In this document: in pieces, positions 1-64,000 of the stretch
How the letters are laid out: every line of letters starts with the position of its first letter
Position numbering within the stretch: the stretch's first letter is position 1
Assembly: GCA_024707145.1 (NCBI GenBank)
Contig: JANQAI010000008.1
Location: forward strand, 434,001-498,000
Length of the DNA stretch: 64,000 nucleotides
Direction: 5' to 3'
Source of the DNA: Magnetospirillum sp.
Lineage (GTDB): Bacteria > Pseudomonadota > Alphaproteobacteria > Rhodospirillales > Magnetospirillaceae
Position numbers and translations under genes: made by a program
The notes under the pieces: model-generated
The model's database searches: none
Told to the model about the DNA's origin: nothing
The model's input: the letters and a program-made list of their open reading frames with translations, nothing else

Positions 1-1
1 G

Positions 2-64
2 GTCTCCAAGTGGGAGAAGGAGCTGGATGTGGACCTGCTCAAGCGCGAGTTGAGCGCTCGCTGA
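2..64 (+). CDS. 3' end of an unidentified gene (partial)
   Basis: The first 63 bases read as an open frame ending in TGA at 62-64, with the peptide tail KWEKELDVDLLKRELSAR. The charged, helical C-terminus looks like real coding sequence. The gene begins outside the window and too little remains to name it. It is convergent with the histidine kinase that ends at 73. Confidence 0.45.
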   Translation, partial: VSKWEKELDVDLLKRELSAR

Positions 65-72
65 GGCAATCG

Positions 73-1821
73 TCAAACACCCTCGGGCCGCCCGGCGGCC
101 CGAGGGATTTCCACCACGAACGTGCTGCCCATCCCTTCCCGGGACAGCACATGCAGGTTGAAGCCCAGCGCCCGCGCCATGCGCGACACCGTCGCCAGCC
201 CCAGGCCAAGGCCCTTGCGGGGATCGCGTTCGGGATTTTCGATCTGGTAGAAATCTTCGAAGATCAGCTCGCGCTTGTCTTCCGGGATGCCCGGCCCGCT
301 GTCGGCCACCTTGATCCGCACGGTATCACGCGTCTTGCGGCAGGCGATCAGCACGCCGCCCGCGCTGGTGTATTTCAGTGCGTTGCCGACGAGGTTGCGG
401 AGGATTCGCTCCAGCATCACCTTGTCGGTCTCCACCTCCACCTGGCACACGCGCTGACGCAGGAAGAGCCCCCGGCTCTCCGCCTCGACCCGGCTTTCAT
501 CGGCGATATTGGTGATCAGTTCGGCCACGTCCACCCGTTCGATGGTCGGTTTGGCGCGGCCGCTCTCCAGCGCGGCGGCGTCGAACATGGCCTCGACCAG
601 GCGGACGGTGGCCTCGTAGGACTGCTGGGCCGCGCGCTCCACCGATCCGGGCCCCCCCTTCTGTTCGATCATGATCCGCAGGAACAGGCCGAGCGATTGC
701 AGCGGCTGGCGCAGGTCGTGGCTGGCCGCCGCCATGAAGCGGCCCTTGGCGGCCAGGGCGCCGGCCACTTCCGCCCGCGCCTGTTCCAGTTCCGCCAGGG
801 CCCGGTCCAGCGCCATGCGGCGGCGCCGTTCGGCCAGCATGGACATGACCGCCCAGACCAGCAGCACCGAGATGATGGCGCCCGCCCCTAGAATGAACAG
901 GGAGCGGTGGCTGAGGATCTTCTCGTCCAGTTCGGACGTCGAACGGACGCGGACGATCCACTGCCGGCCGAAGACGTCGAGGCTGCCATCCCACGCGTTG
1001 CCGCCGGGAACGCATTCCGTATTGGCGAACAGCAGGTTGCGGTCGTCGGCCTGCTGGTCGTAGATCTGCACGCACAGGTACTTCAGCCGCTCACCCAACA
1101 CGGCCCGGATGAGGTCGCCCATGCGCAACGGGCTGTAGACGAAGCCCTGGATGGCCGCGCGCCGCCCTTCCACGAGGGAAGGCTGGTTGCCGTAGAACGG
1201 CAGGTACAGCAGGACGCCGGGCTGGACGTCCCTGTCGCTTTCCTGCACCAGGACAACCTTGCCGGTCAGCGCCGCCTGCCCGGAATCCATGGCGCGGGTC
1301 ATGGCCTCGCGCCGCATGGGCTCGGAGAACATGTCGAAGCCGAACGCCCGCTGGTTCCGTTCGGAGAAGGGTTCGATGTAGACGACGGGAAAGGCCAGTT
1401 CGCGGATACCGGGCGGAGTGATGCGATAGTTGGGAAAGCCGTCGCTCCGCACCGCAGTCTCATGGGCCGACCATTGATCCGCGGAAACCCGCACCGCATA
1501 TCCCAGCGCCAGGGTGCCGGGATAAAACCTGCCGATGTCCAGCCGAACGACGAAGCGCCGCCATTCATCCCGCCGGACCTCGTCGCTGGAGGCGAAGAAT
1601 GCCGCGCCGCTCAATAGCAGGTGGTTGTAGCGGGCCATGCGATCGCCCACCTCGTTGACCACCTCGGCGACATATTGGTTGAACCGGACGCTCTCCAGCG
1701 CTTCGGCCTGCTGGTCGGTCCAGCGCCATGCCGCCACCGTTGCCGCCAGGGACACCAGCAGGATCACCGCCGCCTGGGAAAAGGGTGCCTTCAGCAGGCT
1801 GATGAGGGCTCCGTCGGGCAT
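73..1821 (-). CDS. CHASE-domain membrane sensor histidine kinase
   Basis: This is an inner-membrane histidine kinase of about 582 residues with no adjacent response regulator. A first membrane helix lies near residues 15-35. It is followed by a periplasmic CHASE-like sensor domain (about 55-270) and a second helix near 305-328 (ILGAGAIISVLLVWAVMSML). The H-box ASHDLRQPLQSL is near residue 367, and the ATPase domain carries an N-box (NLVGNALKYT), a G1 box (DSGPGIP) and a G2 box (GLGLGLATV). ATG at 1821 is preferred; a GTG at 1866 would add 15 residues but has poorly spaced ribosome-binding bases. The ligand is unknown. The second kinase at 47.5 kb has a very similar core. Confidence 0.9.
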   Translation of the reverse strand: MPDGALISLLKAPFSQAAVILLVSLAATVAAWRWTDQQAEALESVRFNQYVAEVVNEVGDRMARYNHLLLSGAAFFASSDEVRRDEWRRFVVRLDIGRFYPGTLALGYAVRVSADQWSAHETAVRSDGFPNYRITPPGIRELAFPVVYIEPFSERNQRAFGFDMFSEPMRREAMTRAMDSGQAALTGKVVLVQESDRDVQPGVLLYLPFYGNQPSLVEGRRAAIQGFVYSPLRMGDLIRAVLGERLKYLCVQIYDQQADDRNLLFANTECVPGGNAWDGSLDVFGRQWIVRVRSTSELDEKILSHRSLFILGAGAIISVLLVWAVMSMLAERRRRMALDRALAELEQARAEVAGALAAKGRFMAAASHDLRQPLQSLGLFLRIMIEQKGGPGSVERAAQQSYEATVRLVEAMFDAAALESGRAKPTIERVDVAELITNIADESRVEAESRGLFLRQRVCQVEVETDKVMLERILRNLVGNALKYTSAGGVLIACRKTRDTVRIKVADSGPGIPEDKRELIFEDFYQIENPERDPRKGLGLGLATVSRMARALGFNLHVLSREGMGSTFVVEIPRAAGRPEGV

Positions 1822-1962
1822 GGCTGACGATGGACGGATTGAAGGGAAACGCCGGGAAGCGGGCACCCGCCTGAGTGAAGATGGGCACCGCCAGGCGGCG
1901 ATGGAAAGGGACGGAACCGGTGCTATGCTTAGGAGCGGCGCTGTTCGGCGCCTCCCACTTGC

Positions 1963-2073
1963 AACCGGAATTCCGTATAATCCCCGTTACCCGCCGCATC
2001 AGCCTGGATGAACGCGAGATCGAAGAGAGCTTCGCCCGCGCCTCGGGCCCCGGTAGGCGGAACGTCACCACGT
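1963..2073 (+). pseudogene. Decayed copy of the arfB 5' end
   Basis: Bases 1977-2073 closely match the start of the intact arfB gene at 2893. They encode a peptide like IPVTRRISLDEREIEESFAR followed by ASGPG. The start codon has become ATA and the catalytic GGQ has become GRR, after which similarity stops. The match also covers the upstream AACCGGAAT found just after the phosphoesterase stop at 2875. Together with intact arfB this fragment flanks the phosphoesterase gene as a direct repeat. The rest of the 320-base gap between the kinase and the phosphoesterase shows no other gene. Confidence 0.75.
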
Positions 2074-2185
2074 TGTGGGCCTCATAGCGAGACCCCATAG
2101 CGGACGCCAGAATGATGATCGCCGACCGCTCTTAGCCAGTCTCGGGTGTTCGTCGTGATCCGGAAAAATGTGAGAAAGCACATCC

Positions 2186-2875
2186 ATGAAACTGGTCATC
2201 GTCGCCGACATCCACGGCAATTACGACGCCTGGCGCGCCCTTCCGGAAGAGTATGACGAGCTTTGGGTTCTGGGCGATCTCGTCAACTATGGCCCTCAGC
2301 CAGGAGAGGTGGTTGAAGCCGTGATGAAGACTGCCTCGCTGGTAGTGCAAGGCAATCATGACCATGCGGTGGCCCACGACGACGACAGCCAATGGACTGT
2401 CCGCTATCGGGCCATGGCCGAAGCGACCCGGCGATACACCTCGTCGGTCTTGAGCGACGACCACAAGGCATACCTCCGTGACCTGCCTGTTCAGGCGCAG
2501 GCCGAGCGGGACGGCAGCCGCTTTCATCTGGTCCACGCCATGCCCTCGAAACCGTTCTATGGCCGGTGCCAGCCGGATGGCGATGAGTGGGCAAGTGAGA
2601 TCGATGGGCTCGTCGCCGATATCCTGCTCGTCGGCCACAGCCACGCCCCCTTCATCCGCCATATCGGCGACAAAGTATTGGTGAACCCCGGCAGCATCGG
2701 GCAACCCCGCACGGGCAAGCCGCTCGCCAACTATGCCGTCTGGCAAGACGGCAAGTTCGAACTGAAGTCGTTTCCATATCCGGTGGAGACAACGGTCAAG
2801 AAGCTGAAGGTTCTGGGCTTTCCCCACGCCGTCGAAGCGGAACTTGTGAACATTTTCACGACTGGCTCGGTATGA
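2186..2875 (+). CDS. Calcineurin-like metallophosphoesterase (YfcE/MJ0936-like)
   Basis: The 229-residue protein has the full set of metal-binding motifs of small two-metal phosphodiesterases. These are DIHGN near residue 9, GDLVNYG near 32, GNHDH near 57, and GHSHAP near 151 followed by NPGSIGQPR. It is likely a cytosolic phosphodiesterase or phosphatase; the substrate cannot be read from the sequence. Its TGA overlaps a possible upstream arfB start at 2872 (ATGA). It lies between a truncated and an intact arfB 5' end, which suggests it was inserted there. Confidence 0.88.
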   Translation: MKLVIVADIHGNYDAWRALPEEYDELWVLGDLVNYGPQPGEVVEAVMKTASLVVQGNHDHAVAHDDDSQWTVRYRAMAEATRRYTSSVLSDDHKAYLRDLPVQAQAERDGSRFHLVHAMPSKPFYGRCQPDGDEWASEIDGLVADILLVGHSHAPFIRHIGDKVLVNPGSIGQPRTGKPLANYAVWQDGKFELKSFPYPVETTVKKLKVLGFPHAVEAELVNIFTTGSV

Positions 2876-2892
2876 ACCGGAATGACAGCAGC

Positions 2893-3318
2893 ATGATCCC
2901 CGTCACCCGCCGCATCCAGATCGACGAACGCGAGATCGAAGAGAGCTTCGCCCGCGCCTCGGGCCCCGGCGGCCAGAACGTCAACAAGGTGGAGACGGCG
3001 GTGCAGTTGCGCTTTGACGTGCGCAACTCGGCCAGCCTGCCGGACGAGGTCAAGGAGCGGCTGGCCCGCCTGGCCGGCCGCCGCCTGACGCTGGACGGCG
3101 TGCTGATCGTCACCGCGCAGGAACACCGCAGCCAGGACCGCAACCGCGCCGAAGCCCTGGCCAAGCTGGTGGAACTGATCCGCGAGGCGGCCAAGCCGCC
3201 GCCGCCCAAGCGCAAGCCCACCAAGCCGACCAAGGGCTCGCAGGAACGGCGGCTGAACTCCAAGGGCAAGCGTTCGGTGGTCAAGACGCTGCGGCGCGCC
3301 AAACCCGGACTGGACTGA
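2893..3318 (+). CDS. arfB: Alternative ribosome-rescue factor / peptidyl-tRNA hydrolase ArfB
   Basis: This small protein (141 residues from 2893) has the catalytic loop ASGPGGQNVNKVETAVQLRF with the GGQ motif of class I release factors. A basic C-terminal tail follows (KRKPTKPTKGSQERRLNSKG), which in ArfB/YaeJ inserts into the empty mRNA channel of stalled ribosomes. GGQ then hydrolyses peptidyl-tRNA in the A site. ATG at 2893 is preferred because it aligns with the family and with the duplicated fragment upstream. The ATG at 2872 would add seven residues and couple translation to the phosphoesterase stop. The next gene, ybaK, starts 2 bases after the stop. Confidence 0.92.
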   Translation: MIPVTRRIQIDEREIEESFARASGPGGQNVNKVETAVQLRFDVRNSASLPDEVKERLARLAGRRLTLDGVLIVTAQEHRSQDRNRAEALAKLVELIREAAKPPPPKRKPTKPTKGSQERRLNSKGKRSVVKTLRRAKPGLD

Positions 3319-3319
3319 C

Positions 3320-3793
3320 ATGAGCAAGCGAACCCCCGCCACCACCGCCATGGACAAGGCGAAGAAGCCGTTCGAACTGTTGGAATACGAGTACGATCCC
3401 AACGCCGCCTCCATCGGCCTGTACGCGGCCGAATCCATGGGCCTGCCGGCGTCGCAGGTGTTCAAGACGCTGATGACCACCGCCGGCGACGAGGCGCTGA
3501 TCGCCGTGGTACCGTCCGACAGGGAGCTGAACCTGAAGGCCCTGGCCCATGCCGCCGGCAAGAAGTCGGTGGCCATGATGAAGGTGCCCGACGCCGAACG
3601 GCTATCGGGCTACAAGGTGGGCGGCATCTCGCCGCTGGGACAGAAGAGGCGGCTGCGCACCTTCTTCGACGACAGCGCGCTGGCACTACCCTTCATCGTG
3701 GTGAATGGCGGACAGCGCGGACTGCAGATCAAGGCCAAACCCCAGGACCTCCTCGACGCCACCGGCGGGGTGGCGGTGGCGATCGCCACCTGA
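3320..3793 (+). CDS. ybaK: Cys-tRNA(Pro)/Cys-tRNA(Cys) deacylase YbaK
   Basis: The 157-residue protein is a full-length trans-editing domain of the YbaK/EbsC family, which removes cysteine mischarged onto tRNA-Pro. Typical segments are the N-terminal TPATTAMDKAKKPFELLEY, the core QVFKTLMTTAGDEALIAVVP, the KVGGISPLGQKRRLRTF stretch near residue 95, and INVNGG-like FIVVNGGQRGLQI. It starts one base after the arfB stop codon, so the two are probably co-transcribed as a translation quality-control pair. Confidence 0.93.
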   Translation: MSKRTPATTAMDKAKKPFELLEYEYDPNAASIGLYAAESMGLPASQVFKTLMTTAGDEALIAVVPSDRELNLKALAHAAGKKSVAMMKVPDAERLSGYKVGGISPLGQKRRLRTFFDDSALALPFIVVNGGQRGLQIKAKPQDLLDATGGVAVAIAT

Positions 3794-3869
3794 GCCGAAG
3801 GGTGTTGACCTCCTGAAGCGTTCCGCGTCCTAATACTGGGGGGATTGGCGTCGCGGAGGGGGAACCATC

Positions 3870-4328
3870 GTGATCACTCGCATCCTGCCGGTCCTGGGGC
3901 TGGCCGTCTGCGCCTGTGCGCTTTGGCCGGCGCCGGGCCGTGCCGCCGACCCCATCGGCCTGGTCAAGACCCTGACCGGCACCGCCAGCGTGAGCCGGAG
4001 CGGCAATGTGCAGCCGCTGGCGGCAGGCAACGACGTCTTCCGCGACGACGTGGTGACCACCGGCCCGGACGGCAGCCTGGGCATCACCTTCCGTGACGAC
4101 ACCACCCTCTCCATGGGCCCCAAGGGCCGCATGGCGCTGGACGACTTCGCCTTCGACCCGGCCAAGGACGATGTGCGGCTGGGCGTCCGCCTGCTCAAGG
4201 GCACCTTTGCCATGGCCAGCGGCCAGATCGCCAAGCTGGCCCCCGACAACGTGGCCGTCAAAACGCCGGTCATGAGCATCGGCATCCGCGGAACCACGTT
4301 CCTGGTGGAGGTGGCCGGCGATGAATAG
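3870..4328 (+). CDS. Secreted FecR-domain protein
   Basis: This 152-residue protein starts with GTG. A cleavable signal peptide ends near PGRAADP (about residue 26). The rest is a FecR-like fold with VKTLTGTASVSRSG, DVVTTGPDGSLGITFRDDT and the closing VAVKTPVMSIGIRGTTFLVEV. It has no anti-sigma zinc-finger or cytoplasmic helix region, so it is not a classical FecR iron regulator. Stand-alone periplasmic FecR domains commonly sit next to OmpA-like proteins. Here it overlaps the start of an OmpA lipoprotein by 8 bases, so the two probably work together at the envelope. The exact role is unknown. Confidence 0.85.
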   Translation: MITRILPVLGLAVCACALWPAPGRAADPIGLVKTLTGTASVSRSGNVQPLAAGNDVFRDDVVTTGPDGSLGITFRDDTTLSMGPKGRMALDDFAFDPAKDDVRLGVRLLKGTFAMASGQIAKLAPDNVAVKTPVMSIGIRGTTFLVEVAGDE

Positions 4329-4917
4329 GCTGAAACTTTGCGCCCTGACCGTGGCCCTGCTGGGTTTGGGCGCCTGCACGTCCCCCGACCGCGTGGTGCT
4401 GCTGGCCGATGCCGACGGGCACGTGGGCAGGATCGAGGTGACCAGCGCCGGCGGCAGCCAACTGCTCCAGCAGGAAAAGATGGTCAGCTCGGTGGCGGGA
4501 ATGGCCGCGCCCACGGCGCCGCAGGACATCGGCGACAAGGCTATCGACGACACCTGGGGCGCGGCCCTGCGGGCCATGCCGCCGCACCCGCAGACCTTCC
4601 TGCTCTATTTCAAGACCGGCGGCACCGAACTGCGTGACGAATCCCAGCCGGAACTGCCCCGCATCGCCGCCCTGCTGCGCGACTGGGCCCATCCCCATGT
4701 CCTGATCGCCGGACATGCCGACGCCACCGGTTCCGACGAAACCAACATCAAAGTTTCCCGCGAACGGGCCGAGATGGTGCGCGGCATGCTGGTGAAACTG
4801 GGCGTTCCCGCCGGGGAAATCGAAGCCACCTCGCACGGGAAGCGCAACCCGCTGGTCAAGACCCCCGACGGCGTGGCGGAGCCACGGAACCGGCGGGTTT
4901 CGGTGACCATCCAGTAG
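4321..4917 (+). CDS. OmpA-family outer-membrane lipoprotein
   Basis: The 198-residue protein has a lipoprotein signal (VALLGLGAC, cysteine near residue 19). A spacer leads to a C-terminal OmpA/MotB peptidoglycan-binding domain with YFKTGGTELRDESQPELPRI, LIAGHADATGSDETN, SRERAEMVRGML and AEPRNRRVSVTIQ. It should sit in the outer membrane and bind peptidoglycan. It overlaps the FecR-domain gene by 8 bases and ends 2 bases before the convergent HerA-like gene. Confidence 0.9.
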   Translation: MNRLKLCALTVALLGLGACTSPDRVVLLADADGHVGRIEVTSAGGSQLLQQEKMVSSVAGMAAPTAPQDIGDKAIDDTWGAALRAMPPHPQTFLLYFKTGGTELRDESQPELPRIAALLRDWAHPHVLIAGHADATGSDETNIKVSRERAEMVRGMLVKLGVPAGEIEATSHGKRNPLVKTPDGVAEPRNRRVSVTIQ

Positions 4918-4919
4918 CG

Positions 4920-6419
4920 CTACGCCACATCCTCCTCGTCGGCGGCGTCGGGATTGCCCGGCGCGGTCCGCCAGCCCAGCGACGGCAATTCGACGACCCG
5001 GCCGCCATAGGCGTCCGTGTCGATGACGATCAGCCCAGCATTGGTCATGTATTCCAGCAGGCCCAGGGCGCGGCGCGGGCTGCGCGAGCCGCGGGCGCGG
5101 GCGATCTGGGCGTTAGAGGGGCACGGGTTCTGGTCGTGCGCCGCGCGGGCCAGCATCAGGAACACCGCCTGGATGTCCTCGGGCAGGGCGATGGATAATT
5201 GCAGCGCCTTCTCCCATTCCGGCGTGTCGGCGGTTTCGGCGTCCACACCGGCCCGCGCGGTCGCCATCTTGCGGCGGAAGGCGGCCAGGTCGATGATGCG
5301 GCCGTTGACGCCGTACTGGCGGCAGCGCACCAGGAAGTCCTGGTAGACCTGCGCCACCGAGCGGAACAGGGCGTCGGGGTCGCCCAGCACCTCGCGCAGC
5401 ACGTCGTCCAGGCTGGGCCTGGCCGGCGGCGGCTCGCGCGGGACGGCGGACACCTCGGCCACCAGCGACAGGGCGGCCGGCGCCGGCGGCTGGCTGGCGG
5501 CCAGTTGGGCCAGGATGTCGGCGGTGCTGGGAGTCGGGCGCGCCATCACGCGCAACTGCTCGTTCTCGCCCGGCTTCATGATCAGGTCGCGGGCGTCCTC
5601 GCGCGGGGTCTCGGGCAGCGGCATCAGCCGGGCGTTGCCGGTGCGGCCGTCGGTCTGCACTTCGCCGATGCGAATGGGCAGCGGCCGGCGCGCCAGAGCG
5701 GGTCCCAGCGCGATGAAATGACCTCGGTTGAGGTCGCGGAACATCTCGGCCTGACGCCGCTCCATGCCCAGCAGGTCGGCGGCGCGGCTCATGTCGATGT
5801 CCAGGAAGGTGCGGCCCATGAGGAAGTTGGACGCCTCGGCCGCCACGTTCTTGGCCAGCTTGGCTAGGCGCTGGGTGGCGATGATGCCGGCCAGGCCGCG
5901 CTTGCGGCCGCGGCACATCAGGTTGGTCATGGCGCCCAGGCTGGACTTGCGTGCCTCGTCCGACACCTCGCCGGCCGCCGCCGGGGCGAACAGTTGGGCC
6001 TCGTCCACCACCACCAGCATGGGAAACCAGTAGTCGCGTTCCACGTCGAACAGGCCGCCCAGGAAGGCGGCGGCGTGGCGCATCTGGCGCTCGGTTTCCA
6101 GATTCTCCAGATTCAGCACCACCGAGACGCGGTGCTGGCGCACGCGGGCGGCGACCTGCTGCAAGGCGGCCTCGGTGTGGGCGGCGGCGTCCACCACCAC
6201 GTGGCCGAAGGCCTCGGCCAGGGTGACGAAATCACCCTCGGGGTCGACGATGGCCTGCTGCACCCACTGGGCGCTCTGCTCCACCAGGCGGCGCAGCAGG
6301 TGCGACTTGCCCGAACCGGAATTGCCCTGCACCAGCAAGCGGGTGGCCAGCAGCTCTTCGAGATCCAGGGTCGCCGGCTGTCCCGCCGACGTGGAACCCA
6401 TCTCGATGGCAACCGTCAT
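4920..6419 (-). CDS. HerA/DUF87-type ATPase
   Basis: The 499-residue protein is an FtsK/HerA-superfamily ATPase. Walker A is GNSGSGKSH near residue 32, Walker B is MLVVVDEAQLF near residue 135, and a polar Q follows in GIIATQR. A C-terminal extension of about 200 residues contains a predicted winged-helix stretch ending YMTNAGLIVIDTDAYGG. Family members pump or translocate DNA, sometimes with the NurA nuclease, in repair, conjugation or defence. No nurA neighbour is seen here. ATG at 6419 is chosen over an upstream in-frame ATG at 6479 that overlaps the preceding methyltransferase gene. Confidence 0.85.
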   Translation of the reverse strand: MTVAIEMGSTSAGQPATLDLEELLATRLLVQGNSGSGKSHLLRRLVEQSAQWVQQAIVDPEGDFVTLAEAFGHVVVDAAAHTEAALQQVAARVRQHRVSVVLNLENLETERQMRHAAAFLGGLFDVERDYWFPMLVVVDEAQLFAPAAAGEVSDEARKSSLGAMTNLMCRGRKRGLAGIIATQRLAKLAKNVAAEASNFLMGRTFLDIDMSRAADLLGMERRQAEMFRDLNRGHFIALGPALARRPLPIRIGEVQTDGRTGNARLMPLPETPREDARDLIMKPGENEQLRVMARPTPSTADILAQLAASQPPAPAALSLVAEVSAVPREPPPARPSLDDVLREVLGDPDALFRSVAQVYQDFLVRCRQYGVNGRIIDLAAFRRKMATARAGVDAETADTPEWEKALQLSIALPEDIQAVFLMLARAAHDQNPCPSNAQIARARGSRSPRRALGLLEYMTNAGLIVIDTDAYGGRVVELPSLGWRTAPGNPDAADEEDVA

Positions 6420-6475
6420 AAATGCACCTGCTCCCACATGCCCAGGGGCTGACCCTCCCCATGGGGCCGTGGGAG

Positions 6476-7705
6476 TCAAGACTCTTCGATCACCACCGCC
6501 ACCTGCTTGGTGAACGGCGCCAGCGCGAGCACCCGCCAGCCCACGCCGGTTTCGGCCACATACTCGGCGAAGGCCTTGAATTCGTCCTCAGCCCACGTCC
6601 TGTTGCCGATGAACTCGTCGAACACGATCACCGTGCCGGGACGGATGCGGTCCCTCAGCCGGCCCAGCACGAAGCGGGCCGAGGCGTAGATGTCGCTGTC
6701 CACGTTGACCAGCCGTGCCGGCCCGGCATGGGCGGCCAGGAAAGGATCCAGCGTATCCTCGAACCAGCCGGCATGCAGGGTGACGTTGGCCGGCACCTCG
6801 GGCAGGGAGGCACCGGTGGTCAGCACGCCGGCGGGCTCGGCCCCCCAGGATTGCGGCAGCCCCTCGAAGGAATCGAAACCGTGCACCGGCTGCCCCGCCG
6901 CATGGGCCAGCACGGTGGTGGAGGTGCCCCGGCGCACGCCAAATTCCAGCACCATGCCCTCGCCCCTGGCCTCACCCATGGCGAAGCGCAGCAGCGAAGC
7001 GGACAGGCCGAACAGACACGGCAGAGCCGGACAATGGGGCAGCAGCGCCCGCACCCCGTCCACCAGGGCGCGCCGCGCCGGATGGGGGGCGATATGGGTG
7101 GCGATCAGCTCCTCCACACCCGCCTCGCCGGCCAGCAGCCCATAGGCGGCGAGAAAGCCCCAATAACGCCCGTTGGCGCCGACGCAGGCCACCGCTCGCT
7201 CCAGCCGGCGGCGGGCCTCGGCTTCGCCATGCAGTTCCAGGGCGGGGGCGTGGCTGGCGAACCACGATACCGCGTGGTCGGGATCCTCGGCCAGGATGGC
7301 GTCGAGCACCGCCAGGGCCGCCGTCCCCTCGCCCAGCGCCAGCAGGCTGAGCGCCCGCTCGTAGCGGCATTGCCGGCTGCCCGCCGCCTCGGTCACCCGC
7401 AGGGCATCGCCGTAGCGGGCATCGCGCCGATAGGCGCTCGCCAGGGCTTCGGCCAGGGCGGGAAAGGCAGGGTCGGCGGCGGCGGCGGCCTCGAAGGCGA
7501 CGACGGCGGCGAAGGCGTCGTTGCGTTTGAGCGCCGCCGCCCCCTGCTTGAAACAGCATCCGGCGGGATCATCGTCGGGCAGAGACTGGGCGGCGCGCAG
7601 CACCGCGTCGAAGCGGCCCCGACGGGCCAGGTCGGCAAGTTCGGCGCGAAGGCGCAAGGCGGCTGTCAAAGACCTCTCCAAGGAAACCCCACTGTCGCGG
7701 CACAT
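6476..7705 (-). CDS. TPR-repeat protein fused to a class I SAM methyltransferase (TylF-like)
   Basis: The 409-residue protein has an N-terminal half of alpha-helical tetratricopeptide-like repeats (for example FKQGAAALKRNDAFAAVVAF and YERALSLLALGEGTAALAVL). The C-terminal half is a Rossmann methyltransferase: LEFGVRRGTSTTVLA as the SAM-binding loop near residue 253, GFDSFEGLP, VNVDSDIYASARFVL and VIVFDEFIG. These resemble macrocin O-methyltransferase/TylF proteins, often linked to sugar or polysaccharide modification. It lies 56 bases upstream of the HerA-like gene on the same strand. The substrate is not known. Confidence 0.82.
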   Translation of the reverse strand: MCRDSGVSLERSLTAALRLRAELADLARRGRFDAVLRAAQSLPDDDPAGCCFKQGAAALKRNDAFAAVVAFEAAAAADPAFPALAEALASAYRRDARYGDALRVTEAAGSRQCRYERALSLLALGEGTAALAVLDAILAEDPDHAVSWFASHAPALELHGEAEARRRLERAVACVGANGRYWGFLAAYGLLAGEAGVEELIATHIAPHPARRALVDGVRALLPHCPALPCLFGLSASLLRFAMGEARGEGMVLEFGVRRGTSTTVLAHAAGQPVHGFDSFEGLPQSWGAEPAGVLTTGASLPEVPANVTLHAGWFEDTLDPFLAAHAGPARLVNVDSDIYASARFVLGRLRDRIRPGTVIVFDEFIGNRTWAEDEFKAFAEYVAETGVGWRVLALAPFTKQVAVVIEES

Positions 7706-7822
7706 CCGGCCGCGTCCCGCCTGGGCTCATCTTTGCATTTTTTGCCGATGGCCGGTCAATGAGGTTGCGCTTCCGCCCCAGGCAGGGAAAATGGAGCGGT
7801 TTCCATTCCGCCCGAGGCCGGC

Positions 7823-8974
7823 ATGCCGTTCAGTCCGCGAACAATCCTGATGGTGGCCTTGCTGCCCCTGGTGGCGGGCTGCTGGCGGCTGGAGACCGAG
7901 TTGGACTATGTGGGCTACCGCGCCGACAAGCTCACCAAACGAGTGAACGGCGAGCAGAGCATTCCGCCCGGCCTGGAGCCGCTTTACACCAGAACCGCCG
8001 CCTCCGCGCCCATGGCCGACCCGCTGCCGGTGCCGGTACCACCCTCCGCCGAGGCCCTGCCCTTCCCGGCCGGCCGGCTGAGCCCCGAGCAGGCCGAGGT
8101 GCTGCTGGCCGGCGATCCCATGGCGCTGCGCTTCCTGGCGCTCAAGCAACTGGCGGCGCGCGGGCTGGTGCCGGTGGCCGAAGCCGTCGGGCGCAAGGAC
8201 GCCAACATGGGCGCCCTGCTGCCGCTGACCGCGCCACTGCCGCCGGCCGCCGGGCTGGACCGGCCACTGCCGTCCCAGGCCGGCATCCTGGAGCGGTTCA
8301 ACGGGCTGTTCACCCGCGGCGACCGGGGCAGCGACGGCACCCGCGCCGCCGAGCGCGCCTTCCTGCTGGACAGCCTGCTGCCCACGGCACCAGCCCAACG
8401 CCAGCCCTATTCGCCGCCCGACATCGCCTCGGCCCGCAAACTTCAGGACCGCCTGGGCCGGCTGGAGGATACCGGCCTGGTGACCCCGGACGAGCGAGCC
8501 CGCGAAACCGCCGCCGTGGACCAGCTGATCGCCAGCGGCGCCTTGCCCGAAGTGGTGGCGCCGCCCCCGCCGCCGGAAAAGCCCAAGGCGAAGAAGAAGG
8601 CCGGGTCGGGCCGCGGCAGCCGCATGCCCGGCGGCGTCTCGGGCAAGCTGGAAGTGGTCCCCTCGCCGCCCGGGGTCGAACCGCCCCGGCTGAAGCCCGG
8701 CAGCAAGGACCCCGCCGGTCTGCACCTGCTGTCCATGGGCACCGCCTCCCATGGCGACAAGGCATGGGATGCCCTGCAGAAGGAAAATCCCGAACTGGCC
8801 GCCCTGGGCCACACGGTGTCGCGCGCCGATCTCGGCGACCTGGGCGTCACCTATCGGCTGATCGCCGGCCCGGTGGAGCCCGCCCAGGCGGAAACCCTGT
8901 GCACCGCGCTGAAGGCACGGGGCCAGGCCTGCATGCCCACCCCCTTCCCCGCCAACGGTGCCGCCGGCAAATGA
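7823..8974 (+). CDS. Lipoprotein with C-terminal SPOR-like domain
   Basis: The 383-residue protein has a lipoprotein signal (MVALLPLVAGC, cysteine near residue 20), a long low-complexity middle rich in proline and alanine, and a lysine-rich linker (KPKAKKKAG). The compact C-terminal region is LHLLSMGTASHGDKAWDALQ through YRLIAGPVEPAQAETLCTAL followed by a final Cys. That region resembles the SPOR fold that binds denuded peptidoglycan at division sites. It overlaps the pseudouridine synthase by 4 bases (ATGA). The SPOR call is by eye. Confidence 0.72.
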   Translation: MPFSPRTILMVALLPLVAGCWRLETELDYVGYRADKLTKRVNGEQSIPPGLEPLYTRTAASAPMADPLPVPVPPSAEALPFPAGRLSPEQAEVLLAGDPMALRFLALKQLAARGLVPVAEAVGRKDANMGALLPLTAPLPPAAGLDRPLPSQAGILERFNGLFTRGDRGSDGTRAAERAFLLDSLLPTAPAQRQPYSPPDIASARKLQDRLGRLEDTGLVTPDERARETAAVDQLIASGALPEVVAPPPPPEKPKAKKKAGSGRGSRMPGGVSGKLEVVPSPPGVEPPRLKPGSKDPAGLHLLSMGTASHGDKAWDALQKENPELAALGHTVSRADLGDLGVTYRLIAGPVEPAQAETLCTALKARGQACMPTPFPANGAAGK

Positions 8975-9672
8975 CGCCCGAGGACATTGCCGCCCGCCTG
9001 CTCTACCGCGACGGGATGATGCTGATCATCGACAAGCCCGCCGGGCTGGCCGTGCATGCCGGCGCCCCCAAGGATCGCCAGGGCGGCGGCCACCTGATGG
9101 ACCTGCTGGACGGCCTGCGCTTCGGGCTGCCGCGCGCGCCCGAACTGGCCCACCGGCTGGACCGCGACACCTCGGGCTGCCTGGTGCTGGGCCGCCACCG
9201 CAAGGCGCTGGCCCGCCTGGGCGAGCTGTTCGCCGGCGGGGCGGTGGAGAAGACCTATTGGGCGGTGGTGGTCGGCAGCCCACCGGCCGCGTCCGGCACC
9301 ATCGACAAGCCGCTGAAGAAGCTGGAGCGCCGCCATGGCTGGCGCATGGTGGTCGACCCCGCCGGCCAGCCCTCGGTCACCGACTGGCGGGTGCTGGGCC
9401 GCACCGACCGCCTGGCCTGGATCGAGGCGCGCCCCCGGACCGGACGCACCCACCAGATCCGCGTTCACCTGGCCTCCATGGGCTGGCCCATTGTCGGCGA
9501 TTCCACCTATGGCCGTGGCACCGCCGATCTGGTGGCCCCCGACCTGCACCTGCATGCGCGGCAGGTGGCGGTTCCGCTGCATTCCGCCAAGCCGGCCGTG
9601 GTCGCCACCGCGCCGGTGCCGGAGCATATGCGCGCCCTGCTGGCGGCCTGCGGCTGGTCCGGCGAGGAATAG
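8971..9672 (+). CDS. RluA-family pseudouridine synthase
   Basis: The 233-residue protein has the RluA-family motif HRLDRDTSGCLVLGRH near residue 65, whose aspartate is catalytic. Other family motifs are the opening LIIDKPAGLAVHAG, TYWAVVVG, and PRTGRTHQIRVHLASMGWPIVGD near the C-terminus. It lacks an S4 domain, so it resembles RluA/RluC-type single-domain enzymes that isomerise uridine in rRNA or tRNA. The target site cannot be predicted. Its ATG overlaps the TGA of the preceding lipoprotein gene, so the two are likely translationally coupled. Confidence 0.88.
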   Translation: MTPEDIAARLLYRDGMMLIIDKPAGLAVHAGAPKDRQGGGHLMDLLDGLRFGLPRAPELAHRLDRDTSGCLVLGRHRKALARLGELFAGGAVEKTYWAVVVGSPPAASGTIDKPLKKLERRHGWRMVVDPAGQPSVTDWRVLGRTDRLAWIEARPRTGRTHQIRVHLASMGWPIVGDSTYGRGTADLVAPDLHLHARQVAVPLHSAKPAVVATAPVPEHMRALLAACGWSGEE

Positions 9673-9746
9673 GCCCCCTTCCTCCAATATGACGAGAGCG
9701 CCGCCGGCGACCGCCTGGCGGACATAGGCGCATGTGGACGGGGCAT

Positions 9747-9783
9747 ATTGCATACAACTGGCGCCACAGCTAATGTATGCAAT
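9747..9783 (+). promoter_or_regulatory. Inverted-repeat operator upstream of the PraR-like regulator
   Basis: Two perfect 10-base arms, ATTGCATACA (9747-9756) and TGTATGCAAT (9774-9783), are separated by 17 bases. They lie 25 bases upstream of the preferred start of the Xre-family gene at 9808. The spacing puts the half-sites on nearly the same face of the helix, as expected for a pair of bound dimers or an autoregulatory operator. That the neighbouring regulator binds it is an inference. Confidence 0.6.
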
Positions 9784-9807
9784 CACACACTTTCGAGACT
9801 GCGAATC

Positions 9808-10227
9808 ATGGCAACCACTGGAAGCAAGTACCGGGCCCGCACCGAGAGCGGCGATCCGGATCCCGTCGACGTGCATGTGGGCGGGCGGCTGCGCCTGCGC
9901 CGCACGCTGATGGGGCTGAGCCAGACCGATCTGGCCAAATCAGTGGGCCTGACCTTCCAGCAGGTGCAGAAATACGAAAGCGGCGCCAACCGGGTCAGCG
10001 CCAGCCGGCTGTATCACATCGCCGAATCCCTGGACGTCCCGGTCAGCTTCTTCTTCGACGACATGCCGCGCGAGGGCGGCCTGGCCGAGGCGCCCCGCCC
10101 CGCCTTCGAACCCGACCGCGAATTGCTGGAGCTGACCCGCAACTACCGCAGCATCAACGACGCCGAGGTGCGCCGCGGCATCTACGAGTTGGTCAAGCGC
10201 CTCGCCAACAAGGAAACCGCCGAGTAA
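9808..10227 (+). CDS. Xre/Cro-CI family regulator, PraR-like
   Basis: The 139-residue protein has a central helix-turn-helix domain: GGRLRLRRTLMGLSQTDLAK, VGLTFQQVQKYESGANRVSA, LYHIAESLDVPVSFFFDD. A C-terminal tail follows with LELTRNYRSINDAEVRRGIY. This arrangement matches alphaproteobacterial PraR/PhrR-type regulators of stress, quorum sensing and surface attachment. An ATG in the same frame at 9748 would run through the inverted repeat, so the start is placed at 9808. The gene is convergent with mscS. Confidence 0.85.
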   Translation: MATTGSKYRARTESGDPDPVDVHVGGRLRLRRTLMGLSQTDLAKSVGLTFQQVQKYESGANRVSASRLYHIAESLDVPVSFFFDDMPREGGLAEAPRPAFEPDRELLELTRNYRSINDAEVRRGIYELVKRLANKETAE

Positions 10228-10239
10228 GGCGGTCCATCC

Positions 10240-11019
10240 TCACGGAACGCCCAGGCCGCATTCCCGCCAGATGGCGGTCATCAGATCGGACTTCACCGCC
10301 CCCGCCTCGCCGGTGGGGCACCACACCGAGACGGTGACCTCCGCCGCCTTCTCGCCGAACTTGGTCAGCATGACCGTGGGGGCCGGCTCGGCGGCGATCC
10401 GCCCGTCGGCCTGGACCAGGGCGCGAATGCAATCCAGCGTCCGGTCGGCCCCGGCGGCATAGGGCACCGGGGCGACGATCTCCACCTTGCGCATGGCATA
10501 GAACGACAGGTTGCGCAGCGCCGCGTTCCACAGCAGGGAATTGGGCGCGATGACCTGGATGTTATCGCCGGTGACCAGTTGAGTGTGGAACAGCGACACG
10601 TCCTTGACCGTGCCGGCCAGCCCGCCGGCCTCGACCCCGTCGCCCACCTTGAACGGGCGGAACAGCAGCAGCATCACCCCGGCGGCCAGATTGGACAGCG
10701 TGCCCTGCAACGCCAGGCCGATGGCCAAGCCGGCGGCGCCCAGGATGGCCACCACCGAGGTGGTCTGGACGCCCAGCCGCTCCAGCACCGCCACCCCGGT
10801 CACCGCCAGCAGCGCCCAGCGCACCAGCGAGCCGAAGAAGCCGCGCAGCATCTGGTCGGCCACCCGCACTCGCGCCAGGCCAGTCTTCACCGCACGCTCG
10901 CCCCAGCTGGCCAGCACCCAGCCGACCACCAACGTGACCAGCGCCCAGACGCTATTGGCGCCCCAGCGGATGACCAGATCGGACAGCTGGTCGAGGGAAG
11001 CGGAGGAAAGATCGAGCAT
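10240..11019 (-). CDS. mscS: Small-conductance mechanosensitive channel (MscS family)
   Basis: The 259-residue protein has three N-terminal membrane segments. The pore helix carries the glycine/alanine-rich VVAILGAAGLAIGLALQGTL, followed by the beta-domain signature NLAAGVMLLLFRPFKVGDGV and IQVIAPNSLLWNAALRNLS, then the cytoplasmic alpha/beta domain. It is close to the minimal MscS length of E. coli. It should open on hypo-osmotic shock to release solutes. It lies 12 bases downstream of the M48 peptidase gene on the same strand, so they may be co-transcribed. Confidence 0.93.
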   Translation of the reverse strand: MLDLSSASLDQLSDLVIRWGANSVWALVTLVVGWVLASWGERAVKTGLARVRVADQMLRGFFGSLVRWALLAVTGVAVLERLGVQTTSVVAILGAAGLAIGLALQGTLSNLAAGVMLLLFRPFKVGDGVEAGGLAGTVKDVSLFHTQLVTGDNIQVIAPNSLLWNAALRNLSFYAMRKVEIVAPVPYAAGADRTLDCIRALVQADGRIAAEPAPTVMLTKFGEKAAEVTVSVWCPTGEAGAVKSDLMTAIWRECGLGVP

Positions 11020-11031
11020 GGTAAAATCTCC

Positions 11032-12002
11032 TTAGGCTTTCCTGATGCGGGGATCAGTGGGGATGGCCGCCTTCAACACGTCCCAGCCGGGCAGGACATA
11101 GTTGGCGGCAGGCCTCGACCGCAGGGCGGCCACCCGCTCCATATGACGGATGCGGTCCGGGGTCAGCGGATGATCCGTCACCCATTCGTTGCCTGCCCCC
11201 CCTCCCGACACCTGCTCCAGCCTTTGAATCGCGCGCATGCCGTTGGCGGCCAAGCGGGGATCGATACCGCGCCGCTCGAAAAGCTCTACGGCGTGAGCGT
11301 CAGCCTCGGCCTCATCCTCGCGAGAATAGGCGTTCTTCATCAGTGTCATGAAATCGGCGATCCGGCCATCGAGCTCCGGCATCAACTGCGCCAAGGCCCG
11401 GTCGCCCATGGCGGTGGCCCCCTGTTTGCGCGCTTCCTCGGCCAACAATGCCATGTCGGTGCCCCGCGCGGTATGGCGGCAATCCACGTGCCCTATCTCA
11501 TGGGCCAGCACGGCGGCAAAAGCGTAAGGATCGTCCATGAACGGCAACAATCCGGCATTGACGATCACCATGCCGGCCAAGCCGGCACTGGCGTTGACTT
11601 CCGGATTGTTCACCAGGGTCACCGTCCAAGGCAGGTTGGCGCGGTCGGATACCGCGAACAGCGGCCGGCAAAAATCCTTGAGGGCCTGCTGCAGCCGGGG
11701 GTCGGCGACAGCTCCGCCGCCCTCCTTGATCCAATGGGGATAGACCAGCCGACTGAGCGCGATTTCGTCCTGATCCCCAGGCGACAGCGCCTGGCGGCTT
11801 TGGTCCGGAGTGAAACGTGGTTCCGCCCCTTCCTCCATACCCCCCGGAGGTTCTTGCTCTCGGTGGGAAAGCCGTTCCTGGAATCAGCATAGGGATCCAC
11901 CTGCGCCCACGGGTCGCTTTGCGCACCGATGGCCTGCGCCCAGGCGGGCATGGCGAGAGTGGCACCCAAACCGGCGAGCACGGATCGACGGGTGACGGAC
12001 AT
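11032..12002 (-). CDS. M48-family metallopeptidase, frameshifted near the N-terminus
   Basis: The catalytic part has VLAHEIGHVDCRHTARG (HExxH zinc site) and a downstream EDEAEADAHAVELF supplying the third ligand. The true N-terminus is in another frame, starting at 12002 with a Tat/Sec-like signal (SVTRRSVLAGLGATLAMPAW) and continuing to ESKNLRG. The frames meet at a run of six G residues on the coding strand (11840-11845). One extra G would restore a continuous protein of about 323 residues. The product is therefore probably an exported Loiw/BepA-like peptidase. The break is a homopolymer error, phase variation or real damage. Confidence 0.82.
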
Positions 12003-12142
12003 GGCTCCCCCATTCACATTCACGCGCCAGTGTAACCGCTCACGCGTTGCGCGCGAAGGGGGTATGGTCCGCCGACGGGAGAGGGGGGCGGAACCTCCCC
12101 GCGCGCCCCCTGTTTCAGCTTGCACAGAGTTGGGTTCCCCCC

Positions 12143-13123
12143 ATGGCAGACGATCCTTCCTTTTCCTGGCCTTCCCTTTCCAGCACGGTCAACCGCCACA
12201 TGGCCATCGAGGCCATCGCCTTCCTCGACAGCCTGGACCATGCCCGGCAGCAGGACGCCCTGTATCCCTTCGACGCCGGCGAACGCTTCGACTGGCATTA
12301 CGTGCCCCGGCTCCGCCCCGGCCTGCACCTGCGCGACATGGAGGCGGGCCAGCGGCGCGCCGCCATGGCCCTGCTGCGCAGCGGACTGTCGGACACCGGC
12401 TTCGCCGCCGCCGAAGGGATCATGGCGCTGGAGGAGGTGCTGAAGCCGCTGGAGCCCAGCATGGATTACGACCCCGGCAATTTCGCCTTCACCATCTTCG
12501 GCAATCCGGAAATGGGGGCGCCGTGGTCGTGGCGAGTGGACGGTCATCACCTGTCCATCACCTTCACCATCGCCGCCGACGACACGGTGGTGGCGCTGCC
12601 CCACTTCATGGGCGCCAACCCCGCCGCGTTCGACGACGCCCATCGGGTGCACAGCGTCCTGGGTGCCGAGGAGGAGATGGCGCGCGCCCTGATCCTGGGC
12701 ATGGACGGCAGCCGGCGCCACCGCACCGTGATCGCCCAGCAGGCGCCCGGCGAGATCCTCACCGGGCCGGGACGCGAACGGTCACTGTCACGCCCGGCCG
12801 GCCTGCCGCTGGCCGCCATGGCCGAGGGAGAAAGCACGCAATTACTGGAACTGGTGGCGGTCTACGCCCACCGGCTGCGTCCCGAAATGGCCCAATGGGA
12901 GTTGGACCGCCTGCACGAGGCCGGAACGGCCGGCCTGCACTTCGCCTGGGCCGGCGGACTGCTGCAGGGAGAGCCCCATTATTACCGCATCCACGGCCCC
13001 ACCCTGCTGATCGAGTACGACAACACCCAGAACCGGGCCAACCACATCCATACGGTGTGGCACGACCCGGCGCTGGATTTCGGCCGCGACCTGCTGGGCG
13101 AGCATTACGGCAACGCCCATTGA
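12143..13123 (+). CDS. DUF3500-family protein
   Basis: The 326-residue protein has features typical of the DUF3500 family: PSMDYDPGNFAFTIFGNPE near residue 110, WSWRVDGHHLSITFTI, the histidine-rich LPHFMGANPA, and the closing IEYDNTQNRANHIHTVWHDP. The conserved His/Asp/Glu residues suggest a metal site. No biochemical role is firmly established for the family. The ATG at 12143 is chosen because upstream codons are not conserved-looking. Confidence 0.8.
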   Translation: MADDPSFSWPSLSSTVNRHMAIEAIAFLDSLDHARQQDALYPFDAGERFDWHYVPRLRPGLHLRDMEAGQRRAAMALLRSGLSDTGFAAAEGIMALEEVLKPLEPSMDYDPGNFAFTIFGNPEMGAPWSWRVDGHHLSITFTIAADDTVVALPHFMGANPAAFDDAHRVHSVLGAEEEMARALILGMDGSRRHRTVIAQQAPGEILTGPGRERSLSRPAGLPLAAMAEGESTQLLELVAVYAHRLRPEMAQWELDRLHEAGTAGLHFAWAGGLLQGEPHYYRIHGPTLLIEYDNTQNRANHIHTVWHDPALDFGRDLLGEHYGNAH

Positions 13124-13146
13124 CGAGGTCCATTGAGATCGGCTGG

Positions 13147-13935
13147 TCAGGCCCCGCACCACACCGGGTGGCGCTTGCCCAGGAAGGCGTCGATGCCCTC
13201 GGCGGCGTCCTGGGCCTGCATGTTGGCGACCATCACCTGGGTAGCGTAGTCGTAGGCCTCGTCCAGCCCCATCTCGGCCTGACGGTAGAAGGCTTCCTTG
13301 CCCACCTTCAGGGTGTAGGGGGACTTGGAGGCCAGCACCGCCGCCGCCTCGGCCACCACACCGTCCAGGGCGTCCAGCGGCACGGCGGCGTTGATCAGGC
13401 CCCAGGCCTCAGCGCGGGCGGCGTCCACCGGCTTGCCCAGCAGCAGCAGTTCCATGGCCTGCTTGCGCCCCACGTTGCGCGACAGCGCCACCATGGGGGT
13501 GGAGCAGAACAGGCCGATATTGACGCCCGGTGTGGCGAACTGGGCGGTCTCGGCGGCGTAGGCCAAGTCGCACGAGGCCACCATCTGGCAGCCGGCGGCG
13601 GTGGCCATGGCATGGACCTTGGCGATCACCGGCCGGGGGAAACGCACGATGGCCTTCATCATGCGCGAGCATTGGGCGAACACCGCCGCCACCGCCTCGG
13701 GCGTCTCCAGCGACCGCATCTGCTTGAGATCGTGCCCGGCGCAGAAGGCCGGCCCATTGGCGGCCAGCACCAGCGCCTTGACCGCGGAATCGGCGGCCAG
13801 CCGGGACAGGGCCGCTTCCACCTCGGTCATCAATTCGATGGACAGGGCATTGCGGGCCTGTGGCCGGTTCAGGGTGATGGTGGCGACGCCATCACGGACG
13901 TCGGACAGCAGGATGGGTTCGGAACCGCTGGTCAT
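13147..13935 (-). CDS. Enoyl-CoA hydratase/isomerase family protein
   Basis: The 262-residue crotonase-fold protein has ITLNRPQARNALSIELM, the oxyanion-hole loop NGPAFCAGHDLKQM near residue 60, and AMATAAGCQMVASCDLAYAA. It also has FATPGVNIGLFCSTPMVALS and the C-terminal FLGKRHPVW. It most resembles ECHDC3-like hydratases. The usual glutamate pair is not obvious, so the reaction is uncertain. ATG at 13935 is chosen over an upstream frame that would add 30 unlikely residues. Confidence 0.85.
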   Translation of the reverse strand: MTSGSEPILLSDVRDGVATITLNRPQARNALSIELMTEVEAALSRLAADSAVKALVLAANGPAFCAGHDLKQMRSLETPEAVAAVFAQCSRMMKAIVRFPRPVIAKVHAMATAAGCQMVASCDLAYAAETAQFATPGVNIGLFCSTPMVALSRNVGRKQAMELLLLGKPVDAARAEAWGLINAAVPLDALDGVVAEAAAVLASKSPYTLKVGKEAFYRQAEMGLDEAYDYATQVMVANMQAQDAAEGIDAFLGKRHPVWCGA

Positions 13936-14051
13936 GGGGCCTCCCGGGGCATGTTGGTCTTCTCTTGGCGCGGCTTGGGCCGCCACCGCCAAGATTAGAG
14001 CAACCATGCCAGGCCCCGCCAGCATGGCGGAAGGCTGACCGGATCGAGGGC

Positions 14052-14267
14052 TCAGTCCAGGCCTTGGGCTTTCACCTTCAGCTTGGCCGGATCGTCGGCC
14101 AGCAATTGCAGCGCAACGGTGCCGTTCTCACTGCGGACCAGCAACTCGCAATACCACAGCCCGTCTTCCACCTGGGTGGGCTCGGTCAGGTCGATGTGGC
14201 TGACGGCGTCCACATCCATGCTGATGCTGTGATTGTCGCGGAAGGAAATGGCGGCGACGGTCTTCAT
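14052..14267 (-). CDS. Small conserved hypothetical protein
   Basis: The 71-residue acidic protein starts MKTVAAISFRDNHSISMDVD, continues WYCELLVRSENGTVALQLLA and ends KVKAQGLD. It looks like a small beta-rich domain with no signal peptide. A GGGGG ribosome-binding stretch precedes ATG at 14267. An alternative start at 14333 overlaps the antiporter stop as ATGA and would add 22 residues. Its position right after the antiporter gene suggests one transcript. I cannot assign a function. Confidence 0.65.
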   Translation of the reverse strand: MKTVAAISFRDNHSISMDVDAVSHIDLTEPTQVEDGLWYCELLVRSENGTVALQLLADDPAKLKVKAQGLD

Positions 14268-14329
14268 GACATCCCCCGTTGGGCGATCCCCTTGAACAGG
14301 TTCGCGCAACGGCTGACGGGAATCAACAC

Positions 14330-15544
14330 TCATCGGCGCAGCAGCACACCCGCCAGCGGCCGCGCCAGGGCGGTGGTGACCAGGGCCATCAGCACCATGC
14401 CGGAAAAGCCGGCGGGCGAGATGATACCCTTGTCCAGCAGCAGGGTCAGCACCACCAGTTCCATCAGCCCCTTACACCCCACCAGGGCACCGAGCGCCAG
14501 CGCATCGCGCCATGCCCAGCCCTGCAGGCGGGCGGGCAGCGCCGCCGAGGCCAGCTTGGCCGCCACCGAGACCACGGTGGTCAGGGCGAACACCTCCCAG
14601 GCGCCGGACAGGCCACCCAACTGGGTCTTCAGGCCAGTGACGATGAAAAAGAAGGGCAGCAGCACCACCATCAGGAAGGATTCGAACTTAGCCAGCAGGT
14701 CGCGGGCCAGCGGCTTGGACACCACGGCGCCGAAGGCGAAGGCGCCGATCACCGCATGCAGGCCCATCACCTCGGTGGCCAGGGCGGAAGCCAGCAGCCC
14801 CACCGACAGGACCACCACCTCGCGCTCCGACACCTTGCCCTCGGCGTGGCGCAGCAGCCGGGCCAGCAGCGGCCGGACCACCAGTCCCAGCACCAGGGCG
14901 AAGGCCACGGCGGCGCCCAGCACGCCGGCCACCTGCCACGCACTTCCGCCCTGGACGAGGGCCAGCAGCGCCGCCACCCCCAGCCACAGGGCGGCATCGT
15001 TGACGGCGGCGCAGCCCAGCGCCTCGGTGCCCAGGCGGGTCCCGCTCTCTCCCATCTCGCGCAGGATGGCCGCCAGCACCGGCAGGGCGGTCACGCCGAC
15101 GGCAATGCCCACGCCCGCCACGAAGGCCCACGGGGGTGCCGCCGCGCCCGCCGCCTGGGGCGCCAGCCGCAACAGCAGCATGGCCACGGCGCAGCCGGCC
15201 AGGGTCGGCACCACGAAGGTAGCGGCGGCGTTGGTGGCGAAGGCCCGGCCCCGCCCGCGGATCTCGGTCAGATCGAAATGCAGGCCGGTGGCGAAGGCGA
15301 AATAGCACAGGCCGAGCCACACCAGGCCATTGAGCGCCGCCAGGGCGGGCGCGGGAAATGCCACCGCCCACAGATCCGGCGCCGCCCGGCCCAGCCCGCT
15401 GGGCCCCAGCGCCAGGCCGACGGCGATCTGCATCACCACCAGCGGCACCCAACGGCGCAGCCGCCCCAACCGCCACAGGGCGAAGGGCAGGCCGATCACC
15501 AGACCGGCATGGACGAGGAAGAGGGCGACGGGCGGCATGTCCAT
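14330..15544 (-). CDS. CPA2-family cation:proton antiporter
   Basis: The 404-residue integral membrane protein has about 12 hydrophobic segments and no cytoplasmic nucleotide-binding domain. Family motifs include the inverted-repeat unwound helices: GTEALGCAAVNDAALWLGVA with the functional ND pair, and VMGLHAVIGAFAFGAVVSKP. It should exchange Na+ or K+ for protons at the inner membrane. It is one of three CPA2 antiporters in this window and is immediately downstream of the KefB-like gene. Confidence 0.87.
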   Translation of the reverse strand: MDMPPVALFLVHAGLVIGLPFALWRLGRLRRWVPLVVMQIAVGLALGPSGLGRAAPDLWAVAFPAPALAALNGLVWLGLCYFAFATGLHFDLTEIRGRGRAFATNAAATFVVPTLAGCAVAMLLLRLAPQAAGAAAPPWAFVAGVGIAVGVTALPVLAAILREMGESGTRLGTEALGCAAVNDAALWLGVAALLALVQGGSAWQVAGVLGAAVAFALVLGLVVRPLLARLLRHAEGKVSEREVVVLSVGLLASALATEVMGLHAVIGAFAFGAVVSKPLARDLLAKFESFLMVVLLPFFFIVTGLKTQLGGLSGAWEVFALTTVVSVAAKLASAALPARLQGWAWRDALALGALVGCKGLMELVVLTLLLDKGIISPAGFSGMVLMALVTTALARPLAGVLLRR

Positions 15545-15660
15545 GCCAATGCCACAGTGAAGGCGACTTTCCCAGAAGAAATTGCGTGTATAAGTGTATT
15601 CTACATTAGGCCGTCGTTATTGCAGCCGTCCGCCCCGTCTGCGCGTCACATGTTCTCGCG

Positions 15661-17383
15661 CTAGATCGTCGCGCCCGGGGCATCCGCCTGCAACCAAGCC
15701 AGGATACCGCGTGCGATTTCACGCTCGCCCATGATGACCACGTCGGCCCCCAGGCTGGTGAGGTGCTCGACGGTAGGATCGGCATGGGCGCGGGCGATGA
15801 TGGTGAGAGTGGGGTTGGCGCCGCGCGCCTGCTGCACCACCTGCCCCGCCTCGAAGGCATTGGGGATGGCCACCACCAGGGAACGCGCCTTGCCCAGGCT
15901 GGCGGCCGCCAGCACCCCCGGGGTGGCGGCATTGCCGGCGACCACGTCCACGCCCGCCTCGCGCAGCTTGGCCAGGGTCTTCTCGCCATCCTCGACGACC
16001 ACGAACGGAACGCCGCGGGCCTTCAGTTCCTCGCCCACCAGGCTGCCGACCCGGCCGTAGCCCACCAGCACGACATGGTCTTCCAGGGCCAGCGGCGGCG
16101 GCGGTGCGGGGGGTGGGGCGGGGGCGGCGCCGGCTTCCGCCGGCGGACGCTCGCGCCCGGCGAGACGCGCCTGCACCGCACCCGATGCCAGGAACATCAA
16201 CGGATTGGCCAGGATGGTCAGCAGGGCGCCGCCCAACACCAGCGGCCGGGCCGCCTCGGGCAGCAGGTCCAGGCGGATGCCCAGTTCCACCAGAATGAAG
16301 GAAAACTCGCCGATCTGCGCCAGGCTGGCAGAAATGGTCAGCGCGGTCCCCGTCGGATGGCCGAAGGCGCGGACGATCAGGAACGCAGCGACGGTCTTGC
16401 CGACCAGAATGATGAAAAGCGTCCCCAGGATGGGCAGCGGATCCACCAGCAGGCTTTTGGGATCGAACAGCATGCCCACCGAGACGAAGAACAGCACGGC
16501 AAAGGCATCGCGCAGCGGCAGGGAATCCTGGGCAGCCTGGTGGCTCAACTCCGATCTCGCTCAGCACCATGCCGGCGAAGAAGGCGCCGAGGGCCAGCGA
16601 CACCCCGAATAGTTCCGCCGCGCCATAGGCCACGCCGAGCGCGATGGCGAGCACGGCCAGGCGGAACAGCTCGCGCGAGCCCGAGTGGGCCACCTCGTGC
16701 AACACCCAGGGAATGACGCGCCGGCCCACCACCAGCATGAAGGCGATGAACGCACCGACCTTGACCAGGGTCAGCGCCAACGTCCCGGCCAACCCCAGAT
16801 TCAACTCACGCGCCAGCCAGTCGGGCTCGCCATGGACCCCGCCGCCGTTCACCGCACCGGCCAAGGCAGGCAGCAACACCAAGGCCAGCACCGTGGCCAA
16901 GTCCTCGACGATCAGCCAGCCCACCGCGATACGGCCGCGCTCGCTGTCCAGCAGCCGCTGTTCCTGCAACGCGCGCAACAGCACCACCGTGCTGGCGACC
17001 GACAGCGCCAGGCCGAACACCAGGCCGGCGGGCGACGACCACCCCATCAGCATGGACAGGCCGAAACCCAGCAGGGTGGCCACCGCAATCTGGACGATGG
17101 CGCCGGGGACGGCAATGCGGCTGACCGACAGCAGGTCCTTGAGCGAGAAATGCAGCCCCACCCCGAACATCAGCAGAATGACGCCGATTTCCGCCAATTG
17201 CGGCGCCAGGGACTGGTCGGCGACGAAACCGGGTGTGAATGGCCCCACCAGGATGCCGGCCAGAAGGTAGCCCACCAGCGGCGGCACCCGCATGCGGCTG
17301 GCCAGAGCCCCCAGCAGGAAGGCCAGTCCGATACCGGCAACGATGGTGGTAATCAACGGGGTGTCATGCGGCATGGGCAACAT
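15661..17383 (-). CDS. KefB/KefC-like K+/H+ antiporter with RCK domain, frameshifted
   Basis: The N-terminal frame gives the CPA2 membrane domain (VGYLLAGILVGPFTPGFV, RGRIAVGWLIVEDLATVLAL, ELFGVSLALGAFFAGMVLSE). The C-terminal frame continues from SHQAAQDSLPLRDAFAVLFF through an RCK/TrkA-N domain (LEDHVVLVGYGRVGSLVGEE). The frames meet at 16554-16556, where removing one T from the plus strand restores VLSESELSHQAAQ and a protein of about 573 residues. The restored coding sequence reads GAGTC, a GANTC site. The gene should encode a glutathione- or nucleotide-gated K+ efflux system. No kefF/kefG ancillary gene is adjacent. Confidence 0.85.
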
Positions 17384-17550
17384 TCATGGCGGGAGGTCGG
17401 GCAGAGGCGTGCGGCCCGGGCTCGGCACCCAAGCGAACCCGTCAATTGTGGGTAAGAAAGCCCGCGGGGGCAAGGCACGAGCGGACATTTTGGGCGGAAT
17501 CCCGATAATCACCCATCCCCCACAGCCCAGCCGTTCCGCGGCGGCCAGAC

Positions 17551-17568
17551 GAGGTATCATGATACCTC
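17551..17568. promoter_or_regulatory. Perfect 18-base palindrome in the kefB/rplM intergenic region
   Basis: GAGGTATCATGATACCTC is a perfect dyad with no spacer. It lies 168 bases upstream of the KefB-like start and about 38 bases upstream of the rplM -35 element. The size and symmetry suit a dimeric repressor site, but no regulator gene is adjacent. Apart from this site and the rplM promoter, the 307-base divergent gap 17384-17690 shows no gene. Confidence 0.45.
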
Positions 17569-17605
17569 ATATACAAGCCGTTGAAATTACACGATTTATT
17601 TCCCA

Positions 17606-17633
17606 TTGACTCTGGCGCCCGCGGTGGCATACT
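17606..17633 (+). promoter_or_regulatory. Sigma-70-type promoter for rplM-rpsI
   Basis: A -35 element TTGACT (17606-17611) is followed after 16 bases by a -10-like CATACT (17628-17633), giving a leader of about 50 bases before rplM. The -35 overlaps a GANTC site (GACTC, 17608-17612), the target of the CcrM methyltransferase encoded at 51.6 kb. Confidence 0.55.
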
Positions 17634-17690
17634 CCGCGACCTTCGGAGGCCGGACATCCGGGCTCCCTAACTGGTTTTGCCGTGGGTGCC

Positions 17691-18149
17691 ATGAAGACCT
17701 ATAACGTCAAACCGTCCGAAATTGAGAAGAAGTGGGTTTTGATCGACGCGGACGGCGTCGTTCTGGGCCGCCTCGCCAGCATCATCGCGATGCGCCTGCG
17801 TGGCAAGCACCTGCCCACCTTCACGCCGCACATGGACATGGGCGACAACGTGATCGTGATCAACGCCGAGAAGGTCAAGCTGACCGGCAACAAGCTGGCC
17901 GACAAGACCTTCTACTGGCACACCGGCCATCCGGGCGGCATCAAGGGCCGCACCATGGGCCAGCTGCTGGGCGGCCGCTTCCCCGAGCGCGTCATCATCA
18001 AGGCCGTCGAGCGCATGATCACCCGTGGTCCGCTCGGCCGCACGCAGATGAAGAACCTGCGCGTCTATGCCGGCGCCAGCCACCCGCACGAGGCTCAGAA
18101 CCCGACCGTGGTCGACGTCGCCTCGATGAACCCGAAGAACAAGAGGTAA
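17691..18149 (+). CDS. rplM: 50S ribosomal protein L13
   Basis: The 152-residue protein is full length and clearly L13. It has [20 protein letters not shown] at the N-terminus, [40 protein letters not shown] near residue 80 and [21 protein letters not shown]13 is an early-assembly protein of the large subunit. It is followed after 5 bases by rpsI, the standard bacterial L13-S9 operon. A GTG three codons upstream (17682) is a less likely start. Confidence 0.97.
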
Positions 18150-18154
18150 GTCCC

Positions 18155-18622
18155 ATGGCCGATCTCTCCAGCCTGGCCGACCTCAAGGCCGCCGCGCCGC
18201 AGGCCCAGCCCGTGCACGAGCGCAAGGTCGATGCCCAGGGCCGCTCCTATGCCACCGGCAAGCGCAAGAACGCCGTCGCCCGCGTGTGGGTCAAGCCCGG
18301 TTCGGGCAAGATCACCGTCAACGGCCGCGACGTCACCGTGTACTTCGCCCGTCCGGTCCTGCGCATGCTGATCAACCAGCCGTTCCAGACCGCCCGCGTC
18401 GAGGGCCAGTTCGACATCGTCGCCACCGTCACCGGTGGTGGCCTGTCCGGCCAGGCCGGCGCCCTGCGCCACGGCATCAGCCGCGCCCTGACCTTCTTCG
18501 ACCCGGCCACCCGCCCGTCGCTGAAGGCCGGCGGCTTCCTCACCCGCGATCCCCGCGTGGTCGAGCGCAAGAAGTACGGCAAGCACAAGGCTCGCCGCTC
18601 CACTCAGTTCTCGAAGCGCTAA
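18155..18622 (+). CDS. rpsI: 30S ribosomal protein S9
   Basis: The 155-residue protein has the S9 core [40 protein letters not shown] and the C-terminal [17 protein letters not shown], whose final KR reaches toward the P-site tRNA. An N-terminal extension of about 25 residues precedes the core, as is usual in alphaproteobacteria. It is co-transcribed with rplM and followed by a hairpin terminator. Confidence 0.97.
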
Positions 18623-18657
18623 TCCGCGTCCGCGAGAATCCGGTGTATGGTTCCAGG

Positions 18658-18691
18658 GGGTCGCCGGTTTCCGGCGGCCCTCTTCCCTTTT
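18658..18691 (+). terminator. Rho-independent terminator after rpsI
   Basis: The stem GGGTCGCCGG / CCGGCGGCCC closes a TTT loop and is followed by TCTTCCCTTTT. It sits 35 bases after the rpsI stop and just before the ribosome-binding site of the next gene. Confidence 0.65.
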
Positions 18692-18703
18692 CAGGAGTTC
18701 CGC

Positions 18704-19105
18704 ATGGCAATCCTTTACGTGGCCACCAGCAAGAGCCTGCAGGAATGGGGCGCGGACGTGGGCCTGGGCAAGAACCTGTACAAGGTGGGTCTGGCCGACG
18801 GTCAGACCGCCGAGGACGCCGTGGCCGGCTTTGCCAACCAGAGCGACTGGGTGGTGCTGAAGACCGCCGAGGTGGAGTTCGCCGAGGACGACCTGCTGGC
18901 CCGCCTGGGCCGCAAGGAGAAGCTGGTGGACCCCAACTACTATCCCAAGCTGCGCGGCGCCCAGGGCATCGTGAAGATCAACCTGACCGCCATCGAGAAT
19001 TCCCTGCTGGTCGCCCTGGCGCTGGAAGGCAAGGAACCGCCCAAGACCTTCAAGGTCAAGCCGGCCGATATCGCCACCTATCTGATCAACAACGCGGTGA
19101 AGTGA
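18704..19105 (+). CDS. Hypothetical protein, weak GIY-YIG/T5orf172-like N-terminus
   Basis: The 133-residue soluble protein is preceded by a good AGGAG site. Its N-terminus ILYVATSKSLQEWGADVGLG then NLYKVGLADG recalls the strand-and-loop start of GIY-YIG/T5orf172 domains. The catalytic residues of that family are not convincing. The C-terminal half (KINLTAIENSLLVALALEGK, FKVKPADIATYLINNAVK) is unlike anything I recognise. It is separated from rpsI by a terminator. Confidence 0.7.
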   Translation: MAILYVATSKSLQEWGADVGLGKNLYKVGLADGQTAEDAVAGFANQSDWVVLKTAEVEFAEDDLLARLGRKEKLVDPNYYPKLRGAQGIVKINLTAIENSLLVALALEGKEPPKTFKVKPADIATYLINNAVK

Positions 19106-19138
19106 GCTAGCCGGCTACGGAAAAGCTCGAATTTCTCC

Positions 19139-19229
19139 CGTCATTCCCGCGAAAGCGGGAATCCATGCATTCTTGCCGCCCCCCCAAGTCTTGCCCCAGC
19201 ATGGACCCCCGCTTTCGCGGGGGTGACGA
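19139..19229. repeat. REP-like paired palindromes (GCGAAAGC family)
   Basis: CATTCCCGCGAAAGCGGGAA and an inverted relative, CCCCCGCTTTCGCGGGGG, lie about 50 bases apart in the gap between the hypothetical gene and the fructosamine kinase gene. Each is itself a hairpin. A second such pair occurs at 27303-27408. Confidence 0.8.
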
Positions 19230-19265
19230 GACCGCCGATGGTTGGAGGATTTCCTCCTCGGCCTG

Positions 19266-20111
19266 CTAGCCGGCGAAGCGTCCCACCACCCGCTCCACTT
19301 GGCCCACGTAGGAACCGCCGAACAGGCGGACGTGAACCAGCAACGGATAGAGATTGTAGAGGTCGCGCCGCGCCTCCCAGAAACCGGGGCGCAGCGGGCG
19401 GTGCTCGCCGTAGCGGGCGAAGAAGACGTCGCCAAAGGTGCCGAACAGGGTGGCGAAGGCCAGTTCGATCTCCGGGTCGGCGAAATAGAGGGCGGGGTCG
19501 ATGAAGGCCGCCACCCGCCCGGCGCGGGCCAGCACATTGCCTCCCCAGCAATCGCCGTGGATGAGGCCGGGGCGCTCCGGTTCGTCCAGCCAGCGCTCCA
19601 GCCGCCCGGCCAGACTCTCGATGCGGCCCATCAGGGCGGGCGGCAGCCTGCCGGCCTCCAGCGCCTGGCGGGCCATGAACAGCAGGCGGTGGTCGCGAAA
19701 GAAGGCGACCCAATGGCGTCCGGGTGGATTGGGCTGGCGCAGCCCGCCGATGACGGTGTCCCGCTCGGCGCCGAAAGAATGCCAGCCGGTCCCGTGCAGC
19801 GCCGCCAGCAAATCGGCGGCGTGCACCTCCACCGCCGGCGTGATGGAATCGCCCGAGGGCACATGATCCATCAGCACCAGATGGTCGTCGGCATGGACCA
19901 CGTGGGGCACCGGCAGCACGGTGTGGCTGGCCAGGTAGCGCAACATCCACGCCTCGGGCTCCAGCCCCGCCCCCAACTTGGCGACTACCCAGCCGCCATC
20001 AGCCAAGGTCACCAGCACCACCTTCGCCACCGAACCGCCGGCCAGCGGGGAAATCCCCGCCACGCGCCGCCCGGTCACCCGGGCCACCCGCTCGGCCAGC
20101 GCCGCGGTCAC
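19266..20111 (-). CDS. Fructosamine/ketosamine kinase family protein
   Basis: The 281-residue protein has the aminoglycoside-phosphotransferase-like kinase fold of FN3K/YniA. Motifs are [39 protein letters not shown], the catalytic [13 protein letters not shown] near residue 185 and [20 protein letters not shown]. Family members phosphorylate ketoamines on glycated proteins so that the adduct falls off. The start is a GTG at 20111 that overlaps the phosphatase stop (GTGA). This tight coupling with an LMW phosphatase suggests a ribulosamine/erythrulosamine repair role. Confidence 0.88.
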
Positions 20112-20581
20112 AACAGCGTCTGTCGGATATGGGCCAGCAGGCCCCGGGCGCCGGCTTCCACCATGTCGAGCACCCGCTCGAAGCCGTCTCCGTCGCCGTA
20201 ATAGGGGTCGGGAACGTCCTTGGCCCCCAGTTCGGGCGCGAAGTCCAGGAACAGCCGCACCCGGTCGGCCCGGCCGGGCGGGCACTGGCGGCGCAGGATG
20301 TCGGCGTGGCCGCGGTCCATGGCCAGGACCAAGTCGAATTCGTCGAAATCGCCGGGCCGCACCTTGCGCGCGCGCAGGTCCGACAGCTCGACGCCCCGCT
20401 TGCGGGCGGCGGCGGCCGAGCGGCGATCCGGCGGTTCGCCCACGTGGTAGCCATGGGTGCCAGCGGAATCGGTGGCGATGCGGCCGTCCAGCCCCTCGGT
20501 CGCCACCAGGGCGCGGAACACGCCCTCGGCGGTGGGGGAGCGGCAGATGTTACCGGTGCAGACGAACAGGACCTTGATCAT
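20108..20581 (-). CDS. Low-molecular-weight protein-tyrosine-phosphatase family protein
   Basis: The 157-residue protein has the P-loop [19 protein letters not shown] (C-X5-R) at its N-terminus, the general-acid loop [13 protein letters not shown] near residue 125 and the typical [11 protein letters not shown] segment. The fold acts on phosphotyrosine or on small sugar phosphates. Overlap with the fructosamine kinase gene argues for the small-molecule role known for some members, which dephosphorylate free or protein-bound sugar phosphates. ATG at 20581 fits the family N-terminus exactly. Confidence 0.92.
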
Positions 20582-20737
20582 GCTTCCCGCATACCCGCAT
20601 TCTCCCTGGCGCCGCAAGTCCCTTGGCTCCAGCACCGCGTTTCCGAGGGCCGGCCATACGCGTGCGTGCCTTGCCGGGCCTGGGCCGTGTTCCTATGCTG
20701 CACCCGCTCAGTTTTTCCCGCGTTGCAAAGGCCGACC

Positions 20738-21484
20738 ATGACGCGCCCCCTTCTGTCGCCGCAGGCCCCCATCGTCGTGCTGACCGGCGCCGGCATCTCC
20801 AAGGAATCCGGCCTGGACACCTTCCGCTGTGCCGACGGCATCTGGTCGCGGGTCAGGCTGGAGGACGTGGCCACCCCCGAGGGCTTCGCCCGCAATCCGG
20901 CGCTGGTGCAGGAATTCTACAACGCCCGGCGGCGCCAGTTGGCCGATCCCGCCATCCTGCCCAACGCCGCCCATCACGCCCTGGCGCGGCTGGAGCGGGA
21001 ATGGCCGGGCGGCGTGCTGGTGGTCACCCAGAACATCGACGACCTGCACGAGCGGGCCGGGTCGGAAAGACTGATCCACATGCATGGCGAATTGCGCAAG
21101 GTGCATTGCCGCAATTGCGGCACGGTGCTGACCTGGGACGGCGACGTCTCCCCCGCCACCCCCTGCCCCGAATGCGAGCGCCCCGCCCTGCGCCCCCATA
21201 TCGTCTGGTTCGGCGAGCTGCCGCTGGACATGGAGCACATCTATGCCGCGCTGGACGAATGCGCCCTGTTCGTCTCCATCGGCACCTCTGGCCACGTCTA
21301 CCCGGCGGCCGGCTTCGTGCACGCGGTTCGCCAGCGCGGAATCGCCCATACGGTGGAACTGAACCTGGACCCCAGCGAGGGCGCCAGTCTGTTCGCCGAA
21401 GCCATCTACGGACCCGCCTCCGAGGTGGTTCCCCGCTTCGTGGCGGAACTGTTAGCCCACATGCCTCTTTCGGCCGGGTCTTGA
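20738..21484 (+). CDS. cobB: NAD-dependent protein deacylase, sirtuin CobB
   Basis: The 248-residue protein has the sirtuin motifs [32 protein letters not shown], catalytic HMHGEL near residue 115, paired zinc cysteines (CRNCGT and CPECE), IVWFGELP and [15 protein letters not shown]-x-x-R pair (FYNARR) like that of class III sirtuins suggests desuccinylase as well as deacetylase activity. It should remove acyl groups from lysines using NAD+. It lies divergently next to the deglycation pair. Confidence 0.93.
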
Positions 21485-21511
21485 CTCTTTAGCGCGTCCG
21501 ACGGCTATATC
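21481..21511 (+). promoter_or_regulatory. Promoter for kup1
   Basis: TTGACT (21481-21486) and CTATAT/TATATC (21505-21511) are 18-19 bases apart and lie just before the first kup gene. The -35 overlaps a GANTC site (GACTC, 21483-21487). Confidence 0.45.
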
Positions 21512-21537
21512 GCCTCCGTTTATACGGGGATTCACGC

Positions 21538-23435
21538 ATGGACCTAGGGTCGGCCAAGCCGGCCGAGTTCGACGCCCGCCGCCTGGCGGCACTGTCGCTC
21601 GCGGCCATCGGCGTCGTCTATGGCGATATCGGCACCTCTCCGCTCTACACCCTGAAGGAATGCTTCAGCGGCGCGCACGGCCTGCCGGTCAACCAAGCCA
21701 ACGTGCTGGGCATCGCCTCGCTGATCTTCTGGGCGCTGATCATCGTCGTCACGGTGAAGTACGTGTTGTTCGTCATGCGTGCCGACAACCGTGGCGAGGG
21801 CGGCATCCTGGCCCTGCTGGCGCTGGCCATGAACGCCAGCCATGCCGACAAGCGGCGCATGGGGCCGGTCATGGTGCTGGGCCTGTTCGGTGCCGCCCTG
21901 TTCTTCGGCGACAGCATCATAACCCCGGCCATTTCCGTGCTGTCGGCCATCGAGGGACTGGAGGTGGCGTCGCCCCAACTCGAACGCTATGTCGAGCCGC
22001 TGACCCTGGCGGTGGTGACGGTGTTGTTCGTGGTGCAGAGCCGCGGCACCACCAGGATCGGCGCGGTGTTCGGCCCGGTGATGGTGCTCTGGTTCGGCGC
22101 CCTGGCCGTCTTCGGCGTCCTGGAGATCGTTGCCGAGCCGGCCATCCTGGCGGCGCTGAACCCGTTGCACGGCATGATCTTCGTAATCGACCACGGCTGG
22201 CACGCCTTCCTGGTGCTGGGCTCGGTGGTGCTGGCGGTGACCGGCGCCGAGGCGCTGTATGCCGACATGGGCCATTTCGGCAAGCGCCCTATCCAATGCG
22301 CCTGGTTCGCCGTGGTGCTGCCCGCCCTCGCCCTCAACTACTTCGGCCAGGCGGCCCTGCTGCTGGACGACCCCGGGGCGGTGCGCAACCCGTTCTACCT
22401 GCTGGTGCCGGACGTCCTGCTCTATCCCATGATCGGCCTGGCAACCTGCGCCGCCGTCATCGCGTCGCAGGCGGTGATCTCGGGCGCCTTCTCGCTGTCG
22501 CGCCAGGCGGTGCAGGCTGGGCTTCTCGCCCCGCCTGGAGATCCGCCACACCTCGGACGAAGAGGAAGGGCAGATCTACATCCCGCGCGCTAATTGGGGC
22601 CTGTTCGTCGGCATCGTCGTGCTGGTGCTGGGCTTCAAGTCCTCGTCCAACCTGGCGGCCGCCTATGGCATCGCCGTGACCGGCACCATGGCGTGCAGCA
22701 CCGTGCTGGCCCTGGTGGTGGCGCGCACCCTGTGGAACTGGTCGCTGCCCCTATGCCTGGGCCTGGGCGCCGCCTTCCTGGCGCTGGACCTCGCCTTCAT
22801 GGGGGCCAACCTGCTGAAGATTCCCGACGGCGGCTGGTTCCCGCTGGCGGTGGGCCTGGGCATGTTCCTGCTGATGGCGACTTGGAAGCGCGGCCGCCAG
22901 ATTCTGGCCAAGCGCCTGGCCGAGGATTCCATGCCCATCGACCTGTTCCTCGCCCGCCAGAAGGACAGCCCCACCCACCGGGTGGCCGGCACCGCCATCT
23001 ACATGACCGGCAACCCGGAAATGATTCCGGTGGCGCTGCTGCACAACCTCAAGCACAACAAGGTGCTGCATGAACGCGTCGTGTTCATGACGGTGGTGTT
23101 CGAGGACATTCCGCGCGTCTCCGCCAAGGACCGCGTGGTGGTCCAGGGGCTGGCGGAAGGGTTCTACAGCATCACCGTGCGCTACGGCTTCTTCCAGGAG
23201 CCCGATCTGCCCAAGGTGCTGCGCCTGTGCAGGGCCTTCGGGCTGGAGTTCGAGCCTGATGCAGACCTCGTTCTTCCTGGGCCGGGAGACGCTGATCCCG
23301 TCCATCCATCCCGAGATGGCCGAATGGCGGGAAAAATTGTTCGTGGTGATGAGCCGAAACTCGATCTCCGCCACCGACTTCTTCCACATTCCCGCCGGCC
23401 GGGTGGTCGAACTGGGAACCCAGGTTCAGCTCTAG
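21538..23435 (+). CDS. kup: Kup-type K+ uptake transporter 1, two frameshifts
   Basis: Joined across two one-base insertions, the gene encodes about 631 residues of a KUP/HAK potassium:proton symporter. It has [55 protein letters not shown] and [20 protein letters not shown], then a cytoplasmic tail ending [16 protein letters not shown]. The first break is at CAGGCTGGG (22513-22521), where CAGCTGGG restores the frame. The second is at GAGCCTGATG (23252-23261), where one base too many precedes [15 protein letters not shown]. The downstream paralogue is intact and shows the expected residues at both points. The tag CDS is kept because the rest is well conserved. Confidence 0.88.
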
Positions 23436-23451
23436 ACGCGAAGGCGTGTCC

Positions 23452-25371
23452 ATGTCCACCGCCGCCGGCACTCCCCATCTCGACGACGACCAGGCGCCGC
23501 CCCGCCACTCGCGCAACGTCTTCGCGCTGATGTTCGGCGCCATCGGCGTGGTGTTCGGCGACATCGGCACCAGCCCGCTCTACGCCATGAAGGAGACCTT
23601 CGCCGGCCCCCACCCGCTGGCGCTGGACCGCCTGCATGTGCTGGGCGTGCTGTCGCTGGTGTTCTGGGCGGTCACCATCGTGGTGTCCGTCAAGTACGTC
23701 ATCTTCATCATGCGCGCCGATAACCGCGGCGAAGGTGGCTCGCTGGCCCTGCTGGCCCTGGTCAGCACCGCCGCCCAGGGGCGGCCCAAACTGACGGCGC
23801 TGGTGGCTGCTCTGGGCATCTTCGCCGCCGCCCTGTTCTACGGCGATTCCATGATCACCCCGGCCATCTCCATCCTGTCGGCGGTGGAAGGCCTGGCGGT
23901 GGTGGCGCCGGCCCTGGACCAATGGGTGGTGCCGGCCACCATCGTCATCCTGGTGGTGCTGTTCGCCATCCAGGCCCACGGCACCGCCAAGGTGGCCGTG
24001 GTGTTCGGCCCCGTCATGACCTGCTGGTTCACCGTGCTGGCGGTGCTGGGCATCCGCAACATCGGCCTGGACCCCGGGGTATTGAAGGCGCTGTCGCCCC
24101 ATTACGCCATGATGTTCCTGGTGTCCGACGGCAAGCTGGGCTTCTTGGCGCTGGGCTCGGTGGTGCTGGCGGTGACCGGTGCCGAGGCGCTGTACGCCGA
24201 CATGGGCCATTTCGGCCGCCTGCCCATCCGCCTAGCCTGGTACATGCTGGTGCTGCCGGCGCTGATGCTCAACTATTTCGGCCAGGGCGCCCTGCTGCTG
24301 ACCCACCCCGAGGCGCTGGAGAACCCCTTCTTCCTGATGGCGCCGGCCTGGGCCGGCATCCCGCTGCTGATCCTGGCCACCTGCGCCACGGTGATCGCCT
24401 CGCAGGCGGTCATATCCGGCGCCTTCTCGGTGACCCGCCAGGCCATCCAGCTGGGCTACCTGCCGCGCATGACCATCATCCACACCTCGGAAAAGGAAAT
24501 CGGCCAGATCTACATCCCGATCCTCAACTGGACGCTGATGTTCTTCGTCATGGCCCTGGTCATCGGCTTCCGCACCTCGTCCAACCTGGCCTCGGCCTAC
24601 GGCGTGGCCGTCACCGGCACCATGGTCATCGACGCCTGCCTGATCGGCATGGTGATGGTGCTGATGTGGGGCTGGAACCGCCGCCGCGTGCTGATCCTGC
24701 TGGGCGTGTTCATGACGCTGGACGTGGCCTTCTTCCTGGCCAATGCCACCAAGATCCCCCATGGCGGCTGGTTCCCGCTGGCCATCGGCCTGACCATCTT
24801 CCTGCTGCTGACCACCTGGAAGCGCGGCCGCGCCCTGCTGATGGCCCATCTGCGCAAGGAAAGCATGCCGGTGGACCTATTCCTCACCTCGCTGTCCGAC
24901 CGGGTGGCGCGGGTGCCGGGCACCGCCATCTTCCTGACCGGCACCACCGAGGGCATCCCGCTGGCGCTGCTGCACAACCTCAAGCACAACAAGGTGATCC
25001 ACGAACGGGTGGTCATCCTGACCGTGTCCATGGAGGAGATTCCCGTGGTCCCGGCCAGCCGGCGCATCGAGACTCACCAGCTGGCTCCCGGCTTCCAACG
25101 CCTGATCCTGCGCTTCGGCTTCATGGAAGACACCAACATCCCCAAGACGCTGGCCCATGCCCGTTCGGACCAGCTGGGCTTCTTCTACGAGCCCATGAGC
25201 ATCTCCTACTTCCTGTCGCGCGAGACCATCATCCCCTCGTCCGAACCGGGCATGGCCCTGTGGCGCGAGCATCTGTTCGCCTGGATGGCGCGCTCGGCCA
25301 CCGGCGCCATGGATTTCTTCCACTTGCCGTCGAACCGCGTGGTCGAGCTCGGTAGCCAAGTCGAGATATGA
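23452..25371 (+). CDS. kup: Kup-type K+ uptake transporter 2
   Basis: The 639-residue protein has about 12 membrane segments in the first 440 residues and a soluble tail. Signature stretches are [80 protein letters not shown] and [20 protein letters not shown]. It should import K+ with H+ at the inner membrane. It begins 16 bases after kup1, and the pair looks like a tandem duplication with one transcript. ATG at 23452 is preferred to the GTG two codons earlier. Confidence 0.95.
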
Positions 25372-25393
25372 CTATAGTATTTATATACCCAGC

Positions 25394-25420
25394 CTAACCT
25401 TTTTTCCCTCCCAAGGTTAG
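25394..25420 (+). terminator. Hairpin between kup2 and the chemoreceptor gene
   Basis: CTAACCTT (25394-25401) and AAGGTTAG (25413-25420) form an eight-base stem with a pyrimidine-rich loop in an unusually A/T-rich gap. No U-run follows, so it may be a weak terminator or an operator. Confidence 0.35.
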
Positions 25421-25490
25421 TTGGAAGCGCATCCCCGGGCTGCTACCATCGGGCTACTCTGTCCGTTACAGTTGTGCAGTCGGGGGCCCC

Positions 25491-27173
25491 ATGACGTCCT
25501 TTATCACGCGCATGTCCATCACTCGCCGGATCGTGCTGATCAACGTGCTCGGCACCATCGTCAGCACGGCGGCCATCGTCTGGCTGGTGCTCGGCATCGT
25601 CCAGTCCAGCCTGGCCGCCCAGGCGGTGGAGCAGCAGAAGGTCAATCTGCGGGTCTTCCAGGAGTTGCTGCGCGCCAAGGGCAACGGCGACGCCCGCATC
25701 GTCGACGGCAAGCTGGCCTGGGGCGAATACGTGGTGGACGACAACCACGAGGTGGTGGACCTGCTGCGCAAGACCATGGGCATCGGCGCCAGCATCTTCA
25801 AAGGCGACGTGCGCGTCTCCACCAACGTCCTGACCAAGGAGGGCAAGCGCGGCGTCGGCACCAAGCTGGCCGCCGGCCCTATCTACGACACCGTGATGAA
25901 GGGCGGCAAGACCTACCTGGGCGAAGCCGACGTCATCGGCACCGTCTACCTGGTGGGCTACGAACCGGTGAAGGATGCCAGCGGCACCGTCATCGGCGCC
26001 GTCGTGACGGGCATGCCGCGCTCCACCTTCTTCGCCATGCTGGAGGAGATCCGCCTGCCGGTCATCGGCGTCGCCGCCGCCATCGGCGCCGTGCTGTGCC
26101 TGGTGGTCTTCCTGGTTACCCGCGCCCAGATGGCGGTGCTGGGCCGCCTGGCCAACGGCATGGAGCGGCTGACCGCCCAGGACTACACGGTGGAATTCGC
26201 CGACAGCGGTCGCAAGGACGAGATCGGCGCCATGACCCGGGCGCTGTCCGGCTTCCGCGATTCGCTGGCCCGCGGCGAGGAACTGGACCGCCAGCACCAG
26301 GCGGCCGAACAGGAGGCGGCGGCCAAGCGCGCCGCCATGGATGCGGCCACCCGCGCCTTCGCCGACAGCATCGAGCAGGTGGTCACCGAGGTGACCGCCG
26401 CCGCCTCGCAGCTACGTGGCAACGCCGAGGGCCTGTCCTCCACCGCCGACCGCACGCTGGACAAGGCGTCGTCGGTGGCGGCGGCATCGGACCAAGCCAC
26501 CGGCAACGTGGAGGCGGTGGCCTCGGCCACCGAGGAACTGACCGCCAGCATCGGCGAGATCAGCCGCCGCGTGTCCGAGGCGGCCGATGTGGCCAACCGC
26601 GCCGTCGGCGAGGCGGAGGAAACCAACACCATGGTGCGCGGCCTGGCCGAGGCCGCCGCCCGCATCGGCGAGGTGGTGGGGCTGATCAACGATATCGCCA
26701 GCCAGACCAACCTGCTGGCGCTGAACGCCACCATCGAGGCCGCCCGCGCCGGCGAGGCCGGCAAGGGCTTCGCCGTGGTGGCGCAGGAGGTCAAGAGCCT
26801 GGCCAACCAGACCGCCAAGGCCACCGAGGATATCCAGAACCAGGTGGCCTCCATCCAGAACGAAACCGACAAGGCGGTTTCCGCCATCAGCGGCATCACC
26901 CGCACCATCGACACCATTTCCCACATCACCACCACGGTGGCCTCGGCCGTCACCGAACAGGGGGCAGCCACCGAGGAAATCGCCCGTTCGGTGCAGCAAG
27001 CCTCGGCCGGTACCGCCGAGGTGTCGCGCAACATCGCCGACGTCACCCATGCGGCGCGCGATACCGAGCGCTCGGCCACGGACCTGCTGGGCTCGGCCGA
27101 AGCCCTGACCCAGCAATCCGACGCCCTGCGCGCCGAAGTGTCCCAGTTCCTGGATCAGGTACGGGCGGCCTGA
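25491..27173 (+). CDS. Methyl-accepting chemotaxis protein with Cache-type sensor
   Basis: The 560-residue transmembrane chemoreceptor has a first helix near residues 14-36. The periplasmic single-Cache-like domain (about 40-185) includes [20 protein letters not shown] and [21 protein letters not shown] second helix spans about 188-210, then a HAMP region with [20 protein letters not shown]. The long cytoplasmic coiled coil carries the hairpin tip [20 protein letters not shown], which contacts CheA/CheW. The ligand is unknown. No che genes adjoin it. Confidence 0.93.
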
Positions 27174-27302
27174 CGGAGGGGCGCCGGTCTGGGCGTCCCA
27201 CCTGAGGTGAGGAAACGGTCCGCAAGGGCAGCCGTCGTGCCCGAGCTCAATCCTCGCCTGTCAGGTTTGGCAGGGGCGAAAACGCCTCGGCGCCCTCTTT
27301 TT

Positions 27303-27408
27303 CCGTCAGCCCGCGAAAGCGGGGGCCATGTCAAATCGAGATCGGTTGTGTGGCGACAGATGCCATACTGGCGAAGGCATGCATTCCCGCTTTCGCGGGA
27401 ATGACGGG
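27303..27408. repeat. REP-like paired palindromes (GCGAAAGC family)
   Basis: CCCGCGAAAGCGGG and GCATTCCCGCTTTCGCGGGA lie about 65 bases apart, inverted relative to each other, between two convergent genes. They match the pair at 19139-19229. The remainder of the 256-base gap has no other visible feature. Confidence 0.8.
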
Positions 27409-27429
27409 GACGTTCGAGTTTTCCGCCCC

Positions 27430-27777
27430 CTACAACACCTTGCCGTCGTCGTCGTCCACAAGGCCGGCGACGCCGGCCAGCCAGCCGCGCAGGGCGCGCC
27501 GCTGCATCAGCTTGTCCTGGGCCGATGCAGGCAGGTCGGACAGCGAAAGGACGCCCCGGCGGATCAGCACCTCGATCAGATCCTCCAGCACCCGGATGAA
27601 CGACAGGTCCGAGGAGACGAAGGCATCGTCGCCCTCGGCAGCCTCGAAGCCATGCATGCGCGCGAGGAAGGCCTGGACCTCGGGGTCCTCCGGCGGCAGC
27701 GCCTCGGCCTCTTCGTCCAGGGGCTGTTCGGCCACGGCGACGACGCGGCCGCTTTCGTCACGGGTCACAAAAGGCAT
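27430..27777 (-). CDS. Conserved hypothetical acidic protein
   Basis: The 115-residue protein is rich in acidic residues. It starts MPFVTRDESGRVVAVAEQPL, has a helical centre (FIRVLEDLIEVLIRRGVLSL) and ends AGLVDDDDGKVL. Its opening resembles small Rhodospirillales proteins sometimes mislabelled as tryptophan-synthase-like. I see no catalytic motif. It lies downstream of the ATP synthase b gene but beyond the terminator, and an upstream frame extension is unlikely. Confidence 0.72.
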   Translation of the reverse strand: MPFVTRDESGRVVAVAEQPLDEEAEALPPEDPEVQAFLARMHGFEAAEGDDAFVSSDLSFIRVLEDLIEVLIRRGVLSLSDLPASAQDKLMQRRALRGWLAGVAGLVDDDDGKVL

Positions 27778-27868
27778 CTGCGCGCACCTCCCCGGATGCA
27801 GACTCAACCATAGCAAGACCGGGAGGGCGGCAAAACAGCCAACCCCGCCCCGTGCGCATCGGCGCAAA

Positions 27869-27905
27869 CGGAAACGGCCCGCTGCCGAAGCAGCGGGCCG
27901 TTCCG
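27869..27905 (-). terminator. Terminator of the Fo ATP synthase operon
   Basis: The 13-base perfect stem AACGGCCCGCTGC / GCAGCGGGCCGTT closes a CGAA loop on the plus strand, which is UUCG in the minus-strand transcript, an extra-stable tetraloop. Three further pairs extend it past a bulged base, and a short U run follows on the minus strand. Confidence 0.75.
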
Positions 27906-27928
27906 TAAGGAATGTCGGGCGAAGCGCC

Positions 27929-28462
27929 TTAGTGGAACTTGCGCGACAGGTCGGCGATGGCCGCATCCGCCAGAGCGGATTTCTGGGCCTCGGTGACCGA
28001 CTGGGCGAGAACGTCGCGGGCGGCGTTCACGGCCACGTCGACGGCCACGTTCTGAACTTCCTTGAGGGCCTGGGCCTCGGCCTGGGCGATGCGCTCCAAG
28101 GCCTGGGTCTCACGGCGCTTCACCGACTCTTCCAGGTCCTTGGCGGCCTGCTTGGACAGGCGCTCCGCCTCGGCCTTGGCGTGGGCGATGATCTCCTCGG
28201 CTTCCTTCATGGCGTCACGCTGCTTGCGCTGATAGGTCGCCAGCATTTCCTGGGCGTCCTCGCGCAGCTTGTGCGCTTCGTCCAGGCGAGCCTTGATCTT
28301 GGCGGCGCGGCCGTCCAGGGCGGCGGTGACCGCGCGGAAGACCGGCTTGAAGGCGAAGCCAACCACCAGCACGAAGGCGAGATACACCCACAGGTGTGGG
28401 TTGGTGTAGAAAGCGCCGGCGGCCTCGTGGCCGGCCTCGGCGGCGAAGGCGGTCGAAATCAT
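27929..28462 (-). CDS. atpF: ATP synthase Fo subunit b
   Basis: The 177-residue peripheral-stalk subunit has an N-terminal membrane helix ([20 protein letters not shown]) followed by a long charged coiled coil ([40 protein letters not shown]) to the C-terminus. In alphaproteobacteria a b/b' heterodimer links F1 to subunit a. It overlaps the b' gene by 4 bases and is the last gene of the operon. Confidence 0.95.
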
Positions 28463-28956
28463 TGGCCCTGCTCCTTCAGAGCGGTGGCGACGGCGGCCTC
28501 GACCTTGGCGGAATCGGCGGTGATGCCGACCAGCCGGGCGACGGCGGCACCGGCGATCTCGACGGCGACGTCACGGACGCCGGCCATGGCCTTGTCCTTG
28601 GCGACGGCGATGCGGGCCTCGCCGGCCTTGATCTGCTCGGCCAGCTTGGCGTTGAGCTCGCGGTTGCGCTCTTCCGCATGCTTGGCCAGGCGGTCGCCAG
28701 CCTCCTTGATGACGGCATGGGCGTGAGCCCGGGACTCGGCCAGCGCCTTTTCATAGGCGGCGACGGCAGCTTCGGCCTCGGCCTTCAGCTGAGCGGCCTT
28801 GTCGAGATTGTCGTCGATCTTGCGCTGACGTTCGTCAAGCACGGCGCCGATCTTCGGCAGGGCCACCTTCGCCATCAGGATGTACAGCGTGATGAAGGTG
28901 ATGGCCAGCCAGACGATCTGGGGCAGGAAGAACGCCGTTTGTTGGAACTGGGGCAT
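28459..28956 (-). CDS. atpG: ATP synthase Fo subunit b'
   Basis: The 165-residue paralogue of subunit b has the membrane helix [20 protein letters not shown] and the downstream motif [20 protein letters not shown], typical of b' in photosynthetic and alphaproteobacterial ATP synthases. A long coiled coil follows. It pairs with b in the peripheral stalk. It lies about 110 bases after atpE. Confidence 0.93.
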
Positions 28957-29064
28957 CCCGGTGCTCCAAAGCGTGGATATTACGGTCTTGGATCCGATCG
29001 GGGGACGGGCCGCGCAAGCCTGGGCCTGCGCGGTCCCGAACCATCCGAAGGAGTGTCCGCAATA

Positions 29065-29289
29065 TTAGGAGAAGAGAACCATCAGGGCGACGACCAGCGC
29101 GAACAGCGCGATAGCCTCGGTCACCGCGAAGCCGATCCAGCCGTACAGCTCGACATTGGCCTTGGCGGCGGGGTTGCGGCCAACGGCGGCGATCAGGTTC
29201 GACCAGATGTTACCCACACCGATACCCGAGCCGATCATGCCGATGGCAGCCAGGCCGGCACCGATGAACTTAGCAGCACTCGCTTCCAT
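29065..29289 (-). CDS. atpE: ATP synthase Fo subunit c
   Basis: The 74-residue proteolipid forms a two-helix hairpin: GAGLAAIGMIGSGIGVGNIW, the polar loop AVGRNPAAKANV, and LYGWIGFAVTEAIALFALVV. The proton-carrying glutamate is at about position 58 (VTEAIAL). It builds the rotor ring that couples proton flow to rotation. The absence of the Na+-binding Q/T pattern favours H+. Confidence 0.97.
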   Translation of the reverse strand: MEASAAKFIGAGLAAIGMIGSGIGVGNIWSNLIAAVGRNPAAKANVELYGWIGFAVTEAIALFALVVALMVLFS

Positions 29290-29364
29290 ATTCTTGCTCC
29301 TTCAGGAAGAAACCGAAAATCAAACCAAAAACAGCGGAAGACTCACCCCTAACCGGCAACCCGA

Positions 29365-30114
29365 TCAATGCATGTGGATGGCATCGTGCAGGTAGATGCA
29401 GGACAGGATGGTGAAGACGTAGGCCTGCAGCATGGCGATACCGATCTCGAGGACGGTCACACCCACCAGGAAGGCGAAGGGCACCACGCCGGGCAGAAGG
29501 TAGAAGCCGCCGAGCGACACCACGAAACCGCCCATCACCGTCAGAATGATGTGACCCACCGTCATGTTGGCGAACAGACGGACGGCCAGGCTGAAGGGAC
29601 GGGAGAAGTAGGAGATCAGCTCGATGGGGATCAGGATGACCGCGGTGGCCAGCGGCGCGCCTTCGGGGAAGAACATGCGCAGGAAGTGCAGGCCATGGCG
29701 GGCGAAGCCGATGATGGTCACGCCGATGAACACCACGGCGGCCATGGCGAAGGTCACCACCACGTGGCTGGTGAACGCGAAGCCGCCCGGCACCAGACCC
29801 AGCAGGTTGCCGAACAGGATGAACATGAACAGCGTGAAGATGAACGGGAAGTAGGGGCGCCCGGCCTGGCCGACGTTGTCGCGCAGCATGCTGGCGACGA
29901 ATTCGTACATGACCTCGGCCAGCGACTGCCAGCGACCCGGCACCAGGGCGCGCGAGCGCACCGACAGGGTCAGGAAGGCGGTGATGAGGACGACGGCGAT
30001 CACCATCATCATGGCGGACTGGGTGAACGAGACGTTCAGACCACCGATATGGAAGTCGAGACCGGGCAGGGCCTTGATCTCGAACTGCTGCATGGGACTG
30101 TGCTCAGCTGCCAC
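29365..30114 (-). CDS. atpB: ATP synthase Fo subunit a
   Basis: The 249-residue integral membrane protein carries the essential arginine in SLAVRLFANMTVGHIILTVM near residue 185. Other conserved stretches are PYFPFIFTLFMFILFGNLLG and GIAMLQAYVFTILSCIYLHD. It forms the proton half-channels against the c-ring. It lies between atpI and atpE in the usual order. Confidence 0.96.
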   Translation of the reverse strand: MAAEHSPMQQFEIKALPGLDFHIGGLNVSFTQSAMMMVIAVVLITAFLTLSVRSRALVPGRWQSLAEVMYEFVASMLRDNVGQAGRPYFPFIFTLFMFILFGNLLGLVPGGFAFTSHVVVTFAMAAVVFIGVTIIGFARHGLHFLRMFFPEGAPLATAVILIPIELISYFSRPFSLAVRLFANMTVGHIILTVMGGFVVSLGGFYLLPGVVPFAFLVGVTVLEIGIAMLQAYVFTILSCIYLHDAIHMH

Positions 30115-30129
30115 CTTGGCCTCTCTCGC

Positions 30130-30484
30130 CTATTCGTTCGTTCGTCCAGACCGACGCCTCTGCGCACCGCCGAGGCCGACCGATTCGTCCATCCCCTTGG
30201 CCGCGCGATAGGCGTTCATGACGCCCGCCGCCCCGCCCAGGAGCAGAAACAGCACCATCATGACCGGAGCCGTTCCGAGCCAGCGATCGAGAGCCCAGCC
30301 GATACCGCCGCCAACGGCGATGCCGGCCACGAACTCGATGGCGATCCGGAAGCCGAGCCCCATGCCGGCACCGGAAGCGCGGCGATCGGGGCTCTTCCCC
30401 TCTCGCCTCAGCCTCCGCGCCGCGCGCCGCGCGCAGCCGGGCCTCGAACTCGTCCAGGGATGGGGGCTTTTCCTGCTCAGCCAT
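30130..30484 (-). CDS. atpI: ATP synthase assembly protein AtpI, frameshifted
   Basis: The N-terminal frame gives the soluble head (MAEQEKPPSLDEFEARLRAA). The C-terminal frame gives the two membrane helices (MGLGFRIAIEFVAGIAVGGG, VMMVLFLLLGGAAGVMNAYR) of AtpI. The frames do not join: one extra base lies between 30388 and 30400, where a G4 run and a C4 run are candidates. Removing it gives about 117 residues. AtpI helps assemble the c-ring and heads this operon. The helices alone could be translated from an internal ATG at 30363. Confidence 0.83.
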
Positions 30485-30542
30485 GAATGATGAGCCCCTT
30501 GAAAGTCCCCACCGCAATCACATCGGTGCCAAAAGCGCGGGC

Positions 30543-30571
30543 ACCATAAGGGGTGCGCCCACCCGTGTCAA
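30543..30571 (-). promoter_or_regulatory. Sigma-70-type promoter for the Fo operon
   Basis: On the minus strand TTGACA (30571-30566) is separated by 17 bases from TATGGT (30548-30543), about 60 bases upstream of atpI. This is the best consensus-like promoter seen in the window. The rest of the 219-base gap up to smc holds nothing else I can name. Confidence 0.65.
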
Positions 30572-30703
30572 GGCCGGAAACCGCCGATGGCAAGTGCTTG
30601 AGGAACATTGCGAATTTCGCCCGGCGTAGACGATTGGCGGGTTCACTTTGCCATAAAACCGCCTCACATCCCCTCCCCGAAGGGGTAGTCGCGCTCGGGT
30701 AGG

Positions 30704-33700
30704 TCATGCCAACACCGTATTTTCCCGGATGGCTTCCGCCTGCGCCAAATCCACCGACACCAGCTGCGACACGCCGCGTTCGGCCATGGTCACACCATAA
30801 AGCCGATCCATGCGCGCCATGGTCATGCGGTGATGGGTGACGATGAGAAAGCGGGTGCCCGTGCTCCCGGCGATCTTTTCCACCAGGGTGCAGAACCGAT
30901 CCACGTTGGCATCGTCCAACGGCGCGTCCACCTCGTCCAGCACGCAGATGGGAGCGGGATTGATCAGGAAAACCGCGAAAATCAGCGCCAGCGCGGTCAA
31001 CGCCTGCTCGCCGCCCGACAGCAGCGATAATTGCTGCAGCCTTTTCCCCGGCGGCGAGGCCATGATCTCCAGCCCGGCCTCCAGCGGATCGGCGGATTCC
31101 GTGAGCGCCAGATGGGCGCGGCCGCCGCCGAACAGGTGCACGAACAGGTCGCGGAAATGCTGGTCCACCTGCTCGAACGACGCCAGCAGGCGCTCGCGCC
31201 CCTCGCGGTTCAACTCGGCGATGGCGCCACGCAGCTTGGCGATGGCCTGGACCAGATCGTCCTTTTCGGCGCGCATGGCGGTCATGCGCTCCTCCAGTTC
31301 GGCCACTTCCTGTTCGGCGCGCAGGTTGACCGGGCCCATGGCGTCGCGCTCGCGGCTCAGCCGGTCCAGCCTGCGCTGCAACTCGTCCAGATCGGGCCGC
31401 TCGGCCTCCACCACTCCGGCCACTTCGCGCAGTTGCTCGGGCGTCATGTCCAGGCGTTCGCCGATGCGGCCGGCGACGGCGCGGCATTGCTGGTCGGCGG
31501 CCGACAGGGCCGCCTCGCGGCGGATGCGGTCCTCGCGGGCGCCCGCCAGGGCGGCCTCAGCGGCACGCATGGCGCGATCCGCCTCGGCCAGGGTCGCCTC
31601 GGCGGCGGCCAGGGCGTCGGCCGAGGCCTTGCGGTCCGCCTCGGCGGCGCCGAGGCGCTCCAGCAATTCGGCGCGGCGGCGGGCGAAGGTGTCGGGCGCC
31701 TGGGCCAGGCGCTCCAGGCTCCAGCATCACCGTCTCGCGGCGCTCCTCCAGTTCCTCCACATGGGCGCGCGCATTTTCCGAGCGGCGGCGCCAGGAGTCG
31801 ATGTCGCCGGCGATGGCATCCAGCCGGCGCTTGCGCTCGCCGGCCTCGCGGACGATACGGTCCAGGGCCGAGCGTGCCTCCACCAGGCCGGAACGGCGCT
31901 CGGCCAGGTCGGCGCGCAGGGCGTTGACCTTGTCGCGGCCCGCGTCGGCACTTTGCGGGAAGGCCGCCACGGTCTCGCGCGCCTCCAGGAAGTCGGCCTC
32001 GGCCTCCTCCAGGTCGCCGCGCGCCGCCCCGGCCTGCTCGGCCAGGCCGGCCAGCCGGGATTCGTGGGCAGCGAAGCGCTGGGCCAGCTTGCCATGCAGC
32101 TCACGCGCCTTGGCGGTCTCGGCCTCGGCCCGGCGCACGGCGTCCTTGGCGGCGCGCTCGTTCTCGGTAGCCTCCTCCACCGCCTGGGTGGCGTCCTCCA
32201 CCCGACCTTGCGCCTCCTCGACGCCCAGTTCGGCATCCTCCAGCCGCGCTTCCAGTTCGCGCAGGCGGTTGCGCTGGGCTAGGCGCAGGGCCATGGGGCT
32301 GGGCGCGCCGGCACGGGCGGTATAGCCGTCCCAGCGGATCAGGTCGCCGTCGCGGGTGACCAGACGCTGCCCCACCGCCAGATCGGCACGCAGCCGCTCG
32401 GCTTCGGCCGCCGAGGCCACCACCCCGACCTGGGACAGACGCCGCGCCAGGGCGGGCGGCGCGGTGACGAAGCGGGCCAGCGGGTCGGCGCCCGCGGGCA
32501 GAGCCGGCGCCTGCTCCAGCGGCGGCAGCGGCAGCCAGTGCAGCGGAGCGGCGGTGTCCAGCGAGGCAGTAAGGTCTTCGCCCAAGGCGGCGGCCAAAGC
32601 GGGTTCGTAGCCGGCGGCGGCGCTGACCGCGTCCAACACCGGCGGATGGTCGCCCGCCTTGGCCTGGGCCAGCACGTTGCCCAACGCCTCGGCCTCGGCC
32701 TTGAGGCGGGAACGAGCGGCGGCGGCGGCCTGGAAGGCGTCGCGGGCGGATTCCCGCGCGGCCATGGCCTGGACCCGCTTCCTGTCCCAGTCCTCGGCCT
32801 CGGCCCGGCTTTCCTCCAGGTATTCCAGCGCCGATTCCAGCTCCATCTCGGCGCCGGTCAATTCGGCGCGGTCGACGCCTTCCTGCTCGGCCTGGGCCTT
32901 CTGGGCCTCCACCTGCATCAGGCGGTCCTTCAGGCGGTCTCGGCGGTTCTCGGCATCGGTCAGGCGGCGCAAGGCGGCGGCGCGCTCGGCATCGGCGGCC
33001 GCCACCTCCTCCATCACCCGCGACAGCTCCTTCTCCACCTCGGCCACGCCCAGGGCGGCGGCTTCCACCGCCGCATCGGCGTCCTGGCGGGCGGCCTCCT
33101 CGCCCCCGGCCGCCTCGCGGATGGCTTCATCCTCGGCGGCGAGGCGGGCGACGGCACCCTCGGCGTCGGCGGCGCGGGCGTGTTCCTTCTGCAGGTCGCT
33201 GGCCGCCTGGTTGAGGCGCGCCTCCAGATCGCGCCGGGTCTCGGCGAGGCGCCCTTCCTCGCTTTCCAACTGCTCGCGCTCCACCAGCAGGCGCTGGAAG
33301 GCGCCCTGCACTTCGGCGTCGTGGCGGCGCAGGCTCGGGCAGGCCGGCGGCAACCTCGGCCTGGCGGGTGGCAGCCATGGCGGCCAGTTCGGTGGCCTCC
33401 TCGACCCGCAAATCCGCCTCCTTCATGGCGGCGCGGGCGGCGTCGATGGTAGCCAGCGCCTCCAGCCACTGCAGGTAGAGCAACTGGGCCTCGATGGCCT
33501 TGATGTGCTCGGAGATGGTGCGGTAGCGCGCCGCCTGCCGGGCCTGGCGCTGCAACCCCTTCAACTGCTCGTCCAGGGTGGCGAGCACGTCGTCCAGGCG
33601 CTCAAGGTTGCCCTCGGCGTTCTTCAGCCGCAGTTCGGCCTCGTGCCGGCGGGAATAAAGGCCCGAAATGCCCGCCGCCTCTTCCAGCAGGCCCCGGCGC

Positions 33701-34177
33701 TCGGACGGCTTGGCGTTGATCAGGGCGCCGACGCGGCCCTGGCTGACCAGGCCGGAGGACCGGGCGCCGGTGGCGGCGTCGGCGAACAGCAACTGCACGT
33801 CGCGGGCGCGCACGTCCTTGCCGTTGATGCGGTAGGCCGAGCCCTGGCCGCGCTCGATGCGGCGGATGACCTCCAGCTCGTCCAGGTCGTATTGCGGCGG
33901 GGCGGCGCGGCGGGAATTGTCCAGCGCCACCCCCACCTCGGCCAGGTTGCGGGCGGGGCGGCCGGCGGTACCGCCGAAGATGACGTCGTCCATCTCGCCG
34001 CCGCGCATCTGCCGCGCCGAGGTCTCGCCCATCACCCAGCGCAGGGCTTCGATCAGGTTCGACTTGCCGCAGCCGTTGGGACCGACCACCCCCGTCATGC
34101 CCGGCTCGATCAGCAGGCTCGGTGGCATCGACGAAGGACTTGAACCCCGACAAACGCAGCTTGGTGAACGAAATCAA
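30704..34177 (-). CDS. smc: Chromosome segregation protein SMC, three frameshifts
   Basis: Joined across three one-base insertions, the gene encodes about 1156 residues. It starts [20 protein letters not shown], then has Walker [13 protein letters not shown], a long coiled coil, a central hinge near [15 protein letters not shown], a second coiled coil, [16 protein letters not shown] and Walker [19 protein letters not shown] with ScpAB compacts and segregates chromosomes. The breaks are at 34114-34120, 33330-33336 and 31715-31721. Each reads CAGGCTC on the plus strand (GAGCCTG coding), and GAGCTG restores frame each time. SMC is normally essential or nearly so, so sequencing error is likelier than decay. 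Confidence 0.92.
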
Positions 34178-34209
34178 GACCTGCGCCCCCTACGCGGCCG
34201 GCCTCCGCC

Positions 34210-34812
34210 CTACTTGGCGGCGGCTTTGAGCGCCTTCTCGATATCGCCGGGCAGGTCACCCTCGATCTTGGTGCCGTTGATGAACAGCGTCGGGGTGGAT
34301 TCCACGCCTTGGACACGGTTGGCGAAGCGGGCGCGTTCCTGGATGGCGTTGGCCAGATCCTGGCGGCCCAGACAGGCATCCACATCCTCGGTGGTCATGC
34401 CGGCGATGCGCACCAGCTTCTTCAGCCCGTCCAGCGGATTGGCGGCACCCATCCACTTGTCCTGGTTCTCCATGATCAGCGACAGCACCGGGAAATAGCG
34501 CTGCGGCCCGGCGCAATGGGGGATCATGGAGGCGCCCACCGACAGGCTGGCCGGCCCGGTGGGGAAGTCGCGGTAGATCAGCTTGGCCTTGCCGGTATCG
34601 ATCCAGTCGGCCTTGATCTTGGGCAGCGTGTTCTTGTGCAGGTTGGCGCAATGGCCGCAGGTGGTCGAGGCGTACTCGATGATGGTGATCGGCGCGTCGG
34701 CCTTGCCCAGCACCTGGTCGATGGGGAAGGTCTCGATCTTGTCGGCGGCATTGGCGGCGGAGCCGGCACCCAGGGCGACGACCATGGCGATCAGACGGAC
34801 GAGACTTTTCAC
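34210..34812 (-). CDS. Periplasmic thiol:disulfide oxidoreductase, DsbA-like
   Basis: The 200-residue protein has a signal peptide (SLVRLIAMVVALGAGSAANA) and a DsbA-type thioredoxin fold with active-site CGHC in IIEYASTTCGHCANLHKNTL near residue 50. The cis-proline segment is GVESTPTLFINGTKIEGDLP. It should act on cysteines of exported proteins. GTG at 34812, preceded by AGGGAGGG, is chosen as start because the signal peptide begins there. It sits between dciA and smc, an arrangement common in Rhodospirillales. Confidence 0.9.
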   Translation of the reverse strand: MKSLVRLIAMVVALGAGSAANAADKIETFPIDQVLGKADAPITIIEYASTTCGHCANLHKNTLPKIKADWIDTGKAKLIYRDFPTGPASLSVGASMIPHCAGPQRYFPVLSLIMENQDKWMGAANPLDGLKKLVRIAGMTTEDVDACLGRQDLANAIQERARFANRVQGVESTPTLFINGTKIEGDLPGDIEKALKAAAK

Positions 34813-34896
34813 CTGAACCCTCCCTGCGGGATATGAAGCGGTCGGGATATTAGGTGGGAGCGGCGGACGAAACAAGGAGAGTCCGGGCAAACGAAG

Positions 34897-35403
34897 TCAG
34901 CCCTTTTTCGCCGCCACGTATTTGCCCAGCCGCGCCAGGGCGTCGCGCAGGGCCGGGTCGTCCACCTTGTCCAGCACCGCCGCCAGCCGGTCCGAGGCTT
35001 GCGCATCCGGTTCGGGCGGCGCCGCGCGCACCGCCTTGCGCTCGGGCAGCGGGCCGTGGCGCAGGCGCAGGCGCGCCACCGCGTTCCAGCCGAAATAACC
35101 GTTGATGCGCTCGATGATCAGCGGCTCCAGGTGCTGCAATTCGGTGGCGAAGGCGCTGGAGGCCACCTTGATCTCCAGCACGCCCTCGCCGCGTTCCTTG
35201 GGCGGGAACTTGATGCGCAGCGGCAGGGTGTGCGACGCCACCGCCGAACCGACGATGGCCGGCCAATCCACCACCAGGGCGCCCGAGACGAAGCCATGCT
35301 TGCCGAACACCGGCCGGGTCACCCGGTCGGCCGGGACGGCGATGGACACCATGCCCTGGATGCGGCGGTCGTCGTCGCGGGCGGGAGGCGCGTTCTTGGT
35401 CAT
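34897..35403 (-). CDS. dciA: DciA-like DUF721 protein
   Basis: The 168-residue protein has the DUF721 domain: ALVVDWPAIVGSAVASHTLP, LEIKVASSAFATELQHLEPL and IIERINGYFGWNAVARLRLR, followed by a variable tail. DciA is the ancestral bacterial loader of the replicative helicase DnaB. This member has the alphaproteobacterial long-tail form, so the loader role is inferred. It is divergent from mutY with about 35 bases between the starts. Confidence 0.85.
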   Translation of the reverse strand: MTKNAPPARDDDRRIQGMVSIAVPADRVTRPVFGKHGFVSGALVVDWPAIVGSAVASHTLPLRIKFPPKERGEGVLEIKVASSAFATELQHLEPLIIERINGYFGWNAVARLRLRHGPLPERKAVRAAPPEPDAQASDRLAAVLDKVDDPALRDALARLGKYVAAKKG

Positions 35404-35438
35404 GGCGGCGACAATACGATGTCCGCTATCCTGGCGCC

Positions 35439-36515
35439 ATGTCCGTCTCCGTCCCCCCGCCCCCTCCGGCCGACCTGGCCTCCCGCCTGCTGCGCTGGTA
35501 CGACCGCAATGCCCGCGTCCTGCCCTGGCGCGCCCGCCCCGGCGAGTATGCCGATCCCTACCGCGTCTGGCTGTCCGAGGTGATGCTGCAGCAGACCACG
35601 GTGCAGGCGGTGGCGCCCTATTTCCTGCGCTTCCTGGAACGCTGGCCGACGGTGCGGGCCCTGGCCGAGGCGCCGGTGGAGGACGTCATGCATGCCTGGG
35701 CAGGCCTGGGCTATTACGCCCGCGCCCGCAACCTGCACCAATGCGCCAAGGTGGTGGCCGAGTGGCGCGAGGGCCGCTTCCCCGACGACGAGGACGACCT
35801 GCTGAAACTGCCCGGCATCGGCGCCTACACCGCCGCCGCCATCGCCGCCATCGCCTTCGGCCGCAAGGCCACGGTGGTGGACGGCAACGTGGAGCGGGTG
35901 ATGGCGCGCCTGTTCGCGGTCACCGACCCGCTGCCCGGCGCCAAACCCACCCTCAAGCGGCTGGCGGCCACCCTGACCCCGGACGAGCGGCCGGGCGACT
36001 ATGCCCAGGCGGTGATGGACCTGGGGGCCACCATCTGCACGCCGCGCAATCCGGCCTGCGGCCTGTGCCCATGGATGGATGCCTGCCAGGCCCGCCGCCA
36101 GGGTATCGAGGCGACCCTGCCGGCCAAGGTGGAGAAGGCCGAGCGCCCGACCCGCCACGGCCTCGCCTTCTGGACCGTGCGCAAGGACGGCGCCGTGCTG
36201 CTGCGCCGCCGGCCGCCGCAGGGATTGCTCGGCGGCATGATGGAAATCCCCTCCACCCCCTGGCGCGAGAACGACGCCTGGGAGCTGGAGGATGCGCGGG
36301 CCGAGGCGCCGCTTTCCGCCGAGTGGCGGCTGCTGCCCGGCGTGGTGCGCCACACCTTCACTCACTTTCATCTGGAACTGCGTCTGGCGGCGGGAAGGAC
36401 TGGACCCAACCCGCTGGCGCGGGGTATCTGGTGTCCGTTGGATCAGTTGGGCGACCAGGCCCTGCCGACGATCATGCGCAAGATCGTGCGGCATGCCTTG
36501 GCCAAGGCCTATTGA
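35439..36515 (+). CDS. mutY: A/G-specific adenine DNA glycosylase MutY
   Basis: The 358-residue base-excision enzyme has WLSEVMLQQTTVQAVAPYFL with the catalytic Glu, a helix-hairpin-helix LLKLPGIGAYTAAAIAAIAF, and VVDGNVERVMARLFAV with the catalytic Asp. An iron-sulfur cluster site reads C-X6-C-X2-C-X5-C in ACGLCPWMDAC and the upstream Cys. The C-terminal MutT-like domain (HTFTHFHLEL) recognises 8-oxoguanine. It removes adenine mispaired with 8-oxoG. Confidence 0.95.
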   Translation: MSVSVPPPPPADLASRLLRWYDRNARVLPWRARPGEYADPYRVWLSEVMLQQTTVQAVAPYFLRFLERWPTVRALAEAPVEDVMHAWAGLGYYARARNLHQCAKVVAEWREGRFPDDEDDLLKLPGIGAYTAAAIAAIAFGRKATVVDGNVERVMARLFAVTDPLPGAKPTLKRLAATLTPDERPGDYAQAVMDLGATICTPRNPACGLCPWMDACQARRQGIEATLPAKVEKAERPTRHGLAFWTVRKDGAVLLRRRPPQGLLGGMMEIPSTPWRENDAWELEDARAEAPLSAEWRLLPGVVRHTFTHFHLELRLAAGRTGPNPLARGIWCPLDQLGDQALPTIMRKIVRHALAKAY

Positions 36516-36529
36516 GGGGATCGAAGCCC

Positions 36530-37099
36530 ATGCGCCCGGCCATCACCTTGTTGACCGCCCTTGTCTTGGCCACCGCCCCCGCCGCCGCCCAGCAGCAGTT
36601 CGGGGAACGCCTGCTGATGAACGCCCCCCAGGGCTGGAACGCCTTCCCGGTGCAGCGCGGCGAGAAGATGGTGATCTCGCGCCTGTTCCCGCCGGGCGAG
36701 AACGAGCAGCAATGGACCCAGTCCATCACCGTGCAGATGTATCCCGGTTCCGAGCAGTCGCCGCGCAGCTTCGTCGAGGGCATCATCTCGTACAGCCGCG
36801 ACAATTGCGAGGCAGCCGGCCCCGGCCCGGTCAGCGAGACCATGAACAACGCCTATCCCTCGGCCACGGTGACGGTGACCTGCACCCGTGGGCGCTCCGG
36901 CATGGGCGGCTTCGCCCTGGTCCAGGCCATCCGCGGCCGCGACGCCCTGTACGTGGTCCAGCGCCAGTGGCGCGGCCCCGCCTTCGGCAAGGACCAGGCA
37001 CCGGCCTTCCCCACCAACATGCTCAAGGAATGGGGCGATTTCGCCAAGACCGTCTCGGTCTGCGACAACCGCGACAGCAAGCACCCCTGCCCCCGCTGA
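36530..37099 (+). CDS. Secreted hypothetical protein
   Basis: The 189-residue protein has a signal peptide (ITLLTALVLATAPAAAQQQ) and a soluble domain with GERLLMNAPQGWNAFPVQRG, WTQSITVQMYPGSEQSPRSF and DALYVVQRQWRGPAFGKDQ. Cysteine residues near 90, 110 and the C-terminus could form disulfides. It follows mutY by 14 bases on the same strand. I recognise no characterised family. Confidence 0.75.
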   Translation: MRPAITLLTALVLATAPAAAQQQFGERLLMNAPQGWNAFPVQRGEKMVISRLFPPGENEQQWTQSITVQMYPGSEQSPRSFVEGIISYSRDNCEAAGPGPVSETMNNAYPSATVTVTCTRGRSGMGGFALVQAIRGRDALYVVQRQWRGPAFGKDQAPAFPTNMLKEWGDFAKTVSVCDNRDSKHPCPR

Positions 37100-37105
37100 C
37101 CGCCC

Positions 37106-37402
37106 TTATTTGCACAGGGTGACGCCGCTCGCCGGGTCGGTGTGGCAGAACAGCCTGCGGTCGCCCACCTTGCCCAGGGTGTTGCCCTGGCTGTCCTTGA
37201 GCAGCAGCACCTTGTCCTTGCCCAGCTTGCCCACGGTCCCCGTGGGGGTGTTCTGCAGCACCACCGTCTCGCCATCCACCTTGCCCAGGGTGCGGCCCTG
37301 GGCGGGATCGGACAGGATGATGGTGCCGCCCGTCTTCTGCTCGGCCCAGGCGGGCACGGCGAGGACACAGGCGGCGAACAGCAGGGCGGGCGAGGGGCGC
37401 AT
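37106..37402 (-). CDS. Small secreted hypothetical protein
   Basis: The 98-residue protein has a signal peptide (LLFAACVLAVPAWAEQ) and short repeated strands of the type GRTLGKVDGETVVLQ, GTVGKLGKDKVLLLK and GNTLGKVGDRRLFCH, ending in a cysteine pair. The three G-x-x-GK units look like an internal repeat in a small beta protein. It is convergent with the preceding secreted protein. Function unknown. Confidence 0.72.
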   Translation of the reverse strand: MRPSPALLFAACVLAVPAWAEQKTGGTIILSDPAQGRTLGKVDGETVVLQNTPTGTVGKLGKDKVLLLKDSQGNTLGKVGDRRLFCHTDPASGVTLCK

Positions 37403-37460
37403 GGCGGCTTTCCGGCAGGGATGACCCTGCCATTGAACCACCACGGCGCCACCTTCGCCA

Positions 37461-38033
37461 TCACTGCGTGCGGCAGGCGGTGGAAACCACCGGCACCTCG
37501 ATGGTCCACTGGTCGCTGCCGAAGCCGGTGATCCAGCAAATGGGCTGCGACTTCTCCTTGGCCTTGGCGGCGCGCGCCGGACGGACGGGTTCCTGCGGCA
37601 GCGGACGGGCGTTCGCTCCGGCGAAGGCGGGACGGATCTCGCTGAGCGCCAGACGGCCGTCACGGTCGCGGTCCAACGCCGCCATCAGGCGGGGATCGAC
37701 GAAATTGGGGAATTCCTGGCGGCTGACGAAGCCGTCCTTGTTGACGTCATAGGCGTCGAAGCGGGCCAGCAAGGCGCCGTTGGCGGCCCCCAGCTCCCTC
37801 ACCGCCAGCCGGCCGTCACCGTTCGAATCCAGCAGGGTGAATAGCGAATCGGCCCCGCTCTCGCGGCCGCGCGCCTGCAACTCCGCCCGGTTGAGGGCGT
37901 GGTCGCCATCGCGGTCCAGGCTGTTGAACGCTCCCAAGGCGGAACGGCCGCTCTGGCTGGGGGCCTTCTGGGCATGGGCGGCCACCGGAAGGACAAGGGC
38001 GGCCACCACCGGCAGAATGACGGAAAAACCCAT
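37461..38033 (-). CDS. Secreted EF-hand calcium-binding protein
   Basis: The 190-residue protein has a signal peptide (VILPVVAALVLPVAAHAQ) and four EF-hand loops: SLDRDGDHALNRAEL, LLDSNGDGRLAVREL, AYDVNKDGFVSRQEF and ALDRDRDGRLALSEI. It has a basic, proline-rich C-terminal tail ending with a cysteine-containing segment. The Asp-x-Asn/Asp-x-Asp-Gly ligands are intact, so Ca2+ binding in the periplasm is likely. A second EF-hand gene lies 240 bases upstream. Confidence 0.87.
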   Translation of the reverse strand: MGFSVILPVVAALVLPVAAHAQKAPSQSGRSALGAFNSLDRDGDHALNRAELQARGRESGADSLFTLLDSNGDGRLAVRELGAANGALLARFDAYDVNKDGFVSRQEFPNFVDPRLMAALDRDRDGRLALSEIRPAFAGANARPLPQEPVRPARAAKAKEKSQPICWITGFGSDQWTIEVPVVSTACRTQ

Positions 38034-38186
38034 GGCTTCCTCCTTGCGCGGGTTTTCCTTCCATCTGGGGTGTCCATCGCCCCGAGGGAGAAGCGCGAAG
38101 GAGTAATCCAACCACCGATGGGACGCGTCCCCCCAAGCGCGCGCCCGCGTGGTGAGGGTACCTCCCACCGCACCAAGCACTTCTTG

Positions 38187-38245
38187 CCGTCATCGCCGGG
38201 CTTGCGGCGATCCATGGATGCCCGTGTCAAGCACGGGCATGACGA
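38187..38245. repeat. REP-like element (CGGGCTTG family)
   Basis: CGTCATCGCCGGGCTTGCGG begins a segment that ends CCCGTGTCAAGCACGGGCAT. These are two inverted hairpin halves with the CGTCAT/ATGACG ends typical of alphaproteobacterial REPs. It lies between the two EF-hand genes. A longer relative is at 57122-57238. Confidence 0.75.
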
Positions 38246-38277
38246 GGGAAGAAGCGTCAGCCAAACCGGATACCGCG

Positions 38278-38760
38278 CTATCGGGTATTGGGGTCCAGGG
38301 CGTCGCGGCGCAGGGCGTTCTGGGCCGAGCGCAGTTCCTGCGGCGACAGCTTGCCGTCGCGGCTGGTGTCCAGGGCCTCGAAACGTGCGTTGCGGCGGGC
38401 GTCCAGCTCCTCGCGGGTGATACGGCCGTCGCTGTTGGCGTCGAGCAAGCGGAAGCGCTCCGCCCGCCCCTGACCGCCGCCGCCGCCCCCCGGCCCGCCA
38501 TGGGCGAGGTATTCGTCGCGGCTGATGGCGCCGTCCTTGTTGCTGTCCAGCCGGTCGAACAACTGGTCGGCGTGGGCATGGGCGGCCATGAACTCCTCGC
38601 GGCTGACGAAGCCGTCATGGTCGGTATCCATCTCCGTCATCATCCGGCGCGCCGGCGCCGAGGGTGCGGGTATCGGGGACGGGGTTCCCTGGGCCAGGGC
38701 GGCAACGGGAACGAGGCCAGCGAGAACCAAGGGGGCGAGAAGCAAGGGGGCGAGGCGCAT
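38278..38760 (-). CDS. Secreted EF-hand calcium-binding protein
   Basis: The 160-residue protein has a signal peptide (LLLAPLVLAGLVPVAALAQ) and four EF-hand loops: EMDTDHDGFVSREEF, RLDSNKDGAISRDEY, LLDANSDGRITREEL and ALDTSRDGKLSPQEL. A Gly-rich linker separates loops two and three. A strong AAAGGAG precedes ATG at 38760. It resembles calmodulin-like proteins of bacterial periplasm and is likely a Ca2+ buffer or sensor. The partner is unknown. Confidence 0.87.
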   Translation of the reverse strand: MRLAPLLLAPLVLAGLVPVAALAQGTPSPIPAPSAPARRMMTEMDTDHDGFVSREEFMAAHAHADQLFDRLDSNKDGAISRDEYLAHGGPGGGGGGQGRAERFRLLDANSDGRITREELDARRNARFEALDTSRDGKLSPQELRSAQNALRRDALDPNTR

Positions 38761-38850
38761 GGCGGCTCCTTTCCGCTGGAGTTTCACCCTGCCTTAAAGG
38801 TCGCAAGGTCGCACTTTGTTCCCCAGACGTTTGCCCCTATACTCCGGACC

Positions 38851-41705
38851 ATGTCCGCGCCGCCCGCTCCTCCCCGCATCGTCCTGCCCCACGTTCCCGC
38901 CCTGGTTACCGGCGTCAAGGGCGCGGTGCTGCTGGACACCGACGGCGAATTCCACCGCCTGAGCCTGGCCCAGGCCGCCGCCCAGGCGCGCGACACGGCG
39001 CCGCTGGTGTGCCATATGCCGGCGGTGGCCGGGCGGCTGGGCCTCGACCACTTTCCCGCCCTGGACATTTTGGAGCTGTTCGCCTTCGTGCGGCCCGCCC
39101 GCTTCTGCCTGCCGACGCCCAAGGGGGTGATGGAGGCGGTGGGACTGGCCCGCGCCGCCGACCCGGAGGACGAGGCCGAGGGGCTGTTCCGCTGCGCCCG
39201 CATGCTGCTGGAGGAACTGGCCGACGCGACCCGCGCCGACACCGCCGTGCGCGCCGCCGACACCCGGTCCATCGCCTGGGCCATGGCGCGGGCGGGATGG
39301 GGCTGGGGCACCGCCGTGCTGGCGGCCCTGGGCATCCAGGGCGACGGCGGACGCAACAACGGCCTGCGGGTGTGGGAACGGCTGCCGGAATGGTCCGAGC
39401 ACGCCCCCGAACCGCCGCCCGGCAACGTGCCGGTGGAGGCCGAGGAAGCGCGCAAGCGGCTGGCCGCCATCCTGGGCCCAACCGCCGAACAGCGCCCCGC
39501 CCAGGCCGATTACGCCTCGGCGGTGACCGGCGCCTTCATCCCCCGCGACCATGCCGGCGAACCCCGCATGGTGCTGGCCGAGGCCGGCACCGGCACCGGC
39601 AAGACGCTGGGCTACATCGCCCCGGCCTCGCTGTGGGCCGAGAAGAACGGTGCTCCGGTTTGGATCAGCACCCACACCCGCAACCTGCAGCGCCAGTTGG
39701 ACACCGAGCTGGACCGGCTGTTCCCCGACCCGCTGGAGAAGGCGCGCCGGGTGGTGGTGCGCAAGGGCCGCGAGAACTACGTCTGCCTGCTGAACTACGA
39801 AGAGCAGATGATGCGCAACCGCCCGCAGGAGGCGGTGGCCACCGGGCTGATGGCGCGCTGGCTGCTGGCGACGCGGGACGGCGACATGGTGGGCGGCGAC
39901 TTCCCCGGCTGGCTGTCCGACCTGCTGGGCCGCGCCCGCACCTTGGGCCTGGCCGACCGGCGCGGCGAATGCATCTTCTCGGGCTGCCCGCACTTCAACA
40001 AGTGCTTCATCGAGAAGGCGGTGCGCCGGGCGCGGCGCGCCGACATCGTGGTGGCGAACCACGCCCTGGTCATGGTGCAGGCGGCACTGGGCGGCCTGGA
40101 CGATGCCAGCCAGCCCACCCGGCTGGTGTTCGACGAGGGCCATCACGTCTTCGATGCCGCCGACGGCGCCTTTTCCACCCATCTGAGCGGGATGGAGACC
40201 ACCGAGGTGCGGCGCTGGCTGCTGGGCCCCGAGGGCGAGAACACGCGCTCGCGCGCCCGGGGGCTGAAGCGTCGGGCCGAGGAACTGGTGGGACTGGCCG
40301 AGGAGGCTCCGGCGGCGCTGGACTCCGCCCTGGCGGCGGCACAGGCCCTGCCCGGCCCCGGTTGGCAGAACCGCATCATGGACGGCGCGCCGGGCAACCC
40401 CACCGAAGTGTTCCTGAGCCTGGTGCGCCAGCAGGTCTACGCCCGTGCCCAGGGCACCGATTCGCCCTACAGCCTGGAGACCGAGTGCCGCCCCATGGTG
40501 GACGGATTGGCCGAGGCCGCCATGGCCTTGGCCCAATCCCTGGGCCGGCTGGGGTGCCGCTGCTGCTGCTCGCGCGCAGCCTGGAAAAGAAGTTGGACGA
40601 CGAGGCCGCCGACCTGGACACCGCCACCCGCGCCCGCATCGAAGGCCTGACCCGCTCCATCGAACGGCGCGTGCTGATGCCGGTCGCCGGGTGGAAAGCC
40701 ATGCTGGAGGAATTGGCAAACAGCTCCCTCCCCCACGATACGTGGGGGAGGGTCGGGGTGGGGGCGGAAACGCTTAGCCCCCACCCCGGCCCTCCCCCGG
40801 CCCAGCCGGGGGAGGGGGATGGGCGCTTCGTGGACTGGTTCGCGGTGGACCGCATCGACGGGCGCGACGTGGACGTGGGCATGCACCGCCATTGGGTGGA
40901 CCCCACCCTGCCCTTTGCCAAGGCGGTGGTGGAACCGGCCCACGGCGTGCTGGTGACCTCGGCCACCCTGCGCGATGGAGCCCACCGCGACGAATGGGGC
41001 GGCGAGGGTGACTGGAGCGCGGCCGAGCGCCGCACCGGCGCCATTCACCTGAGCGCCCCGCCGCTGCGCGCCGCCGTGCCGTCGCCCTTCGACTATCCGG
41101 CCCAGACGCGGGTGATGGTGGTCACCGACGTGCGCAAGGACAACCTGGACCAGGTGGCGGCCGCCTATCGCGAGCTGTTCCTGGCGGCCGGCGGCGGCGC
41201 GCTCGGCCTGTTCACCGCCATCTCGCGGCTGAAAGCGGTCTACAAGCGGATCAGCGGGCCGCTGGACGATGGCGGGCTGGCGCTGTTGGCCCAGCATGTG
41301 GACAATCTGGACACCAGCACCCTGGTGGACATCTTCCGCGCCGAAGAGGATTCCTGCCTGCTGGGCACCGACGCGGTGCGTGACGGCGTCGACGTGCCCG
41401 GCCAGTCCCTGCGCCTGATCGTCTTCGACCGCGTGCCGTGGCCGCGCCCCGACATCCTGCACAAGGCGCGCAAGGCGGCCTTCGGCGGCAAGAGCTACGA
41501 CGACATGATCACGCGGCTGCGGCTGAAGCAGGCCTTCGGCCGGCTGGTGCGGCGCGCCGGCGACCACGGGGTGTTCGTGCTGCTGGACCCCATGATGCCG
41601 TCCCGCCTGTTCGGCGCCTTTCCCGACGGTGTCGAGGTACGCAAGGTCGGACTGGCCGAGGCGGTGACGGTGACACGGGATTTCCTGAGCCAGCGCCAGG
41701 ACTGA
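38851..41705 (+). CDS. DinG/XPD-like ATP-dependent helicase, frameshifted and carrying a REP-like insert
   Basis: Walker A is LAEAGTGTGKTLGYIAPASL near residue 245, followed by WISTHTRNLQRQLDTELDRL. Four cysteines, in YVCLL and GECIFSGCPHFNKC, suit an XPD-type iron-sulfur cluster. The DEAH-like box is RLVFDEGHHVFDAADG, and the C-terminal helicase half ends with RLKQAFGRLVRRAGDHGVFV. The reading frame breaks at a G4 run (40551-40554); one extra G gives LGRLGVPLLLLARSLEKKL and about 951 residues. An in-frame palindromic repeat (40725-40817) encodes roughly 31 residues inside the protein. Confidence 0.88.
40725..40817 (+). repeat. REP-like palindromic element inside the helicase gene
   Basis: TCCCTCCCCCACGATACGTG and its partner GTGGGGGAGGG form a hairpin. 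They are followed by GGGGTGGGGG and, inverted, CCCCCACCCC, then CCCTCCCCCGG/CCGGGGGAGGG. The same building blocks occur between pyrC and plsY at 63561-63653. Here the element is read in frame without stops. Confidence 0.8.
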
Positions 41706-41708
41706 CGA

Positions 41709-41909
41709 TCAAAACGTTTCCAGGCTGTCCACGTCGCAGACCAGTTTCAGCTCGCCTTCCTCCAGGTCCGCCGGCGGGCGGCACCGGCGAGCGCCCTGGC
41801 GGCGCGAACGGCCGAGGCGCCCATCGGCGGCATTCGGGTCGGTTTCCTGGGGATGGGATGGCGGTACGGAAAGGGTGCGACCCTTGGGGGTAGTGGCAGT
41901 TGGCGTCAT
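41709..41909 (-). CDS. Small hypothetical protein
   Basis: The 66-residue protein is preceded by GGGAGGAG seven bases before ATG (41909). It is rich in Pro, Thr and Arg and ends KLVCDVDSLETF. An upstream ATG at 41939 would add ten residues. Two TATAAT-like boxes (around 41942-41962 on the minus strand) lie just upstream in an A/T-rich patch that could be its promoter. No family is recognised. Confidence 0.55.
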   Translation of the reverse strand: MTPTATTPKGRTLSVPPSHPQETDPNAADGRLGRSRRQGARRCRPPADLEEGELKLVCDVDSLETF

Positions 41910-42029
41910 GGTCTCCTCCCACTCGCCGAACATGGCCATAATTATAACAAGGGTATTATACTGGGTCTTAACGCCGTTACGAACCGATTGTTAACGGCCA
42001 GCGGGCGCGCCACAGGGCGGCCCTGCACC

Positions 42030-44573
42030 CTACGGAGGGCAGGACGCCTCGCAACTCACGCAGTAGGGACTGCGCTCCCGCACCAGTTGGGCGAAGGAAT
42101 CGGCCGGCACAGGGCGGGAGAAATAGTAGCCCTGCGCCTCGTCCACCCCGTGGGCGATGATGAAATCCAGCTGTTCGCGCGTCTCGATGCCTTCCACGTT
42201 AACACGGGTACCCAGGGAATGGCCCAGGTTGACGATGGCCTTGACCACGGCGGCATTGTCCTGATGCAGGCCGATATCGGCCACGAACGAGCGGTCGATC
42301 TTCAGCTTGTCCACCGGGAAGCGCTTCAAGTAGTTGAGCGACGAATAGCCGGTGCCGAAATCATCGATGGAGATGACCAAGCCCATGGCGCGCAGTTGCT
42401 GCAGCACCTCGATGGTCGCCTCGATGTTCTGCATGGCGATGCCCTCGGTGATCTCCAACTGCAACTGGCTGGGCGGGAAGCCGGTCTGGTCGAGGATATC
42501 GGCCACCATGCTGATCAGGGTCTGGTGGTGCTTGAACTGGGCCGGCGACAGGTTGACCGCGATCTTCAGGGGCGGCAGGCCGGCCCGCGCCCAATCGCGG
42601 CCCTGCAGGCAGGCGCGGTGCAGGATCCACCGCCCCAGCGGGGCGATCAGGTCGGTACGCTCGGCGATGGGGATGAATTCGGCCGGGCCGACCCAGCCTC
42701 GGGTGGGATGGTTCCAGCGCAGCAGCGCCTCGCAGCCGATAACCGCGCCGGTGTCCACCTCCACCAACGGCTGGTAATGCAGTTCCAACTGCTCGGTACC
42801 CAGCGCCAGGCGCAGGTCGCGCTCGATCACCTTGCGGGCCTGGACCTCGGCGTCCATCTCGGCCACGTAGAAATGGTAGTTGTTCCGCCCCTCGGCCTTG
42901 GAGCGGAACATGGCCAAGTCGGCGTTCTTCAGCAACTGGTCGGCGTCGCCGGCATCATCGGGAAAGACGGTGATGCCGATGGAGGTGGAGGTGAGCACCT
43001 CGTGCTCCTCAAGGCCGAAGGGATCGGCGATGGAAGCGATCACCGATTCGGCCACCTGGATGGCGCCGTCCGCGCCGTCCAGGTTGGTCAGGATGATGGC
43101 GAATTCGTCGCCGCCCAGGCGCGCCACCGTGTCCGTCTCGCGCACGCAGCGCTGCAGCCGCTTCGCCACCGCCTTCAGCAGCAGGTCGCCCACGTGGTGG
43201 CCCAGCGTGTCGTTGATGTCCTTGAACTTGTCCAGGTCCAGGAACATGAGCGCCACGCTGTGCTGCACCCGCTTGGCCTGGAGCAGCGCGCTGCGCAGGC
43301 GCTCCTGGAACAGCACGCGGTTGGGCAGGTTGGTCAGCGCATCGTGATGGGCCAGGTGGTGGATGCGGGCGGCGGCCAGCTTGCGCTCGGTAACGTCGCG
43401 GCCCACCAGAACCAAGCCGCGGCGGGATCCGTCGTCGTTGAACAGCGGGATCTTGACCACGTCGAACACCTTGGTGCCGCGATCGGCGGCGGTGACTTCC
43501 TTCTCATAGGTGATCGGCCGGCCCTCGCGCCAGGCGCGCTCGTCGGATTCGGTGGTGGTGCGCAGGAAATCGGGCTGCTCGCGCGACAGGCGCGCCAGTT
43601 CGTAACCGGTGCGGCCGTGATAGTCGACGCCCTTCAGGCCGGCGATTTCCAGATAGAATTCGTTGGCGACCAGCCAGCGCCCCTTGCCGTCCTTGAAGCA
43701 GACCAGGTCGGGCATGGCGTTGATCAGCGTGGTCAGCCATTCCTTCTGGTTGCGCAGCTCCTCTTCCGCCACCTTGCGCTCGGTGATGTCGTGGGCGATG
43801 CCCACGTACAGGCGCTGGCCGCCCAACTCCATGGCGCTGACCGACAATTCCAGCGGGAAGGTCGCGCGGATCTTGCGCAGGCCCGTCACCTCGCGCCGCT
43901 GGTCCAATACGGACTCCAGCACCAGCGCGCCACCGGCATCGGCCAGCTCGGGAATCAGCACGGCGATGGACTTGCCGACGATCTGGAACGGATCGTAGCC
44001 GAAGATGCGTTCGGCCGCCGGATTGTAAGTGCCGATGGCGCCGTCCTCGCCGAAGGTGATGATGGCGTCGGCGGTGTTGTCGACGATGGCGCGGTTGTGC
44101 AGCTCGGACAGGCGGTAGTTCTCGGCCAACGCCTCCATGGTGCGGGCCTGCTGGCGCAGCAGGGCCTCGCGGTGAGCCATGTTGGTGACGTCGAACACCT
44201 GCACCAGGCAGGCGCGCCCCTCGGCGGCGGGAACCGGCTTGACCACCACGATCTGGTGCATGGGTTCGGCCCGTCCGGGGATGCGCCCTTCATGCACCAG
44301 CGGGAACAGCTTCTTGTTCAGCGACGACGACAGGATGGCCGACATGCCGCGTGTCAGGGCGTCGTCCACCGCCCCCACCACGCGGGTGCCCGCCAGTTGC
44401 GGGAACACGTGCGCCAGTTCGGCCCCCAACGCGGCCTCGGCCTTGATGCGCGAGGCCTTGGCCATCCACTCGTTCCACAGCACGATGCGGCCATCGCCGT
44501 CGATCAGCACCAGGCCGATCTCGCTGGCATCGGACAGGGCGCGGAACAACTCGTCGGGGCGGACCGAGGCCAT
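42030..44573 (-). CDS. PAS-GGDEF-EAL cyclic-di-GMP signalling protein
   Basis: The 847-residue soluble protein has three PAS-type sensor modules (about residues 15-130, 165-280 and 290-410; for example YVGIAHDITERKVAEEELRN and LVLVGRDVTERKLAAARIHH). A GGDEF domain follows with LTNLPNRVLF and the intact ARLGGDEFAIIL near residue 525. A C-terminal EAL domain has GCEALLRWNHPTRGWVGPAE and SIDDFGTGYSSLNYLKRFPV. Both the cyclase and phosphodiesterase motifs look competent. It starts 8 bases after the CheC-like stop, so it is probably the output of that operon. Confidence 0.94.
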   Translation of the reverse strand: MASVRPDELFRALSDASEIGLVLIDGDGRIVLWNEWMAKASRIKAEAALGAELAHVFPQLAGTRVVGAVDDALTRGMSAILSSSLNKKLFPLVHEGRIPGRAEPMHQIVVVKPVPAAEGRACLVQVFDVTNMAHREALLRQQARTMEALAENYRLSELHNRAIVDNTADAIITFGEDGAIGTYNPAAERIFGYDPFQIVGKSIAVLIPELADAGGALVLESVLDQRREVTGLRKIRATFPLELSVSAMELGGQRLYVGIAHDITERKVAEEELRNQKEWLTTLINAMPDLVCFKDGKGRWLVANEFYLEIAGLKGVDYHGRTGYELARLSREQPDFLRTTTESDERAWREGRPITYEKEVTAADRGTKVFDVVKIPLFNDDGSRRGLVLVGRDVTERKLAAARIHHLAHHDALTNLPNRVLFQERLRSALLQAKRVQHSVALMFLDLDKFKDINDTLGHHVGDLLLKAVAKRLQRCVRETDTVARLGGDEFAIILTNLDGADGAIQVAESVIASIADPFGLEEHEVLTSTSIGITVFPDDAGDADQLLKNADLAMFRSKAEGRNNYHFYVAEMDAEVQARKVIERDLRLALGTEQLELHYQPLVEVDTGAVIGCEALLRWNHPTRGWVGPAEFIPIAERTDLIAPLGRWILHRACLQGRDWARAGLPPLKIAVNLSPAQFKHHQTLISMVADILDQTGFPPSQLQLEITEGIAMQNIEATIEVLQQLRAMGLVISIDDFGTGYSSLNYLKRFPVDKLKIDRSFVADIGLHQDNAAVVKAIVNLGHSLGTRVNVEGIETREQLDFIIAHGVDEAQGYYFSRPVPADSFAQLVRERSPYCVSCEASCPP

Positions 44574-44580
44574 GGCGGGA

Positions 44581-45216
44581 TCAGCCGGCCAGACGTTTGG
44601 CGACGTAGCCTTGCACGGCGTCGACGAAGTGGCGGGCGGCGACGATGTCCATGACGAAGGCAAGATAGCCGTGCACGTCCTTCTTCAGCAACGAGAAGTC
44701 CACGTGCAGGAACATCACCATTTCTTCTTGGCCAGGTCCCGCCTTGGGCTGGCCAAGGTCGAGGATGCGGGCGCTGCGCCCGCGCACATAGGCCGGCAGC
44801 GAACCTTCCACCGGCAGCGCCAGCTGGTTGGCCAGGCTGCCCAGACAGGCGTTGAGGATGATGTTGCCGACCTCCAGCAGGGCTTCCTGCTCCAGTTCGG
44901 TCAGCTGTTCCAGCGGCACTTCGTCGCCCAGCATGTGGCGCACCAGGTCCAGGCTGCGCTTTTCCGGGAAGATCAGCAGGATGTCGCCATAGAACAGCCC
45001 CTGGAAGTGCTGGCGCACCGCCACCGAATCGGCACCCTGGGTTTCCACTTCCAGGCGCTCGACCGCCTGGTCCGGGGTCAGGAAATCCACGAAGGGCACC
45101 GACAGATGCACCTCGTCCTCCACCAACTGCGACAGCGAGGCCGCCGCATGGCCGATGGCGATGTTCAACAGCTCGGTGACCGCGTCGCGTTCCGTCTCGC
45201 CGATGAAATCGATCAT
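44581..45216 (-). CDS. cheC: CheC-like phosphatase
   Basis: The 211-residue protein has the two CheC/FliY-type active-site helices ERDAVTELLNIAIGHAAASL near the N-terminus and LEQEALLEVGNIILNACLGS near residue 110. Each has the E-x2-N signature that dephosphorylates CheY-P. Its ATG overlaps the stop of the receiver gene by 4 bases, which makes that receiver its likely substrate. Confidence 0.88.
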   Translation of the reverse strand: MIDFIGETERDAVTELLNIAIGHAAASLSQLVEDEVHLSVPFVDFLTPDQAVERLEVETQGADSVAVRQHFQGLFYGDILLIFPEKRSLDLVRHMLGDEVPLEQLTELEQEALLEVGNIILNACLGSLANQLALPVEGSLPAYVRGRSARILDLGQPKAGPGQEEMVMFLHVDFSLLKKDVHGYLAFVMDIVAARHFVDAVQGYVAKRLAG

Positions 45217-45578
45217 GACGCGCCGTTGGCCAGGAAAGCCAGCAATGCGTCCTCCCGCACCGGCTTGGCCAGGAAGCCGACGCCGATCTCCTCGGCCTGG
45301 TGGCGGATGGGGTCCTGGATGTTGGCAGTCAGCAGGGTAATGGGCAGCAAGGGGGCCAGCGCCCGGATGCGGCGGGCCGCCTCGATGCCGCCCATGCCGG
45401 GCATGTTGACGTCGAGAACGATGAAATCCGGCTTGGCCGCGGACAGCGCCTCCAGCGCTTCCTCTCCGCTGGCCGCCTCGATCACCGACCAGCCGGGCCG
45501 GCCCACTTCGATCAATTTGCGCGTCATCATGCGCGCCACACGACTATCGTCCACCAACAACACCGTCTTTCCGCTCAT
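45213..45578 (-). CDS. CheY-like single-domain response regulator
   Basis: The 121-residue receiver domain has the acidic pair in VLLVDDSRVARMMTRKLIE, the phospho-acceptor Asp in DFIVLDVNMPGMGGIEAA near residue 55, the switch Thr in ITLLTAN and the Lys in GFLAKPVREDAL. It has no output domain. With CheC and the GGDEF-EAL protein it forms a three-gene module. No histidine kinase is adjacent, so the phosphodonor is unknown. Confidence 0.92.
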   Translation of the reverse strand: MSGKTVLLVDDSRVARMMTRKLIEVGRPGWSVIEAASGEEALEALSAAKPDFIVLDVNMPGMGGIEAARRIRALAPLLPITLLTANIQDPIRHQAEEIGVGFLAKPVREDALLAFLANGAS

Positions 45579-45719
45579 CCGCCCTCTCCTGCCGGGGTAG
45601 TCGCCTACCGCCCTCGGACCCGCGCCCCACTCCTTCAGGCCCGGTCGGAATCTATGCTTGACGCGAGCAGCCGCCGCAAGCCTAAAGTCCTGGAAACGAG
45701 ACGCTCCCGGGAGGTCGTC

Positions 45720-46136
45720 ATGCTGTCACATCACGCGGCCCTCATCTATGTCATGGTCATGGTTTCGGCGGCGGACCGGAACATGACCGACGCCGAGTTG
45801 CACACCATTGGCGAGATCGTCTCGTTCCTTCCCATGTTCCGGGACTATGACCCCACTTTGCTGCCGAAGACCACCGTCGCCTGTGCCGAGCTCCTCGATT
45901 CCGAGGACGGGCTGGACCGCGCCCTGACGGTGATCAAGGCGGCCCTGCCGACGCGCCTGCGCGAGACCGCCTACGCGCTGGCCTGCGACGTGGCCGCCTC
46001 GGACGGCGAGGCCCACCAGGAGGTGTTGCGCCTGCTGGAAATGCTGCGCCACCGCCTCGACATCGACCGGCTGATCGCCGCCGCCATCGAACGGGGCGCC
46101 CGCGCCCGCTTCATCCGCCCCAACGGCAGCCACTAG
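45720..46136 (+). CDS. TerB-family protein
   Basis: The 138-residue helical protein has the TerB/DjlA-N pattern: LIYVMVMVSAADRNMTDAEL, HTIGEIVSFLPMF, YALACDVAASDGEAHQEVLR and LRHRLDIDRLIAAAIERGAR. The repeated A-x-D-G/x-E motifs are likely metal sites. Members have been linked to tellurite resistance and stress but are usually of unknown role. GGGAGG lies upstream of ATG 45720. It is divergent from the receiver gene. Confidence 0.82.
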   Translation: MLSHHAALIYVMVMVSAADRNMTDAELHTIGEIVSFLPMFRDYDPTLLPKTTVACAELLDSEDGLDRALTVIKAALPTRLRETAYALACDVAASDGEAHQEVLRLLEMLRHRLDIDRLIAAAIERGARARFIRPNGSH

Positions 46137-46203
46137 CAGCCCCTTGCATTTGCCCCGCCGCGAAGGTACTTTCCCGGCCTTCGCTGCACGCGATTCTCGG
46201 TTT

Positions 46204-46279
46204 GCCGGCGTAGCTCAGTTGGTAGAGCAGGGCTTTCGTAAAGCCAAGGTCGGGGGTTCGAGTCCCTCCGCCGGCACCA
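46204..46279 (+). tRNA. tRNA-Thr (anticodon CGU)
   Basis: The 76-base cloverleaf has acceptor GCCGGCG/CGCCGGC, D-stem GCTC/GAGC, anticodon loop TTCGTAA (anticodon CGT), T-arm GGGGGTTCGAGTCCCTC and an encoded CCA end. The outermost anticodon-stem pair is a G-A mismatch. It decodes ACG. A small islet with an excisionase-like gene begins directly downstream. Confidence 0.95.
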
Positions 46280-46366
46280 GTTAAATCAAATACTTAGCGA
46301 GAGATACGGACAGCCTCCCAAGGGGCTGCGGAATCATAGCGGAAGCACGGCGACCGCGTTCGCGGA

Positions 46367-46534
46367 TCAACCCTTGGCGGGCTTGTCGGCTGCGCCCGCC
46401 TCGCGAGCGGCCGGAGCTATCCCGCTCGGTACCCTGACCATGAACAGGACGAACACACCGACCGAGACCGCCATGGCGGCAAGCGCGGCCACGTCCTGAT
46501 CCGCGAACCACTGAACAAAGTCCCGCGCGGTCAT
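46367..46534 (-). CDS. Small single-pass membrane protein in the tRNA-Thr islet
   Basis: The 55-residue frame starts MTARDFVQWFADQDVAALAA. It continues through a hydrophobic helix (MAVSVGVFVLFMVRV) to an alanine-rich tail ending DKPAKG. GAGGG lies about 8 bases upstream of the ATG. The N-in helix plus short tail is typical of small proteins in mobile elements. It is the neighbour of the HTH gene on the same strand. Function unknown. Confidence 0.6.
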   Translation of the reverse strand: MTARDFVQWFADQDVAALAAMAVSVGVFVLFMVRVPSGIAPAAREAGAADKPAKG

Positions 46535-46609
46535 GCTCTGCCCTCCATGGCTGAAGCGGCGATTGGCTTATTGTAGCCCGATGGATTGCGCCAATCCAGG
46601 AAGCGCCCA

Positions 46610-46945
46610 TCAGCCGCAGCCCGGAGACGGGCTGTTGCCGCAACCGTTCGGGTCGGACGGAGACGCCGACGAGAGGGATGGCTCATCCCCGTCCTCCTCG
46701 GATGCGGTTTCGTCCTGCTCGCCCAGGTCGAACTCACTGGTTGATTGGACCGGCGCGCTCAGGCGGGTCTCCGCCCACGGAATCAGATCAGCCGGCAGGT
46801 ACTTCACCTGTCGGCCGAAACGCCGGAACTTTGGTCCGCCGCCGACGGTCGCGTACTTTGCAAGCGTACTCGGCGCGATGGACAGACCAAGGCTCGCGAG
46901 GAACCTCGAAGCCTCTTTCCTGGATAGGTAAATTTTTTCAGACAC
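46610..46945 (-). CDS. AlpA/excisionase-like helix-turn-helix protein
   Basis: The 111-residue protein starts at GTG 46945. Its first 60 residues form a winged-helix HTH_17-type domain (YLSRKEASRFLASLGLSIAP, STLAKYATVGGGPKFRRFGR, VKYLPADLIPWAE) like AlpA and phage excisionases. A low-complexity acidic and Ser/Pro tail follows. Such genes normally travel with an integrase, which is absent here. This suggests a remnant of an element that used the neighbouring tRNA-Thr gene. Confidence 0.75.
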   Translation of the reverse strand: MSEKIYLSRKEASRFLASLGLSIAPSTLAKYATVGGGPKFRRFGRQVKYLPADLIPWAETRLSAPVQSTSEFDLGEQDETASEEDGDEPSLSSASPSDPNGCGNSPSPGCG

Positions 46946-47143
46946 GGGCCAACTCCAGACTCCCCATATTGTCTGATGTCAGCGGATTTGGCGCACGCGA
47001 GCAAAGTTCCACTTTTTGTCGGATAGCTCGGTTTTTTTCGCTCAGGCCCGGCACCACGATGAGAACAAAACGTGATTACCGGACTGCCGCGCGTTGCGGT
47101 AGTGTAGGCGCATCAACACCCGAATTGCGCCTAGGAGCAGGGG

Positions 47144-47350
47144 TCAGTCGGCAGCTCGATACCCTAGGCGCTCAGCTTCCTTCATCAGGTTTTGTCCGAT
47201 CTCTTCATCACGCGGAACGCCCCTCCCCGCGCGATACGCCTTCGCAAGCAGATAAGTTCCCCAGGCGCTGCCGTGTAGCGCCGAGCGGCCCATCCAATAG
47301 GCCCCTTCCACTTCGTCCGCAGGAACGCCGCGGCCCGTCATCACGGCCAC
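47144..47350 (-). pseudogene. C-terminal fragment of a Sel1-repeat protein
   Basis: The 68-residue frame from a GTG contains the end of a Sel1-like repeat array: GRGVPADEVEGAYWMGRSAL, GTYLLAKAYRAGRGVPRDEE, then KEAERLGYRAAD. Intact Sel1 proteins have several repeats and a signal peptide; here a stop lies a short way upstream in the same frame. It is likely the 3' remnant of a gene cut at the edge of the islet. Confidence 0.5.
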
Positions 47351-47457
47351 CCGATTCGGCCCATTGTCATTCAGGCACGTTCACCCGCCAAGACTACCTT
47401 TGCGTGCTGAAACACGCTGTGGTTCAATGGAACGACGTTGGCGCGTGGATCGTCTCG

Positions 47458-49016
47458 ATGATACGAACCTCCCTCCCCCGTTGGGCCGAAGGCTTCCAGG
47501 CTTCCCTATCCCTGCTGTTCGCGCTGTCGCCGGCAGCGGCTGTCGCCTATGTGCAGTTCCAGGCCCCGGCGGGCCAGGTTTTCATCGCCCACCATCTGCA
47601 TGAAATCGCCATCACGGTGGCGGTGGCGGTCAGCCTGTTCCTGGCCTATCTGGCCTATCGCTGCCATCGGGATAGCGGCGAGCCGCTGACCCGGCATCTG
47701 GCCCTGGGCTTCTTCGGCTTTGCCGTGGTCTATGCGCCGCATGGGGCGCTGACCTTCATGGCCCAGCATCAACCGGCGCTGTTCCTGCTGTGGGGCCCGG
47801 CCTCGCGGCTGGTCATGGCCACCTACGTATTGCGCGGCCTGCTGGCCCCCCGTGCTGCCGCCCGGCCGCGCCGGCCGCCCCCTGGTGGCCGGACATGCTG
47901 GGCATCGGCGCCGTCATGGCGATGGTGGCCTGGATCACCCTAGTCCAGACGGAGCTCTTTCCCTCCGCCCGCATCGCCATGGAAGCCATGGCCGGCCTGA
48001 TCAGCCTGACCGGCCTGGTGGTGCTGCTGATCACCCGCGCCACCGGCCCCATCCTGTGGTTCCACGCGGTGGCATTGATCTGGTTCGCCCTGGCCTCGGG
48101 GGCCTTCCTGCTGGCCAAGCCGTGGAACACCCAGTGGTGGCTGGCCCATGCCATCAGCGCCGCCGGCTTCCTGCTGCTGGGCTGGGGGGTGGCGCATGTC
48201 TTCCGCACCGGCCAGAGCTTCAGCGCCTTCTACAGCCCCGAGCGGCTGTTCTCGCTGCTGTCCAACGCCGAACGGCTGGCCGGCGAATTGCGCGACGCCA
48301 AAGAGGGGGCCGAGCGCAGCGAACGCACCAAATCCACCTTCCTGGCCGCCGCCAGCCACGACCTGCGCCAGCCGGCCCAGGCGCTGGCCCTGTTCACCGC
48401 GGCGCTGCGGGTGCAATTACAGGACGACCACCCGGCCGCCCGCGTCCTGCCTTACATGGAGGACGCCACCACCGCCTTGCAGACCATCCTGGACGGCTTG
48501 CTGGACGTGTCGCGCCTGGATGCCGGCATGATTGCCGCCCAGTTGGCCGACGTGGAACTGGCGCCGCTGCTGGCCCAGGCCGGCGACCGGGCGCGGACGC
48601 AGATTTGCGCCATGGGCAAGCCGCTGGACATCCACATCGAGGACAGCCCATTGGTGGCCCGCGCGGATCCGACGCTGCTGCAGCGGACCGTGGGCAATCT
48701 GGTGGACAATGCGGTGAAGTTCAGCGAGCACGGCCGCATCGACCTGACGGCACGGCGCGACGGCGACACCATCCGCATCAGCGTCGCCGATTCCGGCCCC
48801 GGCGTGCCGGCGGACAAGCAGCGGGCCATCTTCGAAGAATTCGTCCAGCTGGACAATTCCGAGCGCGACCGCAGCAAGGGCCTGGGTCTGGGGCTGGCCA
48901 TCGCCCGGCGGCTGGCGGCGCTGATGGGCGGCCGCATGGGGGTGAACAGCCGTCCCGGCGAAGGCGCCGTATTCTGGATCGAGGTCCCCGCCGCGCCCGG
49001 TTCGCCGCCGCCCTGA
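47458..49016 (+). CDS. Membrane sensor histidine kinase, frameshifted
   Basis: The first frame encodes several hydrophobic segments (ASLSLLFALSPAAAVAYVQF, EIAITVAVAVSLFLAYLAYR, HLALGFFGFAVVYAPHGALT). The second adds more helices, then the kinase core: AAASHDLRQPAQALALFTAA, NLVDNAVKFS, DSGPGVPADKQRAIFEEF and KGLGLGLAIARRL. The frames meet between the C6 run (47846-47851) and a C5 run near 47878; one extra C would join them, giving about 519 residues. The upstream start is uncertain. The core closely matches the CHASE kinase at the left end of the window. No response regulator adjoins. Confidence 0.82.
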
Positions 49017-49131
49017 TCATACGGCCATGCCGCCGCAAGGCGGCGCCCCCCAGCCTTCCTGTTCGACGTCACAATCTCGCCACCACTTGCGGCTAAACCG
49101 AAAGCGCGAGACGTGCTAAGACCGCAAGGCC

Positions 49132-50415
49132 ATGGAAGTTCACCATCCCGAATTGACCGCCGCCGCCCTGGTCGCCCTTGCCGCATTGATGTGCGGCGTG
49201 GTGATGACCCGTTTTCGGCAACCCGCCATCGTCGGCTACATCCTGGCCGGCGTGGTGCTGGGCCCGTCGGGACTGGCGCTGGTATCCAACCGCGACGCCA
49301 TCGGCACCCTGGCCGAATTCGGCGTGCTCATGCTGTTGTTCGTGGTCGGGATCGAGCTGGACATCCGCCGCTTCGTCCAGGGCTGGCGGGTGGCCCTGTT
49401 CACCACCGCCATCCAGATCGCCGGCTCGGTGGGCACGGCGCTGCTGCTGCGCCAGGCGCTGGGCTGGAGCTTCGGCCTGGCCATGGTGCTGGGCTTCGCC
49501 GTGGCGGTGTCATCCACCGCCGTGGTGATCAAGATGCTGGAAAGCTCGGGCGACCTGGACAAGCCGGTGGGGCGTTCCGTCATCGGCATCCTGATCGCCC
49601 AGGACATGGCCGTGGTGCCCATGATGCTGTTCCTGGGCGGCCTGGAGCGCAAGGGCATCATGCCCATGGACCTGTTCAAAGTAGTGTTCTCGGTGGTGTT
49701 CCTGGTAGCGCTATTCTGGCTGCTGCTGAGGCGCAAGCTGCGCCTGCCCATCAGCGAGCGGCTGGCCCGCTCGGGCGAACTGGGGCCGCTCAGCGCCCTG
49801 GTGTGGTGCTTCGGCGCCGCCGCCCTGTCCGGCCTGATGGACCTGTCGCCGGCCTATGGCGCCTTTCTGGCCGGCGTGGTCATCGGCAACTCGGCCCAGC
49901 GCGAAACCATCCTGAAGAACGCCGCCCCCGTGCAGAGCGTGCTGCTGATGGTGTTCTTCCTGTCCATCGGGCTGCTGCTGGATTTCAAGTTCATCTGGAA
50001 GAACCTGGGCCAGGTGCTGACCCTGCTGCTCATGGTCACCCTGTTCAAGTCCATGCTGAATGTGGTGGCGTTGCGCCTGCTGCGGCAGAACTGGCACGAT
50101 TCCTTCTTCGCCGGCGTGGTGCTGGCACAGATCGGCGAGTTCAGCTTCCTGCTGGCCGAAGTGGGCAAGGCCGGCCGCCTGATCACCGCCACCGAAACCA
50201 AGCTGGTGGTGGCGGTGACCGTGCTGTCGCTGGTGCTGTCGCCGTTCTGGCTGTTCACCATGCGCCGCCTGCACCGGGTTGCCGAAGCGGGCTCCACCTC
50301 ATTGCGCGGCCTGCTGACTTCGCTCTATGGCCGCGAGGCCAAGGCCATTGCCAGTACCCTCGGCAAGGGACGCAAGCTGCTGCCGAAGCCGGCCAAAGGG
50401 GAAAGCAGTGCCTGA
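49132..50415 (+). CDS. CPA2-family cation:proton antiporter
   Basis: The 427-residue membrane protein has about 12 helices with FRQPAIVGYILAGVVLGPSG, MLLFVVGIELDIRRFVQGWR, VAVSSTAVVIKMLESSGDLD, GRSVIGILIAQDMAVVPMML (QD pair) and AYGAFLAGVVIGNS. A short charged tail follows and no RCK domain. It resembles the membrane part of KefB/YbaL. It overlaps rnhB by 8 bases. Confidence 0.9.
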   Translation: MEVHHPELTAAALVALAALMCGVVMTRFRQPAIVGYILAGVVLGPSGLALVSNRDAIGTLAEFGVLMLLFVVGIELDIRRFVQGWRVALFTTAIQIAGSVGTALLLRQALGWSFGLAMVLGFAVAVSSTAVVIKMLESSGDLDKPVGRSVIGILIAQDMAVVPMMLFLGGLERKGIMPMDLFKVVFSVVFLVALFWLLLRRKLRLPISERLARSGELGPLSALVWCFGAAALSGLMDLSPAYGAFLAGVVIGNSAQRETILKNAAPVQSVLLMVFFLSIGLLLDFKFIWKNLGQVLTLLLMVTLFKSMLNVVALRLLRQNWHDSFFAGVVLAQIGEFSFLLAEVGKAGRLITATETKLVVAVTVLSLVLSPFWLFTMRRLHRVAEAGSTSLRGLLTSLYGREAKAIASTLGKGRKLLPKPAKGESSA

Positions 50416-51031
50416 CCTGTCGCTGGAAGCCTCGCTGGGCGGCGTGGTCGCCGGCATCGACGAAGTGGGGCGCGGCCCCCTGGCCGGGCCGGTGATCGCG
50501 GCGGCGGTAATCATCGATCCCGCCACCCTGCCCGCCAGGCTGGCCGAGGAACTGGACGATTCCAAGAAGCTGTCGGCCAGGAAACGCAATGCCCTGGCCA
50601 CCCTGGTATTGGACAGCTGCCGGTGCGGCTTCGGCGAGGCCACCGTCGCCGAGATCGACCGGATGAACATCCTGAAGGCCACCTTCCTGGCCATGGAACG
50701 GGCGCTGGAGGCGCTGGAGGCGCTGGAGGCGCTGGGCCGCCCGGTGGACCACGCCCTGGTGGATGGCAACCAAGTCCCGCCCCTGGGCTGCAAGGTGCGT
50801 TGCGTGGTGGGCGGCGACGGGCTTTCCCTGTCTATCGCCGCCGCCTCGGTCATCGCCAAGGTCCGCCGCGACCGCCTGATGGCCGAACTGGCCCTGCGCC
50901 ATCCCGGCTATGGCTGGGAAAAGAACGCCGGCTACGGCACCGCCCAGCATCTGGACGCCCTGCGCCGCCTGGGTCCCACTCCCCACCACCGCTCCAGCTT
51001 CGCGCCCGTCGCGCAATTAAGCCTGTTGTAG
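50408..51031 (+). CDS. rnhB: Ribonuclease HII
   Basis: The 207-residue enzyme has the catalytic IDEVGRGPLAGPVIAAAVI (Asp and Glu), LDDSKKLSARKR, LVDGNQVPPL, the later IAAASVIAKVRRDRLM and the substrate-sensing YGWEKNAGYGT. It removes RNA from RNA-DNA hybrids and single ribonucleotides. It starts with GTG at 50408 inside the antiporter's 3' end. A 9-base tandem repeat inserts ALEALEALEAL near residue 100. Confidence 0.94.
   Translation: MPDLSLEASLGGVVAGIDEVGRGPLAGPVIAAAVIIDPATLPARLAEELDDSKKLSARKRNALATLVLDSCRCGFGEATVAEIDRMNILKATFLAMERALEALEALEALGRPVDHALVDGNQVPPLGCKVRCVVGGDGLSLSIAAASVIAKVRRDRLMAELALRHPGYGWEKNAGYGTAQHLDALRRLGPTPHHRSSFAPVAQLSLL
50702..50737 (+). repeat. Tandem 9-base repeat within rnhB
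   Basis: GCGCTGGAG is repeated three times and followed by GCGCTGGG, encoding A-L-E units. It lies in a helix between active-site motifs where most RNase HII proteins vary in length. Confidence 0.8.
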
Positions 51032-51037
51032 GCCCGC

Positions 51038-51409
51038 TCAGGCCGGAAGGCGATCCTCGGCACCGTGGGCCAGGGCGTCCCACAACGCCAGGCCGCCCAC
51101 CGCCAAGCCGACCACCACGTGGTTCCACAAGGCGGCGGCGTTCTCGGCGCCGGCGAAGCCCATCACCCAGGGCGACACCAGCAGCCACAGCCCCAGGATG
51201 ACGTTGACCCATTCCTGCCAGACGGCGAACAGGATCAGCGCCGAAACCGACACCGCCGCCACCACGACGCCCAGCACCCAGGAATTCCAGGCGGCCGAGC
51301 GCAGCTCGGCATAGCCCAGGACCCAGGGTGCCACGAACAGCCATATGCCCAGCGCCAGATTGGCCCAATCCTGCCAGTGGCGCCTCATTCCGTGCGGTCC
51401 GATCGGCAT
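51038..51409 (-). CDS. SPW-repeat membrane protein
   Basis: The 123-residue protein has four hydrophobic helices arranged as two SPW units: DWANLALGIWLFVAPWVLGY and EWVNVILGLWLLVSPWVMGF. Each is followed by a second helix (WVLGVVVAAVSVSALILFAV, NHVVVGLAVGGLALWDALAH). The motif W-x-N-x-x-L-G-x-W-L/P-W defines the family, whose function is unknown. It is divergent from ccrM across a GANTC-rich gap. Confidence 0.87.
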   Translation of the reverse strand: MPIGPHGMRRHWQDWANLALGIWLFVAPWVLGYAELRSAAWNSWVLGVVVAAVSVSALILFAVWQEWVNVILGLWLLVSPWVMGFAGAENAAALWNHVVVGLAVGGLALWDALAHGAEDRLPA

Positions 51410-51495
51410 GCCCGCTCTCCCTGTTTGCCCTTCATTGCGGCCATGTGGGCGGGGGGCAAACGGGCAGCAATAATCCCCTCGGACGATGCGCTTCC

Positions 51496-52927
<1,432 letters not shown>

Positions 52928-52928
52928 A

Positions 52929-53684
52929 TCACCGGAGCTCACCGTTCAGGCGCTTGTCCAGGATGGACTTGGCGTCGATGCGCGCCAGCCCGTCGTTGAA
53001 CAGGGCGGCCATACGCCGCCCGGCTTCGTCGTTGCGGAAGCAGACGTAGAGGTCCTTGCTTTCCAGCAGGCGCTGGTTGAACTGCAGCGCCGATTCGGTC
53101 CCGCTCAGAGCGGGGTCGTTCTTTATCAGATAGCTCATCACGTTGCGGTCGATCACCGCCAGACGGACCCGGCCGGCCTGCAATTTCCTCAGGTTCAACG
53201 GGTCGCTTTGGGTCGGCTCGATCTTAAATCCCCCCGCCTTGGCGCGGCGGTCGAACTCCTCGGTGTTGACGTAGCCCAACACCGTGCCGATGGTGATCCC
53301 GGCCAGATCGTCCAAAGTGGACCAGTTCATCGGCTCGGCCTTGCGTTCGGCAAAGCCGAGCGGACCGCTGCCCACCGGCCGGGAAAACACGAAATCACGC
53401 GCGATCTCAGAGGAATAATATTCGGGAAAATACCCGACATAATGGCTGTCGTTCTTGGCATTGAAGACCGCCCGGTTCCAAGGCAGGTAATCGACCACGA
53501 GCGTATGGCCCACCGCCTTGAACGCCTGCCGCACCACCTCTTCGACGGCACCATGGGGCTCGTTCGCCATCGTGTAGGGGGGCCAGTCGAGCGAGGTCAT
53601 GTAGACCAGACTGTCGGCGCGCGCCGCGCCGCCGGCCAGCATCCCGGCCAAGCCAGCCGCCAGGACCATCAAGCGCACGCGCAT
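52929..53684 (-). CDS. Periplasmic amino-acid-type solute-binding protein
   Basis: The 251-residue protein has a signal peptide (LMVLAAGLAGMLAGGAARAD) and the family 3 solute-binding (SBP_bac_3) fold: DWPPYTMANEPHGAVEEVVR, DFVFSRPVGSGPLGFAERKA, LAGITIGTVLGYVNTEEFD and LAVIDRNVMSYLIKNDPAL. No ABC permease or ATPase gene adjoins, so it may feed a distant transporter or a sensor. It is convergent with the lipoyl gene. ATG 53684 is set by the signal peptide. Confidence 0.87.
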   Translation of the reverse strand: MRVRLMVLAAGLAGMLAGGAARADSLVYMTSLDWPPYTMANEPHGAVEEVVRQAFKAVGHTLVVDYLPWNRAVFNAKNDSHYVGYFPEYYSSEIARDFVFSRPVGSGPLGFAERKAEPMNWSTLDDLAGITIGTVLGYVNTEEFDRRAKAGGFKIEPTQSDPLNLRKLQAGRVRLAVIDRNVMSYLIKNDPALSGTESALQFNQRLLESKDLYVCFRNDEAGRRMAALFNDGLARIDAKSILDKRLNGELR

Positions 53685-53844
53685 GTCCGTATCTCCGCGA
53701 TCTTCCGGGACAATAATGCCTATGATATCCCTCATTGGTGCGTCTTACGCACATGAAGCTTTGTTTGCCGCGCGCAATCATTGACCTGTCCCCACGCGGG
53801 GCTTAGTTTTCCGCTCTTTCCCCAACCGTCAGAGTACCTCGATC

Positions 53845-55431
53845 ATGTCCGACCTTTCCGACCTCGCCCGCAACGCCACCGCCTGGCCGTTCCAGGAAGC
53901 CAAGGCCCTGCTGGACGAGCGTTTGGCCGGCAAAACCCCGGACAAGGGCTTCGTGCTGTTCGAGACCGGCTACGGTCCGTCGGGCCTGCCGCATATCGGC
54001 ACCTTCGGCGAGGTGGCGCGCACCACCATGGTGCGCAACGCGCTGAAGGTGCTGGCGCCCGAGCTGCCCAGCAAGCTGTTCGCCTTTTCCGACGACATGG
54101 ACGGCCTGCGCAAGGTCCCGGACAACATCCCGAACCCCGAGATCGTGCGCCCCCACCTGGGCAAGCCGCTGACCCAGGTGCCCGACCCGTTCGGCACCCA
54201 CGACAGTTTTGGCGCCCACAACAACGCCCGCCTGCGCGCCTTCCTGGACGCCTTTGGCTTCGAATACGAATTCCAGTCGGCCACCGAATGGTACAAGGCC
54301 GGCAAGTTCGACGCCGCCAAGCTGCGCATCCTGGAATGCTATGACGAGGTCATCAACGTCATCCTGCCGACCCTGGGCGACGAGCGGCGCGCCACCTATT
54401 CGCCATTCCTGCCGGTGTGCCCCGAGACCGGCATCGTGCTGCAGGTGCCGGTGGTGGAGCGCGACGTCAAGGCCGGCACCATCGTTTACAAGCGCGACGA
54501 CGGCAAGCTGGTGGAGACCCCGGTCACCGGCGCGCACTGCAAGATGCAGTGGAAGGCCGACTGGGCCATGCGCTGGTACGCCTTGGGCGTGGATTACGAG
54601 ATGAGCGGCAAGGACCTGATCCCGTCGGTGGAGCTGTCGGGCCGCATCTGCCGCATCCTGGGCGGTACCCCGCCCATGAACCTGACCTACGAGCTGTTCC
54701 TGGACGACAAGGGCCAGAAGATCTCCAAGTCCAAGGGCAATGGCCTGGCGGTGGAGGACTGGCTGAAATACGCCCCCGACGCCAGCCTGGCCCTGTTCAT
54801 GTACCAGAAGCCCAAGGCGGCCAAGCGGCTGTATTTCGACGTGATTCCGCGCTCGGTGGACGACTACCTGACCTATCTCGGCAAGTTCGAGACCGAGGAG
54901 ACTACCAAGCGCCTGGACAATCCCGCTTGGCACATCCACAACGGCAAGCCGCCGAAGGAAGAGGCGCACCTGTCGTTCAGCATCCTGCTGAACCTGGCCT
55001 CGGTGTGCAATTCCGACGACAAGGCGGTGCTGTGGGGCTTCATCAAGCGCTATGCCCCCGGCGCCAGCCCGGAAACCGCCCCCATCCTGGACAAGCTGGT
55101 GGAAGGCGCCGTCGCCTACTACCAGGACTTCGTCAAGCCGGCCAAGAAGTACCGCGCCGCCACCGCCGACGAGGCTCAGGCCTTCGCCGACCTCAAGGCC
55201 AAGCTTCAGGCCCTGCCCACCGACGCCTCGGCCGAGGACCTGCAGAACGCCGTGTACGAGATCGGCAAGCGCGACGCCTTCCCCGAGCTGAAGGCCTGGT
55301 TCAAGGCCTGCTACGAGGTGCTCCTGGGCCAGGACCAGGGGCCGCGCATGGGCAGCTTCATCCAACTGTATGGCGTGGACAACACCATCGCCCTACTGGA
55401 CAAGGCCATCAACGGACAGTCCATGGCCTGA
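53845..55431 (+). CDS. lysS: Class I lysyl-tRNA synthetase
   Basis: The 528-residue class I enzyme is unrelated to the usual bacterial class II LysRS. It has the HIGH-type motif [19 protein letters not shown] near residue 45 and KMSKS-type [17 protein letters not shown] near residue 293. Other archaeal/alphaproteobacterial LysRS-I stretches are [19 protein letters not shown] and [20 protein letters not shown]. It charges tRNA-Lys. It is followed by a strong terminator. Confidence 0.96.
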
Positions 55432-55453
55432 GCCCGCGCCGGGTCGATCGAAG

Positions 55454-55489
55454 GGCCGCGTCCCACCGGGGGCGCGGCCTTTTTCTTTC
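55454..55489 (+). terminator. Rho-independent terminator after lysS
   Basis: GGCCGCG (55454-55460) pairs with CGCGGCC (55473-55479) and is followed by TTTTTCTTT. It lies 22 bases after the lysS stop. The rest of the 310-base gap before the globin sensor gene contains only the CGCAT cluster below and a ribosome-binding site. Confidence 0.88.
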
Positions 55490-55501
55490 CTATGAGAAAA
55501 A

Positions 55502-55528
55502 CGCATTTCGCGCATGCGCATAGCGCAT
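55502..55528 (+). promoter_or_regulatory. Cluster of CGCAT motifs upstream of the globin-coupled chemoreceptor
   Basis: CGCAT occurs at 55502, 55511, 55517 and 55524, including the palindrome ATGCGCAT (55514-55521). The dense repeat about 215 bases upstream of the chemoreceptor start looks like a regulatory site; the binding protein is unknown. Confidence 0.35.
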
Positions 55529-55741
55529 GTGTTCATGGACGGGCATCTGGCGGCCGGGAATATCTCTCGGTTCCCGGCCGCTTCCATGGCCTATGCCAAA
55601 CGGCCACCGCCATACATCTCCCGCTTGCATATGGTCCATTACAGCCTTCCCCCCTACTGGTTTTGCTTGAACGCGAGCACACCTTTCGCATTAGGCTGCA
55701 CGACAAGATGGGCGCAACCATCGCAGGGAGAGGACTACGTC

Positions 55742-57079
55742 ATGTACGACATGAACGAACGCCTGGACTTCATCCGTTTCTCTCAAGACGATCGCGAGGC
55801 GCTGCGCCGCTTCCGGGAAATCGTCGAGCCAAACATCGACGATATCCTTGAGGCCTTCTACTCGCACATTTCACGCCATCCCTCGGTCAGCCGCTTCTTC
55901 AGCAACGAACAGCACATGGCGCACGCCAAGAAGGCCCAGCGCACCCATTGGTTAAATCTTTTCTCGGCGACTTTCGACCAGAACTACTTCCATTCGGTGC
56001 GGGAGATCGGCCGTACCCATAGCCGCATCGGCCTGGAACCGCGCTGGTATATCGGCGGCTATTCCCTGGTGCTGGCCGATCTGCTGGCGGTGGCCGCCCG
56101 CATGCCCCGCCCCTGGCTGCTGAAATCCCAGGCGAAGCCATCGCTGGAGGCCACCCTGTCGGTCATCAGCCGGGCGGTCCTGCTGGACATCGAACTGGCC
56201 TTGTCGGTTTACCTGGACGAGGAAAAAGCCACCCATGACCGCTTCGTCGAGCGGATCGGCGACGAATTCAGTTCGTCGGTGCTGAACATCGTCACCTCAC
56301 TGAAATCCGAAGCCGGCACCATCGGCGACGACGCGACGCAACTGCACGTGGCCGCCAACGACGCCGGCGACCGCGCCCGTGCAGTCGCCGATGCCTCGCT
56401 GAGCGCCAGCGCCAACGTACAGATGGTCGCCTCGGCCATCGAGGAGATGGCCGTGTCCATCCGCGAAATCTCGTCGCACCTGTCGCGCCAAGTGAGCATC
56501 TCGACCACCGCCATGGAGAGCGGCCGCCACGCCGATGAGCAAGCCCACGGCCTGACCGACTGCGCCCAGCGCATCGGCGATGCGGTCAAGCTGATCAGCG
56601 ACGTGGCCGCCCAAACCAATCTGCTGGCGCTGAACGCCACCATCGAGGCGGCCCGCGCCGGCGAGGCCGGCAAGGGCTTCGCCGTGGTCGCCCACGAGGT
56701 CAAGGCCCTGGCCAACCAGGTGGCCCGCGCCACCGCCGAAATCGGCCAACTGGTGAATGAAGTGCGCTCGGTCGCCGTCGCCACCGCCGCCTCGATCCAG
56801 CAGGTGACCGGCACCATCGGCCAGTTGGACGAGGCCACCGGCGCCATCGCCACCGCCGTCGAACAGCAATCGGCGGCCACCCGCACCATCGCCGAGAACG
56901 TGCATCAGGCGGTGACCTGTACCGAGACGGTGACCAGCAACATCAGCCAGGTGCGCGACGTGGTGCAGATGACCGAACGATGCGCCGATTCCACCCGCTC
57001 CGGCGTCTCCGCCCTGGCGTCCCAGGCCTGCCACCTGCACACCGAGGTCAATGCCTTCATCGGCAAGCTGCGCGCTTAA
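55742..57079 (+). CDS. Globin-coupled chemotaxis sensor (HemAT-like)
   Basis: The 445-residue soluble receptor has an N-terminal protoglobin domain (about 1-165). Its haem-binding region [20 protein letters not shown] contains the proximal histidine and the family's I-G-L-x-P-x-W-Y signature. A linker leads to an MCP signalling domain with the tip [20 protein letters not shown]. No membrane helix is present. Relatives bind O2 at haem and steer aerotaxis. AGGGAG before ATG 55742 sets the start; upstream codons in the same frame look non-coding. Confidence 0.92.
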
Positions 57080-57121
57080 AGAGGCGTGCCCTAAATCTGC
57101 CTGCCGTTCCCGAGCTCTTTT

Positions 57122-57238
57122 CCGTCATCGCCGGGCTTGACCCGGCGATCCACGCGTCGCCGCACAAAATCCGTTGGGGATAGTGGGTTAGGCGGTTCCA
57201 CGTGGATGCGCGGATCAAGTCCGCGCATGACGAGAGGG
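57122..57238. repeat. REP-like paired palindromes (CGGGCTTG family)
   Basis: CGTCATCGCCGGGCTTGACC with CGGCGATCCACG and, inverted, GTGGATGCGCGGATCAAGTC with CGCGCATGACG form two facing hairpins about 50 bases apart. They lie between convergent genes. The remaining bases of the 321-base gap 57080-57400 show no gene. Confidence 0.8.
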
Positions 57239-57400
57239 ACGGAACCAACGAGCCAGATTTAAGGCTCGTTGCCCCAGCAGCATTCCTTCAAGGTCCTGGG
57301 CACGGCCCCGGGGGTGGCTTGCGTCGGGTGTAACTGGTATTGCAGCCCTTGGCCCCCAAGGGCGTCGCACCCGAACCGCGCCCGCCCGTCATATGGGATT

Positions 57401-58432
57401 TCACATCACCGGCGGCAGGTCGTAATCGTCGCGGAATACCGCGTTGCCGTTGTCGCGGATGACCGCCAGGCAGGCATCGACGACCGCCGGGTCGTAGGCG
57501 GTGCCCGCCCTGTCCTGGATTTCCTTGAGCGCCGCGTCCAGGCCCAGCGATGGCCGGTAGGGGCGGTGACTGCTGATGGCCTCGACCACGTCGGCGACCG
57601 CCAGGATGCGGGCCTCCAGGATGATCTCCTCGCCCCTCAGGCCGGCGGGATAGCCGCTGCCGTCCAGGCGCTCGTGGTGCTCGCGGATCATGCGGGCGAT
57701 GGGCCAGGGGAAATCCACCCCGTCGACGATCTCGGCGCCCACGTTGGGGTGGGACTTGATGACGCCGAAGGCGGCGTCGGACAGCTTGCCCGGCCGCGAC
57801 AGGAAGTCCGACGGCACGTTGATCTTGCCCAGGTCATGGATCAGCGCACCGGTATGCAGTCCCTCCAGCCGGTCGGCGTCCAGGCCCATGCGCTCGCCGA
57901 TGGCCTGGGCCAGCTGCGCCACCCGGCGCTGGTGGCCGGCGGTGTAGGGGTCGCGCATCTCCAGCGTCAGCGACACCGCCTTCACCGTCTGCAACAGCAC
58001 CCGCTTCATGCGCTCGGCGGCCTGCTGGCGCTCGCGCTCGATGGCCTTGCGCTCCACCGCGTAGGTGATGGTGCGCGCGATCAGCTGGCCGTCGCCCTGG
58101 CCCTTGACCAGGTAGTCCTGGCAGCCGCGCTTGACCGCCGCCACCCCCACCGCCTCGTCGTTGAGGCCGGTGAACACGATGACCGGCAGGTCGGGAGCCA
58201 CCCGCCGCATGGCGTCGATGGTGGCCACACCGTGGGAATCGGGCAGCGACAGGTCCAGCAGGACCGCGTCGGGAACGTGCTCCCGCAACCACTCGGCCGC
58301 CTCGCGCAGGTCCTGCTTCCAGGTGATCTCGAACCCGCCCACCTCGGCCAGCAGCAACTGCACCAGCCGGGCGTCGCCGGGGTTGTCTTCCACCATGAGC
58401 ACCTTGGTGGGCGGGGATGAGGCGTCTCGCAT
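57401..58432 (-). CDS. Response regulator with HD-GYP domain
   Basis: The 343-residue protein has a receiver domain (VLMVEDNPGDARLVQLLLAE; phospho-Asp in AVLLDLSLPDSHG) joined by a short coiled linker to an HD-GYP domain. The latter has AGHQRRVAQLAQAIG, GALIHDLGKINVPSDFLSRP, IREHHERLDGSGYPAGLRGE and ILAVADVVEAISSHRPYRPS. It should hydrolyse cyclic-di-GMP when phosphorylated. No kinase gene is adjacent. Confidence 0.93.
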   Translation of the reverse strand: MRDASSPPTKVLMVEDNPGDARLVQLLLAEVGGFEITWKQDLREAAEWLREHVPDAVLLDLSLPDSHGVATIDAMRRVAPDLPVIVFTGLNDEAVGVAAVKRGCQDYLVKGQGDGQLIARTITYAVERKAIERERQQAAERMKRVLLQTVKAVSLTLEMRDPYTAGHQRRVAQLAQAIGERMGLDADRLEGLHTGALIHDLGKINVPSDFLSRPGKLSDAAFGVIKSHPNVGAEIVDGVDFPWPIARMIREHHERLDGSGYPAGLRGEEIILEARILAVADVVEAISSHRPYRPSLGLDAALKEIQDRAGTAYDPAVVDACLAVIRDNGNAVFRDDYDLPPVM

Positions 58433-58654
58433 GGCGGGCTCCGCGCCGGGTCTTCTACTTCCAAAGGGTAGTGCCGAACGATGCCCAAGGCTAGTTCGTC
58501 CGCAGGAGGGGCAGGCATGCAGGAAAGCCGATGCGGCAGGGCGCGGCCATAACGAGCACTATGACTGAAGATATTGCCTTTTTGGTTGCATGTTTTACCA
58601 TCCCGCCAGTCCATCGGGACACAATCCGGACTTCCGTCCGAAAAGAGGGGGGAC

Positions 58655-60427
58655 ATGATGCTTCGTCATTTGGGGGCCGCGATGGTCATCGCGGCGAGTG
58701 CGGCGCTCGCCGCCTGCAATCCCACGCTGCCGCCGGAACAGAAGGTGGGCAGCGTGGTCTATGCCAGCCCGAGCTGGGACAAGAGCACCCGCGACGCCTT
58801 CTACTGGCGCCAGCAGGGGACGGTGATGATGCCGCTGGCCTGGTTCAAGGCGCTGGAGGAGCCCTCGGGCACCCAACTGATTTCCGACCGCTCGTACCTG
58901 TCGCGCTTTGGCTTCCTGGTGGACGACGTGCCCGAGGGCCAGTTGCCGGTGGGCTTCACCCCGTTCGAACTGAACGGCGTCACCACCCTGGGCCTGGGCT
59001 GCGCCGCCTGCCATACCGGCCAGATCAACTACCAGGGCGTGGGCATCCGCATCGATGGCGGCGGCGCCCTGCACAACTCGGCGCTGCTGACCGAGGTGCT
59101 GGGCAAGTCGGTCATGGCCACCGCCGCCGAACCCGAGAAGTTCGACCGCTTCGCCCACCGCGTGCTGGCCGACAAGTACGGGCCGGAAACCAAGAACCAG
59201 CTGAAATGGGGCTTCGACCAGGCCGCCGAGAAGGCGCTGAACCAGGGCGGCTATGAGGGGCTGCACAACGTCTACCCGGTGGAGGAGGGCTTCGGCCGCC
59301 TGGACGCCCTCCAGCGCATCGCCAACACCCTGCTGGGCGACGACCTGCACTACCAGGCCAACAAGAAGCAAGGCACCGCCCCGGTGCGCCTGCCGCACAT
59401 CTGGGATGCGCCCTATTTCGACTGGGTCCAGTACAACGGCTCGGTGCGCCAGCCCATGATCCGCAATGTGGGCGAGTCGCTGGGCGTCAAGGCCGCCACC
59501 AACTTCGTCACTCCCGCCGGCCTTCCGCCCAACGGGGCCGCCCTGTGGGCCTCGTCCATTCCGGTGCACGACCTGCACGCCACCGAGGAAGACCTGCGCA
59601 AGCTGAAGGCGCCGGTGTGGCCCAAGGAACTGCCGGCGGTGGACACCGTGCTGGCCTACACCAAGGGCAAGCCGCTCTATGACGAGAACTGCGCCGGCTG
59701 CCACGCGCCCCGCCCCTTCGCCCGCAAGGACTGGCCGGGCGTGACCTTCCTGCAGGTGCCGGTGGTGGACGTCAAGGAGGTGGGCACCGACGCCACCCTG
59801 CTGACCAACTTCCTGGAGCGCACCTACGACGCCACCAGCCTGGGCGTGGCGAAGCCCATCAGCGCCGGCGAGGGCCTGTGGGTGGTGACCGAGCAGATCA
59901 AGGCCTTCCAGTACCAGTACGGGGCCAAGCCGGTGCCCAAGGACAAGTGGGGCGAATACGACGGCTACGGCTGGCCCAACGAGGTGCGCGGCACCTGCGG
60001 CTACAAGGCCCGACCGCTGGGCGGCATCTGGGCCAACCCGCCCTTCCTGCACAACGGCTCGGTGCCCACCGTCTACGACCTGCTGTCGCCGGTGTCCGAG
60101 CGTCCCGATGTGTTCTGGGTGGGCAACCGCGAATACGACCCGGTAAAGCTGGGTTACATATCGACGGAGTTTTCCGGCGCCACCCGCATCGACACGGGTG
60201 TCATCGGCAATTCCAACCGGGGCCACGAATTCGCCGACAGCGACCGCCCTGGCGTCATCGGCCGGGCGCTCAAGCCCGAGGAGCGCCTCGCCATTATCGA
60301 ATACCTGAAGGTGCTGGCCGAGGATCCCAGGCAGCCGACGCGCAAGGCCGACGAATATGCCGGCGACAACCGCTATCCCTGTTGGGAAATGAAAATCTAT
60401 TGGGGTCCCAACCCGCCCAAGGGGTAA
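58655..60427 (+). CDS. Dihaem c-type cytochrome lipoprotein, RoxA-like
   Basis: The 590-residue exported protein has a lipoprotein signal (IAASAALAAC, cysteine near residue 21) and two CXXCH haem sites: LGLGCAACHTGQINYQG near residue 115 and DENCAGCHAPRPFARKD near residue 350. The intervening VRLPHIWDAPYFDWVQYNGS, VRQPMIRNVGESLGVKA and the late PLGGIWANPPFLHNGSVPTV are shared with RoxA-type dihaem oxygenases and MauG-like cytochromes. Substrate and activity are unknown. GAGGGGGGA lies upstream of ATG 58655. Confidence 0.85.
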   Translation: MMLRHLGAAMVIAASAALAACNPTLPPEQKVGSVVYASPSWDKSTRDAFYWRQQGTVMMPLAWFKALEEPSGTQLISDRSYLSRFGFLVDDVPEGQLPVGFTPFELNGVTTLGLGCAACHTGQINYQGVGIRIDGGGALHNSALLTEVLGKSVMATAAEPEKFDRFAHRVLADKYGPETKNQLKWGFDQAAEKALNQGGYEGLHNVYPVEEGFGRLDALQRIANTLLGDDLHYQANKKQGTAPVRLPHIWDAPYFDWVQYNGSVRQPMIRNVGESLGVKAATNFVTPAGLPPNGAALWASSIPVHDLHATEEDLRKLKAPVWPKELPAVDTVLAYTKGKPLYDENCAGCHAPRPFARKDWPGVTFLQVPVVDVKEVGTDATLLTNFLERTYDATSLGVAKPISAGEGLWVVTEQIKAFQYQYGAKPVPKDKWGEYDGYGWPNEVRGTCGYKARPLGGIWANPPFLHNGSVPTVYDLLSPVSERPDVFWVGNREYDPVKLGYISTEFSGATRIDTGVIGNSNRGHEFADSDRPGVIGRALKPEERLAIIEYLKVLAEDPRQPTRKADEYAGDNRYPCWEMKIYWGPNPPKG

Positions 60428-60442
60428 GACCGCGATGAAAGG

Positions 60443-60465
60443 TCCCCCGCCCAAACGGCGGGGGA
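60443..60465. terminator. Hairpin between convergent cytochrome and lysR genes
   Basis: CCCCCGCC (60444-60451) pairs with GGCGGGGG (60457-60464) around a CAAAC loop, with an outer T-A pair. It has no U-run but sits between two converging genes and could stop both transcripts. Confidence 0.5.
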
Positions 60466-60469
60466 TCCC

Positions 60470-61337
60470 CTATTCCGCCGCCTGCGCCCGCCCACCGGTC
60501 ACCATGGCCTTGAAGGCGCGCATGGCGCCGGTTTCCACCGCGTCCCGGTGCTGGATCATCCAGGTATCCACCTGCCCGTCGGCGATGGGCAGGGCGACGA
60601 TCTGGCCGGCATGCTGGGGACGTTCGACGATGCTGCGCGGCAGCAGGCTGACGCCCATGCCGGCGGCGACGCAACCCAGCAAACCATCCAGGGTGCCGAA
60701 TTCCATGATCCGCCGCGGCGGCTCGCCACGGGCGCGCAGCCAGGCCTCGGTGCGGACGCGGTAGGCGCAGCCCGAGCGGAACACCAGCATGGCCTTGGTG
60801 TTGGCCGCCTCCACCGCGCGGATGCCGGCGGGCGCCGCCAGCACCAGTTCCTCGCTGAACACCGGCACGCCGTCCAGGCGGTCGTGCCGCACCGGACCGA
60901 CGACGAAGGCGAAGTCCACCCGGCGGTCCAGCACCGCCTGCATCTGCTCCTCGGTGGTGCCGGTGGACAGCGTCAGCGTCACCTTGGGATGGTTCTGGTG
61001 GAAGGCCGCCAGCAACGTCGGCAGCCGCACCGCCGCCGCGGTTTCCAGGGAGCCCAGGCGCAGCATGCCGCCTTCTCCCACCGCCTCGCGCACGGCGTCG
61101 CGGGCCTCCGCCGTCAGCGCCAGGATGCGCTCGGCGTAATCCAGCAGCAGGCTCGCCGGCCGGGGTCAGGCGCATGCCGCGCGGCTCGCGCAGGAACAGA
61201 CGGGCGCCCAGCTCCTCCTCCAGCTTGCGTACCCGCGCCGATACGTTGGAGGGAACCGAATGCACCTGCTCGGCCGCCGCCCCCACCGAACCGGTGTGGG
61301 CCACGGCATGGAACAGCCGAAGCGATGCGGTATCCAT
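60470..61337 (-). CDS. LysR-family transcriptional regulator, frameshifted
   Basis: The N-terminal frame gives the HTH (SLRLFHAVAHTGSVGAAAEQ, RVRKLEEELGARLFLREPRG, MRLTPAGE). The other frame gives the effector domain (GGMLRLGSLETAAAVRLPTL, DFAFVVGPVRHDRLDGVPVF, MEFGTLDGLLGCVAAGMGVS). They join at CAGGCTC (61148-61154 plus strand; GAGCCTG coding): GAGCTG instead restores LTPAGELLLDYAERI and about 288 residues. It resembles regulators of YbfB-type MFS transporters, and the divergent gene is exactly such a transporter. Confidence 0.88.
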
Positions 61338-61436
61338 GGCTGCGTTCTCCCATACAGAACGCTTAAAGCATAATTATTCGCTGGAACAGAAACAACCCAG
61401 CCGCCATGTTGGGAAAAAAGCCAATGGGAGACATCA
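61338..61436. promoter_or_regulatory. Divergent lysR/MFS control region
   Basis: The 99-base gap contains an A/T-rich stretch, GCTTAAAGCATAATTATTCG, with a T-N11-A pattern typical of LysR boxes, and a GGGAG ribosome-binding site before the MFS start. Binding of the neighbouring LysR protein is inferred from the divergent layout. Confidence 0.4.
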
Positions 61437-62618
61437 ATGTCGGCGCAGAGCGGTCGGATCCTGGCAGGAGGCATGCTGGCCCTGGCGGTGGCACTGGGAC
61501 TGGGGCGCTTTGCCTTCACCCCCATCCTGCCGGTGATGCAGGCCGAGTACGGCTTCGACCCCCAGGGCAGCGGCTGGCTGGCCGCCAGCAACAACGTGGG
61601 CTATCTGATCGGCGCCCTGTGGGCCGGCGCCCTGCGCACCGACGCGGCTCGCCACCGCCTGCTGGGGTTGGGTTTCGCGTTGCTGGTGGCGACGCTGGCG
61701 CTGATGCCGGCCACCGCCAACATGGTGGCGTGGAACGTGCTGCGGCTGCTGGCCGGCATCGCCTCGGCCTGGATCTTCGTGCTGGCCTCGGCCCTGGTGG
61801 TGCCGCTGCTGACGGCCGCCGGCCATGCCCGCTGGAGCGGCCTGCATTTCGGCGGTGTCGGCGTGGGCATCATCCTGGCCGGACTGGTCATCGGCTGGGC
61901 GGTCAACGCGCTCGGCGCCGATGCCGGCTGGCTGGTCACCGCCGCCCTGGCCCTGGCCCTGTCGCTGCTGTCCTGGCCCAGCCTGTCGCAAGCCCATTCC
62001 CATGCCGCGACCCCGACGGCGGCGGCCGGCACCGCCGCGCCGTCGCGCTTTCCCATGGGCCTACTGGCCGCCGCCTATTTCTGCGAGGGCCTGGGCTACA
62101 TCGTCACCGGCACGTTCCTGGTGGCGGTGGTGCGGGCCACCCCCGGCCTGAACGCCTATGCCAACCTGTCCTGGGTGCTGGTGGGACTGGCGGCGCTGCC
62201 CTCGGCCGCCGCGTGGTCGTTCCTGGCCGAGCGGCACGGCCATCTGCCCACGCTGGTGGCCGGCCATCTGGTCCAAGCGGTGGGCATCGCCCTGCCGGCA
62301 CTGTCGGGCCACCCGGCGGCCGTGCTGCTGGGAGCCGTGCTGTATGGCGGCACCTTCCTCGGCGTCGTCGGCATGAGCCTGGCCTTCGCCCGCACCATCA
62401 ATCCGGCCGGGGCGGCCCGCGTCATGGGCCTGCTGACGGCGGTGTTCGGCATCGGCCAGATCATCGGCCCGGTGCTGGCCGCCTGGCTGGCCGCCCGGGG
62501 CGGCTGGAGCCCGGCCCTGCTGATGGCGGCGGGAGTCGTGTTCCTGGGGGCGCCGCTGCTGCTGGCGGGCAGAGCTCGTGCCCGCCGCGAGGTGGAACGC
62601 CGTCTGGCTACTGGCTGA
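61437..62618 (+). CDS. YbfB/YjiJ-family MFS transporter
   Basis: The 393-residue protein has 12 hydrophobic segments and the family opening LALAVALGLGRFAFTPILPV. It also has the conserved GWLAASNNVGYLIGALWAGA, FGGVGVGIILAGLVIGWAVN in helix 5 and YFCEGLGYIVTGTFLVAVVR at the start of the second half. The substrate is unknown; the divergent LysR gene probably controls it. Confidence 0.9.
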   Translation: MSAQSGRILAGGMLALAVALGLGRFAFTPILPVMQAEYGFDPQGSGWLAASNNVGYLIGALWAGALRTDAARHRLLGLGFALLVATLALMPATANMVAWNVLRLLAGIASAWIFVLASALVVPLLTAAGHARWSGLHFGGVGVGIILAGLVIGWAVNALGADAGWLVTAALALALSLLSWPSLSQAHSHAATPTAAAGTAAPSRFPMGLLAAAYFCEGLGYIVTGTFLVAVVRATPGLNAYANLSWVLVGLAALPSAAAWSFLAERHGHLPTLVAGHLVQAVGIALPALSGHPAAVLLGAVLYGGTFLGVVGMSLAFARTINPAGAARVMGLLTAVFGIGQIIGPVLAAWLAARGGWSPALLMAAGVVFLGAPLLLAGRARARREVERRLATG

Positions 62619-62877
62619 TCACCATCACCCGGCCGAACACCCCCACCGTCTCCACCTCGCCGAGATGGGCGGTGGAATAGAGCAGGTGATCGTCGTAGGA
62701 CACCGCCAGGGTGGCCAGGGACACCGCGCCGCCGCAGATGGCCTTGGCCAAACGGTTGTCCAGACAGCTTTCCTTGGCATGGACCACCATGGCGCGGGAA
62801 TGGTCGGCCTCGCTCGGATTGGTCGCCGCCAGCACCGCCAGCACCGCCACCCCCGCAGGAACCATCACCTTGATCAT
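62608..62877 (-). CDS. Small secreted/membrane protein, DUF4359-like
   Basis: The 89-residue protein has an N-terminal hydrophobic segment (VMVPAGVAVLAVLAATNPSE), two cysteines (SCLDN and AICGG) and a C-terminal beta part (SYDDHLLYSTAHLGEVETVG, then FGRVMVISQ). The NPS-x-x-D motif right after the helix and the V-G-V-F-G ending recall DUF4359 proteins. It ends inside the MFS 3' end by 11 bases. Function unknown. Confidence 0.62.
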   Translation of the reverse strand: MIKVMVPAGVAVLAVLAATNPSEADHSRAMVVHAKESCLDNRLAKAICGGAVSLATLAVSYDDHLLYSTAHLGEVETVGVFGRVMVISQ

Positions 62878-62960
62878 GGATTCCGACCTCGCCATAGGAA
62901 CACCTGACGCATAGGTAGTGCGTGCGCCATCCGACAGCCAGTGTCAAAAAGGAGAGTGCC

Positions 62961-63554
62961 CTACATCTTTTTCCTGGAGCCGATTCTCGGCTCCTCGCCT
63001 TTGAGCAGGCGCAGGATGTTCGCCTTATGGCGAATGAAGCCCAGCACCGCCAGACCGGCGGCCATCAGGGCGGTTTCCGGCCCCCGCAGGAACCAGGCGT
63101 AGACCGGCGACAGGGCCAACGCCACCAGCGCCGACAGCGACGAGATGCGGAACAGGGCGGCCACCACCAGCCAGGTGGCGCAGGCGGCCAGGCCGACCGG
63201 CCAGGCGGCGGCCATCAGGGTACCCAGGGTGGTGGCGACACCCTTGCCGCCTTTGAACTTCAGCCAGACCGGGAAGTTGTGCCCCAGCACGGCGGCAAAG
63301 CCGGCCACCAGCATGGCGGTGTGCCCGAACAGCGCCCAGGCCAGCCCCACCGCAATGGCGCCCTTGCCGCCGTCCAGCAGCAGGGTGGCCAGGGCCAGCC
63401 CCTTGCGGCCGGTGCGCAGCACGTTGGTGGCGCCGATATTGCCGGAGCCGATCTGGCGGATGTCGCCCAGCCCGGCCATGCGGGTGAGCACCAGTCCGAA
63501 CGGAACCGACCCCAGCAGGTAGCCGCCGATGGCGGCGAGAACGAAGACGATCAT
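62961..63554 (-). CDS. plsY: Acyl-phosphate:glycerol-3-phosphate acyltransferase PlsY
   Basis: The 197-residue inner-membrane enzyme has the three PlsY motifs: GYLLGSVPFGLVLTRMAG, IGSGNIGATNVLRTGRKGLA and GHNFPVWLKFKGGKGVATTL. These mark the active site where acyl-phosphate is transferred to glycerol 3-phosphate, the first step of phospholipid synthesis. ATG 63554 is chosen; upstream in-frame codons belong to the REP-like element. It follows pyrC, as in many proteobacteria. Confidence 0.95.
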   Translation of the reverse strand: MIVFVLAAIGGYLLGSVPFGLVLTRMAGLGDIRQIGSGNIGATNVLRTGRKGLALATLLLDGGKGAIAVGLAWALFGHTAMLVAGFAAVLGHNFPVWLKFKGGKGVATTLGTLMAAAWPVGLAACATWLVVAALFRISSLSALVALALSPVYAWFLRGPETALMAAGLAVLGFIRHKANILRLLKGEEPRIGSRKKM

Positions 63555-63560
63555 GCGAAG

Positions 63561-63653
63561 GCCCCCACCCCGGCCCTCCCCGCTGACGCGAGGGAGGGAG
63601 AAAGCCGGCGGGCTCCCTCCCCTGGCGAAGCCGGGGGAGGGCCGAGGTGGGGG
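63561..63653. repeat. REP-like palindromic element between pyrC and plsY
   Basis: GCCCCCACCCCGGCCCTCCC at one end and CCGGGGGAGGG with CCGAGGTGGGGG at the other form a long imperfect inverted repeat, with internal GAGGGAGGG/CTCCCTCCC arms. It has the same parts as the element inside the helicase at 40725-40817. Confidence 0.8.
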
Positions 63654-63661
63654 CAACGCCC

Positions 63662-64000
63662 TCAAACGTCACGGCAGAACACCGGACGGCCGTCCACCAC
63701 GGTGCGCACCACCTGGCCCTGCACCGGGCGGCCGTCGAAGGGCGAGTTCTTGGACTTGGAGCGGAACTGGTCAGGATTGACCACCCAGGCGCGGTCAGGA
63801 TCGAACAGTACCAGATCGGCGGCCGCGTCCACCTTGAGGCGCCCGGCCTTGAGGCCCAGCAGGTCGGCCGGGGCCGAGGTCACCAGCCTGAGCGCCTGCA
63901 ACAGGCCGAGATGGCCGTTGTGCACCAGTTCCAGGGTGACCGCCAGCAGGGTCTCCAGGCCGATACCGCCGAACTCGGCCTGTCCGAAGGTCTGGCGCTT
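63662..64000 (-). CDS. pyrC: Dihydroorotase (3' part)
   Basis: The last 113 residues of a class I (PyrC/AllB-like) dihydroorotase are present. They include AEFGGIGLETLLAVTLELVH, ALRLVTSAPADLLGLKAGRL, AAADLVLFDPDRAWVVNPDQ, SKSKNSPFDGRPVQGQVVRT and the end VVDGRPVFCRDV. The metal-binding N-terminal part lies beyond the window. The enzyme closes carbamoyl-aspartate to dihydroorotate in pyrimidine synthesis. Confidence 0.92.
   Translation of the reverse strand, partial: KRQTFGQAEFGGIGLETLLAVTLELVHNGHLGLLQALRLVTSAPADLLGLKAGRLKVDAAADLVLFDPDRAWVVNPDQFRSKSKNSPFDGRPVQGQVVRTVVDGRPVFCRDV

Follow-up and report, generated by a model that had tools for sequence, protein, structure and literature searches.

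Extra bases inside AGCT words of a Magnetospirillum assembly: motif-linked sequencing errors and a candidate methyltransferase

Within the window, the whole 64,000-nucleotide stretch of Magnetospirillum DNA analyzed here, the reading frames of kup1, smc, and lysR are broken at six places, each marked by a 7-mer that resembles an AGCT word with one extra inner base. Are these frameshifts real, or were they introduced by sequencing, and if so, what singles out this word? The first-pass annotation had favored a motif-linked error over decay and suggested that AGCT might be modified by an unrecorded methyltransferase. The 7-mers lie where it had placed them, as seen by reading the sequence directly for kup1 and lysR and through alignment coordinates for smc (Table 1).

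Table 1. Positions within the window of the extra-base words and related features
Feature	Position	Strand	Observation
kup1, first word, CAGGCTG	22513-22519	+	Letters read directly; insertion switch called at 22530
kup1, second word, GAGCCTG	23252-23258	+	Letters read directly; frame model made no call at this word
smc, word CAGGCTC on + strand	31715-31721	-	Insertion switch at 31718, dropped by filter
smc, word CAGGCTC on + strand	33330-33336	-	Insertion switch at 33333, kept by filter
smc, word CAGGCTC on + strand	34114-34120	-	Deletion called by the frame model at 34117, dropped by filter
lysR, word CAGGCTC on + strand	61148-61154	-	Letters read directly; insertion switch at 61151, dropped by filter
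Possible seventh case	16528-16558	-	Insertion switch at 16543, kept by filter, next to a C/G-flanked AGCT that is one base too long
CcrM-like adenine methyltransferase	51561-52658	+	NCBIfam CcrM 636 bits, below the 830-bit cut-off; PF01555 and RAMA

Both kup1 words carry one base more than the sole aligned orthologue, from genome G008 (87% and 85% identical where aligned), and each of the three smc words is one base longer than in all 7 aligned relatives (12 loci were fetched, and the 5 on the minus strand were left out by the plus-strand search). That smc is conserved and nevertheless broken three times was borne out, as it is a single intact frame of 1,160 to 1,171 amino acids in 12/12 genus relatives and measures 621 amino acids here. 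The orthologue alignments cover kup1 and smc; the lysR case rests on the called switch and on HTH and substrate-binding domains that are split between two minus-strand open reading frames. With five of the six breaks backed by orthologues and lysR by its split domains, the observation of extra-base words is confirmed. A model that used reading frame alone performed less well than the orthologues on these six words: for four of them it called an insertion no more than about 15 nt away, and the filter described below kept two of these four.

We examined how far this pattern extends in an 858-kb sample, 17% of the genome. The frame model gave 378 raw switch calls, of which 174 were retained after calls lying 20 nt or less from a stop in either frame were dropped, a filter that was aimed mainly at gene overlaps and also removed true window sites. 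An AGCT word flanked by C or G and lengthened by one inner base marked 40 of the 82 retained insertion switches (expected fraction, 0.014), so the excess of AGCT insertions anticipated beyond the window is present. CAGGCTC lay within 15 bases of 34/82 (0.35 expected), and in another 303 kb from the same genome it marked 10/39 insertion switches. The commonest affected word was CAGCTC, with 48 called hits (about 7%), one of which its orthologue showed not to be real, beside 626 intact words; the effect is partial, as had been noted at the outset. Palindromic CAGCTG was also affected (5 versus 0.64 expected, and one orthologue-backed case), and A/T-flanked AGCT accounted for 0/82 insertion switches (0.73 expected). 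Thus, the AGCT core named by the first-pass annotation stands, but the affected word is narrower, flanked on each side by C or G and mostly CAGCTC. A score computed from the flanks parted hit from intact words with a leave-one-out AUC of 0.85. Retained switches numbered 20.3 per 100 kb here and 7.5 to 13.4 in congeners, a comparison in which the background of the frame model is high. Deletions preferred runs of five C or G (18/92 versus 3.5 expected). The word itself is not avoided, with 626 CAGCTC observed and 480 expected in the sample, leaving no depletion to exploit. No contaminant contigs that could serve as an internal control were evident among ten further contigs, whose tetranucleotide correlation with the sample was 0.952 to 0.995 (0.921 for one stretch of contig C8).

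An alignable relative was found for 9 of the 48 hits and for 27 of the 110 other CAGGCTC words. In 14 of these 36, the word was one base longer than in the relative, compared with 1/66 aligned CAGGCTG words (the kup1 word), 2/106 CAGCTC, and 2/76 CAGCTG. Because 21 of the 27 words without a called switch were in register with their relatives, the presence of CAGGCTC alone signals nothing. The other six were also one base longer, four of them clearly at the word as judged by eye; therefore, 48 is an undercount. CAGGCTC also stood out in a site-conditioned likelihood test (arms of 120 bases), with 20/158 words scored as insertions, but the test was noisy, scoring about 2% of intact words and 4/41 GAGGCTC the same way.

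The same signature appeared in Neorhizobium sp. EC2-8: when frame switches were scanned with no preset word, this assembly and the one studied here, which come from different orders, both ranked the same word first. In Neorhizobium, 9/40 insertions fell at C/G-flanked AGCT with an extra inner base, the top 6-mer at insertions was AGGCTC (9 versus 0.42 expected), and GAGCTC was affected as well. This record contains one stretch of 62 kb twice. The copies differ by 32 one-base changes, and AGCT words contain 5 of these, each C/G flanked (0.33 expected; P = 2.7e-5). The two copies show that in Neorhizobium the assembled base is wrong and not a true variant; for the genome under study, the orthologues suggest the same. 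Real frameshifts, whether from decay, a mutator, or programmed frameshifting at CAGGCTC, have the assembled letters themselves in their favor and nothing more. They would have to accommodate an smc gene broken three times when 12/12 congeners keep it intact, 48 hits called in a sample of 17% of the genome, Neorhizobium copies that disagree at such words, and 21/27 uncalled CAGGCTC words in register, and we regard them as very improbable. Taken together, the word excess, the orthologues, and the Neorhizobium copy differences support the motif-linked error first proposed, and the extra bases are almost certainly sequencing or consensus errors at one short word rather than decay.

What, then, makes the word error prone? 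Nanopore consensus errors caused by base modification have been described at Dcm motifs (PMC6591954), at GCAGC and GCTGG words in Listeria (PMC10687267), and in several species (PMC12392509). Such cases resemble ours in the single short word, the partial occurrence, the survival through polishing, and the link to a methyltransferase; the Listeria errors are mismatches, unlike the one-base insertion inside AGCT seen here, for which we infer the modification. The best cause of our errors is likewise base modification. The assembly would be a long-read one, most likely nanopore only, given that homopolymer deletions accompany the insertions as they do in such assemblies, and the errors would reside in the consensus. 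In the organism, a Paramagnetospirillum relative, AGCT would be modified, 5-methylcytosine in both strands being the likeliest form. Flanked by C or G and in favorable surroundings, the modified word may be misread by the basecaller as AGGCT or AGCCT, so that only some sites are affected. The error at nonpalindromic CAGCTC/GAGCTG would read alike from both strands and hence survive consensus, which may be why this word is hit most.

If CAGCTC in GC-rich flanks were by itself prone to basecaller or polisher errors, with no modification required, the strong flank dependence and the sparing of A/T-flanked AGCT would fit; indeed, that sparing means that an AGCT enzyme also needs a strong basecaller context effect. 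However, the controls speak against a purely sequence-driven error and leave it, in our judgment, quite unlikely. Three frameshift-rich plasmid samples, in whose sampled stretches no homologue of the C5 enzyme introduced below was found, had 2/87 insertions at the word (one of 74 and one of 7 in individual controls). This differs from Neorhizobium (Fisher P = 5e-4, a contrast that rests on 9 events) and from this genome (P = 1.6e-13), with the proviso that the controls may differ in platform and methylation. In E. coli, the GAGCTG site of rplR, whose flank score falls in a bin in which 13/53 words are hit here, is intact in at least 5,369 of 5,375 genomes, though nanopore-only assemblies may be few among them. 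The secA site, with a higher flank score, proved too variable to serve as a control (3,602/5,374 genomes at 99% or more; control stretch, 2,707/5,374). Among other genomes, insertions at the word numbered 0/41 in G001, 0/9 in G002, and 0/2 in 79 kb of G341, which ranks second in CAGGCTC density and was scored with this genome's model.

The putative source of the modification is a 442-amino-acid C5 methyltransferase on contig C8 of this genome, at about 153.5 to 154.9 kb, which scores 196.7 bits against PF00145 (cut-off, 22) and 197.8 against NCBIfam dcm (cut-off, 100.65). It precedes a GHKL ATPase gene (PF13589, 2.3e-14) and a Z1 gene; a 579-amino-acid neighbor has no Pfam match. Neorhizobium EC2-8 carries a C5 methyltransferase that is 55% identical, with 54 to 56% identity in both halves. 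The rest of its cassette differs, with a DUF262 gene in place of the GHKL ATPase and a Z1 protein that is only 23% identical; the part common to both cassettes is the methyltransferase. In genome G352, whose enzyme is 73% identical, 0/5 insertions fell at the word; switches occur in that assembly at the baseline rate. On plasmids of Rathayibacter and Hymenobacter, similar C5 methyltransferases have GHKL and Z1 genes as neighbors; the stretches scanned were too short to test the word (34 kb with 1 insertion and 41 kb with 0/3 at the word, respectively).

The word could instead be modified by another enzyme, the candidates being a type III Mod acting on asymmetric CAGCTC, the type I system, and a 4mC enzyme for AGCT that the assembly lacks. 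This genome does encode a type III Mod accompanied by a Res protein, as well as a type I HsdM whose neighbors are HsdS and HsdR. Type III recognition words are asymmetric, as is the dominant CAGCTC. Other microbes have 4mC motifs with an AGCT core, and for one such motif no enzyme was found (PMC6329791). Against this, palindromic CAGCTG is hit above expectation, GAGCTC is hit in Neorhizobium, and the 472 kb of Neorhizobium searched, outside its chromosome, yielded the C5 enzyme alone, with no Mod or HsdM homologue. We consider this alternative unlikely. The CcrM-like adenine methyltransferase in the window is a different enzyme and not the proposed cause. BREX was also set aside, as known BREX words have A at the fifth position.

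AluI-type methyltransferases target AGCT. The same four-base core is methylated as m4C in Nitrosoarchaeum, which has an M.Mma5219II-like enzyme (PMC6329791). Our candidate differs in being a C5 enzyme (PF00145) and is likened to these enzymes by its proposed target word. The Z1 protein matches MzaC of the Mza defense system (PADLOC, 1.4e-25), and C5 methyltransferase and GHKL ATPase genes lie beside it, an arrangement that at first sight looks Mza-like. The ATPase and the 579-amino-acid protein had no PADLOC match even at E values up to 1, and with the other Mza components unmatched, the cassette was not classed as Mza. The word reported for Mza-bearing Listeria, GCAGC, also differs from AGCT (PMC10687267). 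CglI and NgoAVII systems, with a PLD-family nuclease and a GCSGC target, similarly pair a C5 methyltransferase with a Z1-bearing helicase-like protein (PMC4267653). Here, in contrast, a GHKL ATPase gene lies between the methyltransferase and Z1 genes and no PLD-family nuclease gene is present there, and the cassette was not assigned to that type.

We put the probability of the whole account, consensus errors at a modified AGCT with the C5 enzyme as source, at about 0.6; the modification and its type, the platform, and the enzyme are its conjectural parts. More tentatively, and at somewhat less than even odds, C5 methyltransferases of this branch (here, in Neorhizobium EC2-8, and by similarity on the Rathayibacter and Hymenobacter plasmids) may all modify AGCT, and the frameshift scars that they leave in unpolished public long-read assemblies could be mined, with no need of reads, for the target words of uncharacterized methyltransferases. 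The genes broken here, smc included, should not be taken for pseudogenes, and the assembly probably understates the gene content of this genome, which is a caution for the annotation of long-read-only genomes. If methylation is the cause, deposited assemblies hold a readable trace of the methylome, and the recurrence of the same top word in two orders would offer a route to guessing methyltransferase targets from public data.

The six frame breaks in kup1 (two), smc (three) and lysR (one) had been ascribed by the first-pass annotation to an extra base inside AGCT. This genome is a 5.14-Mb assembly in 15 contigs (completeness, 91.57%; contamination, 6.31%), in which the window spans positions 434001-498000 of contig C3, and 12 congeners were available for comparison. 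The extra bases were borne out at both kup1 words, which are one base longer than in the orthologue of a relative (G008), and at all three smc words, which are one base longer than in 7 of 7 aligned relatives; the smc frame is unbroken in all 12 congeners. The lysR break is supported by domains split between frames and a called frame switch. The best named kup relative among the matches listed was that of an environmental alphaproteobacterium, Paramagnetospirillum kuznetsovii (66% identity). At sampled CAGGCTC words, relatives mostly encode X-Leu, with Glu-Leu most frequent as judged by eye, which is consistent with GAGCTG underneath.

We scanned 858 kb without relatives by means of a coding model of period three that allows frame-switch transitions and had been trained on this genome's own long ORFs; 174 switches were retained, of which 82 were insertion-like and 92 deletion-like. 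The rate was 20.3 switches per 100 kb, versus 13.4 and 7.5 in the congeners G001 and G002, so that the background of the frame model is not small. A k-mer scan with no preset word gave CAGGCTC, which is CAGCTC plus one inner base, as the strongest 7-mer (34 of 82 insertions; 0.35 expected). This word lay within 12 bases of 33 insertions but of 1 deletion. Within the same distance, CAGGCTG lay at 5 insertions (0.64 expected), CAGCCTC at 1, GAGGCTC/GAGCCTC at 1, and A/T-flanked AGCT with an extra base at none (0.73 expected). Overall, AGCT words flanked by C or G and carrying one extra inner base were found at 40 of 82 insertions versus 3 of 92 deletions. A further 303 kb had CAGGCTC at 10 of 39 insertions. 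Deletions tended to fall in C or G runs of length five (18 of 92; 3.5 expected). One retained insertion switch in the window, at an AGCT word with C/G flanks and an extra base, was absent from the first-pass list (see the table).

Only part of the words are hit. In the sample, 48 of 158 CAGGCTC words bore an insertion switch and 626 CAGCTC words were intact. A stood immediately before or after none of the 48, versus 15% and 12% of intact words, and a flank score discriminated between the two groups (leave-one-out AUC, 0.85), with 9 of 23 words hit at scores of 2 to 3 and 1 of 3 above. CAGGCTC words without a switch had flanks like those of intact words (AUC, 0.49). Flanked CAGGCTC occurs 348 times in this genome and at most 110 times in each of the other 54 family genomes; the flanked CAGCCTC control count here is 83. 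Among 385 class genomes searched, this one ranks first in CAGGCTC density (68 per Mb; sizes rounded), and the second, G341 (about 56), lacked the signature in a small sample.

A motif-linked consensus error, as first proposed, rather than gene decay, is favored by the orthologues, by the conservation of the genes, by the homopolymer errors that accompany the insertions and by how many sites are hit, and we consider it nearly certain (about 0.97) that the extra bases are artefacts. Neorhizobium sp. EC2-8, chosen because its plasmid is the best plasmid match, in two pieces, to the C5 methyltransferase of this genome, supplies the most direct evidence. About 62 kb of NZ_CP147997.1 is repeated at both ends with 99.9% identity. 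The two copies carry the same feature names, and this is probably an untrimmed circular assembly. They differ by 32 single bases, 10 longer gaps and 7 mismatches; five single-base differences fall inside AGCT, all C/G flanked (0.33 expected), and 23 of the other 27 alter runs of at least 3. Because a true duplication would leave the homopolymer and AGCT bias unexplained, we read the copies as one stretch assembled twice.

Locations of features
Feature	Sequence	Position
Additional insertion switch	window	16543
579-aa protein gene	contig C8	L119:6849-8588
Type III Res gene	contig C14, minus strand	L181:15999-18510
End repeat, first copy	NZ_CP147997.1	about 31-62200
End repeat, second copy	NZ_CP147997.1	about 222001-284164

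Base modification is the likely cause of these errors. In the Neorhizobium sample (472 kb), the top 6-mer at modeled insertions was AGGCTC (9 versus 0.42 expected), and C/G-flanked AGCT was found at 9 of 40 insertions. Three frameshift-rich rhizobial controls, of unknown platform, had 1 of 74, 1 of 7 and 0 of 6 insertions at the word, and no homologue of the C5 methyltransferase was found in their searched stretches, which lay outside the chromosomes. Congener insertions at C/G-flanked AGCT numbered 0 of 41 in G001 (821 kb) and 0 of 9 in G002 (400 kb). At the GAGCTG site of Escherichia coli rplR (flank score, 1.01), a 70-base stretch, in which a single inserted base would lower identity below 99%, was at least 99% identical in 5369 of 5375 genomes, whose nanopore-only share is not known; in the same score bin, 13 of 53 words of this genome are hit. 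A frameshift-rich plasmid, CP087973.1, has insertion switches that favor CGCGCG (7 versus 0.96 expected) and AGCGC (14 versus 5.57), perhaps another word-linked error.

This genome carries a CcrM-like enzyme in the window, type III Mod with Res, type I HsdM with HsdS/HsdR neighbors and one C5 enzyme (442 amino acids, contig C8); no Eco57I-type enzyme scored above its cutoff, and no D12-type enzyme was found. The Res gene is seemingly split across two overlapping frames, and its first piece, the one scanned, matches ResIII. Palindromic words are also hit, so a type II enzyme acting on AGCT fits better than a type III enzyme acting on CAGCTC. The C5 enzyme is a plausible source. Its gene adjoins genes for a GHKL ATPase and a Z1 protein, an order shared, with related proteins, by Rathayibacter festucae and Hymenobacter plasmids. 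The Neorhizobium cassette has a DUF262 gene in place of the GHKL ATPase and a Z1 protein of 23% identity; thus, the methyltransferase is the part common to both. The two enzymes are 56% and 54% identical in two pieces that include the C-terminal half, the region in which specificity usually diverges. At an E value of 1e-60 or better, three other genomes among the 385 carry the enzyme; in the one sampled, G352, switches occurred at a baseline rate and 0 of 5 insertions lay at the word, which is uninformative if this genome was accurately sequenced. The 579-aa protein encoded after the Z1 gene matched nothing in Pfam or PADLOC and did not resemble the PD-(D/E)XK proteins encoded by the Rathayibacter and Neorhizobium cassettes. 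CTGCAG counts versus expectation were 2 versus 280 in G001, 0 versus 25 in G012, 52 versus 248 in G002 and 742 versus 941 in this genome (858 kb), a contrast that hints at a restriction history that this species does not share.

Methylated words are established sites of consensus error (PMC6591954, PMC10687267, PMC12392509), with only part of the occurrences affected (PMC12392509); Dcm motifs accounted for about 70% of errors under then-current default models (PMC6591954). The GCAGC errors described in Mza-bearing Listeria are mismatches (PMC10687267), whereas those here are one-base insertions in AGCT. AGCT is reported as a methylated word (PMC6329791, PMC10689673), and in CglI/NgoAVII a Z1 protein is described as the partner of a C5 enzyme (PMC4267653). 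Our search found no report of AGCT insertions by title or abstract. This genome illustrates a known type of error well, with one new prediction that can be tested.
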